Of a stretch of DNA of 64,000 bases, positions 1 to 64,000 are shown piece after piece. Each line of letters starts with the position of its first letter. Position 1 is the stretch's first letter. The notes below the pieces were generated by a model, which worked only from the letters and a program-made list of their open reading frames with translations, did no database searches and was not told the origin of the DNA. The translations under genes were made by a program, and so were the position numbers. Origin of the DNA: Cyanidiococcus yangmingshanensis (Eukaryota > Rhodophyta > Bangiophyceae > Cyanidiales > Cyanidiaceae); the NCBI GenBank assembly GCA_013995675.1, contig VWRR01000017.1:367433-431432 (forward strand). The letters run 5' to 3'.

Positions 1-189
1 CGGCGCCCGCCGCCGCGGACAGAGGACGCCGCCGGGTGGCTCGCCCCTCGCGCCCCGATCGACCATTGGCTCGTCGGTACCGTTCGTTGCTCGTCGCGGA
101 ACGGTGCAGCGGTCGAAACCAGCGTTATGAAGCGTTCAAGTTAAGCGCTCTGTTTTAGGCCAGTGCGTTCGTTGTTGTTCGTTGCTGCT
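1..189 (+). promoter_or_regulatory. Probable promoter and 5' leader of the SBDS gene
   Basis: GC-rich stretch directly before the first in-frame ATG of SBDS. It contains an inverted CCAAT box (ATTGG at 65-69). Similar GC-rich stretches precede other genes here, such as the CCT6/OSCP pair. The role is inferred from position only. Confidence 0.35.
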
Positions 190-1020
190 ATGTTTCAGCC
201 GGTGACACAGAAACGGCTCACGAACGTAAGCCTAGTGCGCATGCGCAAGGCAGGGAAGCGCTTCGAAATCGCCTGCTACCCAAACATGGTTATGGCGTAT
301 CGCGAGGGACACGTTCGAGACCTTGACGAAGTGCTCCAAGTCGAGGACGTCTTTGAAAATGTCTCCAAGGGGAAACTGGCATCCAATACTGATCTGGAGC
401 GCTGTTTTGGTACGAGTGATCGGAAAAGAGTTGTGCTCGAAATTTTGGCGAAAGGGGACCTACAAGTATCGGAACGTGAACGCCAGTATCAAAACACCCG
501 CATGCTCCATGAAATAGCCAGCGTGGTTGCAGCGAAAACAGTCAGCCGTGAGACCAAGAGACCGCTGCCGGTGGGTCTCATTGAGAAGGCACTTCGAGAG
601 ATCCACTTTGGCGTGCAGCCGAACCGATCTGTCAAGGCGCAGGCACTCGACGTGATTCCGCTGCTACGTTCTCAGAGTGATCTCGATCTGGAGCGGGCCC
701 GACTGCGTCTACGCATTCAGATACGAAACCAGAGGGATGCGAAAGCGGTGCAAGCACGACTTGAACCCATGCTCTCCGACGGACCGGATGCAACCAGCGA
801 GTCGTATCGATCCGTGTCGGGGCATCCAAAAACGGGCAACGCCACCCTGGAGACTGAGACCGAGGAGTGGTTACCCGGCGGAGCGCTCCTGTGGACTGTA
901 CAGGCAGATCCAGGGGCTTTCCGTGACATTGAACAGATTGTTCAAACTGAGACCAACCATCAGGGCGTCGTTGAAGTGGTGAGCTTACGCGTTCTGGGCG
1001 AGGAGCCTTTAAAGTCTTGA
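190..1020 (+). CDS. SBDS: SBDS/Sdo1 ribosome maturation protein
   Basis: A 276-residue protein of the Shwachman-Bodian-Diamond family, which works with the GTPase EFL1 to release eIF6 from late 60S ribosomal subunits. The N-terminal FYSH domain (about residues 1-90) carries the family motifs RLTNVSLVRM, GKRFEIACY and DLDEVLQ...VFxNVSKG. A helical middle domain contains the ETKRP motif, and a C-terminal ferredoxin-like domain follows (about 190-270). Length is close to the usual 250 residues. The frame is open upstream to 163, but only through non-ATG codons, so the ATG at 190 (MFQPVTQKRL) is chosen. No frame break is present, which makes this gene one of the intact controls in the window. Confidence in the family is high. 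Confidence 0.96.
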   Translation: MFQPVTQKRLTNVSLVRMRKAGKRFEIACYPNMVMAYREGHVRDLDEVLQVEDVFENVSKGKLASNTDLERCFGTSDRKRVVLEILAKGDLQVSERERQYQNTRMLHEIASVVAAKTVSRETKRPLPVGLIEKALREIHFGVQPNRSVKAQALDVIPLLRSQSDLDLERARLRLRIQIRNQRDAKAVQARLEPMLSDGPDATSESYRSVSGHPKTGNATLETETEEWLPGGALLWTVQADPGAFRDIEQIVQTETNHQGVVEVVSLRVLGEEPLKS

Positions 1021-2316
1021 CCCTCATACGCGGTCACTCATATCTTTCGAGGATGCTTGGGGATCCCCGAGACGCCTCACAATCAGCATCGCGAACGATA
1101 TACCATCTCGGCGGCGCAGATACCTTGCTTGTCTCGATTGGTGGGGGCGAATCGGAGCCGTCTGGTGGAGCGTTCCGGCAGATCGATCATTGCTTCCAGC
1201 AATTCAAGCGCCCGATACCTATTCGGATGAAGGTGTGCGAAAACGAGTCGTTTCAGGGGTGGGTCTCATGGATCTTTGTCTGTTCAAGATTAATGTTACA
1301 AATGGAGGCACCCCGTACACGTCTGGATACCTATCGACGTTTGGGCTAGATCCACGGAACTCGCAGTAAGACTTGCCGAATCCGTGGATTCCCTGGCCTG
1401 TCCACCACCATGAGTCGTATCGTTCGAAACAATCCAGATGTATCGTCCGTCAACGATGGTGTACGCGATACTCGATGAAGAGCTGGCAGATGAAGGTCTT
1501 AGCGTTGGCGCCTATGCCCTGCTCGCCGTACCGATGCTCTAGTCGCTTTTGTCTACTGGGATACGCGCATCTGTGTATCGAAGAAAGAAGACGAGGGCGC
1601 ACTTTCGAAACGATAATCATGGCGAACCAACGCCACACACAGCATGGCACCAATCGTCTGGAATCTCGCCAGCGCATCCCGGTGCATACGCTGGCAACGA
1701 CTTGCTTCGGTGACGAGCTCACCATCATGAAAATATTCTCATACTGATGCATACATCGATACACAAAACTGGTTAGGCGGCTTTTACCATTGGCACGGAA
1801 TCGCAGTCGAGATAGGCTCAGGGGCCGTCTCTCGGCCGAATGACGGGTCAAGAAGCACAAGCCGTGCTGGCATGAATGGTCTGAGAATGCGACCTCTTCA
1901 ACTGCTGATTGCGAAAGCTTCATGAGTGTTGTCGGCAGCGATATGCCCCCCGTATTGTGGTAGTCGTTTGTGTCAACGAGCGCATGCGTGGCGACGACGC
2001 CCCTCTGGTTTTCGTGGATGTGGCTATGTTGCACCTGCTGACGCGAGCCTAACCGACGCAATCGATCCGAATGGATGTGGATGTCATCCAACCAGACCAG
2101 CAGACGAAACGCGATGGCCAAAGCTCGCTCTCTAGGGTACAGAAGCAACGCCTGCAATCGGGTTCTTATTCCACCACACTTGACGCCGATCCATGGAATC
2201 GAATGCGGGCTTGGGTGACTCGCCCGTGAGCACATCGCAGCGGCATCGATGGAACTCTTTTGACAGCCTCTATACAGCCTATCGGGAAACACATACCAAT
2301 ACGAGTGTCTAGTGTG
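1021..2316. other. Convergent intergenic region without a recognised gene
   Basis: Lies between the 3' ends of SBDS (+) and the MYDGF-like gene (-). A 280-codon open frame on the minus strand (1450-2292) is rich in Ser, Arg, His and Cys and matches no family I know. Shorter plus-strand frames, for example from the ATG at 1052, also look featureless. A decayed or frame-broken gene cannot be excluded, but nothing here supports a product. Confidence 0.4.
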
Positions 2317-2898
2317 TCAGTAAAGCAGCGCTTTCATGGTGACGCTCCGCAGACTGCCCATGAAGCCGGACCGGCTCTGGAGCCGGGCGCCCTCCCAGAC
2401 CAGGTCCTTGGTTGGAACCGGGTTGCCTTCAGAGCCCACTGCTGAGGCCTCAATCACCGTTGTGGAGCCGTCTCCCAATACCATTGCAAAGTCTCCGAAA
2501 AATAGATAGCTTGGTGCAGCTTCGTCGTGCTCACTCGCAAAGTCTGCGTTCTTCGTAACGGCACCGGAAGTGGCTACGGCAGCCTCACCGGGCGGTACCC
2601 GACGAACCCGACAAGCAAGCTCGCCTGCCGCACGATCGCCGTAAAGCTGGAGTTCCCAGGTTTCCGGACTAGCGCCATGAACCTGTTCGTACCGAAAAGT
2701 GCAGGTGGTGGCAGGATTCGGTGGTGTATCCAATGAAACACGGTGTTCGCCAGCACGCTGCGGATGAATCACAAACACCGTTCGCTGAGCGCGCACATCA
2801 CTGGCTAGCGTTCCACTCGCCACCGAAACCAGTCCACAAATCGCAATCGCACACAAAAGTACAGTCACAACAGTTCTTGCTGTGGTAGAGGGCAACAT
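2317..2898 (-). CDS. Secreted MYDGF-like (UPF0556) protein
   Basis: A 193-residue protein with an N-terminal signal peptide: a hydrophobic stretch VVTVLLCAIAICGLVSV at about residues 10-27, probably cleaved after an Ala/Gly-rich site. The rest resembles the myeloid-derived growth factor family (UPF0556), small beta-rich secretory-pathway proteins. Matches in order are TCTFRYEQVHG...ETWELQL (family: TCxFTY...xQWxxSL), a Cys near the middle, YLFFGDFA (family: YLYFTQF), then VPTKDLVWEG and a hydrophobic C-terminal strand. There is no KDEL-type tail. The alignment is from memory of the family and is moderate rather than strong. The start is the ATG at 2898. The neighbour SBDS converges on it and gives no functional hint. 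Confidence 0.6.
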   Translation of the reverse strand: MLPSTTARTVVTVLLCAIAICGLVSVASGTLASDVRAQRTVFVIHPQRAGEHRVSLDTPPNPATTCTFRYEQVHGASPETWELQLYGDRAAGELACRVRRVPPGEAAVATSGAVTKNADFASEHDEAAPSYLFFGDFAMVLGDGSTTVIEASAVGSEGNPVPTKDLVWEGARLQSRSGFMGSLRSVTMKALLY

Positions 2899-3465
2899 CG
2901 ATCAGAACGCTCTCTAAGCTGCCGCCGGCTCTCGCAGACCCAGCAACGTATCCGTGCCGCTGCCTGCGAGCGCATTTGACGATATTCTACACAAAAGCAT
3001 ATCGATCCATTCATATATGGGGATGTCTATCCATGGATTCAAGAGTAACGATACGCTTATCGATCATCAAGGCAGACATGCACACACGACTAGGGGTATA
3101 TGTATAATCCGCGATCACCTGTACATTCGTTTCAATGGGTGACGACTCGCTGCACCCAAACATATCTATCCATTCATATATGGGTATATCTATGATCTAT
3201 GCTTGCATGTACATTCGTTTCAATGGGTGACGACTCGCTGCACCCAAACATATCTATCCATTCATACATAGGTATATCTATCCACGCATGCAGATTGTGC
3301 AACCTTGGAGCTGCCAGGCGCATCCTCGTGTGTAGAGACTCGCGATAGAGAACTGCTCAGTCTCAGCGGATATACTTCAAGCTTCAGCGGTGGAATGCGA
3401 TTCCGTATTCAGCATCACGTGTTCTCCTCCATTCATGAAGCTTAAAAACTCAACCGAATCGCTTT
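2899..3465. other. AT-rich intergenic region with short repeats
   Basis: Spacer between the MYDGF-like gene (transcribed leftward, so this holds its promoter) and the 3' end of SET1. It is unusually AT-rich and repetitive, with many copies of CATATAT, TATCTATCCAT and similar. No coding frame of note. Confidence 0.5.
3121..3283. repeat. Direct repeat, two copies of about 88 bp
   Basis: The segment starting GTACATTCGTTTCAATGGG at 3121 recurs at 3209 almost unchanged through CCATTCATA and TATATCTAT. The period is therefore 88 bp. A diverged partial copy (TATCGATCCATTCATATATGG) lies just upstream around 3000-3020. No terminal inverted repeats or coding frame accompany it, so this is a local duplication rather than a recognisable mobile element. 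Confidence 0.8.
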
Positions 3466-6400
3466 CTAGTTTAGATAGTGACGGCAGTTGGGTGCACCAC
3501 ACATGCAGGGTATTTTCTCAGCGGCATCGTCTTCCACATCGAAATGATAGTCGTAGGTGATCTCCTCTCCAATGCTGATCGCACGCCTGCTGTAGAACAG
3601 GATATGAGGCGAGCCACCCAACTGGACAATACGCGCAGTGGAATTCGGGTCGCAGGAATGGTTCACGAAACGAGCTACACTGCCGATATGAGTGGCATCG
3701 ACCACCGTGTCTGCATCGATGCGGAACATAAACGAGTCTCCCATCCCCTGTTGTCGGTAGGCTCGCTCACGGAGATCCGCAACCGCGGAACGAACAAGCT
3801 CACCGCGATACTCAATGATGTATTCGCCGGATGGAATGTCCTCGAGTGCCCATAGCCCATAACCGTGGATACCCGAACGAAAAAAGCGAAGAAGTCGTTC
3901 ACGCGATTGCAGGTAGAGCACGGTCTGCTCCTTGTCACTGACAGCGGAAAGCAACTGGCGTTGCTCGACACGAGAGCCGCGCAACCCACCAGTAGCGCTC
4001 CACCGACGTGCCTCATCGGCCGGCACAATCACTTGTTTGGGTGGCTTCCAGCGATACAGTTTCATGTCCCGTGAGAAGGGTGCGTAGCCTTCACTACGAG
4101 CGCATCCAGTGGTATTCTCTGGCGGTTCCAGTGTCCCGAGCTTTGGCTCGCACGCGGCCCAGTACTGCTCGCAGATGCGAGCCAGCCAAGGACCATACTG
4201 ATCCCCGTAGCTCGACGTGATATCCATCTGGGTCAAAAGCGATTCGGTCTCTGCCGAAAGCGTTGGCGCCATGCCTTGCTCGCGGCTGACTTGGAAATAG
4301 AGCTTCCATGCATGCTGCAGGTAATGACCGTCCTCGGCGAGGTTCAGGGTATCGCCCAACACGGGAACTTTTTTGGAGATGGCTTCAGCAGAGATGTGTC
4401 GGGCAGGAGCGGACTCGGCGACGAGCGTCCCTGTCTCTTCATCCGAATCAGGGACCGATAAACTGGCTGCCTCATCCGGCGATCGCTCTGCTTCGGATTC
4501 GGGGTACCTAGGACGACGAAGACGCGGCCACATGCCAAGTTCTCGCTCATCGAGCAGAGGCAGCGTGGCTGTTCTCTGCCCCTTGGTGCGCATATCGCCG
4601 TTCGTGTCCAGGCGTTGCCGCGCTAGCTTGTCGCGAATGTGAGATTCGAACGCCTCCATCGACAGCTGAGCAACCTGGTCCAGGATCTCGCGGTGCAAGT
4701 CCCGCAAAACAGCATTACGGATCTGGCTCTCAAGGATATCTCCAATAGAATCCAGTAGTTCCAGGCGGGAAGCGAATATGCGCTCGTTTCGTATCAGCGA
4801 AACGGTTTGAATCTTTGAGCCTTGTTCATCCAGTGACACACGACATGGTTCGCAAAGCATGGAACATCCAAGCAGCTCCTGATTCCGATGCTGCAACCAA
4901 CGCATAAAACGAAACAAATCAGCAGCGTCGATAAAGAGGACATACCAGAACGGGACGCGTGCCAGACAGCGAGCCCTGCAGGGTGCACCCGCCAGCGCCT
5001 CCGACAGTTCATAATGCGTTGTGTTGAAAGGCAGCGTGGTTAGGCGTACAGCGTGCATCGGCACAGTACTGGCTGCGTCCGCTGTGACAGCCAAGTCATG
5101 ACCGAGTTCCACGGGCTGGCGCACATCGTCACCACTGATGGCCCTCGTGTCTGCAACGGATGGTCGCGTGGGTGCCAAGGTACCGTGCTCTGTGAAGAGC
5201 TTGGTTGCCGACGACATTGGATTCCTCCGATCCGTCGTCTGCGGATATACACCTGATGCTTTCCGCTCCAAAATTCCGTGGTGCTCCAGGCTACGGTCAT
5301 CGATTTCGTCCATCCTGCTGGTGCCACCAGTTGCGCGCTGAGCTTTCGCAGTTCGGTCGTCTTGAGCGCAGACGACGCGAACTCGTTTTCCCATCAACAT
5401 GTGCTGGTCCATGCGCACAGCTGCCTCTCTGGCCTGTTCTCTGGATCCAAAATGAATCACAAAGGTCAGCGTTTCTAACGACGACGGCTCCAGCTCAGTG
5501 TGTTTGTTCAAGGGCTCACTCGTCTCCGTTTCCGCCAACTGTCGAATACGAATGATTCGCCCGAAACGCCGAAAGGCCGTCCGAAGAACTGATTCTGGGG
5601 TCGCGCTTGGTACACCCATCACTCGAACAGTGAAGCATTCCTCATTGGAGTGACCTCGAGCCCATACGGATGCTTCTCTGCCGGTTAAAGGAACGGCGTC
5701 CGTTCGTGGTCCGCTCGACGAGGGACTGCTGTGTCCTGGTGCATGCCGTGGTGCCATGGACGCTTGACTTGCAATAGCATGTCGATCATGCCCCCGTTCT
5801 GGTTGCTGTTCCCCAGAGGTAGAGCGGGAATTCAGGGATGCTTTGCTTGCATTGGCCTCACTGTTGGCCGCGGTGTTTGGTACAGTTCCAGAACGAGGAA
5901 CGCATCGGTTCGGTTCTCGATAAGCCCGAGTCTGCTGCTCCTCGGCGGGTGGCCCACTGGAGGGAACGCCACGCGTCGATGCATCCCTGCGTTGTTCGTT
6001 GGCTCCAGGGACCAATCTTGAGCTCGCTCGTACATCTAATAGTGGTCTGGCTCCACTTTCGGACAAGTCCGAAGACGTTCCAACCATCTGCTGAGCTCGG
6101 ACCTGTTCGCGCTGTTGCTTTTCCCATCGAATGCGTTTGTCAATAAGCGCTTGTCGCCGAGCCGCTGCGGCTTGCCCGTCCGGATCCACAAATACCTGGA
6201 CTCGCATCCCCATGAGTGTTTTCTCGTGCATACTCCGGGCTGCCTGTCGACACTCGTCACGGGAATTCATGTGAATGCTGACGAACCCCATCGGTCGACC
6301 TTGGTCGTCTCGATGGATCAGAACCTTCTCTACTTGACCGTAGCGTCCAAACTGAGCAGCAATATAGGCCTCTGTTGCTGACTTGTTCACATTCAAGACC

Positions 6401-6822
6401 AGCAGGGTCCGCTCATCGCTGGCGTCATTCGGGCATGACCGATATGGTGGTAGCAAACGGAGACTACGGCGACTGGAGGCGTCCAGTCTGGCCAACTCTC
6501 GAGGGTCGCCCGGTGCCTGCAAACCGAGTGCTGTTGCAGCCGCGGTCGATGGAGCCGAGGAAGAAACACTACACGTCGTCGTGTAAAAGCCATCTACAGA
6601 GTACTGGCGACCAGCGTCGTCTGGAAACGCAGTCTCTAAAGCCGGTCGCCGATTAGGAACGACAAGCCGGCCGGCTATAGGCCCAGCTTGTGGATCGAAA
6701 CGCACACGCCAGTCAGCAGCGCCTAACGGCAATAGAAAGGGGAAAGCGGGGCCATCCCAGCTGTGAGCGTGCCCGTGAAGCTCCTGAACGCTCGGCCTTC
6801 TTCTTCGCTTTCCGCTTGCCAT
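3466..6822 (-). CDS. SET1: SET1-type histone H3K4 methyltransferase with RRM-like domains
   Basis: A 1118-residue protein ending in a SET plus post-SET module, the catalytic part of COMPASS, which methylates histone H3 lysine 4. C-terminal motifs are GIHGYGLWALEDI, EYRGELV, RFVNHSCDPN (cofactor and substrate site), EITYDYHF and post-SET CMCGAPNC (Zn). Near residue 138 there is an RRM (LLVLNVNKSATEAYIAAQF...GFVSIHM...LMGMRVQVFVD). A second RRM lies near 395-485 (FTVRVMGVPS...LMGKRVRVVC), and a weaker third unit near 590-650 (VRLTTLPFNTTHYEL). Long polar, low-complexity linkers separate them. Yeast SET1 also has RRM domains, which supports SET1 over other SET families. The start is the ATG at 6822; a TTG precedes it. 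One unbroken frame. Confidence 0.93.
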   Translation of the reverse strand: MASGKRRRRPSVQELHGHAHSWDGPAFPFLLPLGAADWRVRFDPQAGPIAGRLVVPNRRPALETAFPDDAGRQYSVDGFYTTTCSVSSSAPSTAAATALGLQAPGDPRELARLDASSRRSLRLLPPYRSCPNDASDERTLLVLNVNKSATEAYIAAQFGRYGQVEKVLIHRDDQGRPMGFVSIHMNSRDECRQAARSMHEKTLMGMRVQVFVDPDGQAAAARRQALIDKRIRWEKQQREQVRAQQMVGTSSDLSESGARPLLDVRASSRLVPGANEQRRDASTRGVPSSGPPAEEQQTRAYREPNRCVPRSGTVPNTAANSEANASKASLNSRSTSGEQQPERGHDRHAIASQASMAPRHAPGHSSPSSSGPRTDAVPLTGREASVWARGHSNEECFTVRVMGVPSATPESVLRTAFRRFGRIIRIRQLAETETSEPLNKHTELEPSSLETLTFVIHFGSREQAREAAVRMDQHMLMGKRVRVVCAQDDRTAKAQRATGGTSRMDEIDDRSLEHHGILERKASGVYPQTTDRRNPMSSATKLFTEHGTLAPTRPSVADTRAISGDDVRQPVELGHDLAVTADAASTVPMHAVRLTTLPFNTTHYELSEALAGAPCRARCLARVPFWYVLFIDAADLFRFMRWLQHRNQELLGCSMLCEPCRVSLDEQGSKIQTVSLIRNERIFASRLELLDSIGDILESQIRNAVLRDLHREILDQVAQLSMEAFESHIRDKLARQRLDTNGDMRTKGQRTATLPLLDERELGMWPRLRRPRYPESEAERSPDEAASLSVPDSDEETGTLVAESAPARHISAEAISKKVPVLGDTLNLAEDGHYLQHAWKLYFQVSREQGMAPTLSAETESLLTQMDITSSYGDQYGPWLARICEQYWAACEPKLGTLEPPENTTGCARSEGYAPFSRDMKLYRWKPPKQVIVPADEARRWSATGGLRGSRVEQRQLLSAVSDKEQTVLYLQSRERLLRFFRSGIHGYGLWALEDIPSGEYIIEYRGELVRSAVADLRERAYRQQGMGDSFMFRIDADTVVDATHIGSVARFVNHSCDPNSTARIVQLGGSPHILFYSRRAISIGEEITYDYHFDVEDDAAEKIPCMCGAPNCRHYLN

Positions 6823-7708
6823 CAAGCGCTAGAGCCGCCAGCGTTGAATAGCCCAGAACCGACCACCACGGTCCCTAGTTCGTGAATGGTATTCGAAAAC
6901 CAGTACTGACCGCTTGAGGCCCGTAGACCAGTACACGACGGAGATAGAGCGACGCTTCTCGTCCTCGAAGGGGAAACGCCAGCCGTTTTCGACCGCAAAA
7001 CGACGTGGTATTCGGGGTCACAGCAGTTGACGCGGTCCTTGGTCCGCGCTGCAGGCAATGTTCCTCATAGTCTAATCGACGTCTCCCTGGCAGCTTCTTT
7101 ATGTAGGTTTATCTGTTTGTACAAAGTCGCACCATATCTTGATTGCGTCAACGAGCCCTGGAGGCGGTACGCAACCCTAGCGTACTTGGCGGTGGCAGAC
7201 CGTACTGGTGCAGTCCTGACGCGAAATCAGTGCACTCAAGTCGCACATGCGTTTCTTTTTTCCTGAAAAAGCTGTCCCATGGCTCGTTAATCTTAAAGCG
7301 CCAGAGGTACTTTTCTTTTCTGGGCACAATCTCGCCAACGCGTGGAACGTAGCTCTACGTCGACGCTAGCTGACTGGTCGACGACCGGGTCACGAGGCGT
7401 CCAAGTGAAGTCGTATCCTAGCGGAACTACATTTCAGAACGATATCGCTAAAAATCATACAATCGATCTTCCGGAGCGTTGCAGTACCTTACACCCGAAC
7501 TTCATGAGGCACACGAGCTTTCTCGTCGGACTCCTAACAGGAACTAGCGTCACCTGGGAAGCAGTTTCCTCGATATCTATCTAGGCGCTCATCTGTCCGT
7601 CTCGGAAAAAAACCTCCAAAACTTTTCACTTTCCTTCGCTGTTCATCATCCACACACAGTTGAAGCCAACTTTTCACCCGCGTGTTCAGAGACGTGCTCG
7701 TCTGGCGA
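6823..7708. other. Divergent promoter region between SET1 and BIO3-BIO1
   Basis: Holds the upstream regions of two divergently transcribed genes. No coding frame longer than about 120 codons and no recognisable RNA gene were seen. Confidence 0.45.
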
Positions 7709-10172
7709 ATGCATCGTCGACGGACGCAGATGCTCGTTCTCGGTCTAGCGCACTCTCCAGGGATGCTTGGGCACCTGCGTCCGCTCATCGTGCAAGTCTG
7801 GGGAGCCAATACTAATGTCGGGAAAACATTGGTATGTGCTGCACTTGCACGTGCGCACACTCGTAAAAAAAGACCCCAGAAAGGCACGTTACTTTATTTG
7901 AAACCTCTCCAAACGGGGTTTCCCGACGATCACTGACGCTCGCTCTGTCTTTGTGCAAACTCAAGGCCACACAAGCCTCACTAATGATAACTTTAGTACA
8001 TTAGAGTACGAATCAGGAGACAAAACGCTTGTGTGTCGAACGTTATTCGCCTGGAGCCTTGCACGTTCACCCCAGGAGGCTGCCAGGGCAGCGAGCCCCA
8101 AAGTACACGACAGTCTGTCTGCGCTGTTGGCAGATGAATCGCCTCATGACCTTGAAAAAACGATACTCCACTATCTTTGGAATGTATTGAAAAAGCCTCG
8201 TTTTCGATTCGTCTTGATCGAGACAGCTGGTGGCGTCCTGTCACCGGCAAGCCCTTCTGGGACACTCCAGGCAGACCTGTATCGGCCGCTGCGCCTTCCT
8301 GGCATCCTCGTGGGAGACGCCCGACTTGGCGGTATATCGAGCACGCTCGCTGCCTATGAAGCGCTACGACAACGTGGCTACCAAGTTCCAGCGATTGTCT
8401 ATGGAGCTGGACCGGGTCTCGAGGAGGCCGAACGCAACGCAGCAGCGATCCGAGCCCATGTCGATCAAGACGAAACACCTGTGATCGAAGCCTGCGATCC
8501 CAGTGGTCGCTGCCACGACAAGGGTCAGCGAAGAGGCACTTGAAGTTGATGCAAATGCGACCGGATTGGGTCTAGAAAGAGCCGATCGAGTATGGGAGGC
8601 ACTGACCCAATGGCAAGAACAACGAGAAGAGCGCTGGACGCAGATGTTGCAAGAAAGTGATCACATGCTCTGGTGGCCATTCACACAACATCAGACGCGG
8701 CTTGCTGCGAATCGCAGAGGCGAGTTAGCACCGCCCGTACTCATCGACTCTGCTCATGGCGATGACTACATCGTTGTGCAATCCAGGACGCAGCGTTCAG
8801 AAGCGGAGTCAAGTGCGGACTCGGGTGCAGTGCTTGAACAAGAACGTTGGTTTGATGGATTGCGGCTCGTGGTGGACACAATCCCCCGGCCATGGCCATC
8901 CAGCAGTCAATCGGGCCATTGGATATGCACTAGGGCGGTACGGACACGTCATGTTTCCAGAATGCGTCCACGAGCCAGCATGGATACTGAGCAAACGTCT
9001 TTTAGAAAGCGTTGGCCAGGGATGGGCGTCACGTGTGTTCTTCTCCGACAATGGAAGTTCAGCGATGGAGATTGCCTTGAAAATGGCATTCCGCCTCGCT
9101 CAGAAGCGAGGTATTCTGGACCAGTCCCGAGCTTCCAGCGCATGTATTCTCGGAATCAACGGCAGCTACCATGGCGACACACTGGGTGCGATGGATTGCT
9201 CCTCGGAATCCACTTTTAACAGTGGACAGACTCCGTGGTATCGAGGTCGAGGGCTGTTCCTGGAGCCCCCGCGGTGCGCCATCCGACACGGTCGATGGGA
9301 TCCGTACGCCCCTCACGAGCAGAGCGCAGAAACTTTGCAACTTTATCGGGAGCGTTATCGGCTGCACGCCGCGGATGTGCAGCGAGCGCTCCAGCGAAAT
9401 CCATCAAAACCCATTGGGGCTTTGGTTTTGGAACCAGTTCTCCAGGGGGCAGGCGGGAATGTGCCTCATCGACCCCGCATACCAGCAGGCGCTTGTCGAT
9501 GCTTGTCGACAGCGCGGCATACCCATCGTTTTCGATGAGGTTTTTACTGGATTCTGGCGTCTCGGGGCACTCTCTGGCGCTCAGATTCTGCAACGAGAGC
9601 CGGATATAGCTGCCTATGGCAAGCTGTTGACTGGTGGTGCCCTCCCGATGGCCGCCACTTTATCTTCAGAGGAGGTTTTTCGGGCCTTTCTCGGACAGGG
9701 GCGATCCGATGCACTGCTCCACGGTCATTCGTACACCGCCTATCCGGCTGGTTGCGCGGCTGCAAACGCGGCACTCGCGCTTTATGAATCGCTTAGCGCC
9801 ACCAACACTCGCGTCTTCGATCACATTCTGATTGATTCGGTGCGTCAGCTCTCAACGAAACCAGGTATAGGCGGAGTCACTGCAATTGGCAGCGTCTTGG
9901 CCGTCCATCTAGCGCCTCTGTCAACCACGGAAATGGCGGCACCGAGCGCACTTGCCTCTCGCCTATCCCAAGTGATTCAGTTCGTTCGCCACCGACATCA
10001 GATCTATCTGCGACCACTGGGCACCACTGTCTACGCACTCACGGCACCCGCAAGGACGCCTCCGGAACGCGCAGCAAGCATTGTTCGCGCGCTCGCCGAC
10101 GCACTTGAACACGCAGCCGAAGATGCTACAGACTCGAGGTTCGTGTCGCCGTCACTCGCACCGATCGTTTGA
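7709..10172 (+). CDS. BIO3-BIO1: Bifunctional dethiobiotin synthetase / DAPA aminotransferase (BIO3-BIO1), split by four +1 frame offsets
   Basis: Fused biotin-synthesis enzyme as in plants and fungi. The BioD part has P-loop GANTNVGKT, LKPLQTGFP and ETAGGVLSP. The PLP-dependent BioA part has WWPFTQH, SWWTQSPGHGHP, GHVMFPE, FSDNGSSAMEIALKMAF, GSYHGDTLGAM, WYRGRGLFLEPP, FDEVFTGFWR, PLP lysine YGKLLTGG and HGHSYTAYPAG. It would be about 819 residues if joined, normal for the family. However, it runs through five successive frames, each +1 from the last. Breaks: at TGA 7934 (DDH then DAR); between 8497 and 8543 in the linker; at 8860 (FDG then CGSWW); and near 9458 (GAGG then MCLIDP). Conserved sequence continues directly across each break, so each costs exactly one base. 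The ATG at 7709 gives an Arg-rich, possibly mitochondrial, leader. Confidence 0.93.
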
Positions 10173-10821
10173 TCGTACACGGAGGAGCAACATTCCCAAA
10201 TTAGGATCTTCGACACTCGACTGACTTGAACGAGACAGAAACACCGAATGCGCGTCTCTTGTAGAACAGATAGTCCAGGAGCGTCTCATGGATCTCTACC
10301 GCTCCCTGTACCCATCCGAGTCATTGCCTCAAGAATCGATCTAAAAAGGGCGGGAAGATCGCTTCGCCAGCGTCGCGGTGCGTCGAAAATCAGTCGATGC
10401 ATGCATGATGATCGCTGCTGCTCTTAAATGGGATCAAGATGGAAATAAAGGACTTGCGTGTCCGAATCCGTTGTACGGTTTCCGTTGGCAGGGCATTCGA
10501 GCGGTTAGGCGATTCGACGCGTGCACAAGTCCCCTAACGCTCCGTGCATTTCGAGAACTGGTGACAAGCGCATTCGTGACCGGTGTATAAAGGCGACGAC
10601 CACGATAACAACAGGTCGATACAGACGTTGAGGTAACTCGAGAAAGAAAAGCACGAGATATTGGTTTTTCTTTGATATGTTTCTTTATACGAATGGAGTG
10701 GCGCGGATAAGCAGCTTGCGACACACATTTGTATCGAGGAAGGAATATTCCGAGGTCAAACCTCGGTACGATTGATCTCTGTTTTGCTCGGAAACGAGTA
10801 TCACGACATGGGACGCTTTAT
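10173..10821. other. Intergenic region upstream of nitrite reductase
   Basis: Contains the 3' region of BIO3-BIO1 and the promoter of nitrite reductase. No gene seen. Several MYB-core-like CNGTTR matches occur, but such short motifs are expected by chance. Confidence 0.4.
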
Positions 10822-12701
10822 ATGAGTAAGGAGCCACAAGAGTCACGGAAAAAGGCTGCTGGAGTTCCCGTAACGACGCTTCGCGACATTCAAGAGGACT
10901 GAGCGTCGAGGAACACTCGATCAGCTCAAACTGAATCCCTACGAAATGCCCAAGTACAATTCAGACTACCTACGTCATCCGTTGATGGAAGAGATGGCCA
11001 ATGAGGAAATTTTCGTGTCGGACGATTGTATCGGCCTGATCAAATTTCACGGCGGATACCAGCAGGATGATCGTGATCAGCGGGTTCGTGGTGCGCTGAA
11101 AAAGTACCAATTCATGTTGCGCCTGAAAATGCCCGCCGGTGAATGTCCAGCATCCCTCTATACGACGCTGGATGACATCAGCGAGTCGTATGGGAATCAG
11201 ACGCTTCGGCTAACAACGCGCTCATCCTTTCAGATACACGCGATTCACAAGTCTAACCTGAAGCGGGTTGTCCAAGCGATCATCCACGCCGGTGGCGGTC
11301 TCTACGGTGCCAGCGGTGATTGTTCGCGGAATGTGATTGCTCCAGCGGCACCTTTTGTTCAGGCGCCCTATGTTCAGGCGCGACATGTGGCCAAAGTGGT
11401 GGCCGAGCTCTTCGCGCTTCAGTCTCGAGCGTTCGCAGACCTCTGGCTCGATGGTGAGCGAGCTGCCACGATCGAATGCTGGAAGAAGGACCTGGATATG
11501 GATGAGGTACGAAAGCTGATGACGACCGATAACGGGCGAGGCCAAGTTGTCCCAGATGCAGTCGAGCCTCTCTACGGAAAAATGTATCTACCTCGCAAGT
11601 TCAAAGTTGGTGTCACGGTTCCAGGCGATAACTCGATCGATATCTACACGCATGATATTGGAATCATAGTCTTTTGTGACCCAGAGGGTCAACTAGAGGG
11701 TGCAAACCTTGTCGTCGGAGGCGGGATGGGCAGGACCCACAACAAGGAAGAGACCTTTGCTCGAGCCGCTGATCCGCTGGGTTACGTACCAGCAGCGGTC
11801 CTGTACGACGCTCTCAAGGCGATTCTGGCAGCGCAACGTGATCACGGAAATCGTGCTGTTCGTACCAATGCACGAATGAAGTACCTTGTGCATCGAATGG
11901 GCATCGACGGCTTCCGCGAATTGGTCCGTTCCTACATGGACGATGGTGGTAGCGCCCTGGCGCCGATGCGAGCCATGCCTCCCTGGTCATTCCAAGACTA
12001 CCTCGGCTGGCACGAGCAAGGTGATGGACGCTCGTTCCTCGGACTCTATGTTCAGAATGGTCGAATTCAGGGCAATTTGAAACAAGCGCTTCGATCCTTG
12101 GCGGATCGTTTTGCGTTCCCCATGGTCTGCACACCGCAGCAGAATGTGCTCATCACGAATGTGCCGAGCACGGAACAGAAAGAGGTCGTCTCGTTGCTCG
12201 AATCCCACGGGGTTGCGACGGAACCCTCTGTGTTGGACCCGCTCATGCGGGACGCCATGGCATGTCCGGCGCTGCCTCTCTGTCCTCCGGCGATCACCGA
12301 AGCGGAGCGAGTCATGCCGCGTTACGTCCAACGGGTCCGCAACTTGCTCTCCAAGGTTGGTATATCTACCCACGAGTCTTTTGTCATGCGGATGACCGGG
12401 TGTCCGAACGGGTGCACGCGTCCCTATATGGCGGAATTGGGCTTTGTGGGCTCCGGTCCAAACTGCACGTACCAAGTGTGGCTGGGCGGAAGTCCGACTC
12501 AGACCCGCCTCGCGTGGCCCTACCTCGACCGAGTGACGGATGCGGAGGTCGAACGGGTCTTGGAACCCGTATTTGTGTTCTGGAAGAGCCAGCGCTCATC
12601 CAGAAGAGTCGTTTGGTGACTTTTGTGATCGAGTGGGGAAATTCGCGATCGAAACGTACGCCCAACGCTATCTTGAAAGTATGCCTGCACCCGTCTCATA
12701 G
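10822..12701 (+). CDS. Sulfite-reductase-like ferredoxin nitrite reductase, with one certain and one possible +1 offset
   Basis: Siroheme/4Fe-4S enzyme of the sulfite reductase family; its place in the nitrate cluster points to nitrite as substrate. Motifs: NSDYLRHPL, LIKFHGGYQQDDRD, LRLTTRSSFQIH, GDCSRNV, YLPRKFKVG and cluster/siroheme ligands ACPALPLC (Cys-x5-Cys) with TGCPNGC (Cys-x3-Cys). The main frame (from 10946) stops at 12617. The canonical C-terminus ESFGDFCDRVG is in the +1 frame, reached by skipping one base at about 12596 (QR then HPEESFGDF), ending at TAG 12701. At the N-terminus, an ATG at 10822 reads 26 codons to TGA 10900; skipping its T continues to LNPYEMPKYNSDYLRHPL. That upstream offset is less certain, because translation could start at ATG 10946. 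Convergent with nitrate reductase. Confidence 0.93.
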
Positions 12702-13424
12702 AGGCGAGATCGCAGCAAGGAACGATTATGGTTTCTAACAGAGGGCATTCGTCTCTCGACAGCGTCGTCGAGCGAACGCTTCACGAGCTGAGCACCGGAA
12801 AACTTGGTGTAGTACACGATGCCACATCACACCAGAACGAGAACACGTTGGAAAGAATGGGATGTAGCGTTCAAAATCTGGCGCTTTACGATAAACTCCG
12901 TCAATTGAAACACCTCAGATCCAAGATCCATCGTCGATAAAGCCCGTGGCTGGGCGCCGAATCGTTACGCGGGTCCAGAACGAGCCCTCAACGTTCGAGT
13001 GCGCTTACAACCTCGCAGATACGCTCTTCTGACTGGTGATGTGCAAGCTGGTGCCAGAGAGAGACCGGATCGCCGTCTATCTAACTATACCACTTGCAGC
13101 CCCGGCTTAGACACAATCCCAGTATCGCTCATGCCGTTTCGTCCCTGCAGCTGAACGAACGAACGAACGAACGAAGGGAGAGTCTCTGTGAGTCGCCGCA
13201 GTCAGCTTTGCTTGCGGTGACGCTCGTGCCTCGTGCCTCCAAGCGAACCGCCAATATCTTCGAGAACGATCTCCAATCCTTTAACTCGTATCTGTATCGC
13301 AATTGAACGTAGCATGCGCTACAAATATTGCGGCTCGTCTGGAAGAGATGCTGCATCGAATACCCCAACGCAAGAAGCAAGCGAGCGAACAAGCCATCCT
13401 TGATTGAATCATTCGCTAACGACT
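12702..13424. other. Convergent spacer between nitrite reductase and nitrate reductase
   Basis: 3' regions of both genes. It contains the GAAC tetranucleotide repeat at 13153-13175 and otherwise nothing recognisable. The last nitrate reductase frame stays open to 13129 without recognisable domain content. Confidence 0.45.
13153..13175. repeat. GAAC tetranucleotide microsatellite
   Basis: Five uninterrupted GAAC units plus GAA, in the convergent 3' region of the nitrite and nitrate reductase genes. Confidence 0.95.
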
Positions 13425-16289
13425 TTAGAATGTAAAGTACTAATCTGGCTGTAAAGCCTAACGCCTGCAACGCGGGGATACAAGCCTCGTCTTGGAATCC
13501 GGGTGGCCCGCAGACGCCCACCATCACCTCTGACTTGGGCCAGGGAGACGAGCTCGTAATAGTTCGCGAGTCACGTGTCCGGCAACCAAGTCGGCTGATG
13601 CGCCCAGAGAGTCCCCAGATGCTTGGCTCAACACGTAACAAAAATGTGCAGTTGTGGGTTATTTTGTCTCCAGGACTCCAGTTCGTCGTAAAGGAGAATG
13701 TCGGCTTTGGTGCGATTCGCATAGATGAGATAGAGTGCGTCGATGTCTGGCTGCATCGGCTGACTCTTGTGCTCCTCGACTTGATTCAGAATCGCCTTCA
13801 TTACCTGAAACGCTGGTGTAATGCCCGTTCCCTGCACAGAGAAAAACGAATTGGCGGGCTTTGCCTGGCCTTCCATGCAGGAGATAGGATCCATTTCCCA
13901 GGTAGGTAAAGTGTCCCAGGGGACCCTTGACCTCCACCGAGTCACCGATGCAGAGTCCGTCCAGATACTGCGACATTTTGCCACCATCTGGAAACTTGGG
14001 ATGGGTTCCCGCTCGGTACACCTTGATGACCAATTCAAAGTAACCGAGGGTGTGTCCCAGACTCGTCGGTGTGTACGCCCGAATGACGATTTTGTCGTTC
14101 ATCTGGGCCCTGACGAGCAGATGGTTCCCAGTCGGCAAGCCCAGACTCTGCTCGGGATCAGGCAAGGCAAAGCGTAACCTCAACGTGTCTGCGGTGATGT
14201 ATTCCCTGCTGAGAAGAGAGAAGGAACACCAGCGTTTCGGGTCCAAGGCTCGCTCGCTACCCGCTATTTTCTCGTCACGAGCGGAAGCAATGAACGCTTT
14301 CAAGGGATTCGCATCCTTAGCCAGCTGCTGTCGCAACAGGTCCGTCGATGAGTCCGTATAGGCTAGATGCGGCGTATCAGCCAGCGCAGTCTCGGCGGGA
14401 ACGACTTTGCCGATGCAGAAATCCTCCAAAAGTTTCCAGGCCTTCTCAGAATGAATTGCTTCAAAGTCTTCGGTGCAATCCTGGCCAGCGTTCATCAGAA
14501 TGGCAGCCTTGCCTCCGGGGTGGTCGTTCAGATACGCCGTCACGTCATAGACGCGTCCCCGAACGATGATCCAGGTGTCGGCTTCGGTCTGATGCTGCTC
14601 TACCTGTGTCAGTGTGAATAGTCTCTGCTCGGTGTGTTGCATTTTCTCGGCTGCCTTTTTCCGCATCATTTGCTGATAGACATTCGATCCGTGGACCGTG
14701 CTACCTACAACACTGGGCGGCGGAGGCGACACCGCTGGATTCGCCACCAGCTTGGGTACCGCAGGCACACGTCCTGCCTCTTCAGCACCATTCTGTGTGA
14801 TCACCGTTACAGTCGCGGTAGGGGCCACGCTGGTGGCTGCTCCTTGCTGTTCGCTACTGACTGTTGATGGAGGCGGCATCCAGCCCCCTGCACTGGGTCC
14901 CGGCACCGTAGGATGCTCAAAGCGGAGCGAAATGCCGCCCGTGTTCGGGTCAGGCACTGGCGAAACGCGGACTCGGAACCATGCGTTATTGCCCATACCC
15001 ATAACATTCCAGGTCCATCGATGCGGTTGCGTATTGTTGCTGCAGTCCCAGGCTCTCACCGCAAACTCCGTGCAACAGAGCAGGTGTACCAGCGAGGCAT
15101 CATAGGTGAATCGGGCCCACGCCCATTGACGACCAGCCGCATTTGGCTCAAATGGATGCCTGGTCTCGCACAGATGCCAGTGCTGTCCATCGTCGAAGGT
15201 GATCTCCACTCGCGTGATGGGCCTGCCACCACCGCTGTAGGCGTAGCCTTCGATACGATATGATCGCTGGTCGGTCGCTTGATGCAGTGGGAAAAGCTCG
15301 TCAGTGTAGCGGTCGCACGACAGCTGCATTGATGTTCAGCTCATTGAAGAGGTACTCGGGTCGGTACCACCACTTTTCCGCATCGGCGCGCTCCTTGTCG
15401 ACATGGGGTGGCATAATTCGATTATCGAAAAAATGATAGTGATTTTGGGACTCGAACTCGCTTACTTCGATACGGGTGAGCCACTTGACCATGCGGCCGC
15501 CAATCCAGCCTGGGACCAGCAGCCGAACCGGATAGCCATGGTCTGGATGCAGCGGCTTCCCGTTCTGCGCGACGGCTAACAAGACATCTGCGTGCGGGTC
15601 CATGGCCATGGCCAGAGGGATGCTCGTGCCGTACGGTCCCTTGGCTGGATTATCAGCGCCAGTGAAGCAGACAAAGCGCGCTTTGGGTGTCTGCTGGACT
15701 TGGCAGTAACGCAGGAGATCCGCCAGGCGAATCCCTGTCCAGAGGGACGTCGAGGCACCACCAGCGCCCCAATGAAATCCAATACTCTGGCGGATCTGAT
15801 TCAACTCTTTGCGACGATTGCCAGGCACAGACGAGTGTCACCGGAATCGTGACGAGCGCTCCGATCTGCAGCAGCGATGAGACTGCTGAAACTCCCCGGA
15901 CAGCCGACCAGTCCGGAGACCTCCACGCGGTGCGAGGAGACAGCAAGTCGAGGGACTGCACCATGATTCCTGACATAGTGCAAGTCGGAGGTCGTCAGGT
16001 CCTGATTCAAGAGACACAGCGGTGGCTCTGCATTGAAGGGGTGTCGGCCGGTCAGACGAACCATTGCTTCATGACGCGGAACCCAATCATCCGGGGTCTT
16101 GCGATCCCGATTATCCACGGGGTATATTCCGTCGTCCAGCGCTTGTTCCTGTCGTTTCATGTCCTCCAGGAGCGTTGCTGGATCAAGGCGCTCCAGCGAC
16201 GTGATCGAGAGCTTGTTTCCCCAGAGCACGCTGAGCGTTGCCGTCTCATCGGCGATGGGCGAGTCCCGTCCATGATTCGCCGACGGCAT
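13425..16289 (-). CDS. NR: Assimilatory nitrate reductase (NADH/NADPH), split by at least five +1 frame offsets
   Basis: Complete domain order of eukaryotic nitrate reductase. The Mo-cofactor domain has TPDDWVPRHEAMVRLTGRHPFN, LHYVRNHGAVP, molybdenum-ligand Cys in TLVCA/GNRRKE and GGRMVKWL. The dimer domain has GYAYSGGGRP and NTQPHRWTWNVMGM. A long Pro/Val-rich hinge (about 90 residues) precedes cytochrome b5 (heme HPGG), then FAD (RAYTP) and NAD(P) domains (CAG/TGITPAF, GVCGPPG). Six successive minus-strand frames encode it, each +1: near 15880; 15823 (VCA then GNRR); TGA 15303 (PLH then DE); 13829 (CAG then TGITP); TGA 13630 (VTC then EPS). A sixth +1 near 13434 would give a typical ...GFTARLVLTF end at 13425; without it the frame runs to 13129. 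Joined length is about 950 residues, normal. Start ATG 16289. Confidence 0.94.
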
Positions 16290-17288
16290 ATCTGTGTAGG
16301 AACAGTGTCCTCAAACGATCAGGTTGAAGGCAGGACAAGAACCAAGGACCCTGGCCCAGTCCGTTGGCCACAGGCACTATCCTGTTTGCCGGCTGCTTTC
16401 CGCGAGTCACCAATGCACCGAGTCAGAGTCAGAATGGGACGATCGTTGCACGGGAAACGTGTCAACGGAAACGTGCACCAAGCTGGACGTAGACCTCAAA
16501 CACCGTTGCAGTCCAATATTTCGAGCTCGTTTCCAACACTTTTGTACAGCAAATCGGAGACAGACTCGTCGCTTGTTCACGACCATAAACGAACACCAAC
16601 CGAGCTACACGATGCACGCAACGCCACGATCGTGTACAACTCCTTTCAGAGACCAGCACCTGTTACAACAGCCTCTACTCAGGTATTCACCAGTGCACGA
16701 ACCGAACAAGCCAATAGCTCTTAAGCGCAACCCAAATGCGCGCTTCCACAAAAGGTTGGGTAAGAAACAGCCAGGAAAATAATACCCAGAGCCGTGTATA
16801 TCAATACATTCGAAGTGCGTCTCGATGCATTGATATGACCTCGTGACCACCTGTGACCAAGCGCCTTTCATCATCCTCTACACTTGATGTCGTTCATCAG
16901 CGCACTTTGGCTTTCGAGGCTTCTTCCCCGAGGCCACGACGAGCCAACACGCACCCATTTCCGTTGCGTCGAAATTGGGGCGATCGAATCGAATGCGTGC
17001 ACGGCGGCGAATCCGATCCGATCCGTTGAACGTTCGGCACGTGTCGATTGGGTGAGGGCGCGCGCATCAGCCACCTACTAGGACGAATGATCTGTTCATG
17101 GCTCATGAATTCATTCTCTGTCTAGTGAATTGGCAGACATTGGAGGGCATCCTAGGGGACGTTTTACAAGGACCCTATTCCAAAGACGATTTGGCTGCTA
17201 CTTGTACTGGATTAGCGCGAACGAGCTTTTTCTTGATTCGATTCTATTACTTCTAACGTTTTGTGCACTTGCTTGTTTCATGTGAAAG
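16290..17288. promoter_or_regulatory. Divergent promoter region of nitrate reductase and NRT2
   Basis: About 1 kb separates the two start codons. It holds several CNGTTR motifs (CCGTTG near 16361, 16502, 16970 and 17023) and the inverted repeat at 16660-16671. In Cyanidioschyzon the MYB factor CmMYB1 activates nitrogen-assimilation genes through CNGTTR-type sites (established knowledge). That these copies work is inference. Confidence 0.4.
16660..16671. promoter_or_regulatory. Inverted repeat with two MYB-core motifs
   Basis: CTGTTACAACAG is a perfect inverted repeat of CTGTT with a 2-bp spacer. It presents CNGTTR on both strands (CTGTTA and CTGTTG). It sits about 370 bp upstream of the nitrate reductase ATG and 620 bp upstream of NRT2, so it could serve both. 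Confidence 0.35.
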
Positions 17289-19004
17289 ATGGCCGAAGAG
17301 GCGGCTACTGGAATACCTATCCCGGCGGATACAGATAAAGAGGCCGAGCTTCGTGAGGATACCCTGGACTCTTCACTGGGACCGTCTCGTCCAAGCAGCA
17401 AGGAATGGAAGGACCTCGAGTCTGAGCCGCCGGCTGCACCAACGCCTTGCTTTCGGTTGCCTGTGGATGCGCTGCATCGTGCGAAACGCTTAGGAGCCAT
17501 GGCGTTTCGATCGTCCTCATATGCGTGCATTTTTCTTCGCTTGGTCGTCCTTCTTCATCGCTTTCTTCGGATGGTTTGCCTGTTCCAGCACTTCTGCCAA
17601 GTATCTCGATGGATCAGGCTCTGAATTTGACCAAGTCCAATAAAGGCGAACTCGAATGCGATTGCGCTCTCCGGGACCGTGTTCATGCGCATGGTGACCG
17701 GGGCGCTGGTCGATCGTTTCGGTCCGCGGCGTATCCAAGCGCTGTTGTTGACCGTCTTTTCGATTCCTGTGTATCTGCTGGGGACAGTGTTTAACTTTGC
17801 ATCTTTCGCTGCTGCGCGGTTTTTTATTGGAGGTCTCGGGGCGACGTTCGTCGTGACAGAGTACTGGACCGCCATTATGTTCTCGCGCAGCCTGATCGGT
17901 ACCGCGAACGCAGTCGCTGCTGGCTGGGGCAATGCGGGCGGCGGAGCCACCAATGCGCTCATGCCGCAGTTCTACGACCTCATGAAGGTTTTCGGTCTGG
18001 ACGAGGAGAAAGCGTGGCGAGTTGTGATGGTGATTCCCGGCACGATGTGTGTCACCTGGGCAGCGTTACTCTTCTTCTTCTCTGACGACTGTCCGGACGG
18101 AGACTACAAACGAATGTATCGGCTGGGTACCATGAGGCAAATATCGGCGCTTGAAGCGTTCGCCCGTGCCGCACGCAATCCTTGTACATATGTGTTGTTC
18201 TGTCTCTATGCCTCGAGTTTTGGGGTGGAGCTCACCATGGATAATGTCCTCGCGACGTACTTCAACACCGTGTTCAATCTGGATCAATCCATTGCTGGAG
18301 TCGCCGCTGGCCTCTTCGGACTCATGAACTTGTTCGCTCGTGCGGTCGGTGGCATCGGATCGGACTTGATTGCGCGCAAGTACAGCATGCGCGGGCGGGT
18401 GCTCTGGCTCTTTGCCAACCTCGTTTTGGAGGGAGTCTTCTGTCTGGTGTTTTCTCGCATGACGACGATCGATGCAGCTATTCCGATGCTCATCTTGTTC
18501 TCCTTGTTCACCCAGGCATCGTGCGGGGCTGTCTTTGCAATTGTGCCCTTTGTCGATCCGATTGCGACCGGTTCTGTTGGTGGCATCGTTGGCGCTGGTG
18601 GCAATACCGGTGGTGTGACACTCAGCCTCGTGTTCAGCCACATGAGTGATCCCGATGCGGTTCGGCTCATTTCGTTCGTCGTCCTGGGCGTCTCCCTATT
18701 GACGTTTCTGTTGCTCTGGCCATTTCCGGTGAAGGTGACGCTCGTTGGCATTTCAGATTCGGAAAGACGGGCCGTGGAACGTATGAGTCTCCAGCAGGAT
18801 GACCTGGGTATCTCAAGCCAAGCGCTGGTTGGAAAGGACGGCGCGCTGCGAGACGTCGCACTCAGCACAAATGAGAGCGATGTTCCGCGAATAGGCCAAC
18901 GCGACTCTATAGAGCCGCAGGATGCGATGCTAGAAACGCCCTTTGCGTTTCCGCTGAGTCCCAATGGCCACGAAGCAGGTGATGCAACCCCTAAAACGCG
19001 TTGA
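17289..19004 (+). CDS. NRT2: NRT2-type high-affinity nitrate transporter, with three +1 frame offsets at the N-terminal end
   Basis: Major facilitator of the nitrate/nitrite porter family, about 570 residues if joined, 12 predicted membrane segments, plasma membrane. Clear motifs: HMRAFFFAW, LNLTKS, FMRMVTGALVDRFGPRR (MFS loop motif), two nitrate-signature-like stretches (GGLGATFVVTEYW with WGNAGGGATN; GIVGAGGNTGGV) and DNVLATYF. The large frame starts only inside segment 2. Reading back, segment 1 lies in two other frames and the N-terminal tail in a fourth, each +1 from the preceding: at about 17517 (SS then HMRAF), 17581 (GWFA then VPALLPS) and 17642 (LTKSN then KANSNAIALSG). Without these shifts the transporter would lack segment 1 or start internally at 17679. 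Start ATG 17289 (MAEEAATG). Divergent from nitrate reductase. Confidence 0.94.
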
Positions 19005-19964
19005 GTCACCGGGAATATAGACTGGACACGGAGGAAATGACCGGAAAGCGGATTTTCACGGATGAAAGAGGACTTTTGGAGGATCGTGGATTCCAAAGAT
19101 TGGCATCCCCATTCATACTCGTAACGGACACTGAGCATAGATCGCCAATGCATCATCGTTATCGAACAGACCAGCAAGGACGATACGTCGCACAGAGACC
19201 CTATGCCATGCACGTACTGGCTCTGCCTTTTCCTGAGCGCGTTTTTCCGTGGAACATTCGACATCGGTCTTGCAAATACCTGAGCCTCATAAAGCAAGTG
19301 CTCGGAGATGCAAATATCCACAACGAATCATAAAGAAACGAACATAACGCTGGATTCGCATAGACGATCGTCGATGTTGGTGTTGTATTCGGTTCTAGAG
19401 ACAGGCAATGGCACGCGACGAGTTCTCTTCCTCAACAAGCATCCGCAATCCGAATGCTGGTGTATTCGGTGAGCTGGGTACGGTCCATCAGCCTCGATGC
19501 TCATAAGAAAACCCTTTGGTTGAATGCATACCCGCACACCACATCGTTTCGAACCCAAATCATATCATCATGATCACTCCAGAGGTTGCGTATCATGAGT
19601 CCATGAACGAAACGATCAACCGAAGTTCTACAACAGACCAGTCCATGCTTGTGCCTCTGATTTGGCAGTCGTCGAAAGCAGACGGTTCGGGTCTGCTGGT
19701 CCTAACCTAGACGCTGTTGTTTGCCAAACATCAAGCCAGTACAAGTTTTGGCTCGGGTCTACTGTTTTGACACGGCGGACGAACGTGCTTCAATTCGTGA
19801 CTCGTCGCCAGCGTTGACGCGGACTGGTCGGCAAACAGTTGTTTGGGCGGGACGCTAGGCGACCAAACACCGAGAACTGGTCGCGGGTCGGAGAGGTCGT
19901 TAGTTGCCACGCGACTTGGGCTTGAGCCTGCTGATTGGCTTGCTCGAGTGTACAGACGACGTTC
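19005..19964. other. Intergenic region, no gene recognised
   Basis: Between NRT2 and the golgin gene. A 110-codon plus-strand frame at 19001-19333 has no ATG at its beginning and no recognisable features. The last few hundred bases are presumably the golgin promoter. Confidence 0.4.
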
Positions 19965-22900
19965 ATGTGGCAAGCGCTTCGGGAGGAGGCTTTTCTGAGG
20001 GCTACTGAAGCTCGTCGACGTGCTCAACAAGTGGCCGCAGCGGCTCGTGAGATACTGGAAGACGCTCGAGCAGCCATCGAAGCCGACGACGAAGACGAGA
20101 CACCAGCGGCAGAGCGTGCTGGTGACCCAAAAGACGATGAGTCGATGACGGTATCCGTTTTACCTCGCCCGCAGTTGCCGATCAACCAGGAACGCGACAG
20201 CAAGGGCTCCCGTCAGACAGAACCTTCTCCCTCGCTGGCAACGGAGGTTGGAAGTGCTCGGCCTGTATCGAGGACCGAGTCGGCGTCAGCACGCACTAGA
20301 GGGCCCGCCAACCTATCTGAAACGTCACCGAAACCATCAGGTTCTTTTTCACGGCCGTTTTTGTCTTTCCCGGATGAGGAGCGGAGCAGTGGATCGCGGC
20401 GAGGGCCGAAAAGACGTGGACTTGGAGCGACGCCGCTCGGTGCCCTCAGCGCCTCAACCGGATCAAACGATGCAGATCAGAGAGGTGAGGAGTCGACGGA
20501 CCTTGACGAGAAGCGCAGGTTTGCACGTCAAGCGGAGCGTACAACGTCCCAGACTGGTCACTCGATCGGAGAGGAGAATCCAAGTCTCGACCATGCACCG
20601 CGACTGGGGGAGCGAAGAAACCCAGCAATCCATGATCGCGAAGAGAGCGCTCTGACAGAGACGAGACTGGCAACATCGATGCCGGCTCAAAGGGAAAGAA
20701 ATCATGTAGCTGAAGAGGAGGCCTCGATTGTTCACAACGGCGATACTGATGCCTCGACTGCAGCCTTGTCCGGTGCTGCAACGCCAACGGTCGAGTCCCT
20801 GCCTATGAGGCGGCCTGTTGGTCGTCGAACATCGAGCGCCCGGAATGCTCGCTCGGAAACCAGACCGACAACTGCTCTGGCGTCGGTGAATGTGCAGCAG
20901 CGCGGCGAGGTCGATGCGCTCCTCGTTATGGATGAAGACGCTCAGCAAGAGCATTTAGGAGCAGGCACTGACGCTGGCGCATCGGAGTGGAAGCGAGCAG
21001 CCGAACGTTCTCCAGAGATATCAGAGCAGGCTCTTGAGAATCCTGTGCTGTCTGTGGATGCGTATGCAAACACATGCGTTGACCAACAAGCGTCTGAAAA
21101 GGTCGATGACGCTCCAAGAGAAATGGCAGTTTTGCGAGCCGTCGGTGCCGACCGCGAGCCGGGTATCCGGACGCTTTCAACAATAGTCGAGACGAACGCT
21201 GATGCGCAGGGCTCGAGCGCTCTGCTTTGTGCCTCTGATTCATCAACTCATGATTTACCACTCATGCCTCTAGACGAGCGAAGGCCATCGTGCCCATCCG
21301 CCGATATGAGCGCATCGTTCATGTCAGAAACACCTGTGGCTTGCCATGGATCGGGCGTCGCGGCTACATCCGACCGAGAAAGGCGAACCCAGAAGCATCG
21401 CTCTTCTGAGGACACGGATTTGGAAGTAGTCGTAGACGAGGCGGCAACGATGAAGCACGAGTCCGCCGACGACCTGGGACTTTGGACGCAACCGCGAGCT
21501 GGCCACTCGCCACGGACAGCTTCTGTCTCCGTATCCTCCACCGAAATTGGAGCGAATGCAGCAACAAGATCGGAGCCAAACACGTCTCCAGTTGCGGCAA
21601 GGGATACAGTGATACCGCCCATGCTGCATCGAGATGACGATTCTGCTAGCGCTGAACCGGAATCGGTGTTCGAATCGACAAAGCCGACAACGCTTCTAGA
21701 GGAACCAGCCAGCGAACGGTTTCTCATGGAGCGTCAGGGTGAATCTATTCCCAGCGACAAGAGCACTAGCGAATCATCATCGTCATCATCTATGAAGATC
21801 TCTCAACGACCCGTTTCATGGGATGGTCATGATCAGAACGATTCATGTGCTGGCGCGATCTCAGACGCGCGAGACAAGAACGATGAATCTGATGTTCTAG
21901 ATCAGCAGAATGCAGAGACGCCGCCCGAGCGCAACGTCTCGAGGGTGTTTGGTCCCCGTCTGGCGTTATCACCTCGGAATGCGCCTCCGCTAGCGACACC
22001 AGCGTCGTCACCTTTGCAGGAGCGTGTTGTGAGTCCGGACCTTGTTGCAGCCACCGACGCATCGTATGCAGCGGTTAGGCAGGTGCCCGAGGAATCCGAG
22101 GAATTGGGCTCGGAAGACTGCCGAGCTGTCCCAGTGGCCCCGCATGGTCCAGACACGGCGTCCTCGGAGAAGATTCCCCCTGCGCACCAAGCATCTTTCA
22201 AAGGAGCACGGGATTCTTCTTCACGGATCGCTACTTCAATCTCACCGCCCATTGAGCGCACCATCGCAGGTGCTGGGCTCGAGCACGCCGACCACTTGGC
22301 GAGCGATCACACGAGTCTGGGACCAGAGGATGCCACCGCTGCTTGCGCCAATCCGTCGGCGTACGCTGTCTCGGTAGCGCAACGACCTAGCAATGTTCCG
22401 GATTCATCCGTGAATGCTGATCGGCAAACGATTCAAGTTCTACGAGACCAACTGGCGGCACTCACAGACCGCTATGCCGCGAGCCAGGATGCCGCCGAGC
22501 AATGGGCATGCCGGTACGAGGAGCTTCGCACTGACTACGAATTCATGTCCACAGAATTGGAAAAGCTCCGTGATCACTGTATGGAACAAGAGTCTAATGT
22601 AGAATCCCTGCAAGAAGCACTTGATCACGCGTTGGCGCAGCTACGAGACGCCCAGAACGAGAGTCAAACCAGCCGCGCTGCCGAAGCCGAGGCCCAGGCA
22701 GCGCTCACAGATCTGCAGCGTTCGATGGCATCCATGGAGCGACGTCTCCTCGAGCACGACGAGCGTGAACGCAAACTCTCTCGTGCATTGACTGCAATGC
22801 AGCAATCCCATGAGGCGTCTCTGGAGCGGCGTGAACAACAACACCAAACGCAGCTGCAAGCGCTTGAAGCACGCCTGCTGGCCATGGAGTCCGCCGCTGC

Positions 22901-23603
22901 CGATGCGCAGCAAGAGACGGTCAGGTTGCGCTCGCTTCTGGAACAGAATGAGGCGCAGCTCTTGTCTGCTCGAGGTGAGCAAGCTCGCCTTGTCGACGAG
23001 CTTGCTGAATGCCGAGCTGAGTTGGAGGAAGCCCGGACCAGAAACATTCGGCTTCGTCAGGAACGAAACTGTTGGAAAATGCTCCTTCTGCGTCAACATT
23101 ATCGGACCATGTTGGAAGCGGTTTCAACAGAGCATGAGCAAGACTTGACTGTCGTTGCGAATGTAGCCTCGGCGACCGGTTCGGTAACGAGCACCACGGA
23201 TGGGTCGCACACCGACTCGGAGCACGTTGTTGTGCCCGAGCCTATCGACATTGATCAGGTCGTCGAGAGCACCTCTGCCGATGAACCGATCGATAGACCT
23301 TTCCTTCGACAGCTGGTTCTCGTTTTTCTCCTAAGCGATCAGCCTGGTCAGCGTCAAGAGGCACTCGACCTACTTCTCCGTTTGTTGCAATGCACTGAAG
23401 CAGAACGGGCCCGTGTCGCTCAGCATCTACGACTCCGAGGAAAACGGGTCTCCCTGGGTCGAGAGTTTGTACGCTTTCTCTGGCGCGAGACCGAACCTGA
23501 TCCGGGATCCAGCGAGACACCAAGTGCAGTGAGCCGAATGGAACCAGAGCTCGAATCGGAGATCCAACCGAGCGATACCAGAAAAGAAGCCACGTCCACT
23601 TGA
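19965..23603 (+). CDS. Golgin-like coiled-coil protein with C-terminal GRAB/GRIP-related domain
   Basis: A 1212-residue protein in one frame. The short N-terminal Ala/Arg-rich helix (MWQALREEAFLRATEARRR) is followed by about 790 residues of polar, low-complexity and presumably disordered sequence. A long coiled coil follows at about 820-1045 (QVLRDQLAALTDRY through RLRQERNCWKMLLLRQHY). Near 1108-1155 comes a compact helical segment, RPFLRQLVLVFLL...EALDLLLRLLQCTEAER. It resembles the GRAB/GRIP modules of golgins, which bind ARF/ARL GTPases on Golgi membranes (family pattern YLKNVxLKFL...LLPVLxxLLxxSPEE). Coiled coil followed by this module is the usual golgin order. The exact golgin cannot be named. 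The ATG at 19965 is used; the frame is open upstream only through TTG. Confidence 0.6.
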   Translation: MWQALREEAFLRATEARRRAQQVAAAAREILEDARAAIEADDEDETPAAERAGDPKDDESMTVSVLPRPQLPINQERDSKGSRQTEPSPSLATEVGSARPVSRTESASARTRGPANLSETSPKPSGSFSRPFLSFPDEERSSGSRRGPKRRGLGATPLGALSASTGSNDADQRGEESTDLDEKRRFARQAERTTSQTGHSIGEENPSLDHAPRLGERRNPAIHDREESALTETRLATSMPAQRERNHVAEEEASIVHNGDTDASTAALSGAATPTVESLPMRRPVGRRTSSARNARSETRPTTALASVNVQQRGEVDALLVMDEDAQQEHLGAGTDAGASEWKRAAERSPEISEQALENPVLSVDAYANTCVDQQASEKVDDAPREMAVLRAVGADREPGIRTLSTIVETNADAQGSSALLCASDSSTHDLPLMPLDERRPSCPSADMSASFMSETPVACHGSGVAATSDRERRTQKHRSSEDTDLEVVVDEAATMKHESADDLGLWTQPRAGHSPRTASVSVSSTEIGANAATRSEPNTSPVAARDTVIPPMLHRDDDSASAEPESVFESTKPTTLLEEPASERFLMERQGESIPSDKSTSESSSSSSMKISQRPVSWDGHDQNDSCAGAISDARDKNDESDVLDQQNAETPPERNVSRVFGPRLALSPRNAPPLATPASSPLQERVVSPDLVAATDASYAAVRQVPEESEELGSEDCRAVPVAPHGPDTASSEKIPPAHQASFKGARDSSSRIATSISPPIERTIAGAGLEHADHLASDHTSLGPEDATAACANPSAYAVSVAQRPSNVPDSSVNADRQTIQVLRDQLAALTDRYAASQDAAEQWACRYEELRTDYEFMSTELEKLRDHCMEQESNVESLQEALDHALAQLRDAQNESQTSRAAEAEAQAALTDLQRSMASMERRLLEHDERERKLSRALTAMQQSHEASLERREQQHQTQLQALEARLLAMESAAADAQQETVRLRSLLEQNEAQLLSARGEQARLVDELAECRAELEEARTRNIRLRQERNCWKMLLLRQHYRTMLEAVSTEHEQDLTVVANVASATGSVTSTTDGSHTDSEHVVVPEPIDIDQVVESTSADEPIDRPFLRQLVLVFLLSDQPGQRQEALDLLLRLLQCTEAERARVAQHLRLRGKRVSLGREFVRFLWRETEPDPGSSETPSAVSRMEPELESEIQPSDTRKEATST

Positions 23604-24336
23604 GTGCACGAGCGTGCATCGTGACCTTGCCAAGGGGGTATCGAATCCGTATCCCCGGCCAGGCGCTGAACTCGACTCGGAATGGAACCAAGGAAAGTCA
23701 AAAAACAAGTGACCAGACTCGGATCGATGCGTCAAGCGTTTCTGCTCGGGTCATCAACGAGCTCCACGAATGGGATGAAGACCTCTCCCGTGCGCTCGTT
23801 GCCTGTCGCGGTTCTCGCTCGAGGCCCCTTTTTGAACGCGCTGCCGTGCGGGAACAGGTACTACGCCCGGGTGCTGCGCTGTAGCCTACATCGACGTCCT
23901 TGACACCACCAATCCGATGATAGATGGATCGATAGAAACCTGGATCGTCTTTTGCGTGGAATGCTTGCGGTGACATGGTCGGGTCCAGCGTCTCGCGATC
24001 GATGGTTCGCCTCCGAGCCGGCTGGTCGCATACCGCATGCCAAGTGGTGCGGGTCGATCGCTGCAACAAGCGTCCAAGGTCATCTACCTTGGAAGAGACC
24101 ATGTGCGCTCTGCTTGATTCCATTCATAAAATCGATCGACTTGCTGTTTACGAACTGGAACGCATCTGCTTGGCAAAGGTCTCGCTTGGATCGAGATGCT
24201 GCCCGGTGTTAGATCGAACATGTACGAATTAGATCATAAATGGATTTTTATGGACAGCGGCGCGCAGGCGTCCGCCCAGCCGCGGGATTTCAAATACTAG
24301 GCCTGAACTTGGAGCGACCAACGCTGCAGACTTGCC
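23604..24336. other. Intergenic region, no gene recognised
   Basis: Between the golgin and SKA1 genes. Short frames only, shadows on both strands; presumably the 3' region of the golgin gene and the SKA1 promoter. Confidence 0.4.
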
Positions 24337-25714
24337 ATGGACGAAGCGATTGAGGCTTTGCACCTTGCCTGGGAGCGACTAGAGAGAGATGTTGCACTGT
24401 TGGAGTACCGGGTTGCTCAGGAGCTGGTACAGCGGGGAGACGAACCAGGGACAAGCGTTGTCGATCCGCTACAGTTGATTGAGCGACTGCGCGGGTTACG
24501 ACGGGCACTTCCTGCTCTGCAAGCAGAGTGGGATCGAACCCTGGCACTCAAGCACGAGCTTCTTTTCGTGACCCAAACCATTCTTATGGCGAATCAGGAT
24601 GGAGATTCAGCAGGTCGTGGCAGAGATACAACAGGAGGGTCTTATTGCCGAGGCGGGGTCGCCAGTTGCCCAAGCGTCCGCGACGTTGTTTCGCCACTTT
24701 CAAGCCTGTTTTCGACAGTGGCAACAAGCTTTATCCGAGATGAACGAGCAACGTGGTGAGTTGTCGACGTTTTCGACGAAACGATTCGATGTATCGACAG
24801 CAGAGGCACAAGACAACGAGAACCTGAACGATCCCGAGGCGAGCGCCGCGGCTGCTCCCGTGTGGGCCGGTCAGTTGGCCGCGGACGCTGCCACCGAGAC
24901 GCTCCATCTGGCCATGGTTCGTGCTGGTGTACCGCTACATACACCAGCATCATCACCGTTTGCCACCATGGATGGTGCTTTCGACTTTGAGAATCGCCAT
25001 TCGTTGCCTGATGAGATCCCAGATAGCGACTTGGCCGTGACGAGTGTCGTGAACCCCTTGAGGGATATGAACCAAACATCAGCGGATCATGAGCACCGTG
25101 GCTCGTCATCGCCGTGGTCGTCGAATGGATTCGTGCCGATAGCAAAGGCCGCTTTTCAGCGCTTGCCGCTGATATTACGCCGTCGGGTTCCATCCCTAGA
25201 TACATTGAACCAGTCCTATGCGAAGCTTTTCCAAACGATAGCTGAGCGAGAACGCGCGGTGCTCAGCGATGCCGAAGCAATGAATCTTCTAGGCGAAGGA
25301 TGTCGTGACCAGTTAGAGGTGCTCCGCGGTCTTGCCGTTCTTCGACGGACACGTGATGGCTGGATGTTGGCTGCTGCGACGAGCGGAACACGTGTACCGA
25401 CTCGATCGCATGCCGGCGGGTCGCACTCGAGGGAAGCCAGCCACGTGAACCGAGAGGCTCGGCCGAAATCGTCACCAATGCCACTCGGCGTCTCCGAAAG
25501 TGTCCGTTCGTCGAGCACGCGAAAGCACTTTCCAGCGCCAACGCCGGATCCAAGTATGGGCAGCTCTGGTTCACGCGTCATCAGAACAGGGACCACGCCT
25601 CCGAAACAAGGATCTCAGCAACCAGATGCATACCAACCTGCTAGGCGTACGGATCGTGTTTCCTCGGTTCGTCGTATATCGCGCGATCCACTGGACAATG
25701 TGACAATCATGTAG
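24337..25714 (+). CDS. SKA1: SKA1-like kinetochore-microtubule protein, with one +1 frame offset
   Basis: Probable subunit of the SKA complex, which couples kinetochores to spindle microtubules. The N-terminal part is an alpha-helical coiled coil (MDEAIEALHLAWERLERD..., LQLIERLRGLRRALPAL). After a polar linker comes a winged-helix-like segment, FVPIAKAAFQRLPLILRRRVPSLDTLNQSYAKL. It fits the SKA1 microtubule-binding domain pattern (F..iPky..GRl....lN.ai..i). A basic, Ser-rich C-terminal tail follows. The first frame (from ATG 24337) and second frame overlap at 24599-24759. The coiled coil passes from one to the other by one skipped base between about 24595 and 24607, for example GAT-T-CAG at 24607. 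Joined length is about 458 residues. The assignment is from remembered family features and is moderate. Confidence 0.6.
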
Positions 25715-26173
25715 GGAAAACCGAATCGTTTTGGACGATGGCGAAGATGGAGAAAGAGCCAAAGCCTGCCGTGCGCATGCTCTCCACTCGTCGTGCAGCA
25801 GCGTACCCCGATGGTTGACGGCTCGCCGATAGACACGCCTCTGGGTCTCCAGGCTGTGTCCTTGCGCCCATCCGGTAAAACACGCTACTCCATCAACCGC
25901 AGCGACTGGGTTATCGCTACGCTCCTATCGCAAAACTGCTGGCCTCGTTATCGAACGAGTGTCCTGCTCCAGGGACTGAATGCGGCGGCAACGGGCACGT
26001 CGCGGTTGATCGCCGCTCTCCCATCCAAAGCTCCACACAAAAGACGACATCCCTTCGCCTGCACATCAACCACAAATGTGCTGCCTCTGACGTCTTCGAT
26101 GCAGTGTCTAGGTCGTGCGCTCGCTGGGAGACCATCTCAGCACCAACGATATGCTGTTGGTTCCTCGCCAGGT
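25715..26173. other. Convergent spacer between SKA1 and BUD31
   Basis: 3' regions of two convergent genes. A plus-strand frame of 200 codons (25793-26395) opposes the BUD31 3' part and looks like its shadow. Nothing else seen. Confidence 0.4.
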
Positions 26174-26789
26174 CTAGGCGGGCTTGGTTCCGGAATGCCT
26201 CCTTCGACGTGGCAGCTTTCGGGCTACAGCCGATCGTTGCGCTGGTGGAATCTGCTCCCAGTCCGGTTGCTCGGTGTCGAACCAGATCGGCTCAAGGACT
26301 CGGTTGGTGCGCGGCTCGACACAATCGTCGTCGGCGCAGGTAACGCAGCCCGTGGCCCGAGACGGCATCAGGAACGCTCGCGTATTCAGTTCTGAACGAG
26401 GCCCGGGACGGCGTTTACGAAGCGGCACTCGACAAACAGCGTGACCACCTTGGGCCGTACATCGAGAGACGGCCCAGAGTGAGCAGAGCGCTCGGTAGCC
26501 TCGACGACGCCACTTGGCAATCAGGTCCCCGTCAGCGAATCCGATAGCGCACGAAGTATGCAAACGTCGCACGACTTAACTTGTGCTCCACAAACCTTTT
26601 GTGATAGATCGCTCGATTCTGGTCATGATGAACTTGATGCAGTGGCCACAAAAGCCCCGTCGAAGGGGTCCCGTTCCGTTCGAGGGCGTCACTGCGCACT
26701 TGTTCGAAATAGTCCAGCTCATCAGCGAGTGTCTTCCACGACTCGTCTGGTGGCGGAAAAGAGGTCACGACTGCTCGCCAGGAGAGCAT
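26174..26789 (-). CDS. BUD31: BUD31/G10 splicing factor, with one +1 frame offset
   Basis: BUD31 is a small, highly conserved Zn-binding protein of the spliceosomal NTC-related complex. Motifs in order: FPPPDESW near the N-terminus, LADELDYFEQ, LWPLHQVHHDQNRAIY (family LWPIFRIHHQxxRYIY), KRFVEHKLSR, then IGFADGDLIAKWRRRGYRALC (family GYADKNLIAKWKKxGYExLC), CRVP and a Cys-rich CVTCADDDC. The first half is in one minus-strand frame ending at TGA 26532. The second half is in the next frame, reached by skipping T 26546 (VR then IGFAD), +1. Similarity is continuous across it. Start ATG 26789 (MLSWRAVVTS). The conserved part ends near 26321, while the frame stays open to 26174, giving a tail of about 49 residues beyond the family's usual end. 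That tail may be real or hide another offset. Confidence 0.88.
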
Positions 26790-27257
26790 TGTGATTATGA
26801 ACCGTTTCCAGTCCCGTCTGTTGAGTGCTTTGGCAAACCTCGCGAACGTCGTGGTGCCGGGCACAGCACCTCGACACCGCGAGTACGCAGCTCAACGAAG
26901 CGGCTCGTCGACGGTCACGCCCAAAGCAGGTTCTATCCTCGAAACGCAGTCCGCAAGTCGAAACGCCAGACACAAGCGTTCACTTGCTCGCTCGTAAGCG
27001 GCAAGGCACAACAGTGTCTTGGAACAAGTAGCGCATTCAACGGAGCGGGTCGCAACGAGAGGCGTCGAACCAGCAGCGAGATACTGGGACTCAGACGACG
27101 CAACTCGGCCAACATCTTGACGAGTGGTTGTTGTTGACTTGGCCTTTTAATCATAATCGAATGGGTCATCAAGCAAGATTCTAGTTTTTGAGTCGCCATG
27201 ATGATCTGTTGACGAACTGGGTCTTGGCGAAGAGTACGTTGGCACTAGTCTGATCAG
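26790..27257. other. Divergent promoter region of BUD31 and the RRN7-like gene
   Basis: Short region between divergent starts. Minus-strand frames here (for example at 26933-27199) are open but carry no recognised domain. Confidence 0.4.
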
Positions 27258-28796
27258 ATGCTCTACCCGTGCGAGTCGTGTGGTGCTCGTCGTTTTCGTT
27301 GGAACGACGAGGGTCACCCAGTTTGTGCCGTTTGCAACGCAGTTCAACAGTCGTACGAAGAAACCGGTCTTGATGCACTCGAATCTGGTGTACACTTTTC
27401 CCATCAGAGTCTTATCGAGCGAGCACGAGTGGCTCAGCGAAGACAACGGGACGCTGGTCAAGGGCCAACGAGCCCGCGTCGACGAGCCCGACTGAGTCAG
27501 CGCCAGCGACTCGGTGTCCCTGTTGCTGATCAACTACAACGTCCAGAAACCAACCCAGTGACGAACATCTCTGTCGTGTACGCTGCAGTCGGCAGGGCAA
27601 CAACGCTGCTTACCGAGCAAACGGCAGGTACCAGCGCACTATCATTCGTTTCGCAGTGGCTTGGCGCGCTGCTCACTGATCGGTTTGCTGCTTTCCACCA
27701 CTATGTGAATAGGTCTTTTGAACACGGCTCGGGTGCTGTGAAACTCCGCATTGGAGCGACCACCCTTGTGGCGGTTGTCTTTCTCGGTGTGACCCAGGCG
27801 AGGGCGGAAGCGACGACGCCAGCATTGGTCGCCTGCCACTCGTTGCGCTTCCTGGAGCAACTGGAACAAGGCCCTTTGGGACGTTTTCGTGATCTGCTCA
27901 TCCCGTACCTGCACTGCAATGACCAAGAGTACCGTCTCTGTCGGCGGAGACTGGTGGCAAGGGCTCGCATGCTGGTCGCTAGGCTGGGTGACCCGGAGAC
28001 GAGGCGCCACTGGGGCATCGATGGCAATACGACCGACGGCCTCGTTCAGCGGCACAGTCGTATCACTTTGGATATTCCTGTGGTGTGTCCCGAATCGCTG
28101 GTGCAGTGGTTGCTCGAACGTTGGTCCGAGCACGATGAGGCGAACGACAGAGAAGCGAAAACGGCGACTCGAGAAGACCGCACCCGTCTGTTAAGGCAAG
28201 TCATCGGATGGTCGGCTGAATCAGAGCTGCTCGTTGCGCTAGATACCGTTCTTGCGGATGCCATGCTGACATATGCCGGCGTTCTGGAACTACCCGACTC
28301 TCGGATCCGCCCAGATCGTCTCTATGACGGGGACGAAAACGCATCTGGCCGGGTTGATCGTCAGCAGCAAGACCCCTCGGATGCATGGTTTATAGAATCG
28401 GTTGCACGGCTGCGACAACACCACGAGTCCTTGCGACGGGAGGTCACGCTCTGCTGGAGACGACTACCCAAGGCGTCAAGAGCACAGCCTCGGATTCGAG
28501 CGCTTGTCGATGCGATTGAGCATCAGCGCTCAGTTACAAAACTCTGGGGCACCTGCCCCTGGCAAGTGACGGCACACTGGCGCTCTACCAATCCGGAGTA
28601 TCGGGACAGGTCATGGCCGCGTGCCCGCTCTCTGGCTGAATTCGTCGGTCGTTTGTTTTCATTATCACCTCGGGAGCTAGAACGCTGCATTCTCCGGCGA
28701 GCACGCGATCTCGACTTGATGGTCCGTGAGCTGATTGAAGGAACCTCGGTCCATTGCAACGACGGTTGTGCGCATCCATCAACGAACCAGCCATGA
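27258..28796 (+). CDS. RRN7/TAF1B-like RNA polymerase I core factor
   Basis: A 512-residue protein starting with a TFIIB-type Zn ribbon: Cys5-x2-Cys8 ... Cys23-x2-Cys26 (YPCESCGARRF, PVCAVCNAV). A basic reader-like segment follows (RARVAQRRQRDAGQG...RRRARLSQRQRLG). Then come helical stretches compatible with degenerate cyclin folds, including a hydrophobic run TLVAVVFLGVT. This is the layout of Rrn7/TAF1B, the TFIIB-related subunit of the Pol I core factor/SL1 that recruits Pol I to rDNA. It lacks the conserved cyclin repeats expected of TFIIB or BRF1, which favours the Pol I factor. Single unbroken frame, ATG at 27258. TFIIE-alpha and a possible Mediator subunit lie nearby, but eukaryotic neighbours carry little weight. 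Confidence 0.62.
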   Translation: MLYPCESCGARRFRWNDEGHPVCAVCNAVQQSYEETGLDALESGVHFSHQSLIERARVAQRRQRDAGQGPTSPRRRARLSQRQRLGVPVADQLQRPETNPVTNISVVYAAVGRATTLLTEQTAGTSALSFVSQWLGALLTDRFAAFHHYVNRSFEHGSGAVKLRIGATTLVAVVFLGVTQARAEATTPALVACHSLRFLEQLEQGPLGRFRDLLIPYLHCNDQEYRLCRRRLVARARMLVARLGDPETRRHWGIDGNTTDGLVQRHSRITLDIPVVCPESLVQWLLERWSEHDEANDREAKTATREDRTRLLRQVIGWSAESELLVALDTVLADAMLTYAGVLELPDSRIRPDRLYDGDENASGRVDRQQQDPSDAWFIESVARLRQHHESLRREVTLCWRRLPKASRAQPRIRALVDAIEHQRSVTKLWGTCPWQVTAHWRSTNPEYRDRSWPRARSLAEFVGRLFSLSPRELERCILRRARDLDLMVRELIEGTSVHCNDGCAHPSTNQP

Positions 28797-30092
28797 GTGA
28801 GTTTATCGACAGATCGTTCAATCCTTACGGTGTATCGTTGGGGAGTCGTCGCGTCTGAATACGCTGCTGCAGTGAATAGATTCATCGACGCGATATCGAA
28901 GCGGGTCTCAACTGCCTCAATTGAGTAGTGTCGATTCGTCGAGAGCCAGCCATCGCTGATGCGACTCGAGCACCGCCGCGAGACTGGCGGTGCCTTGCAA
29001 CCTGATTTGCTTGACACGGCCACGACTCGTGCGAGGACCAAGGACACTGCAAGATGGCCCGACAAGAACGATATCTGGAGCAGATTGGAGTACCAGCGAG
29101 ACCTATCTTTGGGGTCACGGAACCAACGGAACACCTTTGCATGTTATGCTGGCCCGTGTGCCACAATTCATTCTCTCCAACGCATTGCGGAGCGATTTCG
29201 TCGCCATTGACTGTCCGCGAAGGAGCCGTCCGTACGATCCATGGACATCAGGCTGCGACTCGCTCTTCCCGCAACGATCGCATCCATAAATAATCTATAC
29301 GCCGAACATACCGAAGAACTTGTCGATCGCTCATCGACATGAACGCATCCCCAGTCGACTTGTATCATCCATGCGACGACGCAATCGCCTCAGCGCCGTC
29401 TCCACAGCAGTCTCCTTCACGGGGTTCTGATCAGTAACCAGACCTGTTCATGAGCCCCTATTCCGCCCTCACCCACCCCAATCACCCGATGATTGCGAAA
29501 GCGCATCCACTCTAGGTGACCAATCCATCGGGGCATGTCTCCCACAACGCCCGCCTCACTGCATGGCCCGCACGCCGTAGGCAGCGGGATGGAGACGGCC
29601 AGAACCCTGCCGTCGTCACGGTCACGCAAAACGGCTCATTCATGAAACGCTTCGTCGTCGCGTCGTCACGCGGTCGGCGCAATCGGAGACCCTTCGAACC
29701 GGGACACGTGTCTCGCGTCGCACGCATGCGCCGGAGCCCCCGAGGCGAATCATGCCTCCGTCGACGTCCGCAATCGCCCACAGCGCCGCTTTCCAGGCGC
29801 GCGCACGCACGTGCCATCGGGTGCGCATCACGCCATGGCATCGATGCCGCGGCGCGTCGAGACGCGACCCCTTGGCGTGCTCGGTGACGCCACGTGGGCC
29901 CAGGAATGTTCATGTCATGTCTAGGTTTGTACTGCAAGGTTGGATTCATCATGCGGCCTTCGATTCGCCGGCGTAACGACTTGTTATTTTCCTACGATGT
30001 GACCGACGCCGATGACCGGGCGGGAATCACGAACGACAAACGTTAGTGCGAGATTTCGTTCTTCTCTAGGTACGAAGCGATTTTGAACATAC
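28797..30092. other. Intergenic region with a GC-rich stretch
   Basis: Apart from the small frame at 29054-29293, no gene is recognised. Around 29520-29890 the sequence is GC- and CpG-rich with open frames on both strands, like the promoter stretches before other genes here. It may serve the SUMO-like-domain gene that follows. Confidence 0.4.
29054..29293 (+). CDS. Small hypothetical protein (79 residues)
   Basis: ATG-initiated frame encoding MARQERYLEQIGVPARPIFG..., with CMLCW, a further Cys-x3-His and His-Cys that could suggest a small Zn site, and a polar C-terminus. I do not recognise a family. It may equally be a chance frame. Confidence 0.22.
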   Translation: MARQERYLEQIGVPARPIFGVTEPTEHLCMLCWPVCHNSFSPTHCGAISSPLTVREGAVRTIHGHQAATRSSRNDRIHK

Positions 30093-31997
30093 TTGAGTAG
30101 ACTTAGTCGTGATTACCGATTCCTTATTGGAAGGGAGCTAGGGCCGTACCTCCATGGCGAACGGGGATGGCTCGGCGAGACTGCTTCCAGGGGACTAGGC
30201 TCGTTGGACGCGGACACGAACCGTCGTTTGGGACGGTCGTCGTCGTCGTCGTCGCCACCATCGCCGCGAAGCGCTGACAGCGCCTCGGTGGGACCGGAAC
30301 TCTCTCCAGGCCAAGTGGTTTATGCGCTGGTGGATGGTCGTACTCAGTGTGTAGCTTGTTCGTGGCGCGAGAACGCAGGTGAAGCCTCTGGCCAGAGCAC
30401 CTATCCGCGAGCGCTGTTGCATTGGCCACCGATTCCGACGAGCGCCGCCTGCCGAGCGTCCCGTCGTTTGCTCGACGCTGGCACAGACCGTTGGTTGCAT
30501 CCTGCTGAAGTTGAACGGTTGGTCTCTATTGCAGAGTTGCGAGAGCTCGGCGTGTGCAGTTACTGCGATCCGGTGCTGTTTGCGGCCCTGAGGCAGCGTC
30601 ACTGGCGATTACTGCGTTTAGCACTGGCTCGAGGTGCGCTTCCGACACCTGAAGACCTACGCCTGGAGCAGGGAATTCCGCCTTCGGCGGCAGCCGAGCT
30701 GGTTTTGAAAGCTGCTGAAGCGGTGGCAGGGCCCGGCAGAGCGGCGGGGGCCTCGTGTGGCGCCGAACGCGCACCCGATGAGGAGCGGCTCGCCCCAGCG
30801 GGAGAGCAACGGCCGATAGGGCCGTTGCACCACCACCACCACCAGCACCGTAGAGGACCCATGGATACAGCCCCGCTTTCGGTGCCTACGACTCGTCTCG
30901 AGTGGTCGTCAATTCCAACGGCGGCGCTGTCCTGGCATAGCGCGCAACAGGAGTGGCAGGGTCGAAGGGAGAGCGGCCCGTTCCCTCATGCACGCCCATT
31001 CATGGATGACTCGGAGCCAGAGACTGCACCCTCGACGCCGAGAATGGATGGCTCGCGAAGTCTAGGGCGGGATGAGTCACCGCGTTCGATCCCGTCACCA
31101 GACTTGTCGCTGTGCCCGTGTGGTGCTCGCGCGACCCGTTCACTGCTGCCCATATTCCATGTTGCCCTGTCCCGTTACGGCGACAAAGAACTACACCGGC
31201 TGTTGCGAGGCTCTCCGTTGCCCGACCATATGTTGCGTGAGATTCGTAGCTGGATTGGGAACCTCGAGTCGGGCGTCATTGTTGCCCCAACTTCGCAGCT
31301 GCACGTCTCCAACGCCTGCGGGCATTGTTTCGAGCTGCTACGCCAGATGCTCTGCTTGAGTGTCGACAGCCTAGCGGCATTACCTGCTCACTTGTTGCAA
31401 CAACCACGATTCCAGAGTTGGCCGCCATCGACGTTGCAAACTGCTCCGAACCTGATCCAGAGACATCAATCGGTAGAGTCGATCCATTGGGGTCCTGGGT
31501 CCGAAATACCGGCTGCGAGTCCACCGATGCAGTTTGCGTCCGCCGTCCCAATAGGCACCGCCGGGGCGATGAAATCGAGCATGCGTCTGGCGCCTCGCAG
31601 ACAAACACAAGCTGCACTGGAGCCGCAGTCACATTCTCGGAACGAACGTGGCTCACCAATGGTTATCCGCATGCGTTGTGGTAGCATTCAGAAGAACTAT
31701 CGGATCTGGAGCGAGCGACCGCTGCGACGAATGTTCCGCCGTTTTCTACAGCTGGAGCTTCGTCTGGATCCCAGTCGAAGCGTTGTTCGCTACCGCCGAT
31801 GGGATGCTCGTTACGTGGATCGCTTACCACCCATTGTCACCGACTATACTCGACATCCGCATTGCCGCGAGGTTTTCGACTGGGACACCCCGGCGAATCT
31901 GCGGTTCCAGGATCATGACCACATCGATTGTGAGATTCTCGAAGCGATTCCCGTTGAACCCGAAGCACCAAATGAGACCAACCCCGAGCGGCAATAA
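30093..31997 (+). CDS. Protein with C-terminal SUMO-like domain, start unclear
   Basis: Long open frame (634 codons). The N-terminal third is rich in Trp, Cys and Leu (CVACSWREN, LLHWPPIP, CSYCDPVLFAALRQRHWRLL), with scattered Cys-x2-Cys pairs that could bind Zn. A second such block is LSLCPCGARATRS...NACGHCFELL. Between are low-complexity segments and a His run. The last about 95 residues (VIRMRCGSIQKNYRIW...PLRRMFRRFLQLE...FQDHDHIDCEILE) fit the beta-grasp pattern of SUMO-like domains, as in Rad60/Esc2 proteins. The frame has no ATG before about residue 250, yet the composition upstream looks coding. The true start therefore needs an upstream exon, a non-ATG codon or a frame change. Function unknown; a link to the SUMO pathway is inference. 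Confidence 0.55.
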   Translation: MSRLSRDYRFLIGRELGPYLHGERGWLGETASRGLGSLDADTNRRLGRSSSSSSPPSPRSADSASVGPELSPGQVVYALVDGRTQCVACSWRENAGEASGQSTYPRALLHWPPIPTSAACRASRRLLDAGTDRWLHPAEVERLVSIAELRELGVCSYCDPVLFAALRQRHWRLLRLALARGALPTPEDLRLEQGIPPSAAAELVLKAAEAVAGPGRAAGASCGAERAPDEERLAPAGEQRPIGPLHHHHHQHRRGPMDTAPLSVPTTRLEWSSIPTAALSWHSAQQEWQGRRESGPFPHARPFMDDSEPETAPSTPRMDGSRSLGRDESPRSIPSPDLSLCPCGARATRSLLPIFHVALSRYGDKELHRLLRGSPLPDHMLREIRSWIGNLESGVIVAPTSQLHVSNACGHCFELLRQMLCLSVDSLAALPAHLLQQPRFQSWPPSTLQTAPNLIQRHQSVESIHWGPGSEIPAASPPMQFASAVPIGTAGAMKSSMRLAPRRQTQAALEPQSHSRNERGSPMVIRMRCGSIQKNYRIWSERPLRRMFRRFLQLELRLDPSRSVVRYRRWDARYVDRLPPIVTDYTRHPHCREVFDWDTPANLRFQDHDHIDCEILEAIPVEPEAPNETNPERQ

Positions 31998-32692
31998 ACC
32001 TCGGAGTAGAATCGATACGTATGCCTGGTGGAGTCGGAGAACACCGCCGTCGAGCGTTTTCCGAGAAGTTCTTCATACGATCTTGATTTTTCAGTATCAC
32101 GCTCAGTCCGAGCACGAACTGCGGTTCTAAAATTTCGCACCATGTTGCTCTGAGTGGCCTTGGCCTTGGAGACAGGCTCTGGAGTATCGGTCGAGAGCGA
32201 CATCCTCGATTGGCAGCATTTTCGACGGCAGTCCAGAGGTCCAAAGTCCTGCGCCTGCCATGGATAGACACCTCCTGCATCTGTGTGGTTCATCGGTGTC
32301 CCATTTTCGGATTGTTCAGGTGTACGAGTTGAGCTGCCTGCAACAGGCCCTCTAAGAACGAATCTCCAAGCGTTTCTCTGGGGTTCACTGGCCTATAGAA
32401 GCGCTCTACGGGTGTCTACTTGAGCACACGACGGATGAGTGAGGCTTCTAAACCCTGTCAACACATCATCTCGTTATCTATGCTCTTACCGCAGATCGAT
32501 GACTCTAGTTTTAGTGTAGTACGCAGAGCGAGGCGCAGCACTAACGAACGATCCGGTTGGTGGGCCAGTGGCGGTGGAGCCGGCGACAGCAACGTCGTAC
32601 TGGACGTTTGAGCGCTGGCGGTTTTAGTTTCCTTCGTGGTCGGGCCTCAATAAACTGAGGCAGTTTGTTTCTCAACGAGCAATCTGCTTGCT
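31998..32692. other. Intergenic region upstream of TFIIE-alpha
   Basis: No gene recognised; presumably the TFIIE-alpha promoter near 32600. Confidence 0.4.
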
Positions 32693-34123
32693 ATGACTGC
32701 CAACGGATCGGCTGAGGCGTCTCTGGAACGATCACGACAAACTGTTCATGGCAAGCCACGGTTTGCGGCGGTGCCACGGGAGTACGAGCGTTTCATTCGC
32801 TTGTTTGCTCGAACTTTCTTACCCGTTCGAGCGGTTGTTGTGTTGGATCAGTTGGTACGCCTACGCTACTGTACAGAGCTACAACTCGTGCCCATTTTGC
32901 GGGCGAATCCGAAGCATCTTCGACGTCTGCTATGGCAACTACGGGACCGCGGCCTGGTGCGCTCAGAGACACGCGTCTACAAGAAGGTTTTTCCAGCGCG
33001 TAGACCGGACGCTCCACCGATCGTGCGCTATAGACGTCTTTTTTACTGGTGGATTGACTATCAGAACGCTGTGAATGTAACGTTGTATAAACTTCATCGC
33101 ATGCAGGCGATCGTGGAACAGCGTCTGCGAGAAGCAGCGGCGGGGACCACGGACGCCGACGATGGCTCCGGAAGCTATGTATGTGATCGCTGCAAACGCG
33201 CCTATTCAGCTCTAGATATACCTTCGCTGCTGCACAAAGACTCGAATGAGTTGCGCTGCACCCAGTTGATCCAACGCGGTGTTCGCTGTTTAGGTCTGGT
33301 TCGGGAGGTGGACCGCTCCGAAGAGATATCCAGTCTGCGTCAACTACGACACGCCCTGGATGTGGAGACGCGACCCCTAGCCGAGGCTGCCTCTGCTTGT
33401 TTGCTGACCGAAGCACCGAAACATCCGCTCGATGGCATGGACGAGGAGCAAGTTGGTGCGCTCATTGCGGCTCAACACGCAGATCGTTCGAGCCGCTCGG
33501 AGGCAGCGCGAACGGAGAGTGAACGGGCGGCAGAGTACTTTGTGGGTCCGCATGAGCTCGACATAGAGGTCGAAGTGAGTGGACCAGCTGCATCAGCGGC
33601 CTCTGTGGATACATCAAAACAGGCGGTGGTGGAACGTGCCGAGGCCTCGGCTCCGAAAGCCGAGCAACCGGCATGGTTTGCGGACTCTTCATCCCGTCTT
33701 CGAGGTCAGGTGGTGGAAGTCACCGGATCGGAGGACAACCATGCTATTGTTGCACGAACAATGGCACTTGCCAATGACGCCGAGTTGGATGAATATGCTG
33801 ATATTGATTTTGAAGAGGCTGCCGAATCGGAGTCTGACCCGGGTTGGTTCGACGACCTAGATCGAGAGGACTCGAACAAACCGGATTGGAGCCCAGCATC
33901 CGAGTTGGACGATGCCGATAACGCTCTGGACGAAGCGACTGGGTCATCCATTGAGCATCGCAATGTAACGGATACATTTCATCCCGAGACAAATACGGGC
34001 GCTACCGTCTGCCTAGTTGCCGGTGAGCCGATTCCCCTGGAGGCAATCACAGCAGCTCATACCGAGCGTATGAGTGTCGCCGAATATCAACGCTACTATG
34101 GGCTGCTCCAACAACAACGATGA
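32693..34123 (+). CDS. TFIIE alpha subunit
   Basis: A 476-residue homologue of the general transcription factor IIE large subunit (TFA1/GTF2E1), which recruits and regulates TFIIH at RNA polymerase II promoters. The winged helix is at about residues 30-100 (VVVLDQLVRLRYCTELQLVPIL...LRRLLWQLRDRGLVRSETR), followed by the family's FYWWIDYQNAVNVTLYKLHRM. The Zn region starts YVCDRCKRAYSALDI. The expected second pair Cys-x2-Cys is altered: ELRCTQLIQRGVRCLGL has two Cys nine residues apart. The C-terminal half is acidic (ELDEYADIDFEEAAESESD), as in other TFIIE-alpha proteins. ATG at 32693, one frame. Confidence 0.88.
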   Translation: MTANGSAEASLERSRQTVHGKPRFAAVPREYERFIRLFARTFLPVRAVVVLDQLVRLRYCTELQLVPILRANPKHLRRLLWQLRDRGLVRSETRVYKKVFPARRPDAPPIVRYRRLFYWWIDYQNAVNVTLYKLHRMQAIVEQRLREAAAGTTDADDGSGSYVCDRCKRAYSALDIPSLLHKDSNELRCTQLIQRGVRCLGLVREVDRSEEISSLRQLRHALDVETRPLAEAASACLLTEAPKHPLDGMDEEQVGALIAAQHADRSSRSEAARTESERAAEYFVGPHELDIEVEVSGPAASAASVDTSKQAVVERAEASAPKAEQPAWFADSSSRLRGQVVEVTGSEDNHAIVARTMALANDAELDEYADIDFEEAAESESDPGWFDDLDREDSNKPDWSPASELDDADNALDEATGSSIEHRNVTDTFHPETNTGATVCLVAGEPIPLEAITAAHTERMSVAEYQRYYGLLQQQR

Positions 34124-34911
34124 CACTCCTAGGAGGCTCAGAGCGAACCCGGATCGCGAATCCAATGCACGGCTACTGGCAGGCGATGTCACTGTTCGGA
34201 ATGATGCGGATCCAACCCTAGGTCATCTGCGTTGGTCCAAAGTCCGGCCGCTGGAGCACACACGCTACGTACCTGCGATAACCGCCCATGGATTCAACAG
34301 AGCGAATCGAAGACTGAGCGTGACTGCTGCCCATTCGGAGCTTCCGAGTCAAGAACGAGCGAATATGCTATGCATCGCTCTGTCCTAGGCGTTTCTCTCC
34401 TGGATCGGTTTCTAAGGTTTCTCTTTCTCGCTCGAGGGACCTCGTCTAGGGGGAAAACGGCGCTCGTGACTGGAACGATCGCTCGGGACGGACCTTGTTC
34501 ATGATAAACGACTGTTTTATTCCTAATGATGAACGTTCGTTACCTGTAATAGGTACCAGGCTCTGCTCTACGCACAAGAAAATAGGCCGTCGCTTCCGTA
34601 GACGAGTGATAAACGACTGTTTTATTCCTAATGATGAACGTTCGTTACCTGTACTAGGCACCAGGCTCTGCTCTACGGACAAGAAAATAGGCCATCGCTT
34701 CCGTAGACGAGTGATAAACGACTGTTTTATTCCTAATGATGAACGTTCATTACCTGTACTAGGTACCAGGCTCTGCTCTACGGACAGGAAAATAGGCCAT
34801 CGCTTCCGCAGACGAGCAACGCTTGTCGTGATAACGCCAACCGTGGCGATAAACGTTGCTGCTGCTGCGTTCGCTTTGTGAAACGGCCTCTGGTCACCGT
34901 TGGTTTCGGCC
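34124..34911. other. Intergenic region containing a tandem repeat
   Basis: Between TFIIE-alpha and the MED21-like gene. The only conspicuous structure is the 105-bp tandem repeat. Confidence 0.5.
34503..34817. repeat. Three tandem copies of a 105-bp unit
   Basis: Units begin GATAAACGACTGTTTTATTC at 34503, 34608 and 34713 and are more than 90% identical; each contains GAACGTTC and CCAGGCTCTGCTCTACG. The period equals 35 codons, and both strands stay open through the array, so a 128-codon plus-strand frame and a minus-strand frame span it. The 35-residue units do not look like PPR repeats. It ends about 95 bp before the MED21-like ATG, so it may be part of that promoter. Confidence 0.93.
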
Positions 34912-35583
34912 ATGGACGCGCTGACACGAGCGCAGCACTTACTTCTAGAAGCACATGAACTGTGTTACACCACGTTCGGTGCGCTCGTGCGTGATGCCGG
35001 TGCAGCAGCTGTTGCTGCTGTTCGGGCCGAGAGCGGTCTCGACCTCGAAACGTCTCCGAGCGCTTCCCCGGTCGTAGACTCTGCTGCGACGCCAGGAGAA
35101 GCTGTTGCTGGCTCAGGAGTGGTAGCAGCACCCAGTCGCCTAGACAAGAGCATCGTTTTGGCCTCCGAGCAACCGAGAACGGTTCTGGAGCCTGGGCAAA
35201 ACCAGACATTCGCGACTGACCCAGGCTCGACACGGGCACCATCGGCAGGGACGATGTCAGAGACCACTGCAGAGACTGCAGCCATGCTTCTCGTGGATAA
35301 GTTTCGCGAGCTTGAAGCCGCGCTCGTTGAGGTCGGTGACGCTGTGTCCCTCCAGAGCTTCGTGCGTGCCTTTGAGGAGCATCGAGTCCCCGCTCCACCG
35401 ATATTGCGAGAGGCTTCGGCGATGAACTGGTCACTCGTGGAGCCCATAGCAGCTCACCTGCGGCAGGAGTATGGTGCGCTTGCCTCCGAGCTTTCCATGG
35501 CGGTGGAGCAGCTAGCAGCGCAGCTTGGTCGAACGCCACATGGGGCGGCTCTTCTGAACGCAAGTACCAATGCCTCCTCGTAG
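34912..35583 (+). CDS. Possible Mediator subunit 21 (MED21/SRB7-like)
   Basis: A 223-residue protein. The first helix, MDALTRAQHLLLEAHELCYTTFGALVRDA, resembles the MED21 N-terminus (MDRLTQLQD...FYxAVGxLQRDA). An Ala/Ser/Pro-rich insert follows. The second half, LVDKFRELEAALVEVGD and LREASAMNWSLVEPIAAHLRQEYGALASEL, is helical and compatible with the MED21 coiled coil that pairs with MED7. The insert makes it longer than the usual 120-150 residues. ATG 34912 is chosen because it gives the family-like N-terminus; the frame extends upstream only via TTG. The similarity is weak. Confidence 0.42.
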   Translation: MDALTRAQHLLLEAHELCYTTFGALVRDAGAAAVAAVRAESGLDLETSPSASPVVDSAATPGEAVAGSGVVAAPSRLDKSIVLASEQPRTVLEPGQNQTFATDPGSTRAPSAGTMSETTAETAAMLLVDKFRELEAALVEVGDAVSLQSFVRAFEEHRVPAPPILREASAMNWSLVEPIAAHLRQEYGALASELSMAVEQLAAQLGRTPHGAALLNASTNASS

Positions 35584-36151
35584 AGGTGCTCTCGCTCTGC
35601 TCATGAGTCTATCGATGGATGGATCAGGCGACTGTCCGACGACATGTTGTAGACGAACATTGGGTTTTGAGCCAGGTCATAGGACTGCCAGCCGTCTCCG
35701 AGTGCTACGGTCTCGTCTTCGAGCGCGGTTGTAGCCAAGTCTGGGTGTCCCTGCCCGAGCACGATATGATCACTCGGGCTTGCGAGTTTAGGTCTATGCC
35801 TAGAAGCAGCAAGATGGATTGACATGGCGCTGGTCTTCTTTAGAGCGACGCTGATGAAGGCAAAGCTCCTCCAAGAGCAAGTTGCCGTCGATAGAAACGA
35901 AACACATCCTTGGCGGATATCTCGCGATGAACTGCCTCATGTCCCGACTCTGGATCAGTGAAGATAATCTACTTTTTTTGGTATGAACTCAATGGACTCT
36001 AAACATATCTTTGATATCAGATGTTGAGATAGTGTATAGAGCGGCTGTCGCCATAGGAAACAGCGTCAAACGCTACGGGTCGCATCCTAGCGCATTCCCT
36101 ACCAAAACCAACTGCATACCCATACCTTGATACCGCGAGTATGCCTACTGG
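35584..36151. other. Intergenic region upstream of RsmG
   Basis: No gene recognised; AT-richer segment at 35960-36040. Confidence 0.4.
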
Positions 36152-37420
36152 ATGCACAGCAGAAGGATCCTATTTCAGGCAAAAGAGCTGAAAACTCGTT
36201 CATTCGAAGGCAGGTTGTCGTGCAGGTCAGCGCACCGGCTAGGAACGCGCTCCTGCTTGCAGAGCCAGTCTGGAGGACAACGTTTGTGGTCCGCTGGAGT
36301 CAGCACCTTGCTGGTGCTGGACCGTCGACCGCACGTAGTCATGAACAGTCACCAGAGACAACCACTCCACTGGGTTGCATCGCCACGCCTTTGCTTTCTG
36401 GCATGGGAAGGTGTCCCTGGCCTCTACAAAAATAGTCTGAGGCTTCGGCTCCGTTCGACGGTGGCAGACACGCGCATCGCCCCTGGTTCACGTCACCAGC
36501 ACTTTGCACGTTCTGGTCGTGCGACGTCACCAACCAGCGTTCGACTCGTGCAGAGAGCTGCTTGGTTATGCCAAACAGCGGGATCAGCGTCAGAGCAGAC
36601 CGTGGAAACGATTAGCAAACGAGACGCTCTCCTGGAACGCTGTCACCAGGCACGACAGTTATCGGAGCATCAAAAGCGGCTCTTTCACAAGCTCTGTGAC
36701 TTGCTGTTGGAGCGAAACCAGCAGGTGAATCTCACGGCGATTCGAACTGTTTCAGACGTCTACGAGAAACACTTTGGCGACTCGTTGCGCCTGATCGACG
36801 TGATCGACCAACTGCCGATACATGCCGAGCAGCACGAGTCGACTCGAGACAAGGATGCTGGCCTGCGACTCTTGGACCTAGGCAGCGGATGTGGGTTTCC
36901 AGGCCTCGCTTTGGCCATCGCCCGTCCTTCATGGCAGCTCGTGCTGTTGGACTCGACTCGCAAGAAATGCGACTGGCTTCGCGAAGCGAGGTCAGCGCTC
37001 CAGCTATCCAATGTGGTCGTCGAGTGGGATCGTGCCGAACTGGCAGGGCACCGCCCGGAAATGCGAGAGTGCTTCGACCTTGTTGTGGCCCGAGCAGTGG
37101 CTCGACTACCTGTGTTAGCGGAGCTCGCGCTTCCATTTGTGCGCGTTGGAGGCTTCTTTTTAGCACCCAAGGAGTACATTGGAAGGGAATTGCCGTCATC
37201 TGGCGCTGAATGGTCCGAACTAGCGTCTGCAATGCATGCGATCAAGCTCAACGGTGGTCTGTACGAGCGTACGGTGCCAATGGCTCCGAGTCTTGTCCAG
37301 GGAGACCAAACACCGGCTGTCTTGTCCAGGTCACGCGTTGTCGTGCTTGTGCGGAAGCAGAACAAGACCCCCAAGGCGTACCCGCGTGCGCCGGGGCGGC
37401 CGCAGGCAAAGCCGCTCTAA
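36152..37420 (+). CDS. RSMG: Plastid-type 16S rRNA (guanine-N7) methyltransferase RsmG/GidB
   Basis: A 422-residue protein whose C-terminal about 270 residues match bacterial RsmG, which methylates G527 of small-subunit rRNA using S-adenosylmethionine. Motifs: LLLERNQQVNLTAI and HFGDSLRLID, SAM-binding LLDLGSGCGFPGLALAI near residue 245, LLDSTRKKCDWLREA, FDLVVARAVARLPVLAELALPFVRVGG and APKE. The N-terminal about 140 residues are basic and Ser/Arg-rich without this fold. They are probably an organelle-targeting extension, most likely plastid given the cyanobacterial character of the family in algae (inference). ATG at 36152, one frame. Confidence 0.9.
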   Translation: MHSRRILFQAKELKTRSFEGRLSCRSAHRLGTRSCLQSQSGGQRLWSAGVSTLLVLDRRPHVVMNSHQRQPLHWVASPRLCFLAWEGVPGLYKNSLRLRLRSTVADTRIAPGSRHQHFARSGRATSPTSVRLVQRAAWLCQTAGSASEQTVETISKRDALLERCHQARQLSEHQKRLFHKLCDLLLERNQQVNLTAIRTVSDVYEKHFGDSLRLIDVIDQLPIHAEQHESTRDKDAGLRLLDLGSGCGFPGLALAIARPSWQLVLLDSTRKKCDWLREARSALQLSNVVVEWDRAELAGHRPEMRECFDLVVARAVARLPVLAELALPFVRVGGFFLAPKEYIGRELPSSGAEWSELASAMHAIKLNGGLYERTVPMAPSLVQGDQTPAVLSRSRVVVLVRKQNKTPKAYPRAPGRPQAKPL

Positions 37421-38479
37421 TACAAAGCGAACGCGTATCGCTGCCTGGATGCAGCTCGTTAGGAAAAGTGGTAGAGCTTCCGATGCACGGTCGTGGTGTC
37501 CCAGCTCGATACAGAGTCTGTGCGAGGCAAGACTGGACTCCCATGAACGAGTTCGAAAGCGTTCCCTGTTCCGGTGATGGATTTGCAAATAACCGAGGCG
37601 ACAGCAAATGAACGTTGCCGAGAATATGGATCGTATCGTGATGACCGGACCATTGCGCTGGACACTGCACGCTTGAGGCGAGCGAATATGTTCAAGGCGG
37701 TTGATTCTGGGATCACACCCGAGGTGGAGCGGATCCGAAGCGACTGGCGTCTGCTCCACAGGTGCATCTGGGCGGGTCTCGCTGCGGCCGTTGATCTTGT
37801 GCAATTTCTGAACTGCTTGGTCGGTACGCTCTTGAACGTTCTTCACAACGAGATTGGACCCCTTTTTCTCTGAAACGACGAGAGTCATCTTCGAAACGGA
37901 TACAGGTCTGTTGGCGTTCATTGAGTCCACAACACCATCGCAGGGAAGCGTTTGCTTGCCGGTCTTTTCGTGACAAGTAGCGCACTCGAGTGTTGAAGAG
38001 CCCGTCTTGAAGCGGCGACAACGTTTTCCGAGGCAGTCTCAGTGATATGAATGATCGATCGATCGATCGATCGATTTTTCTCTTCCAGGAACGCTTTCCG
38101 AACCGTCGATTTTCGTGGGCCCGTTCTCTCTGCAGACCCTGCACAGAATCGGTACTGTTCTGCCTATCCACACCATGGAGCTGAAGAGCGATCACGGTTT
38201 GTGTCAATTTACTGTACTAGTCGCGTTTCCGGAGTCAGATGTAAACAGGTGCTGAAATTCGTGACGGCATCGCTTGACTCATATTCGGTCTCTCGAACGG
38301 AGACGCAGCGAAACGCGCTGCGTTCTATGCAGGGTCTCGGTTCCAAGGCACGCACTTGGCTCCCTTGCGATTCCATGACGGATGGACGAGGCACAGGCGA
38401 CATCAAAAAGCAGGTAGCTCTGCACTATGAACCGATGTTTTCAATTTTGTTTCATCTGTACAGAGGCGTCCAGGCGAAG
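37421..38479. other. Convergent spacer between RsmG and the RING protein
   Basis: Open frames exist on both strands (99 codons plus at 37574-37873; 199 codons minus at 37331-37930). None has recognisable features. Contains the GATC microsatellite at 38053. Confidence 0.35.
38053..38075. repeat. GATC tetranucleotide microsatellite
   Basis: Five GATC units plus GAT, followed by a T run, in a convergent 3' spacer; like the GAAC repeat at 13153, it is 23 bp long. Confidence 0.95.
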
Positions 38480-39547
38480 TTAGAGGGCCTCTGCCTCGAT
38501 TGGCCGCTCAGACGCGGGGTGAAGACTCGTTGAAGATGGACCTTGTTCCGCGATCGCCGGTGATTCGTTCAGGGTGGGCTCGGCCGCGACCACCGTGACT
38601 TGTTCGTCCCATTGGATCAAGTCTTTCATTTCAATCGTCTGCACGTTCTCAGATTCTGCGCTTTCAGAGAGCTGATTCGTGGTCGCGCGAGAACTTTCGA
38701 GACCAGAGGGCGCCAGCTGGGCATCCCCATGTTGCCAGTCGCCTGTTGTCAATCCGAGCATTTTCTCGGAGAGCGACTTTGAAAGTGACGCTTGCGGGAC
38801 CGGCGCTCTTTCGGGTCTGTTTTCTGGTTCCATGCCCAATCCCTCTGAAACTGATCCGGACTCGGACGAACGGGTGCTCTCAGAGGCATCGCGTGTCCAC
38901 CAGCTCGAGTCGGAGCTCGCGCGTTCGCATCTGTCTGTGTTTTCCGGATCAGGCGTACTCTTCTCACAGAACCGCATCGGTCGTGCACACACAGCACAGT
39001 AAGGACTACGCTCCATCCAGTCATAAATGCAGCTAAGATGAAAGGCGTGTCCACAAAAGGCTTCAATACGCGGGTTATCGAATGTATACGACTCAAGGCA
39101 CGTCGGGCAGGTGTTATCGAGATCATCCTCGTCAATGAGGTTGTAGACGTTCACGCCTGGCCTCGGCACGAGTGGTGGCGGTGGCGGAGGCTCCGGAGAG
39201 CCGGCCACAAAGCCCACCGTTCGAGTCGTCTTCGAGAGCCGTTCGCCCTTCTGGTGAGTCGCAGATGCTGTGCCCTGGGGCGGTTCAGTAACGCGGCGCG
39301 GGTTTTGCGGTCGAGGGGCGTCAAGCGCGCCTGCCCTCGCCACGTCGGTTCGCTCAGCCGACGCACCTCGTCGATGAAGCGGAACGAAGGAGGACGCACC
39401 AGTATTAGTATTAGAAGTGGTGGTGGTGGTGGTGGTGACCTGGTCCCCCCCCGCGCCGACAGACTCCCTCATAGGACGCACTATCCCGAGCGTTGAGGTC
39501 ACTCTCCGACCGCCGCTGAGGGCGCTCAAGGTGCTTGTTAACCACAT
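38480..39547 (-). CDS. RING-H2 finger protein, probable E3 ubiquitin ligase
   Basis: A RING-H2 domain lies mid-protein: CPTCLESY...CGHAFHLSCIYDWMERSPYCAVC, with the Cys-x2-Cys / Cys-x-His-x2-His-x2-Cys / Cys-x2-Cys ligand order. It is followed by RPMRFCE. Before it is a low-complexity stretch with a Thr run (from a GGT microsatellite near 39420) and a Pro run. After it is a long Ser/Glu-rich tail. Such proteins recruit E2 enzymes to ubiquitinate substrates; the substrate is unknown. The frame is open upstream to 39631 through a TTG only. ATGs occur at 39547 and 39472 (MRESVGAGG); which is used is unclear. The tail contains QWDEQVTV and other features I cannot place. Confidence 0.75.
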   Translation of the reverse strand: MWLTSTLSALSGGRRVTSTLGIVRPMRESVGAGGDQVTTTTTTTSNTNTGASSFVPLHRRGASAERTDVARAGALDAPRPQNPRRVTEPPQGTASATHQKGERLSKTTRTVGFVAGSPEPPPPPPLVPRPGVNVYNLIDEDDLDNTCPTCLESYTFDNPRIEAFCGHAFHLSCIYDWMERSPYCAVCARPMRFCEKSTPDPENTDRCERASSDSSWWTRDASESTRSSESGSVSEGLGMEPENRPERAPVPQASLSKSLSEKMLGLTTGDWQHGDAQLAPSGLESSRATTNQLSESAESENVQTIEMKDLIQWDEQVTVVAAEPTLNESPAIAEQGPSSTSLHPASERPIEAEAL

Positions 39548-41319
39548 CGTGGGAGTGAGCGCACTTGTCCAGCGTCTGGCCCATGTTACACAAGCGCTCC
39601 TCTCCCAAGCCGAGCGCACCAAGAAGAGCAACAGTTTTCCCAGGTCGTCCTCTGTAAGCGCTCGTAGTGCTTGGGTACACCCGCCTTGCCTCCAAGTTTA
39701 CTGCCCACGAAAGGCTGGCCGCAAACCCTGATCAGCGGTCTAAACAGGGTTCAAGTCGTCACAGGGTTATGACGCAACCTAACCAACAACTTCTTGTCAG
39801 ACTCTTCCTATTGAGGTACAGTTTGGGGACCAGTGAAAGACGACGTGCTGCCAGCTGCACAACCGCAAGAACGAAGAAACGAATGGAGAAGGTCACCTAA
39901 ACGACTTCAAGGAGATAAGAATCTGGACCCGAGCGTCGTATGCGTGCGGCTCCACCGCCCCTGGGGACGCGTACGGGTGTCGGCGCCGTTGATGCGCGCG
40001 CACGTTGATCTTGGACATTGCAGTCATTACAAAGATGTCCCTAAACTTCAAGTTCTTTTCTTGATGCGTGCGATCGTGAGTTGGTGCGGATCTCTCGATC
40101 GGTAGGAGCGGGTACCAAGATGGTCTCCTGGCGATGGCCAGCGAACCATCAGAACCGGATGTTTCATAGAGGCTTCAGCTTCGAGCGGTTACGAGTCAGA
40201 ATAGTTTGGGTGTGTGTGGTTGAGCACGAGGACGCGTGGGATCGGGTTCGGGGTGGTACCGTCTCGACCGCGTTCATGCTTCGGGGAAATGGCCGGCTAT
40301 GGGTGCTGAAAAAAAGCGTCACTTCCGAGAAGTACTCGTGTTTCAACAATGCGCGACCTACAGACAACTTGTATAGTATTTGCGGTCGACAGTGCACTTA
40401 TATTTGAGGGTGCTCTGGAAATGTTTATACGAATGCAACGTTCTCTGGACCGACAAGCATGATTGCGAGCCGGCAAGAGATTTTCTCTTCCTGGGCACTC
40501 AGACCCTGCTCAACTCAGCGGCCAAGCGCTGGATCCTATCGCTCAGGCGCATCCATCGGCATGCCGTTACCTGGACAAGGGCGCATGCAAGCGCAACGTG
40601 CTCAAGTCGTTCCCGAGGTGCCCCGTTCCAAGCGCTTCCCGAAACGATTGAATCCTACGCAAAAGCTCATTCGAACTGATGGCGATCCGCATCAGCACCC
40701 TGCAGCCGACACCGTGGCGTTCGCACACTCGCACACCGACTGACGAACAACCATGACGCGGCGAATCGAGATTGGCGTTGCGCACGCACCGAATGCATAG
40801 CCTTGGAGACACGCACACAGGCACCAGCAATTCTTCACTTTTGCGGGATTCAAGGACACCGCCATCACCATCGTCGATGGGACAAGCTGACGCTACGCCA
40901 CTGCCAATACTCGGATGTTTGCCCGATCGTCGCGACCATGGAGTCCAGAACCGCCACCTCGGGACCGCTTCGATCGATGGGGTCGCCTCAAGCGATCCGA
41001 TCCGTCGGGCGCACCGGCACGCGATACGATCGCGATGCGCGTGTCGCGTATCCATCGACGACGATGACGCGAGCCATGGAATGGCCGCGCGGAGCGGACG
41101 AGGATTCAGGGCCAAGCGCCAGCGCGCGCCCATGAAACGAGGGGTGTCCCGCTAAGGCGAAGGTGTTCTGCGCGCCCACACGCCGACCAAAACGCGACGC
41201 ATCGTGTTGCGCGTGCCGCTCGACTAGTGTCCGGGGAACAACTTCGTGTCGCGTGTTTCGTGAAGCACATCGTCTCAGTGCCAAAGACGGTCCCTGGCTA
41301 CGCGCCTGGCGTTTTCGCG
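39548..41319. other. Long intergenic region without a recognised gene
   Basis: About 1.8 kb between divergent genes. Overlapping frames of 90-188 codons on both strands at 40567-41284 sit in a GC-rich stretch that probably includes the PITP promoter. No domain, tRNA or other RNA recognised. Confidence 0.4.
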
Positions 41320-42393
41320 ATGCTCATCAAGGAATATAGACTGCTCCTGCCGTGCTCTGTCGAGGAGTACTTCCGAGCACAGCTGTACATGGTTGCCAAG
41401 GCGGCGCAGCAGGAGACGGGGAAACGCGCTGGCGAGGGTCTCGTGATCGAAGAGAATCGGCCGTATGCCGTCGACGATCCCTGTAACGACTACAAGATGC
41501 CTCCGGGTCAGTACACAAAGAAGATTTTTTATCTCAAATCAAAGGTACCAGCCTTTGTTCGCTTTGTTATGCCGGAAAGCGCACTAACCATTGTCGAGCG
41601 TAGCTGGAACGCCTATCCGCACTGTCTGACGATCTACTCCAACGAGTGGCTTGGAGACAAGTTTCGACTGAGTGTGGAAACTATTCACGCGCAGGATGCA
41701 GGGACTCAGTCGAACCCGCTGAATCTTCCGGCTGAGGAAGTGCGAAAGCGCCAAGTGGACTACATCGATATTGCGTGCGCAGTGCCGCGTATGGAGCCGA
41801 ACGAGGACCCGACTGTCTGGCAGAGTCGCCGCACGGGACGTGGCCCGCTCGTCCCAGGGCGCTGGTACTACGACACGCAACCCGTGATGTGTGCATACAA
41901 ATTGTGCAAACTAGAGTTTCGCAAATGGGGCCTACAAACGATGGTCGAGGAATGGGGTCAAAAATACGGATTGAAGTATACATTCATTCGATATCATCGG
42001 AAGCTTGTTTGTTGGATGGATGAGTGGATTGATATGACGATTGAGGATATTCGGCGCATGGAGGAGGAGACGGCGGCAGTCACTCGCCAGAAGTACGAGC
42101 ACTCGCTGCAGTACGGCGGAACCCATGACGGTATCGAATCGGACTGGGAAGGCGACACCAGCGGAGGCGAGGACCCGACTCACGTTTCTCGCCGCAGTGT
42201 GTCGAGCAGCAGTGTGTCGCCGCGCGTAGCCAATGCTAATTTGGTCAGCGGTAGGACTGGGCATATGGACCTGAAAGATGAGTCATCCACTACAGCGCCG
42301 AAGCTGAATGATCACCAGACGCTTTCGATAGAGGGTTCGTCCCGAGACCATCCTAGCGAGGCGCCTCGGACTGAGGCATACGGAGACGCCTGA
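41320..42393 (+). CDS. Class I phosphatidylinositol transfer protein (PITP)
   Basis: A 357-residue protein of the START-like PITP family, which moves phosphatidylinositol and a second lipid between membranes. Motifs across about residues 1-260: MLIKEYRLLLPCSVEEYFRAQLYMVAKAA, GKRAGEGLVIEENRPY, GQYTKKIFYLKSKVPAFVR (lipid-headgroup loop), SWNAYPHCLTIYSN, MCAYKLCKLEFRKWGLQ and WMDEWIDMTIEDIRRMEEE near the C-terminal helix. The last about 90 residues are acidic, Ser-rich and specific to this protein. ATG 41320 matches the normal family start (family: VxKEYRxxLPxxVEEY); the frame extends upstream to 41227 without ATG. One frame. Confidence 0.95.
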   Translation: MLIKEYRLLLPCSVEEYFRAQLYMVAKAAQQETGKRAGEGLVIEENRPYAVDDPCNDYKMPPGQYTKKIFYLKSKVPAFVRFVMPESALTIVERSWNAYPHCLTIYSNEWLGDKFRLSVETIHAQDAGTQSNPLNLPAEEVRKRQVDYIDIACAVPRMEPNEDPTVWQSRRTGRGPLVPGRWYYDTQPVMCAYKLCKLEFRKWGLQTMVEEWGQKYGLKYTFIRYHRKLVCWMDEWIDMTIEDIRRMEEETAAVTRQKYEHSLQYGGTHDGIESDWEGDTSGGEDPTHVSRRSVSSSSVSPRVANANLVSGRTGHMDLKDESSTTAPKLNDHQTLSIEGSSRDHPSEAPRTEAYGDA

Positions 42394-42841
42394 AGCGTTG
42401 AATACCCTCGGTGTCGGAATCCTTGGGAGACAGTGCCTCTCAATCGAGGTGGCGTGTTCCGCTCGCATGGCGGCTCCTCTTGATTGCGACCAGCGCCGTT
42501 CGCTGACGCTGTATATAGCCGATGCAGCCGCAGCGACGCTCGTATCTCTCTAGACAGCGATCTTGTAATGTAAAGCACCTGTATTAGGGCTTGAATTGAA
42601 GAGCGTTGCCGCGAGGTCTCATCCTTCTCGATGCACCTCGTGAACGGCTGGCAAGTCGTTGATCCCGAACAAGAGGGGAGCGACAGGATCATGGTCGACG
42701 CGACGCGGCCACGATGGCCGAGTACCGCCCCCGATCCCGACGAGGACTGCCAAACTACGAAGCTGTTTTCGGGTTTGGCTTGGTTGCCAGTCGACGTTGA
42801 GGCGCCGGTGAAATCAACGTCTTTGCAGGCAGGGTTTGGTG
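42394..42841. other. Short intergenic region
   Basis: Between the PITP gene and the NAA25-like gene; no features seen beyond the presumed promoter. Confidence 0.4.
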
Positions 42842-45800
42842 ATGCTTTCGAGTCTGGTGATAGAGCGTAGTCTGCAAATTGAACGTGGAATCGCGTCACT
42901 TCCGTCGATCCTGAACGCGCTCAGTCTAGGGCAAGAGGGCAAGTTCGTGCGACTCATCAACGAAGCCAAAGCGGCCGTTCCCAAGCAGCATGAGGGAATC
43001 ACTCGTATTCAAGTCTATCTTGAGGTTCTTTCCGTAGTCTTCTATGCGAGAAAAGGGAACACAGCTGCTGCCCTGGAGCGAGCGGAGGCCATCCTCTCGC
43101 GACCGGGCTCGCGATCCGACATCCAGGCCGTTTTCGACTGGTCCAGTCTTTGGACGCTGTCTCTTGCGCTGCTCTCGCTGGCGCCATACTTGCCGCGACC
43201 TTCTTCATATCAAAGCGAGTACCGTCGTGATCCGATACACTCGGGCGAGTATTACCGCGATCGCTTGGCAATGTTTGCCGAGCAACTACCTATGCGAGCG
43301 GCCTATGACTTTGCCGAGACTGCGCTGCGCTGTTTCATCATCGCGTTGCTTTGTCACAAAATAGAGATCGCTCAAAGAATTGTACTGCGACAAGTTAGGG
43401 CTTTCAGTGGAGCCACAAGCGGCGATCCCGTGGCCCGCAGCGGTCTGAACGCGACGCGAACCGCGTTTCTGCTCCTTCGCCAAGCGTTGGCCTGCTTCAT
43501 GCCCGTCTACGCTTCTCGAAGAGGTGCTCGCGATAAAACAAACAAGTCAGGTGCTAACCAAGCGCGTGGCAGTCTCGAAAAAGACCCATCTGAGATGCGG
43601 ATGCGCGTCCAGGCCCAGTTGAGTGAGCAGCTCGTGCGTCGAGCACTAGAGCTCCTAAGCACTCGAGCGGATGGTGCTGAAGCAAGAGCAGTAGCAGCGT
43701 CGGAGAAGGATGGAGCGATGCTCACGCACCGAGATGCAATAGAACTCATCTGGCGCATCATGGATGCTCAGGGTCAACTGTCGCTGTTCGCAACTTGGCT
43801 TGACGAAAGCTCCGATGACCCAAAGGCGCTCTATCTGCGACGCGTGTTTACGGAGCACATGGAGCGCAGGCGATTGGAGGCAGATGCGCTCTACGCAGCG
43901 TGGCAAGGCAGACAGCCAGATGCATCTGCGGAACGTCTTGAGCTCGCCTCCAAGGTTGCGGAGCAGTATCTGGCGCTGATCGAGGCAGTACCATCCACTG
44001 ATGGAACAGGCCAGGGCGCTGTGGCCGCTCCCGAGGACTGGACGCTTTGGACACGACTAGCGGAGCTTCTGTCGATGGACTCTGGTGGAAAATGGTCTAG
44101 CGAGGAACCGAAGCAGCGACAGCGCTTGGAGGCCTTGCTCCAAGGTCATTGTGATCGACAGCGCTGGCTAGCCCGTCTTGCCTACCAAAACAGTCAGTCT
44201 GCGCTCACGGTTGAGTTGTTGTTGGAGGCGTTTCGATCCCTGGGAATACACGCCTGTGGCCATTTTGACCTTTTTCCATGGATACTGGCCTGGGCCTGCG
44301 ACGGACGCGATCTCTCTTGTGCATCCGCTCTCACAGAATTCAGCAGAGCACTTGGAGAGTCGTATCCCGGTCCTACAGATGCCCAGATGCCTAAATGGTC
44401 GGCACCGCAATGGCGTCTCCTACTCAATCGCGTCTGGATCGATACCTGGTCGGACGATGTCTTGTGCAGTCAGAGGGTTGGTTCAGGCCCGGGATCGCTC
44501 CAAGGCGGAAGCCAGCATGATCTGGAGCCACTCCTACTGCTTCGCTGGTCACACAAGTGTCGTTCGTTATCTAACCAAGTTGGCACCGAGGTCTCTACCT
44601 CCAACGGGTTTCTCTTGCTTGCCGCGATTCGGTTTTTGCGACTGGTTCCCTCACCTGCCTGCTTGGATGTAGCGCTTGTTATTTTGCGCTACGGACTTGA
44701 TCGCTCCCCGCATGACTATATCTTGCGCATCGCGTGCATTGGTCTGCTGAACGCACTCGATGCACCCGCCTGCGCGATGAGAGCATGGAATTATCTTCGC
44801 TGCAAGTACGTCCAGCATGACTCGCTGGCATACCTTCTCGGTGACGGGGTTGATATGATTCTGCCGCTGTACTTTGCCTTTCTCCCTAACAACACTGGGC
44901 ACCGATATGGATGCGAATCTGAGCGCATCAACGCCTCTGCGCAGATCGAAATGCAGACATCGCTCCAAGTGGAGAACCTAACTGAGTGTGCACCTGCTCT
45001 CGTTGATGCGATCCGCAGCAATCACCTGGACACTGGCCTGCACCTTTTCGAGCTATTCGATCGCATCGAACGAAGCGCACGACTGTGGGACACGAGTGTA
45101 CAAGTTGATTTAGGACGCTGGCTCAACAAATTGTCCCGTTCCGCAGGGTATGCATTCAAAAGCGAGATAAGGGACCAAACGAATGGATCCATCTCTCAGT
45201 CGCGAGCTCGAAAACAGGTCTGCGAACATGTGCCTCCTTCGATCGATCAGGCTGTATCGGGGATGCAGGGCCTCTGTTTCGAGTATAGAGAGGAAGGGAA
45301 CAGCCCGCCGACCGGGACGAGTCCTTTCCGAGTTAACGACCTCGTCGATAACAGTGACTGGTCGGTTATTCGGCCCCTGATCCGCCCTCGCTCTGGAGCG
45401 AGCCTCGATGTCTACTGCACGCCCGCTATCTCCGCGATGGCATCGTGGTGTGTAGCCGCTGCGCCGCACCAAGTGCCTCCAGAACGAATTCGCTGGACTG
45501 GTCTTTGGGTATTGCTCGTTGTGGGTGCTCGAGGGCGAGGCCCCGATCGCCTCCTTCTCCAGCAGTGGTACAAGGAGCTGGTCTCTGGTCCATACTTGGC
45601 AGAAAACGATGGCGATCAAGACCAGAGTGACGATAGTCTCAATAGTCTGGCAGATTTCGTACATCCGTTCGATTTCGGATACCGATATGATGCACTGAGA
45701 CGCGAGGTCGGACGCTTGGAATCTGCTGTTCGTTGGGCGCTTTTGGACCACAACTTGTGCGATGCTGACGAGCATGCGGCAAGTTGGAGATCGATGCTCG

Positions 45801-46267
45801 GCTCAACGCCAGCCACGCTTACGGATCGCTGGATCTTTTGTGAGCTGCGCTACCTCCTGCTGCTGGCCTTGGCACTGCGAATGCGGAATCGTCTACATGG
45901 AGCGGAATTGCTTGAAAACCGAAATCTGTTGCCTAGCGTGGTAGAGCTGGTTCAGCGGGCCGACTGGCTCGTACAACTGGCCGATAGAGATCTGCTTGCG
46001 GATGAGCATTCCGTCGAGTCGGCCACTCCAGGGCAGCAGGAACCGGGCGCCGATCCTTCAAGAACTGTTGTTCGGCACGATTTTATCCGGCCCCGGCTCG
46101 AGGAGATTGGTCGAGCGCTGACGGATCCAGAAGCCATCGAATCAGTTTGGAGTGCATACAGAGACGAAAAAGAGCAAAATCAAGTGGCGAATCGAGCGCT
46201 ATTTCGGCTGCTGCACTTGTGGATTCAAGTCCTTGTCGATGAGGCCCAAGAGCCCGGCAACCAGTGA
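42842..46267 (+). CDS. Large helical-repeat protein, possibly NatB auxiliary subunit NAA25/MDM20
   Basis: A 1141-residue protein in one frame, almost entirely alpha-helical. The N-terminal region shows TPR-like helix pairs (SILNALSLGQEGKFVRLINEAKAAV, YLEVLSVVFYARKGNTAAALERAEAIL). Later segments are compatible with more repeats (VAEQYLALIEAVPS, RQRWLARLAYQNSQSALTVELLLEAF). Size, the N-terminal repeat placed as in MDM20 and the C-terminal helical half suggest the auxiliary subunit of the NatB N-terminal acetyltransferase. That subunit anchors the catalytic NAA20 at the ribosome. No diagnostic motif separates it from other large TPR proteins, so the name is tentative. ATG 42842 follows a TTG in the same frame. 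Confidence 0.42.
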   Translation: MLSSLVIERSLQIERGIASLPSILNALSLGQEGKFVRLINEAKAAVPKQHEGITRIQVYLEVLSVVFYARKGNTAAALERAEAILSRPGSRSDIQAVFDWSSLWTLSLALLSLAPYLPRPSSYQSEYRRDPIHSGEYYRDRLAMFAEQLPMRAAYDFAETALRCFIIALLCHKIEIAQRIVLRQVRAFSGATSGDPVARSGLNATRTAFLLLRQALACFMPVYASRRGARDKTNKSGANQARGSLEKDPSEMRMRVQAQLSEQLVRRALELLSTRADGAEARAVAASEKDGAMLTHRDAIELIWRIMDAQGQLSLFATWLDESSDDPKALYLRRVFTEHMERRRLEADALYAAWQGRQPDASAERLELASKVAEQYLALIEAVPSTDGTGQGAVAAPEDWTLWTRLAELLSMDSGGKWSSEEPKQRQRLEALLQGHCDRQRWLARLAYQNSQSALTVELLLEAFRSLGIHACGHFDLFPWILAWACDGRDLSCASALTEFSRALGESYPGPTDAQMPKWSAPQWRLLLNRVWIDTWSDDVLCSQRVGSGPGSLQGGSQHDLEPLLLLRWSHKCRSLSNQVGTEVSTSNGFLLLAAIRFLRLVPSPACLDVALVILRYGLDRSPHDYILRIACIGLLNALDAPACAMRAWNYLRCKYVQHDSLAYLLGDGVDMILPLYFAFLPNNTGHRYGCESERINASAQIEMQTSLQVENLTECAPALVDAIRSNHLDTGLHLFELFDRIERSARLWDTSVQVDLGRWLNKLSRSAGYAFKSEIRDQTNGSISQSRARKQVCEHVPPSIDQAVSGMQGLCFEYREEGNSPPTGTSPFRVNDLVDNSDWSVIRPLIRPRSGASLDVYCTPAISAMASWCVAAAPHQVPPERIRWTGLWVLLVVGARGRGPDRLLLQQWYKELVSGPYLAENDGDQDQSDDSLNSLADFVHPFDFGYRYDALRREVGRLESAVRWALLDHNLCDADEHAASWRSMLGSTPATLTDRWIFCELRYLLLLALALRMRNRLHGAELLENRNLLPSVVELVQRADWLVQLADRDLLADEHSVESATPGQQEPGADPSRTVVRHDFIRPRLEEIGRALTDPEAIESVWSAYRDEKEQNQVANRALFRLLHLWIQVLVDEAQEPGNQ

Positions 46268-48019
46268 CTAGGTATCATCTGGCGACGACCATGGCGCATA
46301 TCGATTGCTGTGTCATCAAATCGTAAGTTGTTGTGTCCAGTGATGTATTCAGTATAGATGACGAGTGTGACTGCCCAATGGTGCGTGGACCGACACAATG
46401 ATAGGCCTGAGGACCGTAACTAACCATTCGCGTTTTTATGCGTTCAGCAGCGAGTAGGAACTAGACCGGAGAGGCGAACCCGTCGCCAGCGGGAAGTAGG
46501 AAGACGTTTGGCCTCGCCGCGATTGAAAACCAATCCTTGGCGCTCTTAATGCCTGTATACGAGAACGCGACCTGTTGGCGTGGTGTACGACGCCAAGCGG
46601 GTGACCTGGTCGACGAATGGATCTGTTTGGTTGCTCGGTGCAGCGCTCAGCATTTGCGTGAGCGATAGGTCTCGCTTGGTGCCAGACCAGTCGACGGGTA
46701 CGCGTTGAGACCCCAACGGCCTAGTTTTGATTCAATCAGGTCCAGACTCGTTCAACAATTTTTTCCATATCCGTTTGGAAGGACCAAGCCAGTTCTCCGC
46801 TTCTAGAACCGCGCCTGTGCCGTTACATTCTCTTGCATGAAATGCTGCTCTTTTCCGAAGTGGATCGTTTTGCTTTTTTCAGCTATGAAACAATTCAGGA
46901 ACCGATAATCGGCTTGCTTGGACTCTGCGCTTGGTGATGCTGTTGACGTCTCTGAAAAGACAGTTGTTGCTATCATGGGGAATGTGAACACGGAAGGCAG
47001 CGCCATGGCTCGGACATCTTTCGGCAGAGTGCGGGGCATGGGCAACGTATTCGCATCTCCTGTGAATGCAAAATCTCCTATGAAACCGCCGACACAAGGG
47101 CGTTGATGACATCTAACGAGAGGCATTTGTCTGAGACCGACCCATGGAGGCGAGTGTCTCGGATCGGACGCTGTGGAATCTCCCAAGCTACCATTAATCG
47201 TGTCTGAGCTCTTGTTCGGCGACGTTTATCCTGGACAAGTCGGGGCCCAATGTCATATAGGTGACGGGGTTGATATCTGGCCGGAATGCGTGAAAGAGTT
47301 AGGGACGAGTCTACCTCGAGCTAGCCGGTGACTGGACTGTGCTGAACGCAACCCGCTTCCCAAGACTCGTTTGTGAATAGCATTCGCGAAAATGGACATG
47401 AAACGCGAAATACAAGAGACCAGGGCATTGCGGCGAGGCTCGGATAGAGTCAAACTGCGTCATCCACTGCGACGGTTTCGAATCAACAGTGTAGCCGGAT
47501 CGAGGAGCCGTTGGTTGGACGAGAGATTCAGACCAGATACCTGTTGCGGCTGAACTGGGTCCGATTGCTGCATGTTACCCATTCTGATTATCTCCGCGGA
47601 ACAAAAGGCGCACTTGGCACTGCCAACTGGACGGCAGCTCAATGTGTTTGCGTGATGAGAACAGGTCGCCCCAGATCAGGTAAGTGGATCACGCTTCGTG
47701 CAAGAGATCGACGATGAAGCGCCGAACCAGAATCTTTGATCGCTCCGCAGTGATGAAAGCAACTGCGCCTTTCACAGTTTGACAGAGTCAATCTCTGACA
47801 ATGTCGACGGTAATTTGCGTCTGAGCGTGCGAACAAGCTTTTTTACAGCTCTGCAGCAAATATTCGAAGACGAAGCGGATACTAACCGGTGGTACCAACT
47901 AACAGGGAAGCTATATACGAGGTTATGGGCCTGGCCCGAATTCGGAAACGCCATGCCTTCCAGGGTCGCGCCTCGAGCATCGCTATGCCAGCGTGTGGAG
48001 ATACCTCTTTGGTCGGAAC
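46268..48019. other. Convergent intergenic region without a recognised gene
   Basis: About 1.75 kb between the 3' ends of the NAA25-like gene and CCT6. Scattered frames of 60-130 codons on both strands show no family features. Confidence 0.45.
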
Positions 48020-49636
48020 TTACTTGGTCCGGGTGTCACGACCGGCTTTCAGCAACTCATCGACGAGGAGCAGCTGTGTTGTGATTGTGGTTGCCAGGCT
48101 GATTGCGTGTCGCTTTGGGCGGCAGCAATCAACGATTCCTTGACCCATGGGTTCAATAAGCTCGCCAGCGTGCACATCAAGCCCAACCATTCGACCACGC
48201 TCGTGGGCTTCGATCATCTGCAAAATCGTTTCTTGAGCGTCCAGCCCAGAGTTCTCTGCCAATGTCTTTGGAATAATGAGCAGCGCGTCAGCGAAGACTT
48301 TCACACCCAGTCGTGCTCGTCCATGGACTTGTTTCGCATACTCTTGGAGATGCTGGTATGCAGCGCATTCGAAAGCACCGGCACCTGGGACAAGGCAAGC
48401 ATCTTCGAGGAAATGCTTAGCTGTATGTAGGCCGTCGCGCACTGCATCTTTGAGTTGCTGGAGCGTGTGCTTGTCGGGTCCGCGAAGAACGAGCGTACAA
48501 CTACGCGCCGTCGAAGCTGCTTCGACAAATGTAAATTTGTCTTCCCCAAGGGTTTCCTCGAAGACTCGCGTTGCGCGACCGAGCACCGCCGGATTCAAAT
48601 CATCAAGGGAGTTCACGGCGGTTCCACCACAGGCCAAAACGAGACGTTCCATGTTGCGCCGCTTCGCCCGACGCAAAGCCATGATCCCCTCCCGCGCAAG
48701 CATGTCAAGCGCATCTGGTGAGATGCCTTTCTGGTTCACGACGACAAACCCAGCGTTTGAGCCTGATTCATCGCAAACTTGACGCTTCAGCCGCAGAATC
48801 TTTTCGACTTGATGCGCTACCGCATCACGCTCTGCCAGAGCAAGTTTCTCCCGTTGTTCCGCACTAGAATAGAAAAACCCACCACCCAGTTCCGATTTTT
48901 CGTACTCAAGGGATACATTGCAGGTCAATACATAGGCATTCTGCAAATCTTTGGGCATGTCCGGATGTCGCGCTCCATGGTCAAGCACCAGACCTCGAAC
49001 AAGACTAGAGTGCATCACTGTCCGCGACTCCATGGCCATGATCTCCACCATAAACAGATCCAACGGTTCGCCATTGCGATGCACCGTGAGGGCGGCATCA
49101 GAAACCAGGTCGGTAAGGTGCGCGATCACAAGCTCGTCAGAGAGTTTCGTGTTCAGTGCGCAGCGAACAACCCGCCAGAGCTGCTCTCGATCGTCACGAT
49201 CAACCACCGTTTGCACTCCCGGCAAAAAATTGCGGATCAGCTCCGTCCGTGCCAGCTCGATTCCGTCCACCAAGTGTCGCGGATGCGTCCCGTCGACAAG
49301 CGGCCGCTCCGCCTGGCGAAGAACTTCGCCGACCAAAAGCACGACACTGGTGGTACCGTCCCCGCACTCATCGTCCTGAGCTGTCGCCGCCCGAGCTATG
49401 ATTTTCGCTGTCGGATGAATGATCTCCATGTTATGCAATAACACGGCGCCATCTTTGGTGAGCTTGAGCTCGCCACTGCCACTCACGAGAAGTTTCATCG
49501 TGCCGCGCGGCCCCAAGTTCGAGCGCAAAATATCCTCGAGACCACCGGCCGCGTTAATGTTCGCATGCAGTGCTAAACCACGTCGAGATACCTCTGCATT
49601 CGGGTTCAGAAACTTTACTGCAGGTGCAGCAGCCAT
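48020..49636 (-). CDS. CCT6: T-complex protein 1 zeta subunit (CCT6)
   Basis: A 538-residue group II chaperonin subunit, part of the cytosolic CCT/TRiC ring that folds actin and tubulin. Nucleotide-binding motifs: NLGPRGTMKLLV (residues about 40-51), KDGAVLLHNM, GDGTTSVV (92-99), RRAKRRNMERL and VPGAGAFE. The zeta subunit is indicated by SLVRGLVLDHGARHPDMP, TCNVSLEYEKSELGGGFFYSSAEQREKL and VVVNQKGISPDALD. The C-terminus LLLVDELLKAGRDTRTK is also typical. ATG 49636 (MAAAPAVKFLNPNAEV) fits the family start, although the frame is open upstream to 50134. Length is normal and the frame unbroken, so this is a good control gene next to the frame-offset OSCP gene. Confidence 0.97.
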   Translation of the reverse strand: MAAAPAVKFLNPNAEVSRRGLALHANINAAGGLEDILRSNLGPRGTMKLLVSGSGELKLTKDGAVLLHNMEIIHPTAKIIARAATAQDDECGDGTTSVVLLVGEVLRQAERPLVDGTHPRHLVDGIELARTELIRNFLPGVQTVVDRDDREQLWRVVRCALNTKLSDELVIAHLTDLVSDAALTVHRNGEPLDLFMVEIMAMESRTVMHSSLVRGLVLDHGARHPDMPKDLQNAYVLTCNVSLEYEKSELGGGFFYSSAEQREKLALAERDAVAHQVEKILRLKRQVCDESGSNAGFVVVNQKGISPDALDMLAREGIMALRRAKRRNMERLVLACGGTAVNSLDDLNPAVLGRATRVFEETLGEDKFTFVEAASTARSCTLVLRGPDKHTLQQLKDAVRDGLHTAKHFLEDACLVPGAGAFECAAYQHLQEYAKQVHGRARLGVKVFADALLIIPKTLAENSGLDAQETILQMIEAHERGRMVGLDVHAGELIEPMGQGIVDCCRPKRHAISLATTITTQLLLVDELLKAGRDTRTK

Positions 49637-50110
49637 AGTCGGGAACGAAACGAAACGATGTTGTGACTTGCAACAACGGTGTACGGAGCGTGTAGGAGGG
49701 GTATGGGCGACTCGGGGGCGACGCCACGCACGCTTGACGGCTCGGGGACCCAGCGCGTGACACCTGTCACAGCGCATGGACGGCCGCTGCCGCGCCCGAA
49801 CGCCATTGCGGACGCGACCTGGACAGCGTCGGATCCGCACCCAGTATGATGCCTGGACGCGGCGAGGGCGACGAACGCGCTCCAGTTGGCCGCGATGGCC
49901 GGTGCGCTTCCCGTTCGGCAGGCTGGCGCGATCGATCGCTTGGGCACGCACGCATTCCAACAACGTTGGCTCAAGCCTCTCATTCGTGTTTGCGGCTGTA
50001 GAGGCGACGTTTATATTGTCTGAAACGCTTTGGGTGAAAGGTCTGGTCACGTAAGCGCGTGGACGTGTTTTGAGAACTGTACGGAAGCAAGTTCTGAACG
50101 TGAAGCCTTC
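49637..50110. promoter_or_regulatory. Bidirectional promoter region of CCT6 and OSCP
   Basis: About 470 bp of GC-rich sequence separate the divergent start codons, so both promoters must lie here. No specific element is identified. Confidence 0.5.
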
Positions 50111-50816
50111 ATGTCTGGGCAGCGACTGGCACAACTTGCTCGGCGATTCCTGGGGCGCGTCGCCGGGGGTTCTTTGCCGGCTCGCCAGCGATGTCTCGGG
50201 ACGGTTGCGGGCCCTGCGACGTCCGAACGTGAGCAGTCAGTGGAGGTGGCGCAAAACTTGACCGGAATAGCTGGTCGCTACGCTGGATCGCTTTTGCGGG
50301 TTGCAACCGAGGCAAACAAGCTGAGTGAGGTTCGTCGAGACGTGAGCTGCACTGGAGCAGCTGCTCCGCGAGAACCCCCGCGTGGAGAGCTTTTTGGGGG
50401 ATCCTACGCGCTCGCAGCTATCCAAGTCGAAGGCACTGAAACGGTTGATGGACGCTGCAGGCGTAACGACGTCGTACGTGCGAAACCTGTTACAAGTGCT
50501 TGCGGACAACCGTCGTCTGAACTATGCCACGCAGGTCTTGGGTACGTTTCAGTCCGTGATCTCTGCGCAGCAGGGCTCCACACAAGCGATCGTGACTAGC
50601 GCGACGCCGCTGAGCGAGTGGCAGCTGGCGCTTCTGCGGCAGCGACTCCAGCACCGCTTCTTTCCGGATATGTCTGATGTCCGAATCGAGATCGTCACGC
50701 AGCTGGACAAGGACCTCATTGGGGGTTTCACCGTTCAGTTTGAAGACAAGTTTCTTGACCTGAGTTTGCGCACGGAGGTTAGGCGTATCCGCGATGAGCT
50801 TACCCAGCAAGTTTAA
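50111..50816 (+). CDS. ATPO: Mitochondrial ATP synthase OSCP (delta-type) subunit, with one +1 frame offset
   Basis: Stator-stalk subunit linking F1 to the peripheral stalk of mitochondrial ATP synthase. Arg-rich N-terminus (MSGQRLAQLARRFLGR) typical of a mitochondrial presequence, then GIAGRYAGSLLRVATEANKLSEVRRDV in the first frame. ALEQLLRENPRVESFLGDP, YVRNLLQVLADNRRL, VTSATPL and KDLIGGFTVQFEDKFLDLSL lie in the second, matching the OSCP family through to the C-terminus. The two frames are joined by skipping one base at 50345-50348, either GTG-A-GCT or AGC-T-GCA. This is a +1 offset in the middle of a conserved helix. Joined length about 234 residues, normal for OSCP. ATG 50111. Confidence 0.92.
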
Positions 50817-52647
50817 AGTTTCATGTTGCCTGAGTGGTGGAGTACAAACCTGGACGAGGCCCAAAGGATTTCGGATTCTTACCCGCGATGCCGCGCTTGA
50901 TCTTCCTCGGGCGAGAGGAATCCAGACTAGGATCGATGAGGATTTTGGAGTTCAACCTGGATACTCTTTGGGCGGACTCGCGCTCGAATTATGCGACCCG
51001 AGGTCTTGTCTGACAAGAGAGTGAGAAATTCGAGAATGGGTGCTGGGATCGTATCGAGCCTTGTCAACATATTGTCTAAGTTTCCGCGAATGAACAAGCT
51101 CCTATGTCGTAGACCAGCCATCTAGTGTCAGAGAATGTTTGCAATGAAGACAGTTTCTTTGTAAGCCGTTAAAATTGATGAAGTACCGAGACCTTCACAG
51201 TGTTGTGTGGTTTCAGAGCTGGCCTTGCATCTGACCCTAGGTTCGATCGCCGGCAGCGGCCTCGATCAGCGAAGTGCTTCAGTGTAAAAGCTCGGAGAGT
51301 GACATCCATGACGGGAATCAGAGACGCAGGGACCCTTACCGTCCAGAATGAATGGCACGAACATGTTCATCGATTCTCAATGGGAGATGATGCGTCAATC
51401 AGATACAATGGGTTCGCAATAGTGCGCATTGCTGGTTACGATGCCGTTTCCCGGCTTTGGTGGCGAGTATGGTGAGGTTATCGAACTCTGCCAGTAGCCG
51501 CATACCAAACCATACGTGTGACGGGCCGATTTCATGCGCCCTGGGCATACTCATACCTTACATTCTCGGCTTCGAAGAGAGATAGCGTGCCATAAAGCCA
51601 GTGGAGCGTAGCATTCCAAGCTCCCATGCTGGCCATACAATCCACTATACTGTGCTGCTTGAACATTTACAGAACCTTGTGCAATTGTCCGGCTCTGGTT
51701 CCGGCTGGGGCTGCAAGCATGAGACCAAAATTTCCACATTGAGAGTGCGGTCAATACTTGTCCCGACACAATTCCATGAACAATAAGCGAAATCATCTTG
51801 TTTGAACCATGAGCAGTGCGCACAAAGTACGAATGACGGAATCGACTCGGGCACAATATCTTGTAGGTCAAGAATTTTATGGTGTCTACCGCCTGCTCTG
51901 AAGTATCTCGACGGATATTTGGTGAGCGCTCCACTGCCAGGTTCTTGAATGGGTTTATGTCCACCAGGGGCGACGGTGTCCTACGCCATAGAGCGTTTCT
52001 TAGTCCATGGGAAAGACACATACCAGACTTTCAGTAGTAGCCGACCACTGAAGCAAAGCCACACGCGCATTCGATTCGCTGTGTTAGTGTATCTGGGATA
52101 GTCCTGATAAGCTGTGGAAATTTTCTGGTTTTATTTTCGTACGAGAGTCCTTTCAAAGCGTCTGGATCGTGTCTCCGGTAACCAAGGTTCAGGAACGCCC
52201 TGAAAATGGAGTGAGGAAACGAACGAAAACCAAACAACGCATACGCCGTTCAACTTGAACATCCATGCTCTAGTCCGAGTCGCGCTCCACCTGTACCTAA
52301 TCGACACCCGAAGCACGAACCAAATTACGCAATGTAAAGTTGGTCGCCCCCAAACCCTAAATGAGCAGAGATTCTGCTTCAGAAAAAGCCCCCGAGACGT
52401 CTTTAGCGAGCGCATAATATCCCGAAAACGTGTACCTTCTGAGCGTTGCACGCCTTTCTCGGTTGCTGATCTCAGAGCGTACCATCAAGAGCGATCATGT
52501 CCGTGTGCTTCCTTCGTATGGCTCGCGTGCTCTGACCTTGTTCGCATTCGCCGTACACGGAGCTCGAGACTACAGCACTCCTGAGAATGTTCTGTATCGG
52601 GCTTGAATAGGCAGATCCGGGTCCACCGAGTGCATCAAGATCATCGT
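50817..52647. other. Long convergent intergenic region without a recognised gene
   Basis: About 1.8 kb between OSCP and PEX4, AT-richer than the genes. Frames up to 156 codons on the minus strand (51551-52021) carry no recognisable motif. Confidence 0.45.
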
Positions 52648-53103
52648 CTATTCTCTACCCATCGCGTGCAGCTGCGTATACATTCGGGCCATGGACCAGA
52701 AACCTCGTTTGTCACCGCAGCGCAGGAGGTTTCCCGCATCACAGTTCAGCGGAGAGGAGGGTTCAGGTTCGGTCAGCAGCAGCTGGATGGCCCGCAGACA
52801 CGACGCGAGGCTCCAAGCAGGTGACCACGCTGACTGCAGAATATCCAAGCAGATTTCCCCGGTGCGGAAGTTAACGTTCGGGTGAAAGACTGGCATCCGA
52901 AAACGCACGCTCGGTGGCACCAACGGGTACGACGGTGACAAGACGAGTTCGAGTGCGAGTCGTCCTCCCTCGTAGGGACTGGCCTTTGGTCCTTGGAGGT
53001 ATCCCCGCAGGCGCAGTAGGTTACCATCCTCTGGTTCGAGCGAGAATATCTCGGGGTCCTCTCGAAGCTCCCTTAGTTCTGTGAGGAAGCCGTTTCTGTA
53101 AAA
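52648..53103 (-). CDS. PEX4: PEX4-type ubiquitin-conjugating enzyme E2 (3' exon)
   Basis: UBC-fold protein: GFLTELRELREDPEIFSLEPED, GPKASPYEGGRLALELVL, YPLVPPSVRF, FHPNVNF, TGEICLDIL (active-site Cys) SAWSPAWSL and PEPSSPLNCDAGNLLRCGD. The last matches PEX4, the peroxisomal E2 that monoubiquitinates the import receptor PEX5, better than other E2s. The open frame begins after TGA 53104-53106 and contains no suitable ATG before the E2 core. It is preceded by CTAATGATTTTACAG, which looks like a branch point and 3' splice site (AG at 53097-53096). The gene therefore probably has an intron and an upstream first exon. C-terminus MARMYTQLHAMGRE is normal for the family. Confidence 0.85.
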   Translation of the reverse strand, partial: FYRNGFLTELRELREDPEIFSLEPEDGNLLRLRGYLQGPKASPYEGGRLALELVLSPSYPLVPPSVRFRMPVFHPNVNFRTGEICLDILQSAWSPAWSLASCLRAIQLLLTEPEPSSPLNCDAGNLLRCGDKRGFWSMARMYTQLHAMGRE

Positions 53104-53239
53104 TCATTAGCAAAGTCGCTTATGTAGCCTCGGAGAGAGAGAGGTGCACTGAGTGGCGGTGCCGCGCACTCGACTACCTAGAAAAACGTCGCTGTGCGAG
53201 CCAGTGCTTAGACAGGCAGCACACTGCGACACCTACTAC
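53096..53239 (-). other. Putative spliceosomal intron of PEX4
   Basis: Candidate donor CAG/GTAGTAGG at 53239 and acceptor TTTTACAG/A ending at 53096, with CTAAT 14 bases before the AG, giving 144 nt. The candidate first exon begins at an ATG about 80 bases upstream of the donor. It meets exon 2 in frame only if the first exon itself contains a +1 offset. Low confidence; a cDNA is needed to place it. Confidence 0.3.
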
Positions 53240-54269
53240 CTGAAAAAGGTTTCCTTAGACGTAGAAACTTCTGCTTGTACGCCGTTGACCCAACGCGAGC
53301 AGGTTCGAAACGGAAACGCGAGTTGCCGGAATCGTCATAGCTCTTTATTGTAAGAGCGTGCGGCCAAGCGATGGTGGTGGTGGTGGTGGCGGCGGCCACT
53401 CCAGCTCCACGTGGAAGAGGCCTTCATCGACGACAAGACAGAAGCCTAGTGCTTCTCGCGTTGAGGCATTTTCGCAAGCATCGATCAACTACAAGGGCCG
53501 CATACCCGATACATTAGAAGAGGATTCGTTTCTGGAAACAAAATCGTTTATCTTCAAAAAGAATCACAGAGTCGCATGATGGTCCTTGAGTCCGCTCGGC
53601 TGTTGCTATAGAATTCTCGGTTGTCGCTTGAACGCTGCTGTACCCAGGGCGATATCTTTTCAGGATGTGTTGATCATGCAGTTCCTCCTTCTGATGAAGG
53701 TTTCAGGCAGAGGTCGCAGCCCAGGCATTTTTATATTGTATCCAGCTGGGGCGCTTTTCGGTACGATCTAAAAGACGCTCAGCGCGTATTTTTATCGGGA
53801 GCGTCTTTCATAGAGGAGAGCTGCATTCCTGGCGTCTCGCCAGTCACAGGCTCGAGCATGTCGAGTGTGCGGCTTGCGTTATCATACGTAAGTGAGAGCC
53901 ATCCTTTGAGCCACTGCAACGAGCGAGGTTTCAACGTGTTCACCGCGCAGACGACAACCTTGAGAAATCGAATCAGTGCTCACGGCTGGCTCCCTATGGA
54001 TCGGGATCCATAGGTCCTGAAAAGTCTGACCAGCTCTGATAGGCACCAGCAGACGATAGGAGTGCAGTCAGCGCTGACTGGCCATGCATTTTTTGATTTT
54101 GCTCTTGGGATGGCGTCTACCCAAATTCCAAATGGAGCGGATCATCAGGTCTGTGAATTTACCCGAGGTAGCGAATCTTGTGTGATAGACAACTGGTAGC
54201 ATCCCTGCTCCAACTTTCGTTATGGCGGTCGTTGAGGAGAACTGAGGCAATGGTTGCAAAAAAACTATA
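53240..54269. other. Intergenic region, no gene recognised
   Basis: Includes the PEX4 upstream region with a GGT repeat near 53370. A 130-codon plus-strand frame ending at 54013 has no ATG at its beginning and no recognised motif. Confidence 0.35.
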
Positions 54270-55336
54270 TCAGATAACGCGATGGCAGAGGCTCGCTCTC
54301 ATGATATTCGCCCATATGGCAGCGTACCCGGACGAGATATGAACTCTTTTGAAAAGACCCAAGGCTTCATCGTCTTCTCGGGTGGCGCTTCTCGCGCTCA
54401 TGTCCTCCAGAAAATACGGAGGCCAGAGCGTTCGTGTGTTTTCTATCGTATATATTAGACCAAGATCCGCTAGGGGACTCTGTTGAATAAACTTGTCAAG
54501 ATCCAAACAGTCTGGGTTCTGAGCATACTTGAACGGCTCGATGACTCGTCGAATTCCTTTCGCGTTCGCCAGGTAGGCGCCGGTTCCCCAGCTGACCAGC
54601 GGTTTGTACGGAACTGCGGTGCGACGACTACAATCGGAGAAAAGCCGCTCCAATCCGAGTTCCCCAGAGGTTCCTACATCATCATATGCCGCTACCTTCA
54701 GTTCGAGCATCATCGAATCGATGGGGTTTTGGAGGTATTCAGAACCAGTCCAGAAATTGTGTCTTCCCAGTATGGCATGAGGTCCAGAGACGTGTCGTCT
54801 TCGATAACCAGCACAGACGAACAATTATCGCGGAGCGCCGTGTGAAGCGCAAGCAGGTGCGAGAAACTTACCATGAGCGACGCGCTTAAGTTATTCACCA
54901 GCGCGCTAGAAGAGGCATGGAGTCTGGTCTTGGTTCCAGGAATCGTTTCGATCCCGTCTGGTCGACTCGTTGCGGCCTGGATAACCTCGGCTAGCTGTGA
55001 TGGTCGTAGCGCACGAACTCGTTTGAGGTTGCCAGGGCCAGGTTTTGGCTGGCCCAGGAGAACTGCAAGTCCATCACTGCGTGGCTTGTCTTCGAGCCCC
55101 ACGACGAAGACACAGATTCCCGGCTGGTCAAGTGACAACAGCCGGTAAAGATGTCGTTGAAGGGAGGGACCCTTTGGCCACAGGTGCAGCGGGGTCGCAA
55201 GCCCTGTTAGGGACGCCTCCCGCACCGGAGCCAAGGTTTGGAGCGACCTATAGTACCCGACTGTGAGAACTATGCCGACTGTTACGATAAGAACGTTCCA
55301 GAAAAGAATCAACTTCCCCCGTTTCCGATTTCTCAT
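54270..55336 (-). CDS. GT25-like type II membrane glycosyltransferase, frame-broken once
   Basis: ATG 55336 opens a short basic tail and one membrane anchor (LILFWNVLIVTVGIVLTVGYY, residues about 9-29), the type II topology of Golgi glycosyltransferases. The lumenal part has SFSHLLALHTALRDNCSSVLVIEDDTSLD, the conserved SH...LxxED[DE] core of family GT25. After the break come LELKVAAYDD and a WGTGAYLANAKGIRR stretch, typical of the GT25 C-terminal half. The two frames overlap near 54720-54745 and differ by -1, which equals two +1 steps. For example, T could be skipped after ACC and again after CGA, leaving PKPHR between. The acceptor and sugar are unknown. Confidence 0.6.
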
Positions 55337-58300
55337 GTTTTTGCACTCGAAACAGGGTCTCGGGCACACCTTTCTACTGCTACGGAGGGCGCCGAAAAAA
55401 TGTACAACGCCTAGTACAGATACAACTTACCGCGAAAACCCTTAGCGCTCATCGGAGAGCGTTTCGAGTGGGCGAGGACCTCGGTGCTACTGAGTTCGAG
55501 CTATCTGGGTTTCCGGTTCAGTTTCCGGATTTATCAACCTGGAGCCTGAGACGTTGCTGGAACAAAAGCGACGTGCGGCCTGGAGCCTCAACCGGGCTGG
55601 CTTGTACAAGCCGATAGGTCCGAAGCGTCCGCGCTACAAGCGCGACCACGTTTTGGGCGCGAGGAGGCCACCGAGAACGTGTCTGCACTGCCTGTGCGTA
55701 GCACGTTTGCTTTTGTAATGGAGACAGAGCTCTCCTGGGCGAATGAGCAGACAGACAACGTGGGGTACCTTATGCGTCACTTTGGTCGACTGTTTCAGGG
55801 GTCTGGAAACGGCTCCAAAGCGGTAGAGAGTCGGACGTGAGTCTTTGAAAGAGGCGAGCTGAGTCTGCTCTACGCTTTGGTGACACCTGATGCAGCCAGA
55901 GGAGGTTTGTTGGCGCAAGGTCAGGTCTAGACCTTTGATACTGGATCGGTTGAGAGCGAGTACAGCGTGCTGGGTTTTCTGGAATTGTCTTGCTGCGCTG
56001 TTTTTGCTGTCTTTCCTTGGTGTTTCTGGCTTGCTTCTCTTTGAAGCGTGGCTGATTCTTTTAAGAGCAACATTCCTGGAAAGATCGGAATTGTTATGAC
56101 GCACCAGGCCTCATTTTTTGACTTGCGCACCGTTTCTGGTTGACCGGCCCGTTTCCTTTTTCCTCTATCAGTGTTCGAAGACCTCAAAACCGTAGCGATC
56201 CCAGGCTTACCGACAGCAGCCCAATAGATGTTGCTGGCACTCTCGAGAGCATAGCACCACAAGACCGGAGTTGACGTACGACCATGGCAGGAGTTGGGGT
56301 ATCAAACTGCATCTTGTTGGGGCGATTCCATCCCGCGTTGGTGTTTGTACAGCGATGCTCACAAAGCATGTACCGAAGAATGTAGCAGCATCGCTGGCAG
56401 CTGTTTGTCTGAGAGAACTTCTGGAGTGGAACAAGCACACTTTTTCACCGTCGCAGAGAATGAGGAGCGAATTCGATCTCTGTGCAGAGACGTGACGCGA
56501 AGCGCTCGCGCTATATTATCGGCTTCTTCAAAGTCTGAATTCCGTGAATCCAAAGCACAATACCTTGAGGCAAAAACTGTTTTTCTTTGGTTCGGGTGAA
56601 TACTTGTTGCGGGTAGAACAACCTGGGAGCATTCGGATGCGCTCTGTGTGCATCTGATTACAACCGGTCGGCGAACGCGTCTACACAGTGCAACGGCGTT
56701 CCGTTTCCGCGTAATCCTTGTGCGTGTTCCTATCTCTGGGCGCTTGCATGCTTGCATCCGAAGCTGCTTCTTTTTCTTGGTGAGAGAAATTTTGTTTTGT
56801 GAGTCGGACGCCCCTCGTCAACCGTTCGTGAGAGTCCTCGCCGGCCTGGAGTGTGTGAAACAGGATTTCGTGATGTCATTCTGCGAGGCGGGTCTCTCTC
56901 TGAACGCAACAAGACTAGACTATTGGAGTTGAGACGAAGCCGGGTCGGCGCGCGATACGAATCCATAGCTTGGCTCTGGGGGCAATGCTTTTTTTTCTCG
57001 AACGGACCTGGCGAGAAGCAGGGCGCTGACTTTTCGAACGCCTACTTGTCGGATTGAATGGAGGGCATTGAAATACGGAAATGAAATGGCCCGGCGCCTC
57101 GCTGCGAGAGGGTCTATGAGCATGGCTTTATGATGATTTTGATGCTGTTTCGATGCCGGGATGACGACTCGAACTAGCGCATAAAGCATTTTTTCGATGA
57201 GCCCGATGGACTTGCCGCTCGCGATTGCCGGTATGCGCTGGACGGCACTGAAAGCAAGAGGCGCCGACTGGATGCCGAGGAGTGTCGTGCCTGCTTGGGA
57301 GACGCCTTGAAGATTTGTATATGGGCTGCTCTGTTATGCTGACCACAAGAGATTGAAAACTATGTGGATTTCGGTACACATGCCGTGACTGTAAACTAGA
57401 GAGCGATATTTAGTCAGTTCTGTTTTGCAGAAAAACGGATGATTAGGCATCGGTGGGTCATGTGATCTTCGGTTCTGCTCTGGCCGGTCGGTCATCCGTA
57501 TGAAAGCGCCTTTGAATCCTGGAGGACGACCGGCGGGCTCCGCCTTCATCGAACTGAAACTTTCCATGAGGATCCGCGGCGGGCACAGGATGCAGCAGTG
57601 CAGCAGCAGCGCAGGCCTCATGGCCGTACCTGCAATCCTGTGAGCATGATCAGGCTCTGAGAAAATAGGGATCAGACTCACCAGTTTGTTCGATCCTCGA
57701 AAACAAAGTCCCATGATGAGGAGCCATACAGTGAATGCAGGAATGGAGGCTCAACGCACGAGCTCACCAACAAGTTCCGTATCTTGATGAGATCGGAAGA
57801 GAACTGAGAGACTCGTCGAAAGGGTCAGCGAACACGAATGTTGGGCAGTGCATGTGGCGCTTGATCATTGGCGCACGCGTTCCACAGAGAGTCCTCCTGT
57901 GCATGGATGCCGCAAATGATTCCGTTGCGGTTCCGGTGCAGGTCACTGATCGCGCCGTCGTGCCCACTCTATGATCGATCAGATAACACTCCAGTCTTAG
58001 TCATGGTTCTGGTTCGAATCGATTTCGTGGGATATTCGAGTGATCCACCCTTGTAGATCTGCGACAAGGTCAAACGGTATCCTGATCTGGTGTCAGCAAT
58101 AGAGCGTCGCGAACCACACCAAGGCTTTCCTGCAGGCGCTTTTATAACGCCTCTCTAGCGAACAAGTTCCTGGTGAGTGTTACAGCATGTTCTATGGAAT
58201 ATATTTGTGCTTTCCTTCGTTTCCAAGCTCTGAACCTGTACCTAGAAACGACTTGCACGATGCGTGAGCAATATCGAAGTCGCATACTGGTACAAGCCAA

Positions 58301-59017
58301 GTGTCTTACAACATGATTTTGCAGGAACAGAAAGCACATCGGGATGTCCTAGGCAGAAGAGCACTCTGTAATTCTCGTCCACACAGGGCATCGTTGAAAA
58401 ATAGTAGATTTTCTAGATCGACAACTGAAATCATAAAGGCCAAGAAACCATAGGGCTTCCTGGATGCACGCCTCGTGATCAACGAAAGACCGCTCTCTTC
58501 GACAAAGGCCTCTAGAAGAACTGTAACGCAAACGAGCAAAACTCTAAAATATTGTCATGTTGCTGCGAGACACAGCTTCGACTTCAGGGCCAGCTGTGTG
58601 GCCTGAATATAGGTCGTCAAGAGTCGCACAAGCGTATGACCATCTTCTAGATACGCGGCAAACCGGCCCAGCTTGATATCGGTCTCATCAAGCCAGCGGC
58701 GAGCAAGTTGCCACCAGATGTGAAACGTGACATGTAACGGCGGGGATGTCCAACGTCTATGATTCCGTTGAGCTCCCGCGTCGTCGAGGACTATATTGTA
58801 CATATTGTGGTAGGTTCCGAGATTTTAAGCGGCGGCGGCACGAAATGACGTGGCGATGTCTGATTAACATTCTTTCGTTTGTGGTTGTTGTTGTTCCGAG
58901 GTGGTGCTCTGTGGTTCCCCTTGTGTAGTTTATCAGAACGGATCCAAAACCTTGCTGATTCACAATACGTTTAAGAAACTCTAAAAAGAAAAAAGATTTC
59001 TGAAAATCTCAACAAAG
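55337..59017. other. 3.7 kb gene-poor region
   Basis: No frame with recognisable protein features, no tRNA and no mobile-element hallmarks. Several T- and A-rich tracts. A minus-strand pair of frames at 58306-58803, separated by one stop in the same frame, is the only coding-like hint and matches nothing known. Confidence 0.45.
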
Positions 59018-60574
59018 ATGGAGGTTTCAAAAAAGGCGTTCTCATTGTTTTGCACCTTTCTTATACTTGTTCTAGCGGTGCCAAAGGTTCGTGCTACACC
59101 TACACCTACACCTACAGCAACACCGACACCTACGGCTACGCCTACACCGACACCGACACCAACAGCAACACCTACGGCAACGCCAACACCTACGCCAACA
59201 GCGACACCTACACCTACAGCTACGGCTACACCGACGCCAACCGTTACACCAACGCCAACAGCAACGGCTACACCGACAGCGACGGCTACGGCTACGGCTA
59301 CTTCTACAACAACGGTAACTGGAACGCCTTCACCGACAGCGACACCAATACTTATTGGGGAGACGTACTTGGTTTCGAATCGAACAGTATGTTATCTTCT
59401 CCAGTACAATATCAAGAGCTATCTCAATACTACGCTCGCAAACCCAAATATAACAGTGACTGTTAGGAGCAATTGCGATTCTATTTTCCCAACACCGACA
59501 CCTCCACCGACTCCTACGGGTACGCCAACACCGACACCGACGCCAACAGCAACAGCAACAGCAACAGCAACACCGACACCTACGGCTACGCCAACACCGA
59601 TACCTATTGCTGAAATTGATCGTCTCTACAGCACTGAGGAGACTGGTGAAGAGCTGCTGAAGCTTCCAGCTTTTCGAGCTTCTGGAGATTCTCTGGCTAC
59701 ATACATGATATATCTCGGATGCCAGTCATCCAGCACGTGCAACTCGACAACCTTGTCTCAGGCTGCTTCCACAAGCAAGACGGCCCTCAGCAATGGCACT
59801 GCATATTTGCCACCTGGTGCCAGTGGCCCAATCGCCACACCTTCACCAGAACCAACTTTTCCAAGCGGCAGTGCAGTGTGCTTCCCTGCTGATGCATCCG
59901 TGCTCATCGATGACCAGAACCACGTCGTCCCCATGAGTCAGATACGTCCCGGCATGAAGGTGATGGGCGCCGACCAGCATGGCCGTCTCGTCCCTGACAC
60001 GGTCCTGAGCTGGTTGCACTATGAACCTAGCGCTGTCGGTGAGGTGCTGGTCATTGCGACCGTCTCGGGCAAGCGGCTGCGTCTCACCAGACACCATCTG
60101 GTATATCGTCTTCAACAGCAACAGCAACAGCAGAAAGATCGGTACAAAAACCACGACAGGCAGAGGCATCAGTCGGGTACCGACCTGGGGAGCGCCTTTG
60201 AGGCTGTCTATGCGGAGCGCGTCCGCGTTGGCGATGGTCTGTATGATGCCGTGTCGCGTTCGCTGGACCGTGTCGTCTCCATAGAGAGCACCCAGACCCT
60301 GCATGGTCTGTACGCTCCCCTGACGCGTACGGGACGCCTCGTGGTCGACGGACTCCTGGTGAGCTGCTACGGCACGTATCCTTCGCACGCGGTGTCGCAT
60401 GCGGTGCTGTGGCCAGCACGCGTCGATACGCTTCGTGGTCGCTGGGCGTCATTGCTGGGTGTCCATCACACCCAGGGTATTATGCCATACGCAGCACACC
60501 TTTATGGGTTGTGGACGAGCATCGATCGCATGAGCCATGGAATCAAAGCGGGCATGATCGCTGCGGCTTGCTAA
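59018..60574 (+). CDS. Secreted Thr-Pro repeat protein with C-terminal Hedgehog-type Hint domain
   Basis: A 518-residue protein. Signal peptide at about 1-26 ([18 protein letters not shown]). Thr-Pro/Thr-Ala repeats follow at about 27-115 and again at about 165-200, flanking a small domain with Cys and Asn-x-Thr sites. A Hint (Hog) domain runs from Cys288 to near the end: [13 protein letters not shown] with the nucleophile Cys, [10 protein letters not shown] with the conserved TxxH, and [13 protein letters not shown]. Then come [23 protein letters not shown] and the following [14 protein letters not shown], closely matching animal Hedgehog C-domains. Hint domains cleave the chain at the Cys by an N-S acyl shift; in Hedgehog a sterol is attached. 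Here the N-terminal part is not a Hedgehog signal domain. A Gln run sits in the domain. ATG 59018. Confidence 0.92.
59096..59344 (+). repeat. ACC/ACR-type minisatellite encoding Thr-Pro and Thr-Ala repeats
   Basis: Imperfect hexamer-like repeats (ACACCT, ACACCG, GCAACA, GCTACG) in frame with the Hint-domain protein. A second block lies at 59487-59606. Probably forms a rigid, possibly O-glycosylated stalk. Confidence 0.9.
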
Positions 60575-63500
60575 TCATGGGCGTGGCGAAAGCGTAACGA
60601 AGGCTACTGGAGGAGTGGTCGATACCGCTAGCATGTTTCGATGAGCAACCACCACGGAGCCTAGACAGCTGATGAGTACCGAGCTGGAATTGATGAGCAT
60701 GAGGATCTACATGGAATCGGTTGGACGATGCGACCTCTAGTCGATACAACTTGTCAACACGAATCGCAACACAGAGAGAGATGAATGTGCACAACTGGAC
60801 AGGGAAGCAAAAAAAAGAAAAAAATGCTTTTGTCAAAAACCAACTCGTAATGAGACAAACGAAGTATGATTGTGCTGGAGCGTCATGGACAGAATCTATA
60901 AAGAGCAGTCGATAACGACGGTTACAGATTATTGAAGGGGGCCCACGAATAGAACCAGATTCGTCATCGGTTCACGACCTCTCTCATTGCCCATATTGGC
61001 GTGGGCTCGAATGGGAGTCGCAAACGTATTTGGCGAATCATCTGTCTCTACTTGATCAGCGATCGGGGTAACGATGTTCTGCACCTGGATACAATGCTGT
61101 TAGTCCCATATGCTTTCTGAGAAGATGACCGGGTTGTGTATACGAGCATACCGACTTGTTTGTTTTGAGTCTCTATCTCTCTCATTCTCATTTTCTCATA
61201 TTTACTCTTTGAGAGATATTGAAGCCCGCCATAAGTGTAAAAAAGCGGCGCTCCTGGCCTCTGGCCGAATGGAGCGTGCGTAGAAGGCACCCCTGCATTA
61301 GGAACGAGCCTAAATACAAGAAAGCGCTGGGAAACAATTCTGTCCAGAAACAAAGCGCTGCACGAAACGAAATGACCAGTACATGCAATTGACATGGAGT
61401 GAAAGATTCGGAGTCGCGGTGAAGGAACCATCCTATAAATCCTCCTTGTGACTGTCGTGTTATGGGTTGAAATACCCATGCAGAGACGATCTTTCAGAAT
61501 GGCCTCGCACAGCTGCTCCCGATTCGATGATGCGCGCTCGATCAATAACGGGGCTGGCACGTCTCGGTGCCATACCCGAATCCCCGACATGGTGTTTCTG
61601 TCGTGTATTGCTGTCCCCGAAGACTTGAATAGAGCACTTTTTTGTTTACGAGTCCTTTTGCGTAAAACATTGACGACTTTGGGGCTCTCGCTCAGCTAGA
61701 CTCTGCGTGCTTGCAAAGATCACCCAGGTCTTTCGTCATTGGGTGCACCCCCAGAAGCGATGCGCCGCTCTGCCCGCTCTGTCCGCCCGCTCTGAACGCT
61801 CTGAAAGCTCTGCCCGGTATCGTGGGCTAGGCCAGGGCCTGAATAGAGTCATTTTTCATAAGATTTTTTTCCAGTACATTGCTGGTATTTTTTTACGTAT
61901 TTGCTCCCTAAGTGTTTATTTGGTGGTTACTGGTTACATGAAGGCAAGTTTGGTACGTTCTGCTGAGATTCAGAAAATCGTCCGTAATAAGGGTGCACCC
62001 CAGGAGAGCAGCGTCCCTGTCGATGGCCGTGCCAGCGCGCACCGGGAATGGATCCAGGGCGGCGCAGTCGCGGCCAGCAATTTCCTCGGGCCAGCTGGTC
62101 GACAGCGCATACTTATCATGATTTTTCGGGGGGGTTGATTCGGCTTCATCTTGCGCTCTGGGTCCACGCGATTGCTTGTCGGCTATCGTTAGAGTCGTTG
62201 GTTGTCGTTGGCGGTTTTTAGTGCTCAGACCAGTCGCCGGTGGGTAGGAGCGCCGAGATGCGCCCGGCGCCTCTAGCATCTATTGAGAATGGGGATAGTC
62301 TCGACTCCAGGACTGGTTGTGGTCATGACACTTAAAAATGTTTTGGTACATAACTCTCCAAGTTTTTTTTCTTCTTCTTTTTCTGTTCCCCTTGTTTTGC
62401 ATGAATGTCATGCAATTTTTTAGTGTTGTTGATACTTGAGAAACCGGACCCTGATGATCAGGTCCCACTGGCGGCAGGGATTCAGTCCCAGGACGGACTA
62501 GCACAGTGACGATCAGCTCCGCCCGTAGAGGAGAGCGCATCCGATGCTAGAGCAACCGGTCCATGGGTCTGGTCGCAGCCGCTGAGTTTGGCTGGTGTCT
62601 CTACAATCCAGAACAGTGTATATGTCGAGCAGAGTGGATGTTTTCCACTGCTGAATGGTTTCGTCGATCCATAACGTCAGGTCATTATAGGCCCATGTCT
62701 AACGTTCATGGTGCTGTCATGATTTTTCGATCGACCATAGCGACGGCCATGACCATCGATGGCATCGACTCTCAAAGGTGTGTCATCTGGACCAGGGATC
62801 CATGATGCTGGTATGGCCACTGTTGGCGTTGTCTTCATGTTTTTGATCGATTCTGGCAACGGTCACTCCCATGACTGAAATCGTCTCTTATTGGAGGGTC
62901 ACCTGGATCTGGGATCGAAAAACTAGCAGGGCTTTTGTTGGCACTGGCGCTGGCCCGCCTCGGTTGGAGTGCCATCCCGCGATTCTGTCGTAAGACGCTG
63001 TGGCGCAGCAAGTGCTGCCTCCGAGCGCTGTCCCGTAGATCTTGTGACGGTGAGCTGTCCCGCCGGCGCGCTGTCCCGCGTATGCTGTCCGGCCAGAGGC
63101 GGTGGCGCATCACTGCTGGGGGCGGCGCATCGATTGCGCGTGCGGGCGTTCGCATGCAATTGCTCAATCGTACGCTGGCGCTCGCTGGCTTCGCTGGCGC
63201 TCGATGGCGATCTCGTGCGGCGTCCAGCGTCGGTCCATTTTCGGTCAGGCAAAAGCGTGCGTGCGCCTGCGCCTACGCCTGCGCCTGCGCATTGGCGGGA
63301 AATGCGCGCCGCACGCCGGATCTGTCGCGGCCAATCCAGTCGTGTCCAGTCCGGTCGTGGCCTGGCGATCAACAGCGGCGCAAGCTGCGTTCGCTGTCCT
63401 CAATCGCCGACCGAGCGAGCGTGTCCGAAGTGACCGATCGTACTGTTCGCAACTCCCCAGAGGTTTCCATAACTACGTCTCATTCAATACGACATTGCAT

Positions 63501-64000
63501 AGCATGTCGTCAGTTCGAATAATATCGAGAAAGCGCCAATACCAATCATTGCTCATTCAGACTAGACCACCATATGTTCCCTGATATGTTGAAATATCAG
63601 TTGGTCCGATCCATCTATATTTGAGCAGATGGGCACAAAAAAGTAAGTAAGTCAAAGCGAAACCAAAACCTTGAAGACATATCCGAGTCTCCAACGATTC
63701 ATGCTGTGGTCGACGAGGAAACCTGCATCGTTCAGATATGCATGGGTCTTTGGTTGTACAGCACTTTGCCAGCTCGTTATTGTCTCAAACCGGGAAAGAT
63801 CCCTGCGGGAGCATCTAGGCCAGGCAGCGGCGTCGTGGAGGATCGTAACTGTGGTCCCATCTGCGACGTCGAGGGCTCGTCCGAAGCAACCCCGATCGGC
63901 AGCATGCCTATCCAAGATGAGCAGGCGCCATTGGGCCAGTGAAGTATATCCAAGAGATCAGGTTGGACGCCGGGCCTCTGGGATGGGAGCGGCGGCATCG
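60575..64000. other. Gene-poor right end of the window
   Basis: No convincing gene for 3.4 kb. Contains GCTCTG-type repeats at 61765-61815, two copies of the 10-bp palindrome GGGTGCACCC (61741 and 61991), a GC-rich stretch at 62930-63400 with open frames on both strands, and an open minus-strand frame at the very end. Possibly subtelomeric, but no telomere-like repeat is visible. Confidence 0.4.
63652..63915 (-). CDS. Hypothetical open frame at the window edge, possibly the 3' end of a gene
   Basis: Minus-strand frame ending LNDAGFLVDHSMNRWRLGYVFKVLVSL then TGA at 63652. It reads back to the window edge only with a frame change near 63915 (another frame reads IYFTGPMAPAHLG just upstream and ends in TAG). 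No family recognised; may be non-coding. Confidence 0.22.
   Translation of the reverse strand: MDRHAADRGCFGRALDVADGTTVTILHDAAAWPRCSRRDLSRFETITSWQSAVQPKTHAYLNDAGFLVDHSMNRWRLGYVFKVLVSL

Follow-up and report, generated by a model that had tools for sequence, protein, structure and literature searches.

Seven conserved genes in a 64,000-nucleotide stretch of the Cyanidiococcus yangmingshanensis assembly GCA_013995675.1 (contig VWRR01000017.1; this whole stretch is hereafter the window) had been described, in a first-pass annotation of the sequence, as recognizable along their full length only if the reading frame moves by +1 at each of several breaks. Does this red alga read its genes with frameshifts, or does the assembled sequence hold bases that the organism lacks?

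We identified 16 one-base +1 breaks across the seven named loci, with evidence graded by locus (Table 1). Twelve were placed by homologue-guided alignment (four in BIO3-BIO1, five in nitrate reductase, and three in NRT2), and each of these is repaired by deleting one base. The break in BUD31 was located by two PDB matches, and those in the C-terminal tail of nitrite reductase, the SKA-like gene, and OSCP by reading frames only. Homologues upheld the first-pass counts for BIO3-BIO1, nitrate reductase, NRT2, and BUD31, and frames those for the SKA-like gene and OSCP (one each). The claim that all breaks run in the same direction was not confirmed: nitrate reductase adds one −1 break and one that is either −1 or +2, and these bring the window total obtained from homology and frames to at least 18. 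Fifteen breaks lie within about 11 kb (7.7–19 kb); the rest of the window holds three, plus one call made only by the frame-tracking model described below.

Table 1. Coding features of the window that carry frame breaks (window positions).
Feature	Span	Strand	Frame breaks
BIO3-BIO1 (dethiobiotin synthetase / diaminopelargonate aminotransferase)	7763..10169	+	four +1, near 7934, 8493, 8860, 9455
Nitrite reductase, sulfite-reductase type	10874..12698	+	one +1 near 12560-12600, between the open-frame core and the C-terminal tail
Nitrate reductase	13428..16289	-	+1 near 15884, 15823, 15303, 13832, 13440 (alignment to P0001, P0003)
NRT2 nitrate transporter	17289..18992	+	three +1, near 17493, 17581, 17642 (alignment to P0121)
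SKA-like gene	24307..25711	+	one +1 near 24602 (frame-model call; frames)
BUD31	26177..26891	-	one +1 between 26535 and 26575
OSCP, ATP synthase subunit	50024..50813	+	one +1 near 50346
Coding run without assigned identity	54300..55254	-	one break, called −1 at 54736 by the model; alternatively a pair of insertions near 54685 and 54717

The BIO3-BIO1 gene, among the most heavily broken, has a counterpart in a different assembly of C. yangmingshanensis. This protein, P0241 (CCYA_CCYA18G4602; 801 aa, encoded on a contig of 434,072 bases), aligned with 781 of 801 residues identical, four one-base steps, and zero codon gaps. All four break sites are continuous in P0241, which was compared as protein and comes from another strain. 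The same four breaks were reproduced with P0243 (61%), and the last three with P0242 (70%, starting at 8211). The comparison with P0241 is one across strains, in which 20 of the 801 residues differ. As the same-species protein is unbroken, the breaks that affect many genes of this genome sequence almost certainly reflect mistakes in the assembly rather than a novel mode of gene reading.

The nitrate-assimilation genes were compared with more distant proteins. Nitrate reductase matched the full-length protein P0001 (951 aa, 69% identical; 660 of 943 aligned residues) and P0003 at 505 of 889 residues. Its additional break at about 13534–13540 is −1 against both relatives, and the one at about 13632–13644 is +2 by P0001 and −1 by P0003. 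NRT2 matched the full-length protein P0121 (568 aa, 79% identical; 457 of 560 residues). With P0123, the first two NRT2 breaks were again +1, and the third was modeled as −2, which is the same frame change. A PDB search with NRT2 gave no match at E 0.001. Pieces of both broken genes exist as separate database proteins (P0002, 556 aa, for nitrate reductase; P0122, 437 aa, for NRT2) from a contig of 431,432 bases, as long as C9, and the nitrate reductase and NRT2 of strain F7 were absent among the best 120 matches listed. Nitrite reductase had been described as broken once or twice; we found the tail break after joining the tail frame by eye, but the core is intact, with a Pfam NIR_SIR match and residues 3–551 of the 557-aa ORF aligned with a solved sulfite reductase (5h8v, E 2.2e-166).

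Among the remaining loci, the two BUD31 frames matched chain 8xi2_N at residues 11–84 and 84–159, respectively, and the Pfam BUD31 domain matched the first frame. The OSCP gene carries positions 28–172 of the Pfam OSCP domain in one frame (E 1.9e-30) and its N-terminus, joined by eye, in the other; that second piece by itself had no Pfam match. The SKA-like gene scored just below the cut-off for Pfam SKA2 (29.2 against 30.1 bits, E 8.5e-07), and two open-frame pieces of the run without assigned identity had no Pfam match. We found no tRNA in the window, and an Rfam search of the window and of L002–L026 gave no match. A single-pattern search of the window that allowed up to two mismatches did not find the species' reported telomere repeat, though the window ends at the contig end.

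A frame-tracking model was applied to the window and a further 250 kb, made up of a 10-kb sample of every one of the 20 contigs together with 50 kb of upstream C9 sequence. The initial costs made leaving and re-entering coding sequence cheaper than shifting, and were then changed. Across predicted coding sequence totaling 188 kb and sampled from all 20 contigs, the model made 35 +1 and nine −1 calls (binomial P 1e-4); a control set of codon-shuffled intact ORFs (122 kb) yielded zero calls. When single-base changes were implanted, it recovered 59 of 66 insertions and 53 of 66 deletions and mistyped none. The +1 majority persisted in the genome-wide sample, with −1 calls also present; of these nine, at least two correspond to close pairs of +1 breaks (nitrate reductase, 15881/15820; a pyrophosphatase in L002).

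The further first-pass view that a uniform error rate fits poorly was not borne out. Call density in the window (eight per 34.0 kb) was the same as that elsewhere (36 per 154.3 kb), and 117 coding runs showed no departure from a uniform break rate (P 0.43) in a model that undercounts dense clusters, with eight calls in the window against at least 18 breaks by homology and frames. Eighteen of the 22 window runs received no call, three of which (nitrite reductase, NRT2, and OSCP) break at or beyond their ends. Outside the window, breaks in the pyrophosphatase (C1) and in coatomer beta (upstream, C9) were backed by PDB alignments that run through each join without gaps. In the predicted coding sequence of the sample, a break is detected about once every 4.3 kb, and extrapolation of the 44 breaks in 188 kb of coding sequence gives approximately 1,700 over 12.07 Mb.

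We consider it highly probable that the breaks stem from single-base errors in the consensus, for the most part surplus bases, distributed throughout this particular assembly. The organism's genes presumably have ordinary continuous reading frames. The DNA of the strain that was sequenced would lack the extra bases; an insertion-biased long-read chemistry or consensus step may have produced them, in an assembly probably less well corrected than the polished assembly of strain 8.1.23 F7. The latter was short-read corrected, and its gene set is summarized in PMC9812998 as 4,832 proteins and 36 introns, with a BUSCO completeness of 92.4%. A gene set of that kind could hardly conceal breaks as dense as the present ones. 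Insertion errors in the assembly were among the four causes listed in the first-pass annotation, where they were taken as locally clustered; the cause itself is retained, but not its confinement, the pattern being genome-wide in the 20-contig sample.

Long-read assembly errors are outlined in PMC12007338 as mainly short insertions and deletions, largely associated with homopolymers. The breaks described here resemble the gene-fragmenting errors of that account, in that one-base indels split conserved genes and, for BIO3-BIO1, are absent from the other same-species assembly. They differ from them in their strong insertion excess and in at least four of 12 extra bases that do not lengthen a homopolymer. 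A lengthened run would fit eight of the 12 placed sites (expected, 50% for random and 100% for duplicated bases), and at four the extra base cannot be a homopolymer extension. Several observations weigh against attributing the breaks to assembly error: surplus bases outnumber missing ones roughly four to one, an excess that lacks a detailed explanation; four of 12 placed bases depart from the homopolymer association of long-read errors; five of the 12 sites share the candidate motif considered below; the F7 nitrate reductase and NRT2 were absent among the best 120 matches listed; and the comparison with relatives rests on database proteins, across strains.

Ribosomal +1 frameshifting or quadruplet decoding on a wide scale, in which the ribosome would skip an extra base present in the genome, is very unlikely. 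Such a mechanism is known from Euplotes, where many genes, some of them at more than one point, need a +1 shift, and where the shifts are described, with peptide support, at AAA-UAR (PMC5011710). The likeness extends to the genome-wide predominance of +1 calls and to the conserved genes broken on both strands. A codon-boundary solution also exists at all 12 placed sites, but this would be expected at 74% of sites for random bases and at 95% for duplicated bases, and we rejected a codon-boundary bias on that comparison. In contrast to Euplotes, a zero-frame stop (TGA) occurs at only two of the 12 sites, none is AAA-TAR, and 12 of the 13 break-site heptamers checked occur unshifted and in frame, one to seven times each, in 36,314 codons of break-free runs. 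Frameshifting, quadruplet decoding, and one-base removal from mRNA, the other causes in the first-pass list, all require the extra base in the organism's DNA. They are not supported: P0241 is continuous at all four BIO3-BIO1 sites, P0001 and P0121 are likewise continuous, our checks revealed no slip signal in common, and a −1 break is present.

A candidate slip motif was also considered. At five of the 12 placed sites the extra base can be read as a codon-boundary T preceded by C and followed by G, against 2% expected for random insertions. This pattern was noticed post hoc, in-frame NNC-TGN occurs 441 times in the 36,314 break-free codons, and the motif was not enriched at independent breaks (10 of 19, with 44% expected, and 19 of 30, with 55% expected); it was rejected. 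Tiny introns were rejected with a surplus of one base at the 12 placed sites, and overlapping or adjacent genes with either one conserved domain running gap-free across the join or continuity along the same-species protein.

Recent gene decay through real one-base insertions in the sequenced strain is likewise very unlikely. The comparison across strains (20 of 801 residues) leaves room for it, and the breaks crowd the nitrate-assimilation neighborhood; however, break density is equal elsewhere, and the pyrophosphatase and coatomer beta are also hit. We found no internal in-frame stop in three genes, a weak result in that the alignment penalizes stops, and no codon gap in BIO3-BIO1 against P0241.

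Removal of real extra bases from mRNA has less to recommend it still, as the breaks themselves and nothing more favor it, against the continuity of BIO3-BIO1 in the same species and the missing shared signal. A patch of assembly errors limited to 7.7–19 kb in an otherwise sound genome would suit the 15 breaks within about 11 kb, but it is scarcely credible given equally dense calls in the other sampled sequence, no departure from a uniform rate over the 117 coding runs (with dense clusters undercounted), and the supported breaks on C1 and upstream on C9.

Our search of the literature on Cyanidiophyceae and frameshifting, by titles and abstract openings, returned nothing on these breaks. If the extra bases were real, they would represent an extreme departure from triplet reading. 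That they are real in the sequenced strain, with translation skipping surplus bases at well above 1,000 sites without a fixed signal in a strain-specific breakdown of strict triplet reading, is improbable in the extreme. With the breaks read as consensus errors, their biological importance is most likely none, and the value of the finding is one of data quality: gene losses, pseudogenes, and split genes inferred from this assembly, such as a missing nitrate reductase, need to be checked against a different C. yangmingshanensis assembly.

Protein-to-DNA alignment with frame steps permitted was applied to three genes, BIO3-BIO1, NRT2, and nitrate reductase. Against P0241, the 801-aa BIO3-BIO1 protein of another strain of the same species (8.1.23 F7; contig of 434,072 bases), four '+1' steps, each one surplus base, sufficed with no other change, and 20 of the 801 residues differed. 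The homologue P0243 gave the identical four steps, and P0242 the three within its coverage. NRT2 (17289-18992) showed three '+1' steps inside ~150 bases when aligned to its homologue P0121; two were shared with a second homologue, P0123, and the third was modelled there as '-2', which is the same frame change. In nitrate reductase (13428-16289), alignment to the homologues P0001 and P0003 placed '+1' steps at five places. Additionally, both references gave a '-1' step, one missing base, near 13534-13540, and a step near 13632-13644 was read as '+2' with P0001 and as '-1' with P0003. Internal stops were found in none of the aligned genes, but as stops carry a penalty in this alignment, their absence counts for little.

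The two halves of BUD31 lie in two frames, each with a PDB match. The breaks in nitrite reductase, a SKA-like gene, and OSCP were inferred from open frames, partly by eye; the sulfite-reductase-type nitrite reductase has its core in one open frame and its tail in the +1 frame. The seven loci contain 16 '+1' breaks, one '-1', and one '-1 or +2'. By homology and open frames, we arrived at the same count of 16 as the first-pass annotation; its statement that none ran in the opposite direction fails in nitrate reductase.

BIO3-BIO1, nitrite reductase, nitrate reductase, and NRT2 adjoin one another at 7763-18992. Their Cyanidium caldarium relatives carry adjacent gene numbers (CDCA18G4600, 4602, and 4603), and the cluster therefore looks conserved. 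The gene named nitrite reductase (10946-12619) matched the plant-type ferredoxin sulfite reductase 5h8v with E 2.2e-166, versus E 7.5e-32 for the best solved nitrite reductase. P0002 and P0122 are fragments of broken genes entered as separate proteins.

Coding features located in the window
Feature	Position	Strand	Basis
Nitrate reductase piece P0002, 556 aa, from a 431,432-base contig	13662-15335	minus	protein collection
NRT2 piece P0122, 437 aa, from a 431,432-base contig	17631-19001	plus	protein collection
Ubiquitin-conjugating enzyme	52651-53103	minus	PF00179, E 1.2e-34, single open frame
Coding run, no gene name	54300-55254	minus	'-1' at 54736 by the model; alternatively, one insertion each near 54685 and 54717

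The window is the terminal 64 kb of the 431,432-base contig C9 (G000:C9:367433-431432), in a genome of 12,072,675 bases in 20 contigs. Although 63400-64000 reaches the contig end, a search of the window for the species' reported telomere repeat, as one pattern with up to 2 mismatches, found none. We trained a codon-position model, with extra states for one surplus or one missing base, on long open frames beyond the window, and applied it to the window, to 50 kb of C9 upstream of it, and to a 10-kb sample of every one of the 20 contigs (G+C of the sampled stretches, 50-57%). The model called 35 '+1' and 9 '-1' breaks. Intact open frames with their codons shuffled, 122 kb in all, yielded no calls, and implants were recovered with the right sign for 59/66 insertions and 53/66 deletions, none with the wrong sign.

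At least two of the nine '-1' calls are close '+1' pairs, one in nitrate reductase (15881/15820) and one in a pyrophosphatase in L002, a stretch beyond the window, where the two-step join aligned gap-free to a solved pyrophosphatase. A two-insertion path fitted the codon model equally well or better, before the second-step cost, for each of the eight '-1' calls, out of nine, that could be scored. With two added 10-kb stretches the totals were 37 '+1' and 9 '-1'. Because the '-1' calls include such pairs and two-insertion fits and the totals stay at 37 versus 9, the insertion excess is real.

The 44 calls fell in 188.3 kb of runs of at least 300 bases, 8 in 34.0 kb of the window and 36 in 154.3 kb elsewhere; the window is therefore not special, and no departure from a uniform rate was seen among the model calls (P 0.43). 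The model misses dense clusters, with eight window calls versus at least 18 breaks by homology and frames. The crowding of breaks known from homology and frames at 7.7-19 kb suggests uneven quality. Clustered insertion errors had been listed among the possible causes; insertion errors in the assembly are supported, but a purely local extent is not, since the pattern of model calls is genome-wide.

There is no sufficient signal common to the break sites. Twelve of the 13 break-site heptamers checked occur in frame in break-free runs, 1 to 7 times each; two CAC-TGA sites were tested as hexamers only, and this hexamer contains a stop, so it cannot occur in frame in such runs. For 5 of the 12 extra bases placed by homologue alignment (7934, 8493, 15303, 15823, and 17581), the surplus base can be read at a codon boundary as a T flanked by C and G, versus 2% expected from simulated random insertions. 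This pattern, derived from window breaks, was rejected as a signal when tested on breaks outside the window, where it was not enriched (10/19 versus 44% expected for intervals of ≤150 bases; 19/30 versus 55% for ≤300 bases). Furthermore, Euplotes is described as having a zero-frame stop at the shift (PMC5011710), whereas just 2 of the 12 placed sites have one here.

The pattern in the letters is real and genome-wide. A reading as error does not account in detail for surplus bases outnumbering missing ones about four to one, and for 4 of the 12 placed extra bases homopolymer extension is impossible. Structural RNA genes are where decoding cannot matter, and an Rfam search of the window and L002-L026, the sampled stretches beyond it, gave no match to them. 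P0241, a database protein, is continuous across all four break sites, although this same-species comparison is across strains. The nitrate reductase and NRT2 relatives, known as database proteins, are full length; those of F7 were absent among the best 120 proteins listed, though F7 BIO3-BIO1 was listed.

The F7 assembly is described as short-read corrected, with a gene set of 4,832 proteins, 36 introns, and 92.4% BUSCO completeness, and gene models in earlier drafts of the group are reported as inaccurate or incomplete (PMC9812998). Extrapolation from 44 breaks in the 314-kb sample gives ~1,700 across the genome, which could hardly be concealed within the F7 gene set. Given the continuity of P0241, the full-length relatives, the F7 gene set, and the lack of a sufficient common signal, the breaks are best explained by error rather than decoding, namely by insertion-biased consensus errors of this particular assembly.
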